From NCBI GenBank assembly GCA_017302455.1, contig JAFLDO010000041.1, positions 1-42,895 on the forward strand: a stretch of 42,895 nucleotides of DNA, in the 5' to 3' direction. How positions within the stretch are numbered: position 1 is the stretch's first letter; every line of letters starts with the position of its first letter. Origin of the DNA: Accumulibacter sp. (GTDB taxonomy: Bacteria; Pseudomonadota; Gammaproteobacteria; Burkholderiales; Rhodocyclaceae). Below are positions 1 to 42,895 of the stretch, piece by piece. A model generated the notes under the pieces. The model was not told the DNA's origin. It worked only from the letters and a program-made list of their open reading frames with translations, and searched no databases. A program made the position numbers and the translations under genes.

Positions 1-1268
1 ACGAACGGCTTCTTTCCCTCTTCGATGAGCCTCGCGATGTTCTCGACCATCACGATCGCGTCGTCGACGACGAAGCCCGTCGCGATGGTCAGCGCCATCA
101 GCGAGAGGTTGTCGAGCGAGTAGTCGAGCAGGTACATCACGCCGAACGTGACGACGAGCGAGAGGGGCACCGCGACGCCGGGGATGATCGTCGCGCGCAC
201 CGAGCGCAGGAACACGTACATCACGACGACCACGAGGCCGATCGTGAGGATCAGCGTGAAGCGCACGTCCTCGAAGCTCGCCTGGATCGTCTCGGTGCGG
301 TCCACGACGATCGTCACGTCGAGGTCGCTGGGCGAGGTCGCCTCGAGCCGCTCGAGCTGCGCCTTCACGCGCTCGGCGACCTCGAGGATGTTCGCGCCTG
401 GCTGACGCAGCACGTCGAGCACGATCGCCGGACGCCCATCGACCCACGCGCCGACCTCTTCGTCCTCCACGCCATCGATCACCTCGGCGACGTCCGACAG
501 GCGGATGGGCGCGCCGTTCTGGTACGCGATCACGAGGGGGCGGAACTCCTCGGCGCTCTCGAGCTGATCGTCGGTGACGAGCGAGTAGTCGAGGCGCGGA
601 CCGTCGAGGTTGCCCGTGGGCAGGTGCACGTTCGCGGCTGTGATGACGGCGCGCAGATCTTCGAGCGTGAGGCTCACCTGCGCGAGCGCCTGCGCGTCCG
701 CGCGCACGCGCACCGCGGGGCGTTGACCACCGCGGATCGCGACGAGTCCGACGCCCGGCACCTGCGAGAGACGCTGCGCGAGCACGGCGTCCGCACGGTC
801 GTCCACCTCGCGCAGCGGCAGCGTGGAGGACGAGACCGCGATCGAGAGGATCGGCGCATCGGCAGGGTTGGCCTTGCTGTACGTCGGCGGCGCGGGGAGC
901 TCCGCGGGCAAGAGCGCAGAGGCCGCGTTGATCGCGGCCTGCACGTCCTGCTCGGCCGCATCGATGTCGCGCGCGAGATCGAACTGGAGCGTGATGTGCG
1001 AGGTGCCAGCGCCGCTCACCGAGCTCATGCGCGTGAGCGAGGGGATCTGTCCGAGCTGTCCTTCGAGCGGCGTAGTGACCGAGGCGGCCATCGTCTCGGC
1101 GTTCGCGCCGGGCAGCTCCGTGAAGACGACGATCGTCGGGTAGTCCACCTCCGGCAGCGGCGCGACGGGCAGCTCTCCGTATGCGACGAGGCTCGCGAGC
1201 GTGATGCCGATCACGAGCAGCGACGTCGCGATCGGACGCCGGATGAAGGGCTCCGAGAGGCTGCTCAT
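1..1268 (-). CDS. RND multidrug efflux permease, N-terminal part (cut by window start)
   Basis: Inner-membrane proton-driven efflux pump subunit of the AcrB/MdtB (HAE1-like) family. About 422 N-terminal residues are visible. The protein begins MSSLSEPFIRRPIATSLLV, the usual first transmembrane start, followed by the periplasmic porter domain with SGAGTSHITLQFD. Near residues 395-415 the TM4-like segment GFVVDDAIVMVENI carries the paired Asp residues used in proton relay. The ATG at 1268 overlaps the stop of the adaptor gene (ATGA, 1265-1268), so permease and adaptor form the usual adaptor-permease operon. Codon choice (heavy TCG, GCG, CTC; almost no T-ending codons) differs from everything right of ~1890 and resembles myxobacterial DNA, which is inference. 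Together with the join at 1883-1892 this suggests the segment comes from another genome. The family assignment is firm; exact substrates cannot be told. Confidence 0.93.
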   Translation of the reverse strand, partial: MSSLSEPFIRRPIATSLLVIGITLASLVAYGELPVAPLPEVDYPTIVVFTELPGANAETMAASVTTPLEGQLGQIPSLTRMSSVSGAGTSHITLQFDLARDIDAAEQDVQAAINAASALLPAELPAPPTYSKANPADAPILSIAVSSSTLPLREVDDRADAVLAQRLSQVPGVGLVAIRGGQRPAVRVRADAQALAQVSLTLEDLRAVITAANVHLPTGNLDGPRLDYSLVTDDQLESAEEFRPLVIAYQNGAPIRLSDVAEVIDGVEDEEVGAWVDGRPAIVLDVLRQPGANILEVAERVKAQLERLEATSPSDLDVTIVVDRTETIQASFEDVRFTLILTIGLVVVVMYVFLRSVRATIIPGVAVPLSLVVTFGVMYLLDYSLDNLSLMALTIATGFVVDDAIVMVENIARLIEEGKKPF

Positions 1269-1885
1269 CGCGGCCTCGGGGCCTCACCGCGCGGGCCCGC
1301 GCCTTCGCTGGCAGCGCCGCCAGCGCGTCCACTGGCAGCGCCGCCAGCGTTGCCGGTGCCTGTGTTGCCGGCACCGGTGTTGTCCCCACCAGGACCACCC
1401 GGGACGGGGTCGCCCTCGAGGCGGACCTCGGCGTCGGGTCGAAGTCGGCTGTGCCCTTCGCTCACCACCTCGTCGGCGGGCGTGACGCCCTCGGCGACGA
1501 TCGCGAGCTCGCCCACGATCCGCTCGATGCGCACCGGTCGCACGACGGCGTGGTGATCGACGATCACGTACACGAACGCGCCGTCGGGCCCTTGCTGCAC
1601 CGCCGCGTCGGGCACGACGAGCGCACCGCGCCGCGTCTCGAGCAGCATCCGCACCTCGACGAGCTGGTTCGGCCAGAGGGTCTGGGTGTCGTTCGGCACC
1701 TCGGCCTTCATGCGCACGGTGCCGGTGGCGGTGTCGATGCGGTTGTCGATGACGGTGAGGCGTCCCGTCGCGAGCGGCGCATCCGCTTCTCGCGCGAGCA
1801 CCTCGACGGTGAGCGCCTCGGCCTGCATGTGCGTCCGTACCGCGCCGAGCTCGTCCTGCGGCACGGTGAAGACGATGTCGATCGG
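1265..1885 (-). CDS. RND efflux periplasmic adaptor (HlyD/AcrA-like), C-terminal fragment
   Basis: About 206 residues of a membrane-fusion protein that couples an RND permease to an outer-membrane channel. Visible parts are the beta-barrel region beginning PIDIVFTVPQDEL, the hallmark DNRIDTATGTVRMKAEVPN, then LWPNQLVEVRMLLETRRG and VVPDAAVQQGPDGAFVYV, and the membrane-proximal domain. It ends in a Gly/Asn/Thr/Ala-rich tail typical of some large-genome bacteria. The N-terminal half (signal peptide or lipid anchor, first barrel strand, lipoyl and hairpin domains) is missing. In its place the frame continues without a stop into a TgpA transglutaminase. The family uses a motif like HPIDLVFTLP here, so the break falls inside a recognisable strand. 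The gene is a partial copy created by the join, not a complete gene with its own start. Confidence 0.88.
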   Translation of the reverse strand, partial: PIDIVFTVPQDELGAVRTHMQAEALTVEVLAREADAPLATGRLTVIDNRIDTATGTVRMKAEVPNDTQTLWPNQLVEVRMLLETRRGALVVPDAAVQQGPDGAFVYVIVDHHAVVRPVRIERIVGELAIVAEGVTPADEVVSEGHSRLRPDAEVRLEGDPVPGGPGGDNTGAGNTGTGNAGGAASGRAGGAASEGAGPRGEAPRPR

Positions 1886-1892
1886 GTCGACG
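1883..1892. other. Chimeric join between two unrelated genes
   Basis: On the minus strand the reading frame passes from the transglutaminase motif GWRRVDP straight into the RND-adaptor motif PIDIVFTVP. The two families share only the Pro codon and a few bases (GTCGACCCGATC), so the join sits in a microhomology of roughly 8-12 bases. Codon style changes at the same place. Both genes are truncated by it: TgpA loses its C-terminus and the adaptor loses its N-terminal half. An assembly or library chimera explains this best; an illegitimate recombination event is the alternative. Confidence 0.85.
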
Positions 1893-3424
1893 CGCCGCCA
1901 GCCCTTGCCCTGATCCCAAATCTCGACCCAGGCATGCGCATGGCTGCGCTTGACGAGGACGTAGTCGGTCAACGCCATCAGCTTGCCACCCCGATAGCCG
2001 GTCACCAGGCGGGCCGGGATTCCGGCCGCGCGCATCAAGACAACGAAGGAAGCCGCGAAGAATTCGGCGTTGCCTTCCCTGGTTTCGAACCAGAAAGTGT
2101 CCAGCGCATCGGCACCAGTCGGTGGCGTGAAGCGGTCGCGCACACGGTAACCGCCATTGGCCAGCGTGGCCAGTGCCTGTTGCAGTACGGTATCGGTGTC
2201 GCCGGCGCTGGTCAGCGCGGCGCCGAACGCACGCAGGCGTGGGTTGCTGTCCTGCGGCAGGGCGAGGGCGCGTTGTCGCAGCGCCGGCAGCAGTTCGCCG
2301 CCGGCCGTCCATTCCAGCCACGAACTCAGCTCATAGCTGATTTCCTCTCGTACCGGCAGGTGCGCCAGTACCTGCCAGTCCGCCGCAATGAACGACTCGG
2401 TGGTCAGCCGCGCCGGGAGATCCAGCCCGTAGAGCCAGAGACCGCCGTGGGGTGTCAGGCGGATCCGGTAATGGACTTCCTGGCTAGCCGACTGAAGACC
2501 GGCACGGAAATCCGCGGAGCGCCGCCAACCCGCCTGCATGATCCGGCGGCCGTTGCCGGCCGTGTAGTCGGCGTCGAGTCGCCATTCCTGGCCGTCGAAG
2601 TCGTAGAACACCGGCCCACGCCAATAAAGCAGGCTGGTCGGTGGTACCCAGTCTCTGAACTCGGCAACCAGCACGGCCTGGCCGTCGCTCGCTCCGGTCT
2701 GGGTCTGACCCGGTTTCAGACGGCCTGAAATGCCCAGGCCCTGGTTCGATTTCTCGATGCTGGCCGGTAGCGGTAGCCCGAACGTCATCCCGATGTCCCA
2801 CAGCGGCCCGGGAATGCGGGGGAAAAACAGGAACAGCACGGCCGCCAACGGCAGGGTGACGAGCAAGCGTTGTGCGGCTTCCCGCAGAATCCCAAGCCCC
2901 TTGTGAAGCGGCGTCGTGCTGCCATCGGGCGGGCTGAAGCCGCTGTAGACCGCAACCAGCAAGCAGGCGCTCAGCACCACGAACAGCAGGCCGACGCCTC
3001 CACTCCAGTGCAGCAGGCCGACGGCAACGGCGACGCAGGCCGCCGCGGCGACGAGGGCGTATTCGCGCTGGCTACGGCTCTCGGCCCACTTGAGGGCGAG
3101 AGTGGCGAGCAGCGAAAGGCGCAAGGCATCGCTGCTCAACCACCCGAAGACCTGTCCGGCGACCGTACAGCAAACCAGCAGACCGGCCAGGCGGAGGCCA
3201 CCGGCCCAGGGTCGGCGGGGCAGGCGACGGCTGGCCAACGCCAGCCCGAGCGGTAGCCAGGCTGGCAGCGGCAGCATCGGCGCGTGCGCCAGGAGGGCGA
3301 GCGCGGTCAGCGCCAGAGGCCAGGCAGCCGGGGCAGTCAGGCCGCTGGCGCCGGGCGTCGGGGGCTTGCCGTCCGGGTGTGCCGCAGACCACCGGGCGTC
3401 GTTCAAGGAAGACGGGGAACTCAT
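1883..3424 (-). CDS. TgpA-like transglutaminase-domain membrane protein, truncated at the join
   Basis: Inner-membrane protein of the DUF3488/TgpA family. About 514 residues remain of a family that usually has 650-680. Start ATG 3424 overlaps the DUF58 gene stop (ATGA); an in-frame start 17 codons upstream is less likely. Hydrophobic segments fill residues about 35-205, then a periplasmic region, then a transglutaminase core (about 440-514). The core has AGIPARLVTGYRGG, the His in SHAHAWVEIW (about 497) and the Asp in RRVDP (513). The position of the nucleophilic Cys reads GNAEFFA (Ala about 453) where active relatives have G-x-C-E-F/H-F-A, so catalytic activity is doubtful. The last transmembrane helix and the C-terminal DUF4129 part are lost at the join. 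It closes the conserved moxR-DUF58-tgpA trio. Confidence 0.9.
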
Positions 3425-4317
3425 CGCCGGCCGACCTGCGAATCGACCTCGCACAGCGCCAGGCTGGTCAGGCACTTCTCGCGCTGCAAGTGGCCGCGGG
3501 CGGGTGGCAGAACTTTGCCGAACAGGCGGAGTCCGTATTCGCGGCCGCTACGCTCGGCCTCCAGTACCCAGCGCGTCAACTGTGCCAGTCGGGTTTCCGT
3601 GTCGCCACGGCACGTCTCCCACTCCAGCCACAAGGCGTCGCCGCCGTGCCCGCCGTCGAAGGCGTTGACCACCGCTTCGCCGCTGCGCGCGAAGACGCGC
3701 CAGTTGATGCGCCGTAGCGGGTCCCCCGGGACATGCGCACGGACGCCCTGAAAGTCGTCAGCGGCGGTCTGGCGGTGCGCCGAGCGCATGGCTCGGGCAG
3801 GCAAGGGCGAGGCCCCGCCGGGCGCCGGGTACACCAGCGCCTCGACCGCCGGCAAGGCGCGGCGAGCACGCCAGAGACCCAGGGGGTGGCAGGATACGAG
3901 GGCCAGGTCGGCGATCGTCAGCGCGCCGCGGCGATCGGTCCGCAGGGCCAGGGACAGCGTCGCCTCGCCGTCGGCAGCGACGCCTACCGGCAGACTGTTC
4001 GCCTTGCCGGTGCTCAGGGCGATGCCGTAACGGCGGTGGCCGCGGCGATCGGTCAAGGCTCCCACGATGGACAGGGACTCGCCGGCGAAAACCGGCCTTG
4101 GCAGATCGACCTGCCAGCCGACCGTCGCCAGGTTGCGCCGGCAACTTGCCGCCGCCTGCAGCCAGACTGCAAGCAGCATGAAGGCGAGCGCGAATATCAG
4201 GTTGTTGGCGTAGTTGATCGCCGTTGCCAGCAAGGCCAGTACGGCGAGCAGCCAGTACGTGCCGGCCGTGGTCGGCAACAGTGGCAGCGAGCGAACGCGC
4301 ACGTAGCGACCGATCAT
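3421..4317 (-). CDS. DUF58 domain protein
   Basis: Membrane-anchored DUF58 protein, 298 aa, middle member of the moxR-DUF58-tgpA trio. Two hydrophobic segments occupy about residues 18-55 (TYWLLAVLALLATAINYANN, then LIFALAFMLLAVWLQAAA). The DUF58 signature follows near 190-220: DDFQGVRAHVPGDPLRRINW, then RVFARSGEAVVNAFDG. The fold is thought to be von Willebrand factor A-like and to work with the MoxR ATPase; the partner process is unknown. It overlaps moxR upstream (ATGA at 4314-4317) and tgpA downstream (ATGA at 3421-3424), so the three are probably translationally coupled. Length fits the short DUF58 class found with transglutaminases. Confidence 0.9.
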   Translation of the reverse strand: MIGRYVRVRSLPLLPTTAGTYWLLAVLALLATAINYANNLIFALAFMLLAVWLQAAASCRRNLATVGWQVDLPRPVFAGESLSIVGALTDRRGHRRYGIALSTGKANSLPVGVAADGEATLSLALRTDRRGALTIADLALVSCHPLGLWRARRALPAVEALVYPAPGGASPLPARAMRSAHRQTAADDFQGVRAHVPGDPLRRINWRVFARSGEAVVNAFDGGHGGDALWLEWETCRGDTETRLAQLTRWVLEAERSGREYGLRLFGKVLPPARGHLQREKCLTSLALCEVDSQVGRR

Positions 4318-5240
4318 GGCAGCGCTACCGCTTCCAGGATCGCCGCCGCAGCGGTGTCGGCGGCGCGCGCGTCGCCGCGGTCGAGGCGATGCATGGCTAC
4401 CGCCGGGAAGACACGCTGAATATCGGCCGGCAACACATGCTCGCGACCCTCCAGGAGCGCCCAGGCGCGGCCGGCCGCCAGCAGCGCCAGCGCCGCGCGC
4501 GGCGACAGGCCATAGGCCAGGCCGGCGCTGTGCCGGGTGTGCTCGGCGAGCTGGCGGATATAGGCGAGCAGCGCGTCGCTGGCGTGGACCGCGCGCGCCG
4601 CCTTTTGCAAGGCCAGCAACTGCTGGATGGTGAGCGCCGGCGCCTGACGTTCCAGCAGATGGCGTCGGTCTTCGCCGCGCAGCATCGCCAGTTCGGCGGC
4701 GGCGTCCGGATAGCCGAGTGAGAGCCGCATCAAGAAGCGATCCAGTTGCGCTTCCGGCAGTGGGTTGGTCGATAGCTGGTCAACGGGATTTTGCGTCGCG
4801 ATGACGAAGAACGGCTCGGGCAGCGGACGCGTGATGCCGTCGCTCGACACCTGGCGTTCCTCCATCGCTTCGAGCAATGCCGACTGCGTCTTTGGCGACG
4901 CGCGGTTGATTTCGTCGGCCAGCAGGAGTTGCGTGAATAACGGTCCGGGATGAAAGACGAACTCGCCTTTCTCCCTGACGAAGATAGCCGCCCCGGTGAG
5001 GTCGCCGGGCAGCATGTCATTGGTGAACTGCACGCGCCGGAACGACAGGCCGAGCGTCTTGGCCAGCGCCAGCGCCAGAATGGTCTTGCCCATTCCGGGC
5101 AGATCCTCGATCAGCAGATGGCCACCGGCGATCAGGCAGGCAATCGCCAGCCTGACGACATCGTTCTTGCCGAGCAGCACGGCGTTGACGGCGGCCATGG
5201 CCTGGTGGGGAGAGTCGGTGGGAGCGTTGGCGAGCGGCAT
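4314..5240 (-). CDS. MoxR-family AAA+ ATPase
   Basis: Cytoplasmic AAA+ ATPase of 308 aa that likely remodels or activates the DUF58/TgpA partners. Walker A is IEDLPGMGKT (about 44-53) and Walker B LLLADEINRA (about 105-114). The sensor region reads FFVIATQNP, and a C-terminal lid domain contains GLSPRAALALLAAGRAWALL. Start ATG 5240 is chosen because AGAAAGG lies about 6 bases upstream and the protein then begins like other MoxR proteins. A longer in-frame start at 5366 would translate a 12-bp tandem repeat and is unlikely. It follows the di-heme oxidoreductase gene after a 135-bp gap, so it may be read through from the pilus operon or have its own promoter in that gap. Confidence 0.92.
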   Translation of the reverse strand: MPLANAPTDSPHQAMAAVNAVLLGKNDVVRLAIACLIAGGHLLIEDLPGMGKTILALALAKTLGLSFRRVQFTNDMLPGDLTGAAIFVREKGEFVFHPGPLFTQLLLADEINRASPKTQSALLEAMEERQVSSDGITRPLPEPFFVIATQNPVDQLSTNPLPEAQLDRFLMRLSLGYPDAAAELAMLRGEDRRHLLERQAPALTIQQLLALQKAARAVHASDALLAYIRQLAEHTRHSAGLAYGLSPRAALALLAAGRAWALLEGREHVLPADIQRVFPAVAMHRLDRGDARAADTAAAAILEAVALP

Positions 5241-5294
5241 GACGGGACCTTTCTGGGGTAGGTGGATGGCACAGGACGAGACAGCCCGATCTGC

Positions 5295-5310
5295 CGGCGG
5301 GCGCCCGCCG
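5295..5310 (-). terminator. GC-rich 16-base palindrome, possible hairpin
   Basis: CGGCGGGC followed at once by GCCCGCCG is a perfect palindrome between the 12-bp repeats and the moxR ribosome-binding site. No T-run follows, so it is at best a weak or factor-dependent terminator, or an RNA-stabilising hairpin. Confidence 0.35.
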
Positions 5311-5318
5311 ACGGTGCT

Positions 5319-5354
5319 CGATAAGGGACGCGATAAGGGACGCGATAAGGGACG
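5319..5354. repeat. Three tandem copies of a 12-bp unit
   Basis: CGATAAGGGACG occurs three times head to tail with no mismatch, in the gap between the di-heme oxidoreductase gene and moxR. On the coding (minus) strand it reads as repeated CGTCCCTTATCG, downstream of the oxidoreductase stop. Function unknown; it could be replication slippage or a regulatory array. Confidence 0.95.
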
Positions 5355-5375
5355 CGAGACGGTCACCGGAGCCGG

Positions 5376-6848
5376 TCAGATCGACTCGAGGAACTTGATG
5401 AGGGCGGCGCGGCCGGCCTTGTTCAGCGCCATGAAGCGGGCCTTCGCCGGGCTCGCCTCGCCGCCGTGCCAGAGGATGGCCTCCTGCAGGCTGCGTGCGC
5501 GCTGGTCGTGCAGGAAGACGGTGTGGTGGTTTGCCTTCCTGGTCAGGCCGATTCCCCAAAGCGGCGGCGTCCGCCATTCCTGCGCACTGGCCTCGCCGTC
5601 CGGCCGGCCGGCGAGATCGGGGCCCAGGTCGTGGAGCAGCAGGTCCGAGTAGGGATGAATCGTCTGACCGCGCAGGCGCTTGATCGGGTGGCTGTTGCCG
5701 GTGCGCACGGTGTCGAGATGGCAGACGCCGCAACCCACCTCGGCGAACAGTCTGCCGCCCAGTCCCACATCGGCGTCGTCGAGGTTGCGGCGGGCGGGAA
5801 CGGCGAGCAGTTGCAGGTAGATCGTCAAGGCCTGGAGCTGCTCTTCGGAAAGTTCCGGAACTTCCGGCGTGCCGCCGGCCGGCGCCTCGGCGCAGGCGCT
5901 CTGCCCGGCCAGGCACAGCTCACGCGGATGCAGCGGCGAAGTCAGTCCCATGTCGTTGAAAGCGGCACCCGCGGCCTGGGCGCGCAAGTGCGCTACGTTG
6001 GCCTTCAGCGAGAACTTGCCGATCACCCGCTTGCCGGTCTCCGGGTCGGTCACCCAGTTGGGGCGGCCGGAGACCCCGTCGGAGTGGTTCGCCTGGGATT
6101 TGGCGATGGCCAGCAGGGTGTCTTCGTCGATCGCTTCGAGCAGGCCCATGCCAGGCAAACGCGGTGCACTGCGCGCCTCGAAGATGACGCCGTCCGGCAA
6201 CCGCCCGTAGCCCGGGTTGAGTACCCGGAAGCTGGGCTTGCGCAGGCTGTAGGCCTCGCCGTCGGGAAAGCTGCCCGGCATCTCCTGCCAGTCGATGACG
6301 CCTAATCCCTCGGGCGGCACGCCGGCCACGGCCTTGTCGCGCAACTGGGAATGATAGCCGGCCGGGGCGGCCCAGCCGCCCTTGCCGTCGGCAACGCTCA
6401 GGCGCAGGAAGATCCCGTTCATGCCCTGGCCGCTGGTGTAGGGCTCCTCGACGGAGCCGTCGCGGAAGTGGCAGGCGCCGCAGGCCGTGGCGTTGTAGAG
6501 CGGGCCCAGCCCATCGCGGGTGTTGTAGCGTATCTCCCTGACGGCCGGCTGGAATGGGCGCTCGAAAAGCCCGTCGCCGTCGTCGAAGAGTTTTTCATAC
6601 TGCCAGGGCAGATTCTCCGCCGCCTGGCCGAAAGGTTTGAAACCCTTGTGGAAGGTGGTCATGTCGCCGGCCGTCAGGGCCCGTGGGTCGGCCGCGCGCA
6701 ACTCGCTCAGGTCGCCGTCGCCGTAAGCATCGCGCCAGGCATACTCGGTTTTCCATACGGCCCAGCCAAGGGCGAGAAGCGCCGCGACAAGGATTCCCAC
6801 GGCGACGGGTAGCCAGTGGCGCACGGGTCTTTCGGATGCATCGTTCAT
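5376..6848 (-). CDS. Di-heme c-type cytochrome oxidoreductase (DHOR/COG3488 family)
   Basis: Periplasmic, membrane-anchored di-heme protein of 490 aa, similar to the 'putative thiol oxidoreductase' family. An N-terminal helix (about 12-32, LPVAVGILVAALLALGWAVW) anchors it. Two heme c sites are visible: CGACH at 123-127, in YNATACGACHFRDGS, and CGVCH at 373-377, in LFAEVGCGVCHLDT. Other family features include GLGPLYNATACGACH and the C-terminal LWHGGEA and FLESI region. Start ATG 6848 has GAGGAG about 8 bases upstream; the GTG at 6857 would sit on that site. It begins only 15 bp after the omptin-like barrel gene, so it probably belongs to the pseudopilus operon. Electron donor and acceptor are unknown. 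Relatives often lie near iron or phosphate-type imelysin uptake genes (family knowledge), which would fit the Fur-like promoter upstream. Confidence 0.88.
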   Translation of the reverse strand: MNDASERPVRHWLPVAVGILVAALLALGWAVWKTEYAWRDAYGDGDLSELRAADPRALTAGDMTTFHKGFKPFGQAAENLPWQYEKLFDDGDGLFERPFQPAVREIRYNTRDGLGPLYNATACGACHFRDGSVEEPYTSGQGMNGIFLRLSVADGKGGWAAPAGYHSQLRDKAVAGVPPEGLGVIDWQEMPGSFPDGEAYSLRKPSFRVLNPGYGRLPDGVIFEARSAPRLPGMGLLEAIDEDTLLAIAKSQANHSDGVSGRPNWVTDPETGKRVIGKFSLKANVAHLRAQAAGAAFNDMGLTSPLHPRELCLAGQSACAEAPAGGTPEVPELSEEQLQALTIYLQLLAVPARRNLDDADVGLGGRLFAEVGCGVCHLDTVRTGNSHPIKRLRGQTIHPYSDLLLHDLGPDLAGRPDGEASAQEWRTPPLWGIGLTRKANHHTVFLHDQRARSLQEAILWHGGEASPAKARFMALNKAGRAALIKFLESI

Positions 6849-6863
6849 CTCGGGCACTCCTCA

Positions 6864-7964
6864 TCAGTAGTCGATCTGGTAGCCGAGGCGTGCCGACCAG
6901 GTGTCGGAAATCACCTCGTTGAGGCGAAGCTCGACGCTTCGCCCGTTGCGGAAATAGGTCGTGTCGCTGCCGTCCTGGAGCGTAAATTTGCCGCCGGACA
7001 GGTTCACCGTCAGCTTGTGGCCGGGCACGACGAGCCAGTCGGCGGCGACTTCGGCCTGCCAGCCCGTGCCTTCGCCCTGATGGCGGAAGCTCACCGGGTG
7101 GGACAGATCGTCGCGCAGGTTCCAGTCGGCTTCTGCCTGGTACCGGAACCAGTGCTGTTTCACGCCGCCGCGCAGGGAGAGGCGCTCCGAGGGTCTGAAT
7201 TCGCCGTCCAGGCCGACCCATACGCTCTCCCAGACCGGCTGGTAGCTGCTGTCGAGCCCAGCAAACTCACCGAGCGGAACGCTACCTGCAATGCCGACCC
7301 GCTTGGCCTGGTCGCTGTCCCAAAGGACTTGTCGGCCCTGGCGCGAACGCAGCTCACTTTCCTGACGGGCAATACCGAGCATCGGCGTGATCGACGACAG
7401 TCCACCGACAGGAAAGCGCCAGCCGGCGCCGAACGAGGCATCCAGCATCCGGCTGTCACGCGGGTCGGCATAGGAGCGCGAGAACTCACCTTGACGGTCG
7501 TTCAGCGCGTAGTCGGAATCCTGCACCTTGCCGGCGGAAGAGGCTCGCGCGTAGGCAAGGTAAGCCTTGGCGGTGAAGCCGGAAGCGTGAGTCCAGCCGC
7601 CGCCGAGGCGGAGTTCCGCGGCAGGAATCTCCCAGGTCAGCTCGGAAAGGACGTTCGGCGTCGCGCCCCCGCGGCGATCCGCGGCGATGTTGAAACTCAG
7701 CTTGTCGTGGCGATAGCCGGCCGACAGATTCAGGTAGCCATTACCCTGGATACGCGGCCAGTCGGCGTCGATCGTCACGGCGCGCGTACCGTCCGGGGTG
7801 AAAACCGTCAGGGTCGGTGCGGGTGCCGGCGCCAGAGCGATCTCACGCTGACCGTCGGCCGTGAATACGACCATCGATCCAGAGGCGAACAAATCGGCAA
7901 GCGCCGGTGGACTGACGAGCAGGGCGACGACGACTCGCCAGGCGCCAAGGTGCGGCGTTTTCAT
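6864..7964 (-). CDS. Omptin-like outer-membrane beta-barrel protein
   Basis: Exported protein of 366 aa. A signal peptide ends near ALADLF (about 23-25), followed by a short extra N-terminal region to about 75 and then alternating beta strands, ending in the outer-membrane-style SARLGYQIDY. Strand order and several motifs recall omptin proteases (OmpT/Pla): LSELTWEIPAAELRLGGGW resembles the omptin QLDWK strand, QDSDY (Asp149 and Asp151) sits where omptins have the catalytic Asp-x-Asp, and PMLGIARQESE matches the GYQES strand. The second catalytic pair (Asp-x-His) is not clear; the nearest match is Asp280-Trp-Asn282, so it may be inactive or a relative with another role. ATG 7964 overlaps the secretin stop (ATGA), which ties it to the secretin. 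A plain barrel of unknown family is the alternative. Confidence 0.6.
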   Translation of the reverse strand: MKTPHLGAWRVVVALLVSPPALADLFASGSMVVFTADGQREIALAPAPAPTLTVFTPDGTRAVTIDADWPRIQGNGYLNLSAGYRHDKLSFNIAADRRGGATPNVLSELTWEIPAAELRLGGGWTHASGFTAKAYLAYARASSAGKVQDSDYALNDRQGEFSRSYADPRDSRMLDASFGAGWRFPVGGLSSITPMLGIARQESELRSRQGRQVLWDSDQAKRVGIAGSVPLGEFAGLDSSYQPVWESVWVGLDGEFRPSERLSLRGGVKQHWFRYQAEADWNLRDDLSHPVSFRHQGEGTGWQAEVAADWLVVPGHKLTVNLSGGKFTLQDGSDTTYFRNGRSVELRLNEVISDTWSARLGYQIDY

Positions 7965-10273
7965 GGTTGCCCCAGTGACTGCTCGAAGGGCCGCCGGGAG
8001 ATGGCGTAGGCCCAGGTCCACGAACCCGCGCTACCGGCCGGCGTCAGCTTGGAGCTTTCCAGTACCATCGCTGCCCAGCGGCCAGGGATCATGGTCGGCG
8101 CCAGCGTGCTGGGCTGTGCGCTCATGCTGATCACCTGCAGGGCGGTCACGTACAGCCCATCACGTTGCCAGGACGCGCTCGGTCTGGCTTCCATGCCGTT
8201 CGCCAGCGACAGGCGCCCATGGTCGTTCAACGGAACCGCGATCAGGCCTTCCGGGGGCGGCGCCGTCGGATCCTGTAGGCGCACGGCTGCGGCAGCGGCG
8301 CGCGCCAGCCCGGCGAACGCGACATCGCCGTCACGGCCACCGGCGATTGCCGAGGGAGGCACCGCGGGCGGATTGTTGACCAGGGCCGGAATGACCGGCG
8401 TACTTGGGATGGTCGCCGTCAGGGCGTTGAAATCCTGCGTCTTCACCTGCGCCACGCTGTTCGCTTCGAGCGGGCTTTCCAGTACTCGCGGGGTGATCAG
8501 CAGAACGATCTGCGAGCGTATCGAGGCGCGCACATCGCGCTTGAACAGGTAGCCAAGCACGGGGATGTCGCCGAGTACCGGTACCTTCTCCTCATCGCGC
8601 TCGAGGCTGTCGCGGATCATCCCGCCGATGGCTACCGTCATTCCGTCCTGGGCGTGCGCAGTCACCTGCAGATTTGCCGTACTCACCGTGTCGATCGGGA
8701 AATACACCACGCCGCCCGTGCCGGTAGCGATCGGGATGGTGCCGTCGCGGAGCCTGACGGTCGAACTGTCCTGGTCGATGGTCAAGGTCACCGAACGGTC
8801 ACCGTTGATGCGCGGCAGGATCGACAGCGTCTGTCCGACATCCCGACGTTCGGTTTCGACGGTGATCTGGGTGTTCGTCGCACCCGTGGTACCGGTGATG
8901 CTTTGCGACGACGCACCGACCGTCAACACGCGCTCGTCGCCGATGAAAAGCCGCGCAGGGTGGTTGTTGGCAGCCACCAGCATCGGCGAAGAGAGGACCT
9001 TCAGCTTGTTTTCCTGCGCCAGCAACTGGAAGCGCAGGCTCAGCGACTTGCTCATGTACTGCCAGAGCATGGTCGCGTCCTGCTCGATGTCGAACATGCC
9101 GGTGGTGCCTGCGTTGCGCGCGTACTGGTCCGGCACCGTCGTCGGCAGCACGCCGACCGGCAGCGGTCCCGTGCTCTTGCTGGTGCCGGCAAAGCCGATG
9201 TCGAACACCGAGCGGAAACCGTTGTCCAGCCTGACCTCGAGAATCTTCATTTCGAGCAGGACCTGCCTGGGTTGCTTGTCCATCTGGCCGACCAGTTCGG
9301 CAATCTGCCTCAGGGCCTGCTCGTCGCCGGTGCGCACCAGGAGCAGATTGTTCAGCCTGTTGTAGGTGATATACACCGGCGGACCCTGGCGACCCGCCAT
9401 GTCCTGGATTTCGGCCATGCCGAGCAGGGGTTGGCCGTTGGCATCAAGACGCAGCTGGCCGCCCAGGCGGTCCTGGCTCATGCGGCCGAGATCGGACGCT
9501 GGATCGTAGTTCGCTGCCGAGCCGGCCGCACCAGCCGCTGTCCCGCGGGAGCTGCCAAGTGGGCCGGCACTACCGGCAGATGGGCCCTGATCGAAGGAGG
9601 CGCCGCCAAAAAAGGTGCTGCCGGTATCGCCATTGTTGCCGGTGTTCGCACGGTTGCCGGCGCCACGGGTCGTCGGCGTCCCGCGGTTGCCCGTATTGTT
9701 GCTGGTGCGCGTGCCGCTCCCCAGGGATGTCGGGGGCATCTCCTCGATCGGCAGCGACAGGAAAACACGGTTGCCGAACAGCGCCTTGAGCGCGTTGGCG
9801 GTCGCCACGACGTTGTGATGGCGGAGAGAGAAGACCGCGGTCTGTTCGTCGCGGACGATCGCCAGGTCCTTCTGGTACTCGTCGCCGCTCATCACGACAT
9901 AGGTCTTCGAGGTGGCGTCGAAGCGATACCAGACGCCAGCCGCTCGGCACAGGTTGCGTACCATGTTCTCGACAGTTGTGTCGCGCAGGTAGAGCGAGAC
10001 GATCTGCTCGGCAACCTTGCCGGTGACCACCACATTGGTCTTGCCAACCTGCGACAGCATGCGTGCGGCGTCGGCAAGCCGTACCTGGGTCAACTGAATG
10101 TCGCCGAGAATGCCGGTGGGCAAGGGCGATGGCCGCACGGCTGCCGGGTTTGCGGTGCGCGTCGGCAGCGTCCCGGTGCTCGCTCCCGCCGTCTGGGCGA
10201 ACGCCAGTGGCTGGGCGGCGGCGAGGGCGGCGAAAAGGGCGGCGAAAGGGGCCGCACGAAAGCCTTGCTTCAT
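7961..10273 (-). CDS. Secretin of MshL/PilQ/GspD type
   Basis: Outer-membrane channel of a pilus or type II-like secretion system, 770 aa with signal peptide (FAALAAAQPLAFAQ, about 12-27). An N0/STN domain lies at about 56-128 (GDIQLTQVRLADAARMLSQV). A second N-domain (about 145-330) is interrupted at 182-265 by a Gly/Asn/Thr/Ser-rich low-complexity insert. The secretin core (about 335-600) has VLLEMKILEVRLD, VAIGGMIRD and VPVLGDIPVLGYLFK, ending in SQIVLLITPRVLESP. About 170 residues follow the core, more than usual, ending with a compact region (GRWAAMVLESSKLTPAGSAG). Start ATG 10273 overlaps the preceding gene stop (ATGA). Closest style is MSHA biogenesis MshL. Confidence 0.95.
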   Translation of the reverse strand: MKQGFRAAPFAALFAALAAAQPLAFAQTAGASTGTLPTRTANPAAVRPSPLPTGILGDIQLTQVRLADAARMLSQVGKTNVVVTGKVAEQIVSLYLRDTTVENMVRNLCRAAGVWYRFDATSKTYVVMSGDEYQKDLAIVRDEQTAVFSLRHHNVVATANALKALFGNRVFLSLPIEEMPPTSLGSGTRTSNNTGNRGTPTTRGAGNRANTGNNGDTGSTFFGGASFDQGPSAGSAGPLGSSRGTAAGAAGSAANYDPASDLGRMSQDRLGGQLRLDANGQPLLGMAEIQDMAGRQGPPVYITYNRLNNLLLVRTGDEQALRQIAELVGQMDKQPRQVLLEMKILEVRLDNGFRSVFDIGFAGTSKSTGPLPVGVLPTTVPDQYARNAGTTGMFDIEQDATMLWQYMSKSLSLRFQLLAQENKLKVLSSPMLVAANNHPARLFIGDERVLTVGASSQSITGTTGATNTQITVETERRDVGQTLSILPRINGDRSVTLTIDQDSSTVRLRDGTIPIATGTGGVVYFPIDTVSTANLQVTAHAQDGMTVAIGGMIRDSLERDEEKVPVLGDIPVLGYLFKRDVRASIRSQIVLLITPRVLESPLEANSVAQVKTQDFNALTATIPSTPVIPALVNNPPAVPPSAIAGGRDGDVAFAGLARAAAAAVRLQDPTAPPPEGLIAVPLNDHGRLSLANGMEARPSASWQRDGLYVTALQVISMSAQPSTLAPTMIPGRWAAMVLESSKLTPAGSAGSWTWAYAISRRPFEQSLGQP

Positions 10274-10866
10274 CGCAGGACCACCTTCTTCCCTTGCGGC
10301 AGGCTCGGGTTGTAGAGCGTGACCCCGTCGCGTTCGATGTGCACGAGGAAGGTGCCGAGGCTGCCGAGATCGATCAGTTCCTTGTCCATCACGGTGATCG
10401 TCTCCGCGCCCCTCACGAAAAGCTGAACGGCCCGTCCTTGCGGCGTGATGATCAGCGCCCGCAACTGCACCTGTTTTTGCAGTTCGAGGATGCTCGCACC
10501 CGGCAGGCCGGTGAAGCGGTTGGTGCTACGGCCTTCGCGCAGTTGCGGAGAGACCTCGAACGGGTCGTTGCCAGGCTCGCCACGACGGCCTGCCGGTGCC
10601 GGTGCGGGCGGCAGCACCTGGCCAGCGCGCTCCGACGACGGCGCTTCGCCCTGGTGGCTGCCGGCAACCGCCTTGGTCTGCCGGGTGACGGTGTCGGCGT
10701 AGCGGCCCAGTGTGCCGAGACCCGCACGCAAGGTCGGGTGCAGGTCGGTCGTCTTGTCGTGGGCCAGGTCGAGCGCCCGATTCTGGGCATGCGCTGCCGG
10801 CGCGAGCGCGCTCAGCGTCAGCAGCAGCAGCGCACCGACCTGGCCGAGTGGCTCGGCGGGTTTCAT
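10270..10866 (-). CDS. MshK/PilP-like pilus assembly protein
   Basis: Exported or membrane-anchored protein, 198 aa. A hydrophobic N-terminal segment (ALLLLTLSALAPAAHA, about 11-27) looks like a signal peptide. A linker follows, then a Pro-rich stretch, then NDPFEVSPQLREG and a C-terminal beta-rich region resembling the periplasmic HR-type domains of PilP, GspC or MshK: ELQKQVQLRALIITPQG, then LIDLGSLGTFLVHIERDGV and LPQGKKVVLR. Such proteins bridge the inner-membrane platform and the secretin. It lies directly before the secretin gene with ATGA overlap, the place of mshK before mshL. Start ATG 10866 overlaps the upstream stop; a longer frame upstream only shadows the neighbouring gene. The family name is inferred from position as much as from sequence. 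Confidence 0.65.
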   Translation of the reverse strand: MKPAEPLGQVGALLLLTLSALAPAAHAQNRALDLAHDKTTDLHPTLRAGLGTLGRYADTVTRQTKAVAGSHQGEAPSSERAGQVLPPAPAPAGRRGEPGNDPFEVSPQLREGRSTNRFTGLPGASILELQKQVQLRALIITPQGRAVQLFVRGAETITVMDKELIDLGSLGTFLVHIERDGVTLYNPSLPQGKKVVLR

Positions 10867-11306
10867 GCCCAGGCGCCGGTGCGGAAAGTCACGCCGGCGA
10901 CGACGAAAAGCACCGACAAGGCCGTCACCAGCCGAATACGGCGTGCCATGGCATCGAGATTGTCGGTCGATAGCTGCGGGATTATTCGCAGCCTGGCGTC
11001 CGTCGCCAGGGCAAGCGTTGCCGCCAGCAAGCCCAGCTTCAAGCCGATGAGACGGGTGACGAAGTTGTCGGCAGCAAACCACGCGCCGGGGTCCGGTACG
11101 AGATTCCACGCCAGCCACACGCCGCTGAGGACCTGGACTACGAGTGCCGGCATTCCCACTTTTTCATACGCGGACTCGAAGCGAAGCAGATCGGCGGGCG
11201 AGCGCTCGCGTAGTACGCGCGGCAGCACCGCAAGAGCGAGGACAAGGTGGCCACCGGTCCACACGGTCGCGGCCAGAACATGAAGCAGGAGAACATACTT
11301 GTGCAT
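10863..11306 (-). CDS. Four-helix CopD-like membrane protein
   Basis: Integral membrane protein of about 147 aa with four predicted helices, resembling the CopD (copper resistance D) family. The N-terminal motif MHKYVLLLHVLAATVWTGGH has two spaced His residues that in related four-helix proteins can bind heme or copper (family inference). ATG 11306 gives the classic family N-terminus; ATG 11321 (GGGA six bases upstream) or ATG 11327 are also possible. Its stop overlaps the MshK/PilP-like gene by ATGA. It follows the PilC-like gene after at most 28 bp, so it is truly embedded in the pilus operon, where no pilus system is known to need it. With the di-heme protein it forms a redox-flavoured pair of accessories. 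Confidence 0.7.
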   Translation of the reverse strand: MHKYVLLLHVLAATVWTGGHLVLALAVLPRVLRERSPADLLRFESAYEKVGMPALVVQVLSGVWLAWNLVPDPGAWFAADNFVTRLIGLKLGLLAATLALATDARLRIIPQLSTDNLDAMARRIRLVTALSVLFVVAGVTFRTGAWA

Positions 11307-11334
11307 GATGAATCCGTGCATGCCCATTCCCGGC

Positions 11335-12567
11335 TCAGCCGCCGCCGGTCGAAACGGCAAGGACCGCCTGGAAAAAGGCGTAGTAGACAAAGCCGACGAT
11401 GCCCCCGATGAGCAGCGTCAACAGGGGTTCGATCAGCGACGAGAGAAGCTTGACGCGAGCATCGAGATCCTTCTGGTAGTGGTTGCCGAGCGCTTCCATG
11501 ACGGCTTCCATCTCGCCGCTACGCTCGCCGATCGCCGCCATGTGCTGCAGCAGTGGCGGTATCGGCGCGCGCGCCAGCGCCACGGTCAGCGCGCGCCCTT
11601 CGAGCACTTGCTCGGCCGCCAGTTGCAGGGCGCGCGTGAGCGCAGCGTTGCCGGCGACCTGTGCCACCGAGCGCAGCGCCTCGAGAACCGTGAGTCGGCT
11701 CTTGAGCAGCAAGCCGAAGGTCCAGGCGACCTGCGCCAGGCTGGCAGCCATCAGCGTGCCGCCGAGTACCGGCAGGCTGAGCATCAGGCGGTCGACAAGC
11801 AGCCGCGCCGCCGGCAGTCGGCGCAGGGCGATGAAGCCGACGACCAGCCCGAGCAGCGCCATCACCAGCGTGAAGCCCCAGCGCCCAAGCCAGTCGGCCA
11901 TCTCCATCATCGTTCTCGCCGCCCACGGTACCGCCTTGCCGCGCGCCTGCAGGAAGACCGCAAAGCGCGGCACCACCGAGCCGACGAGAAAGCTGATCAC
12001 GCCGATCGACACCAGCGTGACGATCGCCGGGTAAGTCAGCGCTGTCATCATCTGCCGGCGCACGTCGGCCCGCTTCTCGGTCAAGACGGCCAGGCGCTCG
12101 AAGACCGCATCCAGTTCACCGCTCGCCTCGCCGGCCTCGGCGAGCTTGACGGCAAGGCGCGGAAAGGTCGATGACTCTCTGGCCAGGGCGGCCGAGAAAC
12201 TGCTTCCGGCGCTGATCCGCTGCGCACAGCGGTCGAGGAGCGAGCTTAGACGGGGCCGCGCCGACAGGCGCCCCGCCGCTTCGAGTGCTTCGAGAATCGT
12301 GTGGCCTGCACGCAGCATCAACTGCATCTGGCGGTAGAACAACATCAGGTCGGAATTGCGCACCGATAGCCCGCTTCGCAACAGGCGCCAAAGCTCGCAC
12401 AGCCGTTCCCGCGGCGATCGGCCGCCGCTTGTGCCGGCGAACAGTTCGAGAACGCGCAGCCCCTGGTCGCGCAGGACGCGGCGTGCCTGCGCCAGATCGC
12501 CGGCTTCGATCTGACCGCGCAACTCCTTGCCCTGGGGGTTCAGGCCGATGTAGCTGAAGGTCGCCAT
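11335..12567 (-). CDS. PilC/GspF/MshG-like inner-membrane platform protein
   Basis: Platform protein of a type IV pilus or type II secretion machine, 410 aa. It begins MATFSYIGLNPQGKELRGQI, typical for the family. Two GspF repeats follow: RQMQLMLRAGHTILEALEAA to LVGSVVPRFAVFL (about 80-215) and SLAQVAWTFGLLLKSRLTVL to VYYAFFQAVL (about 280-405), with three main membrane segments. AEAGEASGELDAVFERLA and AIGERSGEMEAVMEALG are the conserved cytoplasmic helices of the two repeats. The ATG at 12567 lies 10 bp after the ATPase stop. It presumably contacts the PilB/GspE-like motor encoded just upstream. Confidence 0.93.
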   Translation of the reverse strand: MATFSYIGLNPQGKELRGQIEAGDLAQARRVLRDQGLRVLELFAGTSGGRSPRERLCELWRLLRSGLSVRNSDLMLFYRQMQLMLRAGHTILEALEAAGRLSARPRLSSLLDRCAQRISAGSSFSAALARESSTFPRLAVKLAEAGEASGELDAVFERLAVLTEKRADVRRQMMTALTYPAIVTLVSIGVISFLVGSVVPRFAVFLQARGKAVPWAARTMMEMADWLGRWGFTLVMALLGLVVGFIALRRLPAARLLVDRLMLSLPVLGGTLMAASLAQVAWTFGLLLKSRLTVLEALRSVAQVAGNAALTRALQLAAEQVLEGRALTVALARAPIPPLLQHMAAIGERSGEMEAVMEALGNHYQKDLDARVKLLSSLIEPLLTLLIGGIVGFVYYAFFQAVLAVSTGGG

Positions 12568-12577
12568 GCGTTCGCTT

Positions 12578-14185
12578 TCAGAGGCCGGGATGCAGATAGG
12601 GACGGGCTTCGGCCAGACTGGTGACACCGCGCAAGACCTTGTCGCGGGCATCGTCAGCCAGACGCCAGTAGCCGCCGGCGGCCTGTGCGAGTTCGCGCTC
12701 GCCGGCGCTGTTGGCGATCCGTTCGGCCAGTTCGCCGTCCAACCAGAGCGCTTCGAAGAGCCCGACCCGGCCGCGATAGCCGGTACCCAGGCAGCGCGGG
12801 CAGCCATTCGGCTCGTGGATGTGGCAGCCGTCGCGTTCCCTGACGCCGAGCAGTCGCCCCTCGTCCACCGTCGGCGCGCGCGCCTGGCGGCAATGCGTGC
12901 AGAGCAGGCGTACCAGACGTTGGGCGATGACGCCGTGCAGCGTCGCGCCGACCAGGAAGCGCTCGCAGCCGATGTCGGCCAGCCGCGTGATGGCGCCGAC
13001 GGCGGTGTTGGTGTGCAGTGTGGACAACACCATGTGGCCGGTGGTGGCCGCCTTGAGCGCGACATCGGCCGTCGCGAAATCGCGGATCTCGCCGACCAGG
13101 ATGACATCGGGATCGTGGCGGAGGAAGCTGCGCAGTGCCCCGGCAAAGTCCACCTTGCCGCTGACCTGGACCTGTGTGATGCCGGCAATGACCTGCTCGA
13201 CCGGGTCCTCGGCGGTGAGGATGTTGAGGGCATTGGCATCGAGTTCGCGCAGCACGGCATACAGCGTCGTGCTCTTGCCGCATCCCGTCGGCCCGGTGAC
13301 CAGAACGATGCCATGCGGGTGGGCGAGCGCCTTCTGCAGACGTTCCACCATGACTGGCGGCATGCCGAGCGCAGCGAGAGTCTGGCGCTCCGGATCGCTC
13401 TGCATCACCCGTAGCGTCAGGCGTTCGCCAAACTTCGCCGGCACCGAGGCGACGCGCATTTCCATGGGGTCGCTGCCGTCGTTCGCCGGATAGTTCAGGC
13501 CGCCGTCCTGCGGTGCGCGCGACTCGGCGATGTCCATGCCGGCAAGCACCTTGATGCGCGAGATCATCCCTTCGCCGAGCTGGCGCGGTAGCAAGGCGCC
13601 CCAGGCCTGCATGCGGCCATCCACCCGCAGGCGTACGCGCGTGCCCTCCTTGATGCTCTCGATGTGAATGTCCGAGGCGCGGCGCAGCAGCGCTTCGCGC
13701 ACCAACCGTTCGAACAGAGCTACCGGTTCGTCGCCCGTCGTATCGCGGGCCTCGCCCGGCGCGAACTGCGCGAGCAAGGGCGCAATCGCTTCGGGTTCGG
13801 CGACAGCCAGCGGTGTGCCGGCGCCGAGGATGCGGCGGGCAGTATCGACGCCGATCTGGTCTGCCGGATCGCTGATCGCCAGGTAGAGCGTTCCCTCGGG
13901 CGTGCGCATGGGCGCCATCGGGTGGCGTTTGATGAGCGTGCCCGGCAGGCGGGTGGCGCTGGCGCGGTCCAGAATCCATGTATCGAGCGGTGCATAGGGC
14001 AGCCCGTGGGCTTCGGCCAGAGCCAGGTAGAAGGACGTCCGCGGCAGCCGCAATTCGTGCGACAGGGCGTCGAGCAAGGACTGGCGCGCGATCCGGGCCT
14101 GGCTGCGCAGGCGGTTGACGAGTTCGCGGTCGAACAGCCCCGCCTGCAGACCCGCGTTGATCAACGCGGCTTCGTTGACGATCAT
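12578..14185 (-). CDS. PilB/GspE/MshE-like assembly ATPase
   Basis: Cytoplasmic hexameric ATPase that powers pilus or pseudopilus assembly, 535 aa. An N-terminal GspE_N-like domain occupies about 30-145. Walker A is GPTGCGKST (298-306), the Asp box is around NILTAEDPVEQ (321-331), Walker B ILVGEIRD (362-369) and the His box HMVLSTLHTN (384-393). A four-Cys zinc site (C429, C432, C462, C465, as CTHC and CPRC) is typical of assembly ATPases and absent from retraction ATPases. ATG 14185 overlaps the stop of the PilT-like gene (ATGA). Confidence 0.95.
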   Translation of the reverse strand: MIVNEAALINAGLQAGLFDRELVNRLRSQARIARQSLLDALSHELRLPRTSFYLALAEAHGLPYAPLDTWILDRASATRLPGTLIKRHPMAPMRTPEGTLYLAISDPADQIGVDTARRILGAGTPLAVAEPEAIAPLLAQFAPGEARDTTGDEPVALFERLVREALLRRASDIHIESIKEGTRVRLRVDGRMQAWGALLPRQLGEGMISRIKVLAGMDIAESRAPQDGGLNYPANDGSDPMEMRVASVPAKFGERLTLRVMQSDPERQTLAALGMPPVMVERLQKALAHPHGIVLVTGPTGCGKSTTLYAVLRELDANALNILTAEDPVEQVIAGITQVQVSGKVDFAGALRSFLRHDPDVILVGEIRDFATADVALKAATTGHMVLSTLHTNTAVGAITRLADIGCERFLVGATLHGVIAQRLVRLLCTHCRQARAPTVDEGRLLGVRERDGCHIHEPNGCPRCLGTGYRGRVGLFEALWLDGELAERIANSAGERELAQAAGGYWRLADDARDKVLRGVTSLAEARPYLHPGL

Positions 14186-15288
14186 CCGGCGCCCCGTCCG
14201 TTACGCAGCAGACGATCGAAACCCAACGGATCGCGGGCCAGGCGACGGCCGTCATCGACGGCGATCAGGTGGTCGCGGGCGAGGCCGGCCAGCGCCTGGT
14301 CGAAGGTCTGCATACCCGAGTCACGACCCGATTCGATCGCCGAATAGATCTGCGCCGTACGCCCGGAGGCAATCAGGTTGGCAACGGCCGGCGTCACCTG
14401 CAGCACCTCGACGGCGGCGACGCGTCCGGCGCGCCCGACGGCCGGCAGGAGTTGCTGGGCGATCACCGCCTTGAGGACCAGCGACAGGCGGTGGCGAACG
14501 ACCGATTGTTCCTGCCCGGGAAAGGCACCGACGAAGCGTTCGACCGCCCCGGTCGCGTCCGCTGTGTGCAGCGTCGACAAGACCAGGTGGCCGGTCTCGG
14601 CTGCCATCAGCGCCGCGCGCATGGTGTCGTTGTCGCGCAACTCGCCGACCAGGATGACGTCCGGGTCTTCGCGCAGCGCCGCCCGGACGGCGCCGGCGAA
14701 GTCGGGAACATCGGTATGCAGTTCGCGGTGAGTGATGATCGCCTGCGCCGGACGGTGAACGAACTCCACCGGATCCTCGATGGTCAGGATGTGGGCTGGC
14801 ATGGTGCTGTTGATCTCGTTGATCAGCGTGGCCAGCGTCGTACTCTTGCCGCTGCCGGTGATCCCGGTCACCAGCACCAGGCCGGAGGCGAGATGCGCGA
14901 GGTCGCGCAGGCTTTCCGGCAGGCGCAGCTCGGTGAAGCTGGCGCAGCGCGCCGGCAGGTGGCGCGCCGCCAGCGCCAGTTCCCCGAGACTGCGGAAGAC
15001 GTTGATGCGAAAGCGCTCGCCGGCGCGCGACGTGTAGCCGAGGTCGACGCTGCCCTTGTCGGCCAGATCCCTTTGCTGGCCGGCGGCCAGCAGGGCCGTC
15101 AGCAGTTCGTGCATGGCTGCGTGCGGCCAGACCGTCGCCGACATCGGCGCCACGGCACCGTGCAGCCGCCAATATGGTGGCCGCCCGCCCGCGAGGTGGA
15201 GATCCGACGCCTGCTTGTCGACGACGGTGGCGAGCAAGGCGTCAAGAGCGGCGTGCGCATTCGCTGGCGAAAGGCTTGCGTGCGTCAT
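14182..15288 (-). CDS. PilT-like retraction ATPase
   Basis: Cytoplasmic ATPase of 368 aa with the PilT layout. Walker A is GITGSGKST (142-150), Walker B ILVGELRD (212-219) and the His box HLVLSTLHTADA (about 234-245). The PilT C-terminal region reads TAQIYSAIESGRDSGMQTFDQAL (about 311-333). It lacks the zinc-binding Cys pairs of assembly ATPases. Its presence suggests a retractable fibre, as in type IV pili; standard type II secretion systems have no PilT. It starts at ATG 15288, 3 bp after the PilO-like stop. Confidence 0.94.
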   Translation of the reverse strand: MTHASLSPANAHAALDALLATVVDKQASDLHLAGGRPPYWRLHGAVAPMSATVWPHAAMHELLTALLAAGQQRDLADKGSVDLGYTSRAGERFRINVFRSLGELALAARHLPARCASFTELRLPESLRDLAHLASGLVLVTGITGSGKSTTLATLINEINSTMPAHILTIEDPVEFVHRPAQAIITHRELHTDVPDFAGAVRAALREDPDVILVGELRDNDTMRAALMAAETGHLVLSTLHTADATGAVERFVGAFPGQEQSVVRHRLSLVLKAVIAQQLLPAVGRAGRVAAVEVLQVTPAVANLIASGRTAQIYSAIESGRDSGMQTFDQALAGLARDHLIAVDDGRRLARDPLGFDRLLRNGRGAG

Positions 15289-15291
15289 GGC

Positions 15292-16017
15292 TCAGACGGC
15301 AAACCTGATCTGGACGTCCAGCCATTGCCGCACTGGTGCCCGGGTTTCTGGATGGCGTTCGACCTGCACCGAGATGTCGCTGCTCACCGGTGCCGCCACG
15401 TAGGGCAGTCGCGACAGGCCGTCGAGAAACTGCATCAGCCCGTGGTAGCTGGCCCGCGCGCGCATGACGATCAGCGGGCGCTTGAAGGGGTTGCCCTGTG
15501 CGGCCTCGTGCACCATCTGCGACGTCGGCGCCCGCTCCTTGTCCTCGTTGCGCAGGTACACGTGCTCCAGCGCCAGGACTTCCATGTCGCCGGCCTCGGC
15601 CAGACTGGTCAGGCCGGTCTTCAGGGCGTTCATCGCCAGACTGTCGTCGAGGGGAACGAAGCTGCCATTCAGGCGCGCCACTTCGTTGCGGGTTTCGTCC
15701 ACTTGCCGATGCAGTTCGCTGAGTTCCCGCCGGGCTTCGACGAGATTCTTGCCTCCCAGGCTGGGCAGCGGCGCCGGCGGCCTGGCCGGCTGTTTGGCGG
15801 CCAGCTTGTCGCGAGTCGCCTGCTTCTCCAGTTCGTACGCCAGCTGGCTCAGGCGGGTGTGGCCGCGCGGCCAGATCAGCCCGAAGTAGAGCGCCAGGCA
15901 GAGCGCCGCGGCGACCGCTGCGTAGGTGTTCTTGTCCTTGTCGGAGAGTCTTCGGAGCGTCGCGCGAAGATGCCGCAGGCGCAGCCGAAGCGTCTTCCGG
16001 GTCTGGTTTTCCTGCAT
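15292..16017 (-). CDS. PilO/MshJ-like inner-membrane alignment protein
   Basis: Bitopic membrane protein of 241 aa. A basic N-terminus is followed by one helix (about 33-50, TYAAVAAALCLALYFGLIWP), a coiled-coil region (about 50-110) and a ferredoxin-like C-terminal domain. LTSLAEAGDMEVLALEH and ARASYHGLMQFLDGLSRLPY are typical of PilO, GspM and MshJ proteins. Start ATG 16017 gives the expected short cytoplasmic tail; a longer in-frame start at 16116 would overlap the PilMN gene heavily. It follows the PilM/PilN fusion by 7 bp, the conserved order of the alignment subcomplex. Confidence 0.82.
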   Translation of the reverse strand: MQENQTRKTLRLRLRHLRATLRRLSDKDKNTYAAVAAALCLALYFGLIWPRGHTRLSQLAYELEKQATRDKLAAKQPARPPAPLPSLGGKNLVEARRELSELHRQVDETRNEVARLNGSFVPLDDSLAMNALKTGLTSLAEAGDMEVLALEHVYLRNEDKERAPTSQMVHEAAQGNPFKRPLIVMRARASYHGLMQFLDGLSRLPYVAAPVSSDISVQVERHPETRAPVRQWLDVQIRFAV

Positions 16018-16024
16018 CGCGCGC

Positions 16025-17929
16025 TCAGGGACGGACGGCAGTGCTGCCGGCGGAAATGCCGCCTGCCGGGTTGGCCGGCGGCTTGCCGGTGGCCGCTTGC
16101 GCCGGTGGCAGGGCACTCTCCAGATCGTCGCCTGCAGGCACCAGCCAGAAGCTCACTTCGTGGCCGAGCTTGTTGTTGCGCCCTTTGCGTTCGACGATCT
16201 CGGTCTGCGCGACAGCGTAGCCCAGTGCGTGGGTGCGTTCGGCGATTCGACCGACAAAGGCCTGGGCGCCGGTATAGCTGGCCGACCAGGCGACGACCTG
16301 GACCGAGGTGGCGTTGCTGCCGACCTTGCTGTTGCGCAGGCTGTCGAGAACCGCATCGGTACCGACCGCTTCGGCCAGCAGCTGCAGCAGGTCGGGCAGC
16401 TTCTGACGCATGGCGACGATGGCCGTGAGACGCTCGCGGTCGTTGACCAGCGGTTCGAGTTGCCTTCGACTGGCGTCGAGGCTGGCGGCCAACTCGTTGA
16501 GTTCCGCGGTGAACTGCGATTCCCGTTGGGAGGTCTGCGACTTTTCCCTTTCCAGGCGACTCCTCTCGGCTACCGTCGCGTTCAGCCGGTAGAGCCGATA
16601 CTGTTGCACGCCCTCGATGACGCCAAGTGCGGCGACGAGCACGCCGATGCCCGCCAGGCGGCGGAAGTCATGGCTTTTCCAGAGGGAGTCGCGGAGCTCG
16701 CGTTCGACGATACGAGGCAGGCGCGAGGCCTGACTGGCGGCTTCGCTGGCGAGCGTGAACCAGACGCCCTGCCAGGTTTCGCCAGCCGTTCGCAGACGCG
16801 CCGGATAGCCGGTGCACAGGCTCAGGTCGTCGCAGATACCCTGCGCTGCCGCCTCGTCGTCGGCATGCAGGCAGACCAGCTCGAGGCTGCAACGTGTCTC
16901 GCTGTTCCACTCGGACAGCAGCCGTGCCAGCCAGTCGGGCCGCAGACGGCGTTCGAGACGGCCCTCGCTGCGGGTCGCCAGCACCGCGCCGTCCTGGCGG
17001 TGCACCGCGACCACCTCTTCGCGATGCAACTCCAGGCAGATCGTGGCGACGGCGCCGTCGCGCCGGTCTTCGCCGCTGCTCGTGGGTTCGCTCACCAACC
17101 ACGCCAGCGGCAGACAGACGGTGAGGCAGAGATTGCGCTCGGCGAGCGCTTCCCGCCAGTGCCGGTGGTTGCCGGCGGCGACGCCGCAGCCCAGCCACAG
17201 TGGACGGCCGGCGGCGAAGCGTCCGCGCCAGCCGGCAACGACATCGCCGTCGAGGTTCTGCAGATGCCCCTGCAGTTCAAGGCACTCGTCGAGGCCGGCA
17301 CGGTCGATCAGCGCCATTTCGAGCGCTGTCTCGCCGTAGCGCAGCGGCGTCCGGCGCCCCTCCCGGCGCACGGCTTCCTCCAGCGTCACCCGTTCGCGGT
17401 CAACCGGGGAGAGGTGGCCGCGCGCTTCCAGCAGGGCGCCGAGCGACCACAGGCCGCCGAACTCCGCCAGGATCGGTTCGAGCTCGCTCTGCAGCAGTTC
17501 GCGCATCTGTCTTGCCGGGCGGGGTTTGTCCGGGGCAACCGGCAGGTCGATGACGCCCGGCAGGAGAGTCCTGGCGGCCAGCGCAACCCGGCGCGGACTG
17601 ACGCCCGACTGGCCTGCGAGGAGAGTGCGGACCTCGTCGAGCGCATCGGCAAAGCGGGCCTGCTTCGATTCGGCGGTGGCCACGATGCGGCTCGTGCCTG
17701 CCGCACCGACGTGAACCGCGGCCTTCAGGCTGGCGATATCCCAGGCCAGCAGGAGCCACGGCTGCTCGCCGGCGCCAAGACGTGCGCGCAGCGACGCCAG
17801 GCGAGCCCTCGCTGCGCTGGCCCGAGCCTTCGCCTTCGCCAACCATCGCCGCGGCACCGGCTTGCCGTCCGCCACCGCCACCGCGTGAGCGCTGGCCGCA
17901 GGCCGACGGTCCTCGGAGATGCCTGTCAT
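16025..17929 (-). CDS. PilM-PilN fusion (GspL/MshI-like) alignment protein
   Basis: 634 aa. The N-terminal half (about 55-400) has the feel of an actin-like PilM or GspL cytoplasmic domain: WLLLAWDIASLKAAV near the start and VALAARTLLPGVIDLP as a hinge. One membrane helix follows (about 425-445, FRRLAGIGVLVAALGVIEGV). Then come a coiled coil (about 455-515) and a PilN-like periplasmic domain (LPDLLQLLAEAVGTDAVLDSL; VVAWSASYTGAQAFVGRIAE). Type IV pilus systems usually encode PilM and PilN separately; the fused form matches GspL and MshI. It probably links the assembly ATPase to the PilO-like protein. ATG 17929 overlaps the upstream pseudopilin stop (ATGA). Confidence 0.8.
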   Translation of the reverse strand: MTGISEDRRPAASAHAVAVADGKPVPRRWLAKAKARASAARARLASLRARLGAGEQPWLLLAWDIASLKAAVHVGAAGTSRIVATAESKQARFADALDEVRTLLAGQSGVSPRRVALAARTLLPGVIDLPVAPDKPRPARQMRELLQSELEPILAEFGGLWSLGALLEARGHLSPVDRERVTLEEAVRREGRRTPLRYGETALEMALIDRAGLDECLELQGHLQNLDGDVVAGWRGRFAAGRPLWLGCGVAAGNHRHWREALAERNLCLTVCLPLAWLVSEPTSSGEDRRDGAVATICLELHREEVVAVHRQDGAVLATRSEGRLERRLRPDWLARLLSEWNSETRCSLELVCLHADDEAAAQGICDDLSLCTGYPARLRTAGETWQGVWFTLASEAASQASRLPRIVERELRDSLWKSHDFRRLAGIGVLVAALGVIEGVQQYRLYRLNATVAERSRLEREKSQTSQRESQFTAELNELAASLDASRRQLEPLVNDRERLTAIVAMRQKLPDLLQLLAEAVGTDAVLDSLRNSKVGSNATSVQVVAWSASYTGAQAFVGRIAERTHALGYAVAQTEIVERKGRNNKLGHEVSFWLVPAGDDLESALPPAQAATGKPPANPAGGISAGSTAVRP

Positions 17930-19008
17930 CGCAGCTCCAGCCGAGCTTCCGGCAGCGCCATGCCGGCGACGGCGTCGATGCGCGCAACCGACTGCCTGGT
18001 GTTGATCGGCGTGTCCCAGTACGGCGAGTCACCGCTGCTCCACAGTGCCCCGGTGTGGCCAGTCACCAGCAAGAGGTGTCGGCCCTGCGGAACGAAGGTG
18101 TCGCCGCTGCTGGTGTCGCCTGCCTTGCAGTTGGCGGTGAAGCTCAGTGTCACCGAACTCTGCGGGCACGCCGATCCGCCGACCAGACCGTCGCCGTTGC
18201 CGTCGAGGCAGACGCTGCTGAGCGGCGTCGAGTAACGTCGCCATTGGCCACCGGCGGCGGTGTTGCGGAAAACCAGCAGGCTGACCGAGAGGGGCTGGGT
18301 GGCCGGGATGTCGGTGCGCGCGACCAGACGCACGCTCCACCCCTGCAAGGGTACCTGCCAGTCGCTCGCGGTGATGCGCAGGGCGCGGTCGGCCGCGAAG
18401 TCGCTGCCGCCAGCGGCGTTGTCGTTGCCGAGGCTGGCCACGGTCAGACTAGGGCTGGCGCCCTCTAGCGACCAACCGAAGTTAAGCGCGTCGGTAGCCG
18501 GGTCGCTGCTCTCGTTGCCCCAGCCGTCGCGGAAGCGTCCGTTCAAGCTCAGACCACCGAGATAGTCGCCGCGGTGACCTTTGACCAGGACGGCGCCGCT
18601 ATCGCTCAGGGGCGTCTCGCCGCCATTGTTGGCGCAGGTGGCGGCATCCGGAACCGGGTCGAAGAGCGGGCTCTGGACGCCTTGTGCAAGCAGGCTGCCG
18701 GACCGCAACAGCGTCGCCAGATCGCTCGGCAGGTCGCCATTGTCGGCGACGAAGCCGCCAACGACGTCCGGATTCACCGGCCCGAGCTGGCCGAGAATGG
18801 CGCGGCGCAGGCTTTGCAGGCGCAGCCGGGTGTCGTCGTAACGTATCTGCGCCCGGTCCTCCGTGACGATGCCGAAGGCCAGCAGCGAGGCTGCCGAGAG
18901 GATGGCGACCACCACCAGCAATTCGATCAGCGTGAAGCCGCGACCGATGGATCTGACAGACTCGATGGATTCGCCGGAACGAACCGGCGTGGCGGAGATG
19001 TGCATCAT
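17926..19008 (-). CDS. Pseudopilin/minor pilin with GFTLIE cleavage motif
   Basis: Prepilin-like protein of 360 aa. A 24-residue basic leader ends in GRG|FTLIE (Gly24, Phe25, Glu29), followed by the hydrophobic helix ELLVVVAILSAASLLAFGIV. The rest is a large, probably globular, exported domain with scattered Cys (DAATCANNGG, SVCLDGNGDG, CPQSS, ANCKAGD). The Asp/Gly-rich LDGNGDGLVGG could bind calcium. It is much larger than major pseudopilins (about 150 aa), more like GspK or MshD/O class minor subunits, but the similarity outside the N-terminus is not recognised. ATG 19008 or 19005 can serve as start. Processing needs a prepilin peptidase not encoded in this window. Confidence 0.87.
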   Translation of the reverse strand: MMHISATPVRSGESIESVRSIGRGFTLIELLVVVAILSAASLLAFGIVTEDRAQIRYDDTRLRLQSLRRAILGQLGPVNPDVVGGFVADNGDLPSDLATLLRSGSLLAQGVQSPLFDPVPDAATCANNGGETPLSDSGAVLVKGHRGDYLGGLSLNGRFRDGWGNESSDPATDALNFGWSLEGASPSLTVASLGNDNAAGGSDFAADRALRITASDWQVPLQGWSVRLVARTDIPATQPLSVSLLVFRNTAAGGQWRRYSTPLSSVCLDGNGDGLVGGSACPQSSVTLSFTANCKAGDTSSGDTFVPQGRHLLLVTGHTGALWSSGDSPYWDTPINTRQSVARIDAVAGMALPEARLELR

Positions 19009-19016
19009 TGTCAGGA

Positions 19017-19544
19017 TCAGTCCGCGAACGAAGTGACCAGCAGCGCCGGACCGCGGGAGTGGTTGTAGACGTGAAAGGCGTAGAAGGTGAGCACCTGACC
19101 GGGTTTCGCCTCGTTGGCCAGGCGGTCGGCAATCGCGTCGTCGATGTAGGCAGCCAACGCCCTGTCGCCGCCGTAATCGAGGCCAATGCGCTGACTCACC
19201 TTGGGCGGGTTGCTGATCTTCATCATGGCCAGGGCGGCCAGCAGGTAATCGGCTTTTTGCGGCGCCGGCAACGCCGCCAGAGTTGCCCGGAACTTGATGG
19301 GTGACGGTGCGAAGATGACGCGCTGGCCCGGCACTTCCGTGCGTGATCCGGCAACCAGCTTTTTCAGGTCGACGTCCCTGTAGCTGGCGGCAGGGTCGCT
19401 GCTCGGTGCCGCGGTGAGCGCGGCACGGCCAGCCGGGGAAGCGTCGACGGCAAGGCTGGCGGACGCCAGGCTCGTCAGCAGTACGCCAACGACCAGGCGG
19501 GCAGCCGCGCGGGCGGGGACTTGCAGGAAAGGTGATGCTTGCAC
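19017..19544 (-). CDS. Small exported protein of pseudopilus operon, family unknown
   Basis: 175 aa from a GTG at 19544, chosen because GAGGA lies 6 bases upstream. A TTG at 19565 that overlaps the preceding stop is also in frame. The hydrophobic N-terminus (RLVVGVLLTSLASASLAVDA, about 15-34) looks like a signal peptide. The remainder includes FRATLAALPAPQKADYLLAA, YIDDAIADRLANEA and FYAFHVYNHSRGPALLVTSFAD. I do not recognise the family. Lying between two pseudopilin genes with short spacing, it is probably a periplasmic or tip accessory of the pseudopilus. Confidence 0.75.
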   Translation of the reverse strand: MQASPFLQVPARAAARLVVGVLLTSLASASLAVDASPAGRAALTAAPSSDPAASYRDVDLKKLVAGSRTEVPGQRVIFAPSPIKFRATLAALPAPQKADYLLAALAMMKISNPPKVSQRIGLDYGGDRALAAYIDDAIADRLANEAKPGQVLTFYAFHVYNHSRGPALLVTSFAD

Positions 19545-19561
19545 GGGTCTTCCTCGTCCAA

Positions 19562-20482
19562 TCAATCGTTCAGGCAGAGAACCTGATCGTCATCGCCGTA
19601 GTCATCCGGATGGCTCAGGTTGGGACGGCAGGGGTCTGCCGTGTTGCGGCCACCGTAGCGGCCGTCGCGGCCCCAATAGACGATGCGGGGGTGGTCGCCG
19701 TTGGCCAGCCCGAAAACGGCGAAGGGGCGAGCCCGCGCCGGCAGTTCGTGACGGCTGGCGTCGTAGCCGATGCTTTCGCGCGTGACCTCGCGCCAGCCGA
19801 GCATGCAGTTGCCGGTGATTGCCGCCTGGCTGCTGCACGTGCTCCAGCTTGGTCCGGCAGCACGGTAACGAGGACCGACGCCGAAGGCCGGGATGTCGAG
19901 CAGCTTGGCCCCGGCCAGCGGGCTGCCGGTGCCGTCCGGGGCCGTGAAGACCACCGTGCTGGCGTTGAAATCCGCGCCGTGGTCTACCCACAAGCGCGAC
20001 TTGCTGTCCAGATAAGGGCCATGCCAGCCACGCCGGGCGTCCGGGCTCCAGCGGTTGAGATGGGCCAGTGGGTGATTGCCGCACAGCGCCGGCGCTTCGA
20101 GCAGCAGGGCCAGATTGACCGGCGAGGCGAACCAGGCGTCCCTGTCGGCATCGAGATTCGGCGCCGCCCAGGTGCGCAGGATGCCGCCGACCGGCGTGCA
20201 GTCGATGCGGGTAGCGGAAACGGCAGTTTCGAGTGTGCCGGGGGAGGACAGCACGAACGGCCCTTGCCCGGGGTAGTAGCCGGTATCGGCCTTGAAGCGT
20301 CTCAGGCCATCGGCCAGCCGCTGCATTTCGGCGCGCGCGATCTCATCCTCGGCGCCTTCCTGAATGCCGATGTAGGTACCCCAGGCGGTATAGGACAGCG
20401 CGGCCAGGATGCCGCAAACAACCAGTAACTCGATCAGCGTGAAGCCACAGTCGCGCAGATCACCTGCCTTGGACAGCGCCAT
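19562..20482 (-). CDS. Pseudopilin with GFTLIE motif
   Basis: 306 aa with a short leader (12 residues) ending at Gly13: DCG|FTLIE, then LLVVCGILAALSYTAWGTYI as the hydrophobic helix. GspG-like features follow: AEDEIARAEMQRLADGLRRFKADTGYYPGQG and, later, a GWHGPYLDS motif close to the GWGRPYL of major pseudopilins. The C-terminal half is longer than GspG (about 150 aa) and carries Cys pairs and an Asp-rich end (HPDDYGDDDQVLCLND). A Cys directly before the cleavage Gly is unusual. ATG 20482 is used. Probably a minor or second major subunit. Confidence 0.87.
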   Translation of the reverse strand: MALSKAGDLRDCGFTLIELLVVCGILAALSYTAWGTYIGIQEGAEDEIARAEMQRLADGLRRFKADTGYYPGQGPFVLSSPGTLETAVSATRIDCTPVGGILRTWAAPNLDADRDAWFASPVNLALLLEAPALCGNHPLAHLNRWSPDARRGWHGPYLDSKSRLWVDHGADFNASTVVFTAPDGTGSPLAGAKLLDIPAFGVGPRYRAAGPSWSTCSSQAAITGNCMLGWREVTRESIGYDASRHELPARARPFAVFGLANGDHPRIVYWGRDGRYGGRNTADPCRPNLSHPDDYGDDDQVLCLND

Positions 20483-20514
20483 GGAAAATTCTCGGTTCGT
20501 GATCCAGGAGAGAG

Positions 20515-20545
20515 GGAGGGCGCCGGCGTGTGCTCGACGCCCTCC
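20515..20545 (-). terminator. Stem-loop after the major pseudopilin gene
   Basis: GGAGGGCG and CGCCCTCC form a perfect 8-bp stem around a 15-base loop, in the 118-bp gap after the major pseudopilin. No T-run follows on the minus strand. A second small inverted repeat (TCAGGT/ACCTGA, 20586-20600) touches the pilin stop codon. Such structures after a highly expressed pilin often stabilise or attenuate the message; that role is inference. Confidence 0.45.
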
Positions 20546-20600
20546 GAGTGGAGCGAACGGGGTCGGTCACCCGCCCCGGTCAAACTCAGGTCAGACCTGA

Positions 20601-21539
20601 TTAAGTGCGGCGAACGTTGTCGACTTCACCCAGTTCTTCGTCCTTGGTGTCGCCAGCGCCGTCGACGATGGCCTGGAAAGTAGCCTGGCCACCGGTGGTG
20701 GAAACGTTCCAGAGCACGATGAAGCGGTTGTACTCGGTGTTCGCCACGTGCCGATAGACCGGCGTATTCGACAGCGCACCGATGGTTGACGGATTGAACA
20801 GAGTCGAGTCCGGACCGACGCCGAACGCGACGAGCTTGTCGGCAGCCCCGGCGTTGACCCGCAGATTCCCGGCGCTGGCCCATACGTAGGCAACATCGCC
20901 GGCGGTGAGCGTGGCATTGGCAGCAAACCCGCAACCATTGGCCGCCACCGGACGGAAGATATTCTGCGGGGTGGTGTTGCCGACCTTGCTGGCGAGCAAG
21001 GCCTGAATCGCCGCACCGGTGGCGCAATCGGTAGCGGTGCCACCGTCCGGAGTTGCTGTCGTGTCGATGACGCGGGCCGTCGTGATGCCGACGCTGTTCA
21101 GCGCGGCCACATCGGCCGCGGTGATCGTCGACAGCGTCAGATTGCCCAGCAGATCGGCGCTCAGCAAGGGCGCGAGGCCGGTGGCGCCAGCCAGCGTGTT
21201 GGTGGCGTTTTTCAGCAGCGAATCGAAGTTGTCGGGGTAGTTGCCGCCGTTCAGCACGCGGAAGGTCTGGATGCCCTTCGACAGTTCGTCCATCATCGCC
21301 ACGTGCGCCGCGGCAGATCCTTTGCGGTCGGTGTCCTGCAACATGATCGTGGCGGTGCCGGCGATGGCCGCGAGAATGGCGACGACCACCAGCAGTTCGA
21401 GCAGCGTGAAGCCGCCCTCCTTTTTCTTGATGCTTGCCAGTTGTCGGCGCAGGGCGCGGCCCTTGACAGCGGTGGCGTCGATCGCCTGGATCGTGGATTT
21501 CAGTTCGGCCTTGGTCATGGCCATGAGTTTGTTCAACAT
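20601..21539 (-). CDS. Major pseudopilin/pilin with unusually long leader
   Basis: 312 aa. ATG 21539 is preceded by AGGA eight bases upstream. The leader is about 43 residues, basic and Lys/Arg-rich (KGRALRRQLASIKKKEGG), ending G43|FTLLE48, then LLVVVAILAAIAGTATIML. No Met, GTG or TTG closer to the motif than Met8 exists, so the leader is at least 36 residues. GspG-like region: DELSKGIQTFRVLNGGNYPDNF. The globular part is rich in Ala, Thr, Asn and Gly, with many ATNT/ATLTAGD-like stretches, a surface-protein composition. First pilin gene of the operon and the best candidate for the main fibre subunit. The longer in-frame start at 21605 lacks support. Confidence 0.88.
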   Translation of the reverse strand: MLNKLMAMTKAELKSTIQAIDATAVKGRALRRQLASIKKKEGGFTLLELLVVVAILAAIAGTATIMLQDTDRKGSAAAHVAMMDELSKGIQTFRVLNGGNYPDNFDSLLKNATNTLAGATGLAPLLSADLLGNLTLSTITAADVAALNSVGITTARVIDTTATPDGGTATDCATGAAIQALLASKVGNTTPQNIFRPVAANGCGFAANATLTAGDVAYVWASAGNLRVNAGAADKLVAFGVGPDSTLFNPSTIGALSNTPVYRHVANTEYNRFIVLWNVSTTGGQATFQAIVDGAGDTKDEELGEVDNVRRT

Positions 21540-21606
21540 GAGTAAATTCCTAGCAGATGGTCTCGGATTCCCTCCCCGTGGGAACTCCTGCACCAGGTTT
21601 TTCACG

Positions 21607-21627
21607 AAAATTCCGGATCGTTCCGGA
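21607..21627 (-). terminator. Possible attenuator hairpin before the major pseudopilin
   Basis: TCCGGA-ACGA-TCCGGA followed by ATTTT on the minus strand, in the 177-bp leader between the 69-aa gene and the major pseudopilin. The stem is only 6 bp and the T-run short, so activity is uncertain. No clear second promoter is seen in this leader. Confidence 0.3.
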
Positions 21628-21716
21628 GGAATTCGCTGCGACCCCGCGTCGCCAGCCTGTGACTTGTGCCATCCGCCAGGCTCGCCCCGGCCGGAATCTG
21701 TGCTTCTTGGGCGCCC

Positions 21717-21926
21717 TCAGTTGCCGGGCGCGTAGTCCACCACGAATCGGTACTGCTTGCCGCAATGCAGAATGACTTCCTTCTGCCCTCGCCGCAGGAT
21801 GCGGATTTCCACCTTGATCTCGGCAAATCCGTCGTGCGCAATGGCTTCCTTGTACAGTTCATTCAATTTGATCAGCACGGCGGCGTTGGTGGCCTCCAGT
21901 GCCGCGGAGCGTCCAGGAGCTTCCAC
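21717..21926 (-). CDS. Small protein (69 aa), first gene of the pseudopilus unit
   Basis: Starts at GTG 21926 with AAAGGA about 10 bases upstream and about 30 bases downstream of the predicted transcription start. The sequence is compact and gene-like, with an N-terminal helix ATNAAVLIKLNELYKEAIAH and a strand-rich C-terminal half (FAEIKVEIRILRRGQKEVIL, then HCGKQYRFVVDY). No signal peptide or membrane helix, so it is probably cytoplasmic. Family not recognised. Being promoter-proximal to a pilus operon it might be a regulator or chaperone, which is a guess. Confidence 0.65.
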   Translation of the reverse strand: MEAPGRSAALEATNAAVLIKLNELYKEAIAHDGFAEIKVEIRILRRGQKEVILHCGKQYRFVVDYAPGN

Positions 21927-21957
21927 GCTTGCCGTTTCCTTTCGTAGAACAATTGCC

Positions 21958-21979
21958 GCAAATGATAACCATTCGTATT
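21958..21979. promoter_or_regulatory. Fur-box-like operator overlapping the -10 element
   Basis: AATGATAACCATTCGTATT (21961-21979) matches the classic Fur site pattern. The 19-mer at 21958-21976 agrees with the consensus GATAATGATAATCATTATC at 13 of 19 positions by eye. It covers the -10 element, where Fur binding would block RNA polymerase, so iron-limited expression is predicted. No rightward gene starts nearby that could be the target instead. Confidence 0.55.
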
Positions 21980-21990
21980 CACAAATGCAA
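21962..21990 (-). promoter_or_regulatory. Sigma70-type promoter of the pseudopilus operon
   Basis: On the minus strand TTGCAT (21990-21985), a 17-base spacer and TATCAT (21967-21962) match the -35/-10 consensus well. Transcription would start near 21955, giving a leader of about 30 bases before the GTG at 21926. Confidence 0.65.
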
Positions 21991-22070
21991 GCTCATTCAT
22001 TCAGTTTATTTGCGCAGTCCACGAACCACAGCCTGGCGGCGGGTGGTCACGGGAAATCGCTTGGGGGGGT

Positions 22071-22202
22071 CGCGCGGTGCTCCGCGCGGGGTCATCGCCG
22101 TCAACCCCGCGGGCACGCGAGTGTCGAGGCAGTGCCTCGCTACATCGGCTGAGGCCGGCAAGCGAGTAGCCGAGTCAAGGCCACTGACGGTCAGATCAGT
22201 GG
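22071..22202. repeat. Cluster of three short hairpins in a gene-free stretch
   Basis: Within the 444-bp gap 21927-22370 three perfect inverted repeats follow each other: CGCGCGG/CCGCGCG (22071-22088), CGAGGC/GCCTCG (22125-22139) and CCACTGA/TCAGTGG (22181-22202). They lie upstream of the Fur-type promoter and downstream of cysK. No coding sequence is convincing here. They could be REP-like elements or a structured transcript end. Confidence 0.5.
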
Positions 22203-22353
22203 CGGATGACTGGCGGCATGGTTCGTGTCGGCGGCCGGCAGGGCGAGGCCGTCAGCGGCCAGCGAGAATACGGCTGATGAGCAACGAGGGCGAGGAGGCC
22301 GGGCCGATGCCGGTCCTTGCCGGTTGCCCGTGTCGCACCGGGGTGGCCGACGC

Positions 22354-22370
22354 CGCCCCGGTACGGGGCG
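22354..22370 (-). terminator. Hairpin directly after cysK
   Basis: CGCCCCG-GTA-CGGGGCG, a 7-bp stem with a 3-base loop, begins one base after the cysK stop codon. There is no T-run, so it is a weak terminator candidate. Confidence 0.4.
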
Positions 22371-23348
22371 CTACAGCGCCTGGCCGTTGGCGTCGAAAAT
22401 GCCGTCGAACAGTATCGAACTCAGGTAGCGTTCGCCGGAGTCCGGGAGGACGACGACGATCGTCTTGCCGGCATTTTCCGGCTTCCGGGCATGTCGCACC
22501 GCCGCCGCCACGGCCGCCCCGCAGGAGATTCCGCAGAGGATTCCTTCTTCGCGGGCGAGGCGCCGGGCGTAATCGACGGCTTCCTCGTTCGACACCTGTT
22601 CGATGACATCGACCAGCGAGAGATCGAGGACTTGCGGCACGAAGCCGGCGCCAATCCCCTGGATCTTGTGCGGGCCCGGTTTCAGCGGTTCGCCGGCGCG
22701 GGCCTGGGTGAGCACCGGGCTGGCCGTGGGCTCGACAGCTACCGAGACGATCGGCTTGCCGCGTGTGGTCTTGATGTAGCGCGACACGCCGGTAATGGTG
22801 CCACCGGTACCGACACCGGATACGAAAATGTCGATCGCTCCGTCGGTGTCATCCCAGATCTCGGGACCGGTGGTGCTCTCATGAATCGCGGGGTTGGCGG
22901 GGTTCTTGAATTGTTGCAGCAGCACGTAGCGCTCCGGGTCCGCCGCGGCGATTTCCTCGGCCCTGGCGATGGCGCCGCTCATCCCTTTGGCGCCCTCGGT
23001 CAGGATCAGCTTGGCACCATAAGCCACCAGCAGCTTGCGCCGCTCGATGCTCATGGTCTCGGGCATGGTGAGCGTCAGGGGAATGCCGCGGGCGGCGGCG
23101 ACGAAGGCCAGGGCGATGCCGGTGTTGCCGCTCGTCGGTTCGACGAGTTCCTTGCCGGGCCCGAGCAGGCCGCGCTTCTCGGCATCCCAGATCATCGCTG
23201 CACCAATTCGGCACTTGACCGAGTAGGCGGGGTTGCGTCCCTCGATCTTGGCGAGCAGGGTGGCGGTGGCGCCGTCGGCGACGCGGTTCAGCCGGATCAA
23301 CGGCGTCCGGCCGATCGAAAGGGAGTTGTCTGCGTACCAGTTGGACAT
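22371..23348 (-). CDS. cysK: Cysteine synthase (O-acetylserine sulfhydrylase A)
   Basis: PLP enzyme making L-cysteine from O-acetyl-L-serine and sulfide in the cytoplasm, 325 aa. The PLP Lys is in [11 protein letters not shown] (about 39-49), the substrate loop in [13 protein letters not shown] (about 69-81) and the phosphate-binding GTGGT in [13 protein letters not shown] (about 175). The C-terminal [11 protein letters not shown] carries the Ser contacting the PLP ring nitrogen. ATG 23348 has AGGAG eight bases upstream. It stands alone on the minus strand, divergent from the SDR gene. A cystathionine beta-synthase-like or CysM role is less likely because the sequence follows CysK. Confidence 0.95.
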
Positions 23349-23661
23349 CTGCGAATCTCCTGAGGTGGAATGGTGTCGGGGAAAAGGTGTCGGGGACACC
23401 GGCGGCTGCACCGCTGGACCCGCAAGTTCAGCGGCTAGCCGTTCACCTTAGCGGCGCCGCAAGGTCATGCAAAGACAAAGTTTTTCTATCCTTATGCTGC
23501 GCGCGACTCTGGGCGGGCGGTACGCAAGAATCCTGTGCTCTTGTCCGTCGGTTGGTTACACTCAGCCGCTATGCGCGGTTTTCGTCAGGCTCACCGCCGA
23601 GCGCCGCGCATCTTCCTCTCCACCCGTAAACGGGGATGTCATCACTGAAAGGGCACACCAC
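23349..23661. other. Divergent intergenic region cysK/SDR
   Basis: 313 bp holding both promoters. GGTGTCGGGGA occurs twice at 23371-23400, just upstream of the cysK ribosome-binding site. An A/T-rich patch at about 23470-23500 is the best place for the cysK promoter, but no convincing -35/-10 pair could be placed for either gene. Confidence 0.5.
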
Positions 23662-24453
23662 ATGGACATGCAACTCAGGAACAGGCTGGCGCTGGTCTCC
23701 GGCAGCACGGCCGGAATTGGTTACGCAATTGCCGCTGCTCTCGCCGGCGAAGGCGCCCGGGTCATCGTCAATGGCCGTACCCAGGCCGCCGTTGACACGG
23801 CGGTGACGGCGATCAGATCGGCGACGGGCAGCGACGTGCTGGGATTCGCCGGCGATCTCAGTACGGCCGATGCCGCGGCGGCACTGGTGCGGGAGAATCC
23901 CGATATCGAGATCCTGGTCAACAATCTCGGGATTTTCGAGCCGCAGCCCTTCGCCGACATTGCCGATGCCGACTGGATGCGTTTCTTCGCGACCAACGTG
24001 TTGAGTGGGGTTCGGCTCGCCCGTCTTTGCCTGCCGGCCATGCGACGTGCCGACTGGGGCCGCATCATCTTCATCTCCAGCGAAAGCGGCGTGCAGATTC
24101 CAGCCGAGATGATTCATTACGGGGTCACCAAGACGGCGCAGATTGCCGTGGCGCGAGGCTTGGCCGAGTCGCTCGCCGGCACCGGCATTACCGTCAACAG
24201 CATCCTTCCCGGGCCCACCCGATCGCGCGGGGTGAACGATTTCGTTGACGCGCTCGCCAAGGCCGAGGGACAGTCGTTCGCAGAATTCGAGAAGACGTTC
24301 TTCGCGCAGGTCCGCCCCACGTCGCTCATCAAGCGCTTCGCCACGCCCGAGGAAGTGGCCGCACTGGTCACCTACGTCGCCAGCCCGCTGGCCTCGGCAA
24401 CCACCGGCGCGGCACTGCGTGTCGATGGCGGAGTGATCAAGAGCGCATTCTGA
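23662..24453 (+). CDS. Short-chain dehydrogenase/reductase
   Basis: NAD(P)-dependent classical SDR, 263 aa. The cofactor motif is SGSTAGIGYAIA (about 14-25), the NNLGIF motif follows near 88, and the catalytic residues are Ser in FISSESG (about 140) and Tyr/Lys in YGVTK (about 153-157). The C-terminus reads ASATTGAALRVDGG. ATG 23662 has AAAGGG about 8 bases upstream; the frame is open further upstream but without a usable start. Substrate unknown. The NNLGIF variant and the long loop after PGPT (KAEGQSFAEFEKTFF) resemble oxidoreductases annotated only generically. It stands alone, convergent with the next gene. Confidence 0.92.
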   Translation: MDMQLRNRLALVSGSTAGIGYAIAAALAGEGARVIVNGRTQAAVDTAVTAIRSATGSDVLGFAGDLSTADAAAALVRENPDIEILVNNLGIFEPQPFADIADADWMRFFATNVLSGVRLARLCLPAMRRADWGRIIFISSESGVQIPAEMIHYGVTKTAQIAVARGLAESLAGTGITVNSILPGPTRSRGVNDFVDALAKAEGQSFAEFEKTFFAQVRPTSLIKRFATPEEVAALVTYVASPLASATTGAALRVDGGVIKSAF

Positions 24454-24485
24454 GGGTGGCGACCATGGCCCGGCCGTCATCCACT

Positions 24486-24902
24486 TCAGCGCCGGACGTC
24501 GACCTGCCAGCCGTCCTTCGTCTTCGTCAGATGCTGAACGGTAAGGACCTGCGGGCTGTCGCGTGCCTCGAGCACGGCGTAGCCGCCGGTCAGCTCGACC
24601 TTCTCGATCTGCTTGCGTCGCGCCTCACCCTGTGCGCCGCCGCGCATCCGGTCGAGAAACTGCTTGAAGCCGTCTTCGCCCCAGGTCTTCAGCATGCCGT
24701 TCAACTCCTCGAACTTCGCGGCGGTCATGTAGGGCTGCGCGGCGTCGAGCCCGCCGGCGAGCAAGGCCTTCTCGTAGGCGAGGAAGGCGTCGGCCTGCGC
24801 TGACTTCCTCGCCTGCGTACCGGTGAGGGTCTGCGCGTGGCTGGAGGGAATCGCCAGGGCGACTGCGGCGAGAACGGCAAGAACTCGAATCATCAGTTTC
24901 AT
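24486..24902 (-). CDS. Small exported protein, family not recognised
   Basis: 138 aa. ATG 24902 is preceded by GGGAGG. A signal peptide is evident (MIRVLAVLAAVALAIPSSHAQ, cleavage about residue 23). The mature part has a helix-rich start (KSAQADAFLAYEKALLAGGL), then TAAKFEELNGMLKTWGEDGFKQFLDRMRG, and ends in strands VELTGGYAVLEAR and KTKDGWQVDVRR. The ending resembles an NTF2-like or DUF4878-type fold in which a cone-shaped domain finishes with 'DGWQV', but this is only a resemblance. It stands alone between convergent SDR and the MFS gene. Confidence 0.75.
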   Translation of the reverse strand: MKLMIRVLAVLAAVALAIPSSHAQTLTGTQARKSAQADAFLAYEKALLAGGLDAAQPYMTAAKFEELNGMLKTWGEDGFKQFLDRMRGGAQGEARRKQIEKVELTGGYAVLEARDSPQVLTVQHLTKTKDGWQVDVRR

Positions 24903-25126
24903 GAAGGCCTCCCTGGCATAGGCGTGTACCCGTTGCTTACCACTGCGCGCTTCTCCAGCCAGTGCCGGTCCTCTCAAGCTGCTGGTCTCTGCGCTGTCAC
25001 GAGTATCCGTGCCAGGCACAGCCACTGTCAATCGACAGTGATGCTGGCGTCAAGCGCAGCACGCCGACGGCGCCGCACACGCCGGTTCGTCGCCGCTCCC
25101 TTGTCAGGCCTGGGCGAACCACCGCC

Positions 25127-26635
25127 TTACCGCAGTCTCCCCGGGCGCGCAAGGTCGTTGGTCAAGGGCAGTGGCGACGTCTGCGGTGTTGCATGGAGCG
25201 AGGCACGGCCTGCGCGATTGCGGCTGCCGAGCGCCATGGCGAGCCCGACGACGATCAGGATCGCCGCCACGGCGAACGTCATTCGCATACCGTGTGCAAC
25301 GGCTTCGGGATGCGCCATGGTGATGTCGTTCGTCGTCGAGGCGAGCGCGAAAACCGCGCCCATGACCGATGCGCCGGTGATCAGCCCAAGGTTGCGCGAC
25401 AGATTGAGCATGCCGGAAACGACTCCCCGCTGGTCCGGGCGGATGTCCGTCATCACGGCAGTGTTGTTGGCCGTCTGGAACAGTGCATAGCCGACGGTGA
25501 TGGCGGTGATCGGGGCGATGTAGCCTGGGAGGCCGAACGCCGCCGGCATCCTGGACAGAGTGAAAGCGCCGGCGGCCATTCCGGCCAGCCCGATGACGGT
25601 CATGCGTTGTGCACCGAGACGGTCCGCAAGGCGACCGGCCGGCACGCCGGCCAGCGCGGCGGCGAGCGGACCGACCGACACGACGAGCCCGACGAGAGCG
25701 GCGTCGAGCCCGAGCGCACGCGTCAGATAGAACGGTCCGACCACCAGCGTCGCCATCATCACCGTCGACACCAGCGCGCTCATGGCCAGGCTGGCACTCA
25801 GCGCGGCATCGCGGAACATCGCCAAGCGCATCAGAGGCGATGCGGCTCTCGTCTCGGCAAGCACGAACAGGCCGAGGCCGAAGGCGGCGGTCAACAGCAG
25901 AGGCAGGTTCACCGGAGCGGATTCGCGGCCTCCGAGCGTCATGGCGAGGGCATAAGCGGCGAGCGTCAGAGCAAGCAGCAGCGTGCCCACGTGGTCGAAG
26001 CTGGCCCGATCGGTTTTCGGCTTGCGGCGATCGACGGGCAGGTAGCGATGCGCGAGAAGAAAAGTCAGGATACCCAGCGGCAGGTTGACGAGGAAGATGG
26101 CCCGCCAACCGAGTCCGGCGATGAGAACGCCGCCGAGCGATGGACCGAGAGCAGTGCCAAGCGCGGACATCGTTCCGAGCAGCCCCATGGCGCTACCCGT
26201 CTTTTCCTTCGCAACCGTCTCACCGACAAAGGCAATGGTGAGAGCCATCATGATGGCCGCTCCGAGGCCCTGCGCCGCCCGGGCGGCAATCAGCAGCCAA
26301 AGCGTCGGTGCGACGCCGCAGAGGAGCGAGGCCGCCGTGAACACGAGGATTCCGGCGAGGAGCAGCCGTCGGCGGCCGGTGATGTCGCCGAGTCGTCCGA
26401 CGCTGACGATCAGTGTGGTGATGGCGAGAAGATAGGCGAGGACGACCCACTGGACTTCCGGGAAGGTGGCGCCGAAGGCCTGTGCCAGCGTCGGCAAACC
26501 GACATTGGCGATGCTCGTGCCGAGCGAGGACAGCAACATGGAAAGCGAGAGGCTGGCCAGCGCCCAGCGAGCCGCAGGACGGTGTTCCGCACTTCCGGCC
26601 ATTACCGCGTCGGGTCTTGCAATGATTGACTTCAA
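25127..26635 (-). CDS. MFS drug exporter (DHA2-like, 14 helices)
   Basis: Proton-coupled exporter of the inner membrane, 502 aa, with a helix count consistent with the 14-TM DHA2 group. Signature A-like motif GRLGDITGRRRLLLAG (about 79-94) and antiporter motif C ALGTALGPSLGG (about 155-166). A long loop follows TM6 (YLPVDRRKPKTDRASFDH). The start is a TTG at 26635 with GGAGG five bases upstream, a decisive ribosome-binding site; the first ATG at 26602 has none. It is divergent from a LysR regulator (147 bp between start codons), which probably controls it. Substrate unknown. Confidence 0.9.
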   Translation of the reverse strand: MKSIIARPDAVMAGSAEHRPAARWALASLSLSMLLSSLGTSIANVGLPTLAQAFGATFPEVQWVVLAYLLAITTLIVSVGRLGDITGRRRLLLAGILVFTAASLLCGVAPTLWLLIAARAAQGLGAAIMMALTIAFVGETVAKEKTGSAMGLLGTMSALGTALGPSLGGVLIAGLGWRAIFLVNLPLGILTFLLAHRYLPVDRRKPKTDRASFDHVGTLLLALTLAAYALAMTLGGRESAPVNLPLLLTAAFGLGLFVLAETRAASPLMRLAMFRDAALSASLAMSALVSTVMMATLVVGPFYLTRALGLDAALVGLVVSVGPLAAALAGVPAGRLADRLGAQRMTVIGLAGMAAGAFTLSRMPAAFGLPGYIAPITAITVGYALFQTANNTAVMTDIRPDQRGVVSGMLNLSRNLGLITGASVMGAVFALASTTNDITMAHPEAVAHGMRMTFAVAAILIVVGLAMALGSRNRAGRASLHATPQTSPLPLTNDLARPGRLR

Positions 26636-26781
26636 GAGGACCTCCTTTTCTGCTGGCTCCCGAAATGGAGCTGTCAGAAACGTACTCTATGCCCTTGTCT
26701 GGCATGGCGGAAGACGCACCGGTTGCACTTTATTCGTGTGTCTGACGCCATGTCACGATCAGGCTGTGCTATCGTCGATGC

Positions 26782-27714
26782 ATGTCGACAGCCGATCTCA
26801 ACCTGCTGGTCACCCTCGATGTGCTGCTCGCGGAAGGCAGCGTCGCGCGCGCCGCCCAGCGCTTGCGGCTCAGTCCGTCGGCGATGAGCCGGGCGCTGGC
26901 GCGCTTGCGTGCGACAACCGGTGATCCGCTGCTGGTCAGGGCCGGGCGCGGTCTCGTGCCGACACCGCGGGCGCTCGAACTGCGCGAGCAGGTCGGCCCG
27001 CTGGTGCAGGCGGCCGAGGCGGCACTCCGCCCCGTCGAAAAACTCGACCTCGAACGGCTGGTCCGCATGTATACGCTGCGGACCAGCGAAGGCTTTGTGG
27101 AAAATTTCGGGCCAGATCTCATTGCCCGCGTTGCCGAGCAAGCGCCTGGCGTGCGGCTGTGCTTCGTGCAGAAGTCGAACAAGAACAGCGCGCCGCTTCG
27201 CGACGGAAGCGTCGACCTGGAAACGGGCGTTGTCGGCAAGGCGACGGCGCCGGAACTGCGTGTGCAGGCATTGTTCCGGGACCGTTTCATCGGCGTCGTG
27301 CGAATGGGGCATCCGCTGAGCCAGGGCGAGATGACGCCTCACCGCTATGCGACGGGCAAACACATCCTCGTCTCACGCCGGGGGTTCGACAGGGGAATGA
27401 TCGATGAAGCCCTGAAGCCGCTGGGGCTGGAACGGCAGATCGTCACGATCGTCAGCGGATTTTCGACAGCGCTCGTTCTCGCCCGAGCGTCGGACCTGAT
27501 CGCCAGTGTCCCCGAGCGCCACACCGCCAAGCTGCGCGCCGGAATGCACAGTTTTCCCCTGCCGATCGCCACTCCCGAGATCACGGTTTCCTTGCACTGG
27601 CACCCGCGGATGGATGCCGATCCAGCGCATCGTTGGCTGCGCGGGTGTGTTCGCGAGGTTTGCGGCGAGCGGCTCATCAGGCCATCGATCGACGGAGGCT
27701 CTGCCGCAGGCTGA
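26782..27714 (+). CDS. LysR-family transcriptional regulator
   Basis: 310 aa. The N-terminal winged helix-turn-helix is at about 5-63 (LNLLVTLDVLLAEGSVARAA, then QRLRLSPSAMSRALARLR). The effector-binding domain begins near 90 and includes FIGVVRMGHPLSQGEM and LVSRRGFDRGMIDEAL. The HTH reads SAMSRALARLR, the pattern of the NodD/LinR-like subgroup. Divergent from the MFS exporter, the usual layout for a regulator and its target. The 146-bp gap should hold its binding site, but no clear T-N11-A palindrome stands out. Confidence 0.93.
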   Translation: MSTADLNLLVTLDVLLAEGSVARAAQRLRLSPSAMSRALARLRATTGDPLLVRAGRGLVPTPRALELREQVGPLVQAAEAALRPVEKLDLERLVRMYTLRTSEGFVENFGPDLIARVAEQAPGVRLCFVQKSNKNSAPLRDGSVDLETGVVGKATAPELRVQALFRDRFIGVVRMGHPLSQGEMTPHRYATGKHILVSRRGFDRGMIDEALKPLGLERQIVTIVSGFSTALVLARASDLIASVPERHTAKLRAGMHSFPLPIATPEITVSLHWHPRMDADPAHRWLRGCVREVCGERLIRPSIDGGSAAG

Positions 27715-27772
27715 AATGCCATTGCGGGAATGAACGGCGCCTGCAGTCATCCAGCAGGCGTACCAGGCGTAG

Positions 27773-27797
27773 GTTGGGCTGAGGAACGAAGCCCAAC
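27773..27797. repeat. REP-like hairpin
   Basis: GTTGGGCT-GAGGAACGA-AGCCCAAC, an 8-bp perfect stem with a 9-base loop. The sequence GTAGGTTGGGCTGAGGAACG is of a kind commonly repeated in proteobacterial genomes beside RAYT transposases. It lies 36 bp from the decayed RAYT end described next. It may also end LysR transcripts. Confidence 0.6.
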
Positions 27798-27833
27798 ACC
27801 ATTCGCCGTTGCCTGGCCCCTCTCGACGCGCCT

Positions 27834-28010
27834 TCATTGACGCTGCCCCCGGTCAGCGCCGACGATTCCCCATTCAATGGGCGCATGCAGCGGCGAGCAC
27901 AGCCGGGCGGTCGGTTGCCTGACCTAGCCGTGCTTGGCCGGATTGACGTGGAGATGGTCGACATGGCGTTCGAGATCGGTCTCGTCACGCATCGGGTGTG
28001 CCCACCATGG
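27834..28010 (-). pseudogene. Remnant of a REP-associated tyrosine transposase (RAYT)
   Basis: The minus strand reads WAHPMRDETDLERHVDHLHV then NPAKHG, a stop codon at 27926-27924, and in the same frame VRQPTARLCSPLHAPIEWGI and VGADRG. This matches the C-terminal end of RAYT (IS200-like) proteins, whose usual form is FWEHxIRDExDLxRHVDYIHxNPVKHGYV followed by WPxSSxHRYV and a Gly-rich end. The catalytic HUH and most of the gene are missing. It marks an old insertion. The neighbouring 28011-28470 stretch shows no further gene I can recognise. Confidence 0.75.
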
Positions 28011-28470
28011 CCGTGGCCGGACAGCGCGTTCCAGTGTTCTACTGGCTCGGGCACTTGCATGTCCCTGGCCATCACCGGGACTGGCAGGCACAGGCCGCTC
28101 CGCTCGTCAGGAAAACGTCGGCGGAGGGTCGCCAGGCCATCGTGATTGGAGTGGCTTCTGGCGGCAATGAAGCGGCAGGCCACCGAATGGCGAGTCGCCC
28201 GCTTCGACTCGCGGGCGGAGAGAATGCCCGTGGTGTAGCCATAGGCGGCAGCAGGCCGTTGAGCTTGCGATCGGTGACGATGACGCCGTATATGGCGGAC
28301 CTCGGTGGCCTGGACGGACATCATGCTTCATACCCACGCGGCAGGTAGCAAGCTGGAAGTCCGACAGACTGCTGGTTTTCGGGATGAAGGAGATCCCGAG
28401 CGACGCGAGCCTGTGCTGCGCCCCGGCGCATCTGGCGCCGCATCTGGGCGCCGGCAGGCAGAGATCACTC
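28011..28470. other. Gene-free stretch between RAYT remnant and exported protein gene
   Basis: Open frames occur on both strands but none has a ribosome-binding site, protein-like composition or recognisable motif. GC-rich imperfect inverted repeats are seen near 28420-28455 (GCGCC/GGCGC blocks). Probably decayed DNA. Confidence 0.5.
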
Positions 28471-28504
28471 GCGAGTGGATCTCCCTCTGGCGCTGGACTA
28501 TATT
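28471..28504 (+). promoter_or_regulatory. Near-palindrome next to a possible -10 element
   Basis: GAGATC-ACTCG and CGAGT-G-GATCTC (28471-28493) form a 23-base near-palindrome with one extra base. Six bases further is TATATT (28499-28504), a fair -10 for the exported-protein gene at 28583. The -35 would lie inside the palindrome but is weak, so a regulator site is plausible. Confidence 0.35.
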
Positions 28505-28582
28505 GAAATCATAGCCACACCGTTGGTGTGGGGGATAGCGTGTCGTTGCCGCCTGGTGTCGGACGTTCAAGGGGGGGAAATC

Positions 28583-29821
28583 ATGTTTGGCAACAAGCTG
28601 AGGATCGGCCGGGGATCGTGCCGGGACGGAAAGGTGGCCATACTGATCAGAACAGCCGTTGCCGGGTTGGCTGTCAGCTTGCTGATGCACGCCACTTCGC
28701 TCTATTTCGGCCAAGGATCGTCAATTGCCGCGGGCAGCAAGCCACCTGCATTGATGACTTATCCGAATCAGGTTGTCCGGACCGATAAACCCGGTCAGAT
28801 CGGTCTGTGGATCGAAGGTGAGGATTGGCAGTTGCGCGTCGACATGCCCGGCTTCGTGGATGTCGAGTGGCCATTCACTTCTCCTTCTCAGTTCCTTTAC
28901 ATGACGAACCCCATCTTGCAGACACCGGTCAGCATCTTCGCCGAGCGCGTAGCCGGCGCCGACAGCGAAGAGTCCTGTCGCAGGCACTACGCGGCCTCTT
29001 TCGAGCAGGCGCATGAGGCGAAGGCGCGCGCACTCGGCGACCGTGGCACGACCGGGCCGCTCTCCGAGTTCAGCGCCAACGGAAAGATTCTGCAGGCGTA
29101 TGAGTTTGGCGTTGGGTCGGATTACCACGCGAAAGCACTCCACTGGTTACCGTATTACCAGGGATTTTGTTTCGACTTTCACTTCACCGTATCGAGTCCG
29201 TCCGCCGAGAAGGAAGTCCTGCGCATCCTCGATTCCGTCACCTATCTGGCGCAGAAGCCAAGGAACACGGACGTCGAGCGCCTGTTCTATCTGTACCACT
29301 TCCGGATTCGCCTCAGCGTTCCGATCGACTGGCGCTGGGGCTTTCGGCCGCCGCCCGGGGGTCCGATCGGTGGAATCGAACTGCGTCAGCCTGAAAAAGG
29401 TGAGGTCTTCTCGTTCTTGATCTCTCCGCTCGGCACAGTAAAGTCGGCGGAAGACCACACGGTCGATATGACCAAGGAGAGGCGGCAATCCAAGCTGGAA
29501 CGGGGCGAAGTGCTCAGTCCCGTGCGCAGCAAGTGCAGCGCGGAAGTCTGCTTCAGCTACTACGATGTGACCATCCGTGGCGACGAACCCCAGTATTCGC
29601 AGGGTTTCGCGACCTACGGGCTCAGGTATCACCGCGACGGGTTCGTGAGACTTGGTGATAGCATCGTGGGCATCTCCCTCTTGTATAGCGACGGCGGCAC
29701 GGCGGCTGCCGATCATCTCACGGAGAAAATCACCCAGGCAAAGGTGCTCGATCTCAAGGAGTTCCGCAACAAGGTTGAGCGCGGGGATGTCAAGGAACTG
29801 ATGAAGAAAATCCCGAAGTGA
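28583..29821 (+). CDS. Exported protein of unknown family, modules A-B
   Basis: 412 aa. ATG 28583 follows a GGGGGGGAAATC ribosome-binding site. One hydrophobic segment (about 22-44, IRTAVAGLAVSLLMHATSLY) is a signal or anchor. Module A (about 60-225) has YPNQVVRTDKPGQIGLWIEG, EDWQLRVDMPGF, ESCRRHY and the closing WLPYYQGFCFDFHF...ILDSVTYL. Module B (about 240-390) starts FRIRLSVPIDWRW, has GGIELRQPEKGE, a CX4C pair (KCSAEVC) and ends VGISLLYSDGG. The same two modules recur in the next gene. The Cys at ESC and GFC in A, and the CX4C in B, suggest disulfides in a periplasmic or surface protein. The family is not recognised. A role in protecting or binding a partner is only a guess. Confidence 0.8.
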   Translation: MFGNKLRIGRGSCRDGKVAILIRTAVAGLAVSLLMHATSLYFGQGSSIAAGSKPPALMTYPNQVVRTDKPGQIGLWIEGEDWQLRVDMPGFVDVEWPFTSPSQFLYMTNPILQTPVSIFAERVAGADSEESCRRHYAASFEQAHEAKARALGDRGTTGPLSEFSANGKILQAYEFGVGSDYHAKALHWLPYYQGFCFDFHFTVSSPSAEKEVLRILDSVTYLAQKPRNTDVERLFYLYHFRIRLSVPIDWRWGFRPPPGGPIGGIELRQPEKGEVFSFLISPLGTVKSAEDHTVDMTKERRQSKLERGEVLSPVRSKCSAEVCFSYYDVTIRGDEPQYSQGFATYGLRYHRDGFVRLGDSIVGISLLYSDGGTAAADHLTEKITQAKVLDLKEFRNKVERGDVKELMKKIPK

Positions 29822-29906
29822 TGGCCGAAGCGCCGGCCGGATGATTTTGCGGTGATGGATCTTGCTGCCAGTGGAAATCGGCGGCTATAAGGGAGCGGAA
29901 GAGGAG

Positions 29907-31682
29907 ATGATCTTCTCGAGTTGGTTGGGAGACATCCGCGAAGTGATTCGGCCACGGCAAACTGCGGCAGCGCGGGCGATCCGGATCACGCGTCTGGCGC
30001 TCCTCTTCGGAGTGGTGTTGCGTGTCGCCTGCGGGTTGGCTTGGGCCAGTGAAGAGGATGCCTCGAAGTCGGGCACGGCGTCCTTCCGAGTCTTCCCCAA
30101 TCAGGTCTTCACCACCGGCAAGCCTGGGCAACTGGGCCTCTACATCGGGGGGGAGGACTGGCATCTCCTGATCGACATGCCCGGCTACGAACGAATCTCC
30201 GAAGTCGGCAAGCCGCCGGAGTTTTTCATGCCCGAGCACTTCCTCTTCATGCGGCATCCCGCTTCAGGCACGACGGCAAGCATCCTGGCTGAGAAGGTGC
30301 CCGGCGCCGACGGCGAGCGAGCGTGTCGCGAGTGGCACGCACCTTACACCAGCAAAGCCCGCGATCAGACGGCCCGCCACGTGGGCAACCGGGGAACCGT
30401 CGGAAAGGTCGTCGAGGTCGAAAGACATGGGAAGCGGCTACAGGTCTTCGATTCGGAGGATCGGCAGTTTGGCCCGCGCCAGGCGATCTTCTGGTTTCCC
30501 TGGTATCGCGGCCATTGCTTCGACATCCATTTCAATGTCACCAGCCCGGTCGCCGAGGAAGAGGCCTTGAAGATCTTCGATTCGCTGACCTATGTTCCAG
30601 GAAAGCCAGTCGGCGTCGAGATCAGCCGGGGATTTGGCTTTGCTGGCCGTACGTTGATGCGCTTGAGCGTTCCGATTGCGTGGCAGTACCGCCATCGGCC
30701 AGGGCCGCCGGGGCCCGTCGGCGGAGCCGAACTGCTGCCGTCGTCGACGCCGATCGCCTCCTTCCTGGTCTTTCCCCTCGGCACGAGAAGCCCCGGTGTC
30801 CGCGAGCGCTCGCTGCATGATGAGGTGGAAGCGAACCGCCGATCGATCGAGCGCAGGATGCAGTTCGTTTCGCCCGTTCGCCAAGTCTGCTCGACGGGGA
30901 CTTGCGTCTACTTCTTTGACCTTTCGGTCGGTCCGTTCCTGTCGTCTGATCCTCACAGCTACGAGTACCACAGGCAAGGATGGGCCGACTTCGACGGGAG
31001 GATCATGGGCCTGTCGCTGCTCTACCGCGATGACAGCAAGGAGGACGCCCAACGCATGACGGAAGCGTTCAGCCGGGCTCAGGTCGCCGATCTCGCCGTT
31101 TCGAGCCCTCGTCCGGCCGCGACCTGCAGCAATCCCGCAGCGCTGAGCGCAGGGAAGAAGCTGGTCTTCACGACGGGCCAGCAGGGCCAGCTGGGACTCC
31201 ACCTCGAAGGCGAGGACTGGCACCTGCTGGTCGATATGCCCGGCTTCGAGCCTGACGACAGCGGGGCGGCGGACTGCACCGACGTGTTCCTCGGCATGAG
31301 CAACCAGAGCACCGGCATCAAGGTGAGTGTCGCTGCCGAGCGAGTCGATGGACCCACCGATGCCGAATCCTGCCGCCGACACTACGCGACGAGGCTCCAG
31401 CAAACCCGGGACGCGATCGCCAGGGACACGCCTGAGAGCGGGATCGTCGGGCCGGTCGTTGACGTCGAAATGAATGGAAAGATCGTCCAGCTCGTCAAGG
31501 CAAGGCCTCCAAAGTCCCAGGTGGGCGGGCCGGACGTCGAGGTAAAGTTGCTGAACTGGTTTCCCTATTATCGGGGCTTCTGCTTCACCTTTTTCTTGGT
31601 GTTCCAGGCTGCCGAGGCCGAAAAGGAAGTTCAGCGCTTCCTCGATTCGGTGACGTACGTCAACCATCCGCCGCCGCGCTGA
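29907..31682 (+). CDS. Exported paralogue with modules A-B-A
   Basis: 591 aa. ATG 29907 has GGAAGAGGAG immediately upstream; a TTG at 29862 is a weaker alternative. A hydrophobic segment (about 28-47, RLALLFGVVLRVACGLAWA) precedes the mature part. First A module about 62-235 (FPNQVFTTGKPGQLGLYIGG, EDWHLLIDMPGY, FPWYRGHCFDIHF, IFDSLTYV). B module about 245-390 (LMRLSVPIAWQYR, VCSTGTCVYFFDL, IMGLSLLYRDD). A second A module about 415-585 (LVFTTGQQGQLGLHLEG, EDWHLLVDMPGF, ESCRRHY, WFPYYRGFCFTFF, FLDSVTYV). The second A copy is closer in some motifs (ESCRRHY, LHLEGEDW) to the A module of the upstream paralogue than to its own first copy. The gene arose by tandem duplication plus an added module. 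It is separated by 85 bp from its paralogue, so co-transcription is likely. Confidence 0.8.
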   Translation: MIFSSWLGDIREVIRPRQTAAARAIRITRLALLFGVVLRVACGLAWASEEDASKSGTASFRVFPNQVFTTGKPGQLGLYIGGEDWHLLIDMPGYERISEVGKPPEFFMPEHFLFMRHPASGTTASILAEKVPGADGERACREWHAPYTSKARDQTARHVGNRGTVGKVVEVERHGKRLQVFDSEDRQFGPRQAIFWFPWYRGHCFDIHFNVTSPVAEEEALKIFDSLTYVPGKPVGVEISRGFGFAGRTLMRLSVPIAWQYRHRPGPPGPVGGAELLPSSTPIASFLVFPLGTRSPGVRERSLHDEVEANRRSIERRMQFVSPVRQVCSTGTCVYFFDLSVGPFLSSDPHSYEYHRQGWADFDGRIMGLSLLYRDDSKEDAQRMTEAFSRAQVADLAVSSPRPAATCSNPAALSAGKKLVFTTGQQGQLGLHLEGEDWHLLVDMPGFEPDDSGAADCTDVFLGMSNQSTGIKVSVAAERVDGPTDAESCRRHYATRLQQTRDAIARDTPESGIVGPVVDVEMNGKIVQLVKARPPKSQVGGPDVEVKLLNWFPYYRGFCFTFFLVFQAAEAEKEVQRFLDSVTYVNHPPPR

Positions 31683-31726
31683 CATGCGCGCTACGGGCAA
31701 TCCGCCAATCCGCGAGCCTCAGGAAC

Positions 31727-33931
<2,205 letters not shown>

Positions 33932-34248
33932 TGCGTGCTCCTCGCGGCGGGGGGTGGTCAGGCGGTTCAAGGGGAGCGGTGAGTATAGGTCAAGCGCGAT
34001 CGCTCGGCGGCTGCAAGTGTGCCCTGGCGGGGCTGTCGACCCGGCATGCAGCACCGCGTGTACGGCGTTTGCCTTTTCTCGCCAGTCCGGCCGTAAGTGT
34101 TGTAAGGTTTGCCGGTGCGCAGCGACCGGACAGAGAGTGCCGGAATGCGCGCCTGACGCGCCCAGCGTCCTGGCCGCGCGGGGATCACCGGAAGCCGGAA
34201 GTTCGTGACACCCGTAACCACCACTGAACACGACTGGAGAACGCGGAA
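33932..34248. other. Divergent intergenic region DUF255/egtD
   Basis: 317 bp with no credible gene. TATACT (about 33972-33977, minus strand) could serve as a -10 element for the DUF255 gene, but no -35 is spaced correctly. No operator or hairpin stands out. Confidence 0.45.
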
Positions 34249-35184
34249 TTGCCCCCAGCTTCGCCTGTTCTTGCCGCAGAGATTACGGAAATCGCCGCCG
34301 GGCTTGGCGCGGCGCCGGCCACCATTTCCCCGAAGTATTTCTACGATGCCGCGGGCTCGGTGCTCTTTGAGCGGATTACGCGCTTGCCGGAGTATTACCT
34401 CACGCGTACCGAGCGCGCGATCATGCAGGCCCACGGCGAGGAAATCGGCCGGCAGGTCGGCCGCGGCGCGACGGTGATCGAACTCGGCGCCGGCAACTGC
34501 GAAAAGGCGCGCCGCCTGTGCGCGCTGATCGAGCCGGGGTGCTTCGTCGCCGTCGACATCTCGGCCGACTTTCTCCACCAGGCCGTTGATGGCCTGCGCG
34601 CCGCCTTTCCGGCGCTCGACGTTCGCGCCGTGGTCACCGACCTCCTGGGCGAGCTTGCGCTGCCTGACGACATACCGGCCGATCGGCGGCTGGTCTTCTA
34701 TCCCGGTTCGTCGATCGGCAACTTCGACCCGCCGGCGGCGCTTGCCCTGTTGCGTCGCATGCGCGCTCTGCTGGGCGAGGATGGCGCGTTGCTGATCGGC
34801 GTCGATTTGGTCAAGGACGCGGCCGTGCTCGAGGCGGCCTACGATGACGCCGCCGGGGTGACCGCCGCGTTCAACCTGAACGTCCTGACGCACCTCAACC
34901 GGCTGCTGGGCGCCGATTTCGACCTCGCGCAGTGGCGACACCGTGCCCTCTTCAACCGCGAGAGGTCGCGTATCGAGATGCATCTGGAGGCCTACGCCGA
35001 CACGCTGGTGACGTGGCCGGGAGGTAGCCGGCACTTTCGCCGCGGCGAGCGCATCCACACGGAGAACAGCTACAAGTACCCCATCGCCGATTTCGCCGGT
35101 CTGCTCGAGCGTGCCGGTTTCGCCAGCCGCTCGTGCTGGACCGATTCCGGGCACGCCTTTGCAGTGCTGCTTGCCCGACCCTGA
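34249..35184 (+). CDS. egtD: L-histidine N-alpha-methyltransferase (EgtD)
   Basis: SAM-dependent enzyme that trimethylates histidine to hercynine, first step of ergothioneine synthesis, 311 aa. It starts at TTG 34249, with GGAG about 9 bases upstream. Family motifs: [20 protein letters not shown] then PEYYLTRTE (about 27-55), the SAM site [10 protein letters not shown] (about 82), [11 protein letters not shown] (about 155), and [15 protein letters not shown] near the C-terminus, where the Glu and Ser of ENSYK bind histidine. Size and motifs fit the proteobacterial EgtD group. It is followed after 22 bp by egtB, so both form an operon. Methyl donor use and localisation (cytoplasm) are family knowledge. 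Confidence 0.94.
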
Positions 35185-35206
35185 AGACCTCATGGAGGCT
35201 GGCTCG

Positions 35207-36478
35207 ATGAACGCGAACGACCTCGCCGCCCGCTACCGGTTGGTGCGTGATGCCAGCCTGGCACTGACCGCCCCCCTGTCGGCAGAAGACTGCTGCGTGC
35301 AGTCGATGCCCGACGCAAGCCCGGTGAAATGGCATCTTGCCCATACCACCTGGTTTTTCGAGACCTTCGTCCTCGAGCGCTGGGAGCGCGACTTCAAACC
35401 CTTTCACGCCGCCTTCCGGGTGCTTTACAACTCGTACTACAACGCCGTCGGCGACAAGCATCCGCGGCCGCAGCGCGGGCTGTTGACGCGCCCGGAACTG
35501 GCCGGCGTTCTCGCGTATCGCGCCGACGTCGATCGCCGCGTGCAGAGCATGCTCGCCGAGAGGGCGGCGGATTCGCATCCGGATGCGGACGCGGATCTGG
35601 CGGCATTGCTCACCCTCGGCCTGCACCATGAGCAGCAGCACCAGGAGCTGATCCTGACCGACCTCAAACACCTCTTCTCCCACAATCCCCTGGCCCCGGC
35701 CTACGCGGTCAGGCCGGCGGCCGCCGAAGCCGCACCGGCGCTGAGCTGGCACGACGTTCCCGGCGGCATCGTCGAGATCGGCCATGCCGGCACCGGCTTC
35801 TGCTACGACAACGAAAAACCGCGCCATCGCGTGTTCCTCGAACCCTATCGGCTGGCGTCGCGCTTGGTCACCAACGGCGAGTTCCTGCAGTTCATCGAGG
35901 CCGGCGGCTACGCCGATCCTGTCCATTGGCTGGCCGAGGGCTGGGACTGGCGGCTGGCGGAGAACCGCCGCCAGCCGCTGTACTGGCAGCGGCCGGAGGA
36001 TTGGCAGGAATTCACCCTGGGCGGTCTCGTTCCCCTTGATCGTCAGCGGCCGGTAGTGCATGTCTCGTATTACGAGGCCGATACCTATGCGCGTTGGGCC
36101 GAGGCACGACTGCCGACGGAGGCGGAATGGGAGAACGCCGCCGCTACGCTGCCGCTTGCCGGCCATTTTGCCGGTAGGCGTGAGTTTCACCCCGCAGCTG
36201 CTGGCGCTGACGGTCTGGCGCAGTTGTTCGGCGACGCCTGGGAATGGACGCGCTCGAGCTACGAACCGTATCCCGGCTTTCGCGCCGGAGCCGGCGCCGT
36301 GGGCGAGTACAACGGCAAGTTCATGGTCAATCAATACGTCCTCAGAGGGGGTTCGTGCGTCACGCCTGACGCGCACGTGCGCGCCAGCTACCGCAACTTC
36401 TTCCCGGCATCGGCGTGTTGGCAATTCTCGGGCATCCGCCTCGCCCGCGACGTCGAGCAGGCTGGCAGCAGCGGCTAA
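35207..36478 (+). CDS. egtB: Ergothioneine sulfoxide synthase (EgtB)
   Basis: Non-heme iron enzyme that joins a thiol (cysteine or gamma-glutamylcysteine) to hercynine with O2, 423 aa. The ATG at 35207 has GGAGG eight bases upstream. The N-terminal DinB-like domain has WHLAHTTWFFETFVLE (first iron His, about 46) and LHHEQQHQELILTDLKH (HX3HXE, about 142-148), completing the three-His site. The C-terminal FGE-sulfatase domain (about 175-418) shows RLVTNGEFLQFIEAGGY, GDAWEWTRSSYEPYPGF and VLRGGSCVTPDAHVRASYRN then FFPASACWQFSGIRLARD. With EgtD it makes an ergothioneine-type pathway; the EgtC and EgtE steps are not encoded nearby. Closely related genes for ovothiol (OvoA) carry an extra methyltransferase domain, which is absent here. 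Confidence 0.94.
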   Translation: MNANDLAARYRLVRDASLALTAPLSAEDCCVQSMPDASPVKWHLAHTTWFFETFVLERWERDFKPFHAAFRVLYNSYYNAVGDKHPRPQRGLLTRPELAGVLAYRADVDRRVQSMLAERAADSHPDADADLAALLTLGLHHEQQHQELILTDLKHLFSHNPLAPAYAVRPAAAEAAPALSWHDVPGGIVEIGHAGTGFCYDNEKPRHRVFLEPYRLASRLVTNGEFLQFIEAGGYADPVHWLAEGWDWRLAENRRQPLYWQRPEDWQEFTLGGLVPLDRQRPVVHVSYYEADTYARWAEARLPTEAEWENAAATLPLAGHFAGRREFHPAAAGADGLAQLFGDAWEWTRSSYEPYPGFRAGAGAVGEYNGKFMVNQYVLRGGSCVTPDAHVRASYRNFFPASACWQFSGIRLARDVEQAGSSG

Positions 36479-36495
36479 GAAACAGCGGCTAAGAA
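36469..36495. repeat. Direct repeat at the egtB stop codon
   Basis: CAGCGGCTAAGAA occurs twice (36469-36481 and 36483-36495), offset by 14 bases. The first copy contains the egtB stop (TAA). Looks like a small slippage duplication that left a second stop codon downstream. Confidence 0.85.
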
Positions 36496-36550
36496 CATGG
36501 CCGGACGTGCTGTTCGAGGGCCAGCAGTAACGCGGCTTGACGCAGCATTT

Positions 36551-36580
36551 TTGGCAGTGATACTGTTTATTTGTACAGTT
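36551..36580 (+). promoter_or_regulatory. Promoter overlapped by a LexA-type SOS box
   Basis: TTGGCA (36551-36556), 17-base spacer, TACAGT (36574-36579) is a good sigma70 promoter reading rightward. Over its spacer and -10 lies TACTGTTTATTTGTACAGTT (36561-36580), which has the CTGT-N8-ACAG core of the proteobacterial LexA operator and agrees with the E. coli consensus at 16 of 20 positions by eye. No intact SOS gene starts directly downstream; the next sure gene begins at 37478. Confidence 0.65.
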
Positions 36581-36602
36581 TTGTGTGGATCTTGGGGGAG
36601 GC

Positions 36603-36621
36603 GGGGCGCCCCGGGCGCCCC
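36603..36621 (+). terminator. Strong GC hairpin just after the SOS promoter
   Basis: GGGGCGCC-CCG-GGCGCCCC, an 8-bp perfect stem, falls about 17-35 bases after the predicted transcription start. No T-run follows. It could attenuate, or form the 5' end of a small RNA. Confidence 0.45.
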
Positions 36622-36878
36622 TGCACGCGACGTTCTTGCTACCGCCGTGTCGGTCTCGTCGCGGCCTGACGAGGTCGGCGAGAACATCCGTGGCACGGGT
36701 CCGCGCTATGACTCACTCTCGCGCGTGGGTTCCCCTGTGGTGAGCGGGTCGACAAGATGTCCGCGCACCGTTGCTCAGGCAGCACGGCAAGGGCGGACCG
36801 GTTCGCCGCTTGCGCATCAACGCATGCAGGGCAGGGCTCTCGCCAAGGGAGCGACAAGCTTGCTTGAGGGGGAAACGG

Positions 36879-37259
36879 ATGGGCCTCGAGTTCCTTGAAT
36901 CGATACTCGGCTTTGTGTTGCCGGCCATGTGCGTTGACCGGGTCGCCCGCGCCGGATCGCCTTCTACTGCATCGGCTGCACTTCCTGTTCGTCCTGCTCT
37001 TCTTGCCTTTCCCGCCGGGCCGGCAGTGCGTCAGCCGGGGCGGCTGACCACGGCGACCCGGGTTATGCTCCCGGTGCTGGCGGCAGCAAGCAGGCCGCCA
37101 GCGGAAACATCTTCGCCAGACGCGAAACCTGTCAGGTTGCGGATGCCGGTTGCGTGGACGGCACCTGTGTTCATCGGGGATGTGGTAGCGGGTCAGCCAG
37201 AATGGGAAAGATCGTCGACGGTGGTCTCGCCACGATGCAACGCGAGTTGCCAAACATGA
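36879..37259 (+). pseudogene. Possible decayed or short gene in the region before the RTX unit
   Basis: ATG 36879 has GAGGGGG six bases upstream and begins MGLEFLESILGFVLPAMCVD, a plausible membrane or signal start. After about 30 residues the frame turns into Ala/Pro/Arg-rich low-information sequence and ends at 37259. Nearby frames are equally unconvincing. I read it as a broken gene start or chance; no family recognised. Confidence 0.25.
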
Positions 37260-37370
37260 TCGCCGCGTTCCGTGCCTCGCGCCCGCAGGCCATCAGGCCA
37301 GGCGACCTGGAGGGCCAGCTCGCCAGCGAGGGTGGCCAAACCGCCTGTCACAACGGCGCTACCGACGGTG

Positions 37371-37477
37371 CGCGCGTCGTCCTTCGCGGCGACCAGAACG
37401 ACAGCGTTTGCTGGGGAAACCTGCAACGACGTCTCTTACGGACAAGCGGGCAACGCTCGACAATGGAGGCAAACGGC
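37371..37477 (+). pseudogene. Fragment related to the RTX gene
   Basis: The DNA at 37371-37420 aligns with 40385-40433 inside the RTX gene (roughly 40 of 50 bases identical by eye, including AACGACAGCGTT and TGGGGAAAC). Weaker similarity runs on to about 37480. In translation ARVVLRGDQNDSV matches ARVVFGGDGNDSV. It is a decayed, partly duplicated piece of an RTX gene, just upstream of the exported-protein gene whose ribosome-binding site and ATG lie at its right edge. Confidence 0.7.
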
Positions 37478-38329
37478 ATGACCGGACCATGTTGCCAACG
37501 GCTATTCGTCGCCTTGCTGGCGGCAAGCTCGGCTCTGCCGCTCTACGCCTACGACCCGCTCAACCGCGTCGAGTACCTGGCGAAGATCAAGGAAGCCAAG
37601 GCGTACTACGACGAGAAATGCGAGAAGGTCGCGGGCATCCGTATCCACAGGACGGTGCCGGACATCGAGGGGCTGTTGCTGCTGAAAATCCGCCCCGAAC
37701 GCCGCAGCCGCGAACTCGCCGATCCGATGTGGCCGGGGGCGGCGTTTGGGCGGGAGGCCACGGGAGACTCTTACATCACATCCTTCCTTGGCTACGAATA
37801 CCGTGCTTCAAAAAATGGAGAAATGTCGCCGTGGCGCGGCTACATTGGCACAACGCGTAACCCCGGCGGCCTGCCAGGCTACCGCTGGGTCGAGGTGATC
37901 GATGAGAAGGATGGGCAGCGGTATCGGTATAGTGGCTCGGTGAAAGCGGCGGGAAAGAAGAATCCCGATGCCTATCGGGCGGAATTGGAAAACGACCCCG
38001 CGTACGACATGAACACTTACCGCTGGTCGCTGGACAAGATCCCCTCCCCAAGCAAGACCTCGCCCCGCTACGCGGTCACCTTCGAGGACCACGTGATTCC
38101 TGACGAGCGGGCGCTGTGGGTCGCGAGCAGCACGGTCAAAGTGCTCGACTTAAAGACCCATGAGGTGCTGGGCGAGATGACCCGCTACGCCATCAGCTAC
38201 ATCCACGCTCCGCATCATTCGATGCCGTGGTTGAACCATTCGATCTGCCCAACAATGCAAATGACAGGCGATCTTGATAGCTCTCGAAAATTCGTTGACC
38301 AGATTCTGATTCCGATGAAGGAGAAGTGA
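37478..38329 (+). CDS. Exported protein paired with the RTX lipase, family unknown
   Basis: 283 aa. ATG 37478 has GGAGG eight bases upstream; the longer frame upstream runs through the RTX remnant. A signal peptide (QRLFVALLAASSALPLYAYD, about 6-25) leads to a mature protein starting with DPLNRVEYLAKIKEAKAYYD, then EKCEKVAGIRIHRTVPDIEG, LLLLKIRPE, TSFLGYEYRASKNGE, GYRWVEVIDEKDGQRYRY and a C-terminal YAVTFEDHVIPDERALWVAS then STVKVLDLKTHEVLGEMTRY. Two Cys residues of the mature protein (EKCEKV and SICPTM) may pair. I do not recognise the family. The stop is 2 bp before the RTX ATG, so both are co-translated; an accessory, inhibitor or immunity role for the lipase is inference. Confidence 0.85.
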   Translation: MTGPCCQRLFVALLAASSALPLYAYDPLNRVEYLAKIKEAKAYYDEKCEKVAGIRIHRTVPDIEGLLLLKIRPERRSRELADPMWPGAAFGREATGDSYITSFLGYEYRASKNGEMSPWRGYIGTTRNPGGLPGYRWVEVIDEKDGQRYRYSGSVKAAGKKNPDAYRAELENDPAYDMNTYRWSLDKIPSPSKTSPRYAVTFEDHVIPDERALWVASSTVKVLDLKTHEVLGEMTRYAISYIHAPHHSMPWLNHSICPTMQMTGDLDSSRKFVDQILIPMKEK

Positions 38330-38331
38330 TC

Positions 38332-41300
38332 ATGGCTGCACCGACTCCTGCCGAAATGCTCAAGTACGCCAACCTGCAATTGGCCGCCGAGGCGCTGTAC
38401 GACTTTAGAGCCAAATTGACTCCCAGCCAGACTCCTGGGGACCTCATATCCACAGAGGGACACTATTTTGATGCAATACGTCCGGACATCCTCACCACCG
38501 GCAACGAACACGCCAGCAGATTCGCTCCGACCGAAGCGGAGAAGTTCGTCAAAGACTGGATCGTCATTGACCACCTTTCGAACACGACCACGGGTTTCAG
38601 CGGCACGTTGTTCTACAACGAAGCCGAAAAGCAATACGTCCTCAGCATCCGCAGCACCGAATTCATCGACGACACGCTGCGCGACAGCGTGGCGACCAAC
38701 GCCATGGAGATCAAGGAATTCGGCTGGGCGTTCGGCCAGATCAGCGACATGGAAGCGTGGTACGCCCAATTGACCAAGCCGGGCGGCCCGCTGGAAGGAA
38801 AGCACTTCTCCGTCACCGGCTACAGCCTCGGCGGCCATCTCGCCACCGCCTTCAACCTGCTGCGCCATGAGGACGGCAGCGCCGGCAACGTCGATCGGGT
38901 CGTCACCTTCAACGGCGCCGGCGTCGGCCAGGTCGGCTTCCCGCTCAGTCAGGTCATCAACGACTTCAACGCCCTGCGCGCCGCTCCGGAGAGCATTGCC
39001 GCCCGCTTCAGCGACGCTGGCCTGGGCACACTCTACCAAACGCTGCGCGAGCGCCTGTCCGACGGCCATTCACCGACGGCGGACGATTACGCCCTGCTCC
39101 ACACCGTCTCCGCGGCGGCGACCGACGACGTTGGCCTCGCGCGCTTCGCGAGCGAACGCAAACAGCTGAGCCTCGCCCTCGATCGTCTCAAGAACATCAA
39201 GCAGGCCGTCACCTTGCTCGCCGAAGTCACCGACACGAAAGACGGCCAGCCGGCGGCCATCCCGGAGCGCGTCGTCGCCCAGGCCCGCTTCGAGTACCAG
39301 ATGGCCCTGCTCGTGGCGCAGGAATTCAAGACTACCGCCAAAGCGCTGCTGCCTGCCGCGATCAACATCGTTCTCGGCAAGTCCGATGGCGCACCCCGAC
39401 TCGACAATCAGTTCGACGTCGTCGGTCGCGAGACCACCACCCTGGTGACGGCCATGGTCGCCGACTCGCAATGGCACCATGGCGCCAACGTCGACGTTTT
39501 CATCGAAGATCAACCGCTGGTTCGCGGCACCATCCGCAAAGCGGCGGCCGGCGTCTATTGGGACACCGGCGCCCTGATGCCGATCAACAACTACACCCAG
39601 AACGACTTCGGCGACACCCACAGCATCGTCCTGCTCATCGACAGCCTCAGCGTCCAGCATCTGCTCCAGACCCTCGCGCCGACGGCCACGCAAGCGGACA
39701 TCGAAACCCTGTTCAAGGCCGCCTCGGTGGTCAAAGCCGAATCGACCACCGGAACCCAGGGACGAGCCGAAGGCGACGGCCTCGAAACCCTCCTCGACAG
39801 CTTGCTGCGCGTCTTCACTCACGACGACCCCGAGCTGCGCCAGGGCAAGGCCAAGAACGGCAACGGCCTGCTCACCGGTGGCACCTGGGCGGACGAAAGC
39901 CTGCGCGAGACCTTCTACGACAAGCTCAAGGCGCTTGGCGACAGCCCGGCCTTCAAGGAGGCCAAAGGCAAGCTCACCCTGACCCTTCCTGGCCGCGACC
40001 TGGCCACCGCCGCCCGATCCGACTTCGCCGCCTTCCTCACCCTGCACACCGGCTCGTCGTTCGCGCTGAAAGCCGTTCCCGGGCAGGAGAGCACCCTCGA
40101 AGCCGCGCTCAAAGCCCAGTGGACCGCCGAATACACCGCCTGGAAAGCCGATCAGGACCTCACCCCCGAACAGCGGGCGAACCTCGAAGGCACCTATACC
40201 GACCGCTACCTCGCTGACCGCGCCGCCTTCCTGGCGCGCCTCGCCCAAGCGCGGCTGGCCAACACCGGCGAAGGCCAGGCATTGCGCGTAACGACCCTCG
40301 ATACTGGCCTGCGCCACTTCAAAGATGAAGCCAGTGGCCTCTCGCTGCAAGAAGTCCATGCGCTGACCGGCGCCGCTGCGCGAGCGCGCGTCGTCTTCGG
40401 CGGCGACGGCAACGACAGCGTTGTTGGGGAAACCGGCGAGGACGCTTTCTACGGCGGCGCCGGCAGCGATCAGCTGGATGGTGGGGCTGGCGATGACATC
40501 CTCGAAGGCAACGCCGACGCCGACGAACTCCGCGGTGGCGCCGGCCGCGACACCCTGCTCGGCGGCCAGGGCAACGACCGCCTCGAGGGCGGCGACAACA
40601 ACGACACGCTGGTTGGCGGCCAGGGCGACGACACGCTGGTGGGCGGGGACGGCGAAGACACCTACGTCATCAACACCGGCGATGGCAACGATCACATCGT
40701 CGACACCGGCATGAACTTCATCAAGTACAACGGCCGCCTCGTAACCGGACTGTTCCTGAAGAGCACCGATTCGGACGACTACACTTTCGCCGGCGACGAT
40801 GGCTTCGTGATGAGGTTTCACTCCCCCGGCGTGTTGACCCTCGACGACACCACGTCGCTTACCTTCGACAACTACACCAGCGCGGAAGCCTTTGCGGCAA
40901 GCAACTTCGGGATCCGCCTCGCGCAAGCTCCGGACGCTTCCCGAGTCACGCGAACCATCGTTGGCGACCTCCGACTGATCGACCTTCACCACGACGACCT
41001 GTTCAACTATGTCGGCGACCCCTCGGCGCCCGCGCCTGGCGCCACCGACTTGATGCACAACAGCCCGGGCAACGACCGCATCATTCTCGGCGATGGCTTC
41101 AACATGGCCCTGGCGGTACCGGATGCCGCAGGCTATACGCAGAACTACATGACCCAACGCTCTGGTGACGACTGGATCAGTGGTGGGATGAATGTCGATT
41201 TCGTTGCCGGTGGCACCGGGCGCGACTACATCGAAGGGGGCGCCGGCGGCGACGATCTGCTGGCCGGCGGCGATGCCGACGATGTCATCTTCGGCGATCT

Positions 41301-42895
41301 GGCCGCCACCCTTGCCGTGCAGATCAGGGAAGCCGGAAACAACGAGCCAGGCGACCTCGTCTCGGGCCAGGGTGGCAATGATGCCTTGTACGGTTCCTCC
41401 AGTTCGGACCTCATTTACGGTGGAGCGGGAGACGATTTTCTCGGGGGCCTGGGAGGCGACGATTTCCTGCTTGGCGATGTTGACTTCTTTCTCTACGGCG
41501 TCTGGGATGTCAGGCGCGACGGCCTGAACTTCATCTTCGATTTCACACAAATCCTGTCCAGCTCCCGTGGCGATCAATACCAAGAAGGGCCCGCCGGTAG
41601 CGGCAACGACGTCATCATGGGCGACAAGGGTAACGACGCCGCCTGGGGTGGTGCCGGCAACGACTATATCGACGGCGGCAGCGATAACGACACCTTGCGG
41701 GGCGGCGACGGCAACGACCGGCTGAAGGGCGGTGACGGGGAGGACTTTCTGAGTGGAGGCGCCGACGACGATACTCTCGAAGGCGATGCCGGCAACGACA
41801 CCTTGATCGGCGACGGCGGTGGCGACGAACTGCATGGCGCAGCCGGCAACGACGAACTGCATGGCGATACCGGCGACGCACTGGTTACCGAACAAGGCGA
41901 CGACCGACTCTTCGGGGATGCCGGCGACGACTACATGCGCGGCTATGGCGGCAATGACACCCTCGACGGCGGCGCCGGTCACGACGACCTCAGCGGCGGG
42001 GGCAATGATGACGTTCTTGACGGCGGCGAGGGCAACGACACGCTCTTCGGGGACGACGGTCTGGACACCCTGCTTGGCGGCACCGGCACAGACTACCTGG
42101 ACAGTGGTGCCGACGACGATCTCCTTGACGGCGGCAGCGGCAACGACGCTCTGCGCGGAGGCGACGGCGACGACCTTCTCGACGGCGGCAGCGGCAGCGA
42201 CGGCCTGCGCGGAGGCGACGGAGCCGACACGCTGATCGGCGGCACCGACACCGACTACCTGGAAGGTGGCGCCGGCGATGACATCTATCTCTTCGCCGCC
42301 GGCGACAGCCCGCGCGATGCGGACGGCTTCGTCGAATACGTCGTCGATGCCGAGGGCGACAACACCATCGTCTTCAGCAATGCCACGCCAACCGACCTGC
42401 GCATCGCCAACTCCGGCGGTTCGCTCCTCATCACCTACGGCACCAACGATCAATTGCTGATCAAGGACGGCCTGGCGGGCAGCATTGGCCACTACCGGTT
42501 CGCCAACGGCGAAACCCTCAGCTACAGCGAACTCATCGGCCGCCTCGTCGACACGCCGATGGGCGCGGCCAGCGGTGGGCGGAGCTTCTGGTTCGGCGGC
42601 AGCCTCGACGACTACCTCGTCGCCACCGACGGCCACACCACGTTCTCGGGCGGCCGGGGCGACGATACCCTCATCGGCTACGGCGGCCGCAACACCTATC
42701 TCTACAGCCGCGGCGACGGCACCGACCGGATCATCGACACCAGCACCAAGACCGATGCCGACGGCACTGCCCTCCCCAACACCCTGCGCTTCGGCGCCGG
42801 CATCACCGCGGACGACATCCGGCTGGCGATCGGCTCGCTCAAGATCCTGGTCGGCAGCAACCCCGACGACGCCATCCACATCGACGGATTCGACC
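38332..42895 (+). CDS. Large RTX protein with N-terminal lipase-like domain (runs off window)
   Basis: At least 1521 residues; the C-terminus lies beyond the window. ATG 38332 has AAGGAG eight bases upstream. The N-terminal alpha/beta-hydrolase-like part (about 15-215) carries SIRSTEFIDD and the nucleophile elbow GYSLGGH (Ser165), as in class 3 lipases and RTX phospholipases. A long helical middle (about 215-680) follows. RTX calcium-binding nonapeptides (GGxGxDxLx) lie in blocks at about 688-785, 925-1050, 1085-1325 and 1435 onward, broken by beta-rich segments of the hemolysin-related type (DNTIVFSNATPTDLRIANSG; NTLRFGAGITADDIRLAIGS). Such proteins leave by type I secretion and fold in external calcium; no type I transporter is in the window. 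Likely a secreted lipase, toxin or surface protein. Confidence 0.92.
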   Translation, partial: MAAPTPAEMLKYANLQLAAEALYDFRAKLTPSQTPGDLISTEGHYFDAIRPDILTTGNEHASRFAPTEAEKFVKDWIVIDHLSNTTTGFSGTLFYNEAEKQYVLSIRSTEFIDDTLRDSVATNAMEIKEFGWAFGQISDMEAWYAQLTKPGGPLEGKHFSVTGYSLGGHLATAFNLLRHEDGSAGNVDRVVTFNGAGVGQVGFPLSQVINDFNALRAAPESIAARFSDAGLGTLYQTLRERLSDGHSPTADDYALLHTVSAAATDDVGLARFASERKQLSLALDRLKNIKQAVTLLAEVTDTKDGQPAAIPERVVAQARFEYQMALLVAQEFKTTAKALLPAAINIVLGKSDGAPRLDNQFDVVGRETTTLVTAMVADSQWHHGANVDVFIEDQPLVRGTIRKAAAGVYWDTGALMPINNYTQNDFGDTHSIVLLIDSLSVQHLLQTLAPTATQADIETLFKAASVVKAESTTGTQGRAEGDGLETLLDSLLRVFTHDDPELRQGKAKNGNGLLTGGTWADESLRETFYDKLKALGDSPAFKEAKGKLTLTLPGRDLATAARSDFAAFLTLHTGSSFALKAVPGQESTLEAALKAQWTAEYTAWKADQDLTPEQRANLEGTYTDRYLADRAAFLARLAQARLANTGEGQALRVTTLDTGLRHFKDEASGLSLQEVHALTGAAARARVVFGGDGNDSVVGETGEDAFYGGAGSDQLDGGAGDDILEGNADADELRGGAGRDTLLGGQGNDRLEGGDNNDTLVGGQGDDTLVGGDGEDTYVINTGDGNDHIVDTGMNFIKYNGRLVTGLFLKSTDSDDYTFAGDDGFVMRFHSPGVLTLDDTTSLTFDNYTSAEAFAASNFGIRLAQAPDASRVTRTIVGDLRLIDLHHDDLFNYVGDPSAPAPGATDLMHNSPGNDRIILGDGFNMALAVPDAAGYTQNYMTQRSGDDWISGGMNVDFVAGGTGRDYIEGGAGGDDLLAGGDADDVIFGDLAATLAVQIREAGNNEPGDLVSGQGGNDALYGSSSSDLIYGGAGDDFLGGLGGDDFLLGDVDFFLYGVWDVRRDGLNFIFDFTQILSSSRGDQYQEGPAGSGNDVIMGDKGNDAAWGGAGNDYIDGGSDNDTLRGGDGNDRLKGGDGEDFLSGGADDDTLEGDAGNDTLIGDGGGDELHGAAGNDELHGDTGDALVTEQGDDRLFGDAGDDYMRGYGGNDTLDGGAGHDDLSGGGNDDVLDGGEGNDTLFGDDGLDTLLGGTGTDYLDSGADDDLLDGGSGNDALRGGDGDDLLDGGSGSDGLRGGDGADTLIGGTDTDYLEGGAGDDIYLFAAGDSPRDADGFVEYVVDAEGDNTIVFSNATPTDLRIANSGGSLLITYGTNDQLLIKDGLAGSIGHYRFANGETLSYSELIGRLVDTPMGAASGGRSFWFGGSLDDYLVATDGHTTFSGGRGDDTLIGYGGRNTYLYSRGDGTDRIIDTSTKTDADGTALPNTLRFGAGITADDIRLAIGSLKILVGSNPDDAIHIDGFD

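What the first reader, a model, noticed from the sequence alone, without database searches (positions are those of the whole stretch)
5376..21926. Hybrid MSHA/type IV pilus/type II secretion locus with redox and barrel accessories
The core (three pseudopilins, PilM-N fusion, PilO, PilT, PilB, PilC, MshK/PilP-like, secretin) mixes features: PilT and MshL-like secretin as in pili, GspL-like fusion and large pseudopilins as in secretion systems. Inserted in the same ATGA-coupled chain are a CopD-like four-helix protein, an omptin-like barrel, a small exported protein and a di-heme cytochrome. Genes for the prepilin peptidase and separate pilM/pilN are missing. I know of no described system with this exact gene set; it could be a new pseudopilus that exports or displays a redox protein.
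Basis: partly seen in the sequence, partly recalled or inferred. Interest (0 to 1): 0.75.

Follow-up and report, generated by a model that had tools for sequence, protein, structure and literature searches.

The report
Iron-linked type IV filament machine
A pilus-like envelope machine in some freshwater and sludge bacteria sits in one gene cluster with an iron permease and haem proteins, behind a probable iron-controlled switch, which suggests an unrecognised way of getting iron.

Summary
The core gene order recurs in 19 other loci that I could tabulate, mostly Rhodocyclaceae and relatives. Their assembly ATPases (13 rows) form one clade (100/100) outside the T2SS, T4aP and MSHA rows tested. 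Two proteins without a Pfam family mark the system: a ~70-aa protein at the operon head (18 of 20 loci) and a ~175-aa exported protein (17 of 20). CopD occurs in the window only (1 of 18).

The new point is iron. MoxR-DUF58-TgpA follow, and an FTR1 iron permease follows TgpA in 10 of 10 loci readable that far. The window's contig is chimeric there; contig C47 of the same genome starts with the missing end of TgpA, then FTR1 and FeoAB. Other slots hold a pentahaem cytochrome, P19 plus polyferredoxin, the di-haem oxidoreductase or TonB receptors. Fur-box-like sites precede half of the operons at a strict threshold. PilMN carries a c-di-GMP-type motif, and a secretin C-terminal domain co-occurs with the barrel.

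Best reading: a filament machine for iron acquisition. Import, export or mere attachment is unproven.

The parts
21958..21976 (-). Fur-box-like site upstream of the operon head
   Evidence: ACGAATGGTTATCATTTGC, 31 nt before the GTG at 21926. 13 of 19 to the recalled E. coli Fur consensus. Core GAATN2TTATCATT (pattern taken from the site itself) occurs once in the window, 0.02 expected.
21717..21926 (-). ~70-aa conserved operon-head protein (up70), no known family
   Evidence: 18 of 20 loci; 12 invariant columns in 18 rows; no Pfam match at E up to 10, no PDB match, no PHROGs match
20601..21539 (-). large pilin 1
   Evidence: PF07963 N_methyl 30.7 bits
19562..20482 (-). large pilin 2
   Evidence: PF07963 23.2 bits
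19017..19565 (-). small exported protein, no known family
   Evidence: 17 of 20 loci; no Pfam match above cut-off; no NCBIfam match; AlphaFold mean pLDDT 82.6, no PDB fold at E up to 0.001
17926..19008 (-). large pilin 3
   Evidence: PF07963 25.8 bits
16025..17929 (-). PilM-PilN fusion (PilMN, GspL-like layout)
   Evidence: PilN-like C-terminal half by profile matches to PilN-like ORFs; no Pfam match at E up to 0.1
17270..17341 (-). MshEN/GSPII-type c-di-GMP motif inside PilMN (aa 197-220)
   Evidence: [quoted passage not shown]
15292..16017 (-). PilO-like
   Evidence: position and conservation; Pfam T2SSM only E 0.027, under cut-off
14182..15288 (-). PilT retraction-type ATPase
   Evidence: TIGR01420 398.3 bits, cut-off 319.1; 17 of 19 loci
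12578..14185 (-). PilB/GspE-type assembly ATPase
   Evidence: PF00437 366.8 bits; own clade
11335..12567 (-). PilC platform protein
   Evidence: PF00482 173 bits
10863..11327 (-). CopD-like membrane protein, window-only insertion
   Evidence: PF05425 45 bits; 1 of 18 loci
10270..10866 (-). PilP/MshK-like protein
   Evidence: position; homologues in Rhodocyclaceae-type loci; no family match
7961..10273 (-). secretin
   Evidence: PF00263 130.4 bits; under GspD, MshL and PilQ cut-offs
7973..8203 (-). secretin C-terminal domain (aa 691-767)
   Evidence: DUF3438 25.9 bits, cut-off 25; TIGR03749 39 bits, cut-off 138.8; co-occurs with the barrel gene
6864..7964 (-). Pom, omptin-fold outer-membrane barrel
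   Evidence: PF17251 130.9 bits; Foldseek OmpT
5376..6848 (-). di-haem oxidoreductase (DHOR, DUF1111)
   Evidence: PF06537 271.4 bits; 3 of 20 loci
4314..5240 (-). MoxR AAA ATPase, conserved neighbour
   Evidence: PF07726 195.7 bits; loci
3421..4317 (-). DUF58 protein, conserved neighbour
   Evidence: PF01882 18.0 bits, under its cut-off of 23.4; conserved order
1883..3424 (-). TgpA transglutaminase, cut by the contig chimera
   Evidence: PF11992 and PF01841; its missing C-terminus is at the end of contig C47

Best explanation
It is a separate lineage of type IV filament machine that serves iron acquisition under iron limitation. Proposed course: (1) Fur releases the operon when iron is scarce (predicted sites). 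(2) PilMN, PilO, PilC and PilB build a short filament from three large pilins through the secretin, and PilT takes it apart (inferred from family functions). (3) PilMN senses c-di-GMP through an MshEN-type motif, so surface life and iron state are both read (inferred). (4) In most members the secretin's extra C-terminal domain docks an omptin-fold barrel (inferred from co-occurrence). (5) Filament cycles bring ferric iron or an iron-bearing ligand to the periplasm, or hold the cell on it (inferred). (6) An interchangeable redox part (pentahaem cytochrome, P19 plus polyferredoxin, or di-haem oxidoreductase) sets the iron's redox state for the FTR1 permease (inferred). Shown: gene content, order and clade. 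Statistically supported: Fur-type sites and the barrel/domain pairing. The direction of transport is not shown.
For: FTR1 follows TgpA in 10 of 10 loci readable past TgpA (PF03239 hits at those places). In the window's genome the missing TgpA end (103 aa, 61% to R. tenuis TgpA, E 6e-35) starts contig C47 and is followed by FTR1 and, further on, FeoA, FeoB and a ferritin-like gene. Iron or electron-transfer genes sit inside the cluster: P19 plus polyferredoxin (3 loci), pentahaem cytochrome (9), DHOR (3), TonB receptor (2). More lie next to single loci: flavodoxin, ferric reductase, FecCD, HemP, an ECF sigma/TonB receptor/imelysin group. A score of 14 or more of 19 to the Fur consensus: 9 of 18 operon heads, 6 of 146 control upstreams. 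PilT in 17 of 19 loci. PilMN profile: 7 of 14 PDB hits are PilF, the top six included. GGDEF or GGDEF/EAL gene after FTR1 in 4 loci. Di-haem DUF1111 proteins and FTR1 permeases are named together as Efe-type iron uptake parts in PMC3143127 (passages).
Against: No experiment. FTR1, MoxR, DUF58 and TgpA were not found in the stretches read around the five distant loci (G396, G201, G309, G268, G1203), so they may be partners of one branch only; of these five only G396 shows iron genes clearly, and G201 has a subtilase next to the secretin, which fits secretion. G309 and G1203 lack PilT. The window's own Fur-type site scores 13 of 19, a level reached by 16 of 146 controls; 5 of 18 heads score under 13 (L018, L024, L030, L033, L042). 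hmmscan finds no MshEN domain in PilMN, hhalign against the system's own PilB N-termini gives probability 0.7%, and in 2 of 10 rows the motif is not clearly better than shuffles (87 and 89 of 200). Neighbourhood does not prove joint function.
Confidence: 0.6

Rival explanations
1. A T2SS-like pseudopilus that exports a periplasmic redox protein (DHOR, pentahaem cytochrome or the small exported protein) to the surface, where it reduces or binds ferric iron.
For: Large pseudopilins and GspL-like fusion; secretin and ATPase score highest against the GspD and GspE models; haem proteins encoded in the cluster; a subtilase beside the G201 locus.
Against: PilT in 17 of 19 loci, which T2SS lack (recalled). 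No single haem protein is conserved: DHOR 3, cytochrome 9 of 20 loci. The cytochrome begins with a hydrophobic stretch that looks like a membrane anchor (sequence).
Confidence: 0.25
2. A surface-attachment or twitching pilus under iron control that holds cells on particles or iron minerals; the iron genes are merely co-regulated.
For: PilT present; c-di-GMP-type motif in PilMN and GGDEF or GGDEF/EAL genes after FTR1 in four loci, as expected for an adhesion system.
Against: FTR1 adjacency in 10 of 10 loci and redox genes placed between pilin genes are more than co-regulation needs. The genome already has a separate T4aP PilB. The barrel, the 70-aa and the small exported protein have no role in known pili (recalled).
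Confidence: 0.25
3. An ordinary MSHA or other described type IV filament with chance neighbours.
For: MSHA loci also form one locus without a prepilin peptidase (PMC6668835, passages). That survey kept 101 'generic' unclassified systems; this one may be among them (not testable here).
Against: Own ATPase clade 100/100; secretin and assembly ATPase under every equivalog cut-off tested; the same neighbours across many genera.
Confidence: 0.07

Closest known systems
MSHA pilus
   Same: One locus with secretin and assembly ATPase, no prepilin peptidase in the locus (PMC6668835, passages)
   Different: Secretin 117.2 bits against the MshL cut-off of 250.2; ATPase outside both MshE groups; barrel, 70-aa and small exported proteins, FTR1
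Type II secretion system
   Same: GspL-like PilMN, large pseudopilins; best secretin and ATPase model scores are GspD and GspE
   Different: Under both cut-offs; ATPase outside the GspE clade; PilT present
Type IVa pilus
   Same: PilT family above cut-off; PilO, PilP, PilC, PilB-like parts
   Different: PilB and PilQ models under cut-off; PilM and PilN fused; the genome carries a T4aP PilB elsewhere (811.7 bits)
EfeUOB / imelysin iron uptake
   Same: FTR1 permease plus DUF1111 di-haem protein (PMC3143127, passages); the G396 locus also has imelysin and DUF1513
   Different: FTR1 here scores 96.2 against the EfeU cut-off of 255; linked to a filament machine
FtrABCD iron uptake
   Same: P19 and polyferredoxin inside three loci, FTR1 (FtrC-like) after TgpA; that P19 corresponds to FtrA and the polyferredoxin to FtrD is recalled
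   Different: No P19 match in the window's genome; genes interleaved with pilins
Geobacter OxpG atypical type II secretion (recalled; only a search listing seen)
   Same: Pseudopilin system tied to an extracellular metal/redox protein
   Different: Not compared by sequence here

Membership tests
MSHA pilus | MshL secretin equivalog (TIGR02519, cut-off 250.2) | tested here: not met
   117.2 bits
MSHA pilus | Assembly ATPase within the MshE clade | tested here: not met
   13 system rows form their own clade 100/100; 11 MshE rows (named by nearness to an MshL hit) in two other clades
MSHA pilus | mshA pilin and mshM genes | not tested
   no MSH models at hand
Type II secretion system | GspD equivalog (TIGR02517, cut-off 351.35) | tested here: not met
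   173.6 bits
Type II secretion system | GspE equivalog (TIGR02533, cut-off 630.25) | tested here: not met
   436 bits; outside the GspE clade
Type IVa pilus | PilB equivalog (TIGR02538, cut-off 675.65) | tested here: not met
   427.7 bits; outside the PilB clade
Type IVa pilus | PilQ secretin (TIGR02515, cut-off 284.35) | tested here: not met
   105.8 bits
Type IVa pilus | PilT family ATPase (TIGR01420, cut-off 319.1) | tested here: met
   398.3 bits
Type IV filament superfamily | N-methylated pilins, T2SSE ATPase, T2SSF platform, secretin | tested here: met
Tad pilus and type IVb pilus | Their own ATPase clades | not tested
   no such rows in the tree
EfeUOB iron uptake | EfeU equivalog (NF041756, cut-off 255) | tested here: not met
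   96.2 bits for the C47 FTR1, though PF03239 is met (66 bits, cut-off 25.3)
FtrABCD iron uptake | P19 periplasmic protein (PF10634) | tested here: not met
   0 matches in the window's genome; present in three related loci
Omptin protease | Omptin fold | tested here: met
   Foldseek 1i78 E 3.8e-13
Omptin protease | Catalytic residues | tested here: inconclusive
   a D-x-D pair (D149, D151) is present in 9 of 10 rows; no invariant D/H pair seen in the second half (by eye; omptin residues recalled)
MshEN c-di-GMP receptor | Two 24-residue motifs (PMC11731258, passages) | tested here: inconclusive
   second motif clear in most rows, first degenerate; PDB profile hits to PilF E 0.0011-0.26; no Pfam MshEN hit

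The most novel reading that the evidence does not exclude
An iron-uptake pilus: a Fur- and c-di-GMP-controlled retractile filament that captures ferric iron or an iron-bearing ligand outside the cell and pulls it through a secretin and omptin-fold gate into the periplasm, where a haem or iron-sulfur part prepares it for FTR1. This would be to iron what the competence pilus is to DNA.
Probability: 0.28. Interest if true: 0.93.

Novelty: new variant of a known kind. Interest (0 to 1): 0.72.

Why it matters
Type IV filaments are known for motility, adhesion, DNA uptake and protein secretion. A lineage bound by operon structure to an iron permease and redox proteins, behind Fur-type sites, would add metal acquisition to that list and could show how Gram-negative bacteria move iron not carried by TonB systems. 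It also gives several testable new parts: a 70-aa marker protein, a new exported protein family, a secretin domain that co-occurs with an outer-membrane barrel, and a c-di-GMP motif placed in PilM/N. One host, Rhodocyclus tenuis, is an isolate, so the question is directly testable.

Tried and rejected
HemP: the 70-aa protein looked like HemP by eye; hhalign gave probability 2.5% over 18 columns and hmmscan nothing. Dropped.

PilMN against the system's own PilB N-terminus by hhalign: no support. The motif claim rests. In one search the Pfam MshEN domain of one matched protein (L085) lies directly after the matched stretch, and another matched protein (L059) has no MshEN hit.

Small exported protein: weak OB-like hits only, best E 1.9e-3; no function read from it. 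Omptin by sequence: the PDB profile search gave only weak unrelated hits.

Weak PilMN profile matches: 101 of 399 order genomes and 37 of 398 phylum genomes had a match, but apart from G000 only G704 (169.9 bits) and G1203 (376.8 bits) were strong. I opened 12 of the weak-match loci; the matched frames were MshEN-like or PilN-like segments; the rest were not checked. G321 and G467 (E about 5e-4) were not followed. Literature searches were seen as listings; four papers were read in passages.

Rows left out of the 20-locus table: L039, L043 and L115 (cut contigs), G219 and G349 (70-aa gene only), and second copies of genomes already in it (L029, L031, and the G052, G061 and G111 stretches).
Full report
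What is there. The window is contig C63 of a 4.93 Mb genome of 126 contigs. On the minus strand lie, in order: a ~70-aa gene, pilin1, pilin2, a small exported protein, pilin3, a PilM-PilN fusion, PilO, PilT, PilB, PilC, CopD, a PilP-like gene, a secretin, an outer-membrane barrel, a di-haem oxidoreductase, MoxR, DUF58 and TgpA. Several junctions overlap by four bases. The genome has a separate T4aP PilB (811.7 bits) and one prepilin peptidase match, both on contig C13.

Recurrence. The PilMN protein finds 6 of 150 genomes of the same family (own included; none of the three other same-genus genomes drawn) and 7 of 369 of the class (own included; two of them weak). A scan of genome contigs gave 16 named loci: Rhodoferax, Rhodocyclus tenuis, Rhodocyclaceae, Dechloromonas, Accumulibacter, Sulfuricella, Azoarcus and Zoogloeaceae records, all MAGs but the R. 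tenuis isolate. G109 is R. tenuis 2761 by equal contig length (inference). Five distant class members (G396, G201, G309, G268, G1203) share the core order. The 70-aa gene as an independent marker hit 6 of 229 class genomes, of which own, G201, G309 and G268 are loci already known and two are new. The distribution is patchy.

Core. In the 20 tabulated loci: 70-aa gene 18 of 20 (in the two misses, L032 and L040, the contig begins near that point); small exported protein 17 of 20 (missing in G309, G268, G1203); PilT 17 of 19 (missing in G309 and G1203; L037 ends before it); CopD 1 of 18.

Lineage. In a 65-row ATPase tree the 13 system rows form one clade (100/100, stem 0.97). The 20 GspE rows (over the curated cut-off) and 18 PilB rows (over cut-off) form clades of their own. 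The 11 MshE rows, named by nearness to MshL hits, fall in two clades. The deeper joins are weak (79/77), so the sister group is unknown. Tad, T4bP and competence rows were not included. The window's secretin and assembly ATPase reach none of the GspD, MshL, PilQ, GspE or PilB cut-offs.

Iron. Downstream, MoxR, DUF58 and TgpA are followed by an FTR1 iron permease in 10 of 10 loci whose stretch runs past TgpA (PF03239 hits); in L034 this part is on another contig than the secretin. In the window the TgpA frame runs into an efflux-pump adaptor at about 1882 and then an AcrB-type gene. The end of contig C47 carries the missing 103 C-terminal residues of TgpA (61% to R. tenuis, 65% to Rhodoferax), then FTR1, and further on FeoA, FeoB, a ferritin-like gene and CbiM. 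So C47 is very probably the true continuation.

Redox slots. Nine loci have a pentahaem cytochrome with a small membrane protein, eight of these also a T2SSG-like protein (five CxxCH in each of the eight cytochromes counted; Pfam). Three have P19 plus a polyferredoxin, upstream of pilin2 (Pfam for R. tenuis; P19 also in L032 and L034). No locus has both; the window has neither and no P19 match in its genome, but has the di-haem protein, shared with R. tenuis and G396. Two have a TonB receptor after the barrel. Next to single loci: flavodoxin, ferric reductase, FecCD, HemP (two loci), and in G396 imelysin, DUF1513, an ECF sigma factor, a TonB receptor and a PepSY protein. A paper names DUF1111 di-haem proteins, imelysins and FTR1 together as Efe-like iron uptake (PMC3143127, passages); another describes FtrABCD with an FTR1 homologue (PMC11966278, abstract and passages).

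Fur-type sites. I compared 200 bases upstream of the 70-aa gene with the E. coli Fur consensus (recalled). At 14 of 19 or better: 9 of 18 heads and 6 of 146 control upstreams; at 13: 13 of 18 and 16 of 146. Of the six control rows, four belong to the system: one site before the R. tenuis flavodoxin listed twice, one at the called start of L042's 70-aa gene, one in the L034 intergenic region read from the other side. The other two are one site listed twice. The window's site (21958-21976) scores 13. Five heads score under 13.

c-di-GMP. PilMN has a 24-residue stretch (aa 197-220) like the MshEN motif. The best score in the row is reached by 0 to 16 of 200 shuffles in eight rows but by 87 and 89 in two. 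[quoted passage not shown] Counter-evidence is. A GGDEF or GGDEF-EAL gene follows FTR1 in four loci; in the others readable I saw other genes by their first residues only.

Secretin and barrel. The secretin's C-terminal 80 residues match DUF3438 barely over its cut-off (25.9 against 25). Of 17 loci where both can be read, ten have domain and barrel, six neither, and one (G309) the domain only (Fisher p 5.7e-4, not corrected for relatedness; the G1203 barrel match is weak). Azoarcus- and Zoogloeaceae-labelled loci occur in both states, so the pairing probably changed more than once. The barrel's predicted fold is omptin.

Reading. I favour an iron-acquisition filament machine. PilT argues for a filament that can be withdrawn, hence uptake or holding; the GspL-like fusion and large pilins argue for a pseudopilus, hence export. 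The data do not decide. Not excluded: the iron genes are partners of the Rhodocyclaceae-type branch only.

Noticed in passing
window 1-1882: Contig end is probably chimeric: TgpA (ORF 1265-3424) runs in frame into an HlyD-type adaptor end, followed by an AcrB-type pump; the real TgpA end is on contig C47. The pump may be from another organism (genome contamination 3.69%).
   Followed up: partly
window 34249-36478: EgtD-like histidine methyltransferase (PF10017) and EgtB-like FGE-sulfatase/DinB protein (PF03781, PF12867): a probable ergothioneine pair (pairing recalled).
   Followed up: no
window 38356-42895: 1513-aa protein with 11 RTX calcium-binding repeat stretches (PF00353); its N-terminal part looks lipase-like by eye.
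   Followed up: no
window 28475-31682: Two neighbouring related proteins of 448 and 603 aa without a Pfam match; the second seems to hold the unit more than once, by eye.
   Followed up: no
L049:7602-8444 and L049:8508-11072 (G201): Next to the distant G201 locus lie a prepilin-peptidase-like ORF (by eye) and a subtilase (PF00082), a possible cargo.
   Followed up: partly
L045:8899-9264 and homologues: T2SSG-like proteins (PF08334) without a visible prepilin cleavage motif in the three sequences looked at, next to the pentahaem cytochrome in eight loci.
   Followed up: no
L024:418-2395 (G309) and L114:10857-12672 (G1203): Sensor kinase plus response regulator beside both loci that lack PilT and the small exported protein (Pfam for the G1203 kinase only).
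   Followed up: no
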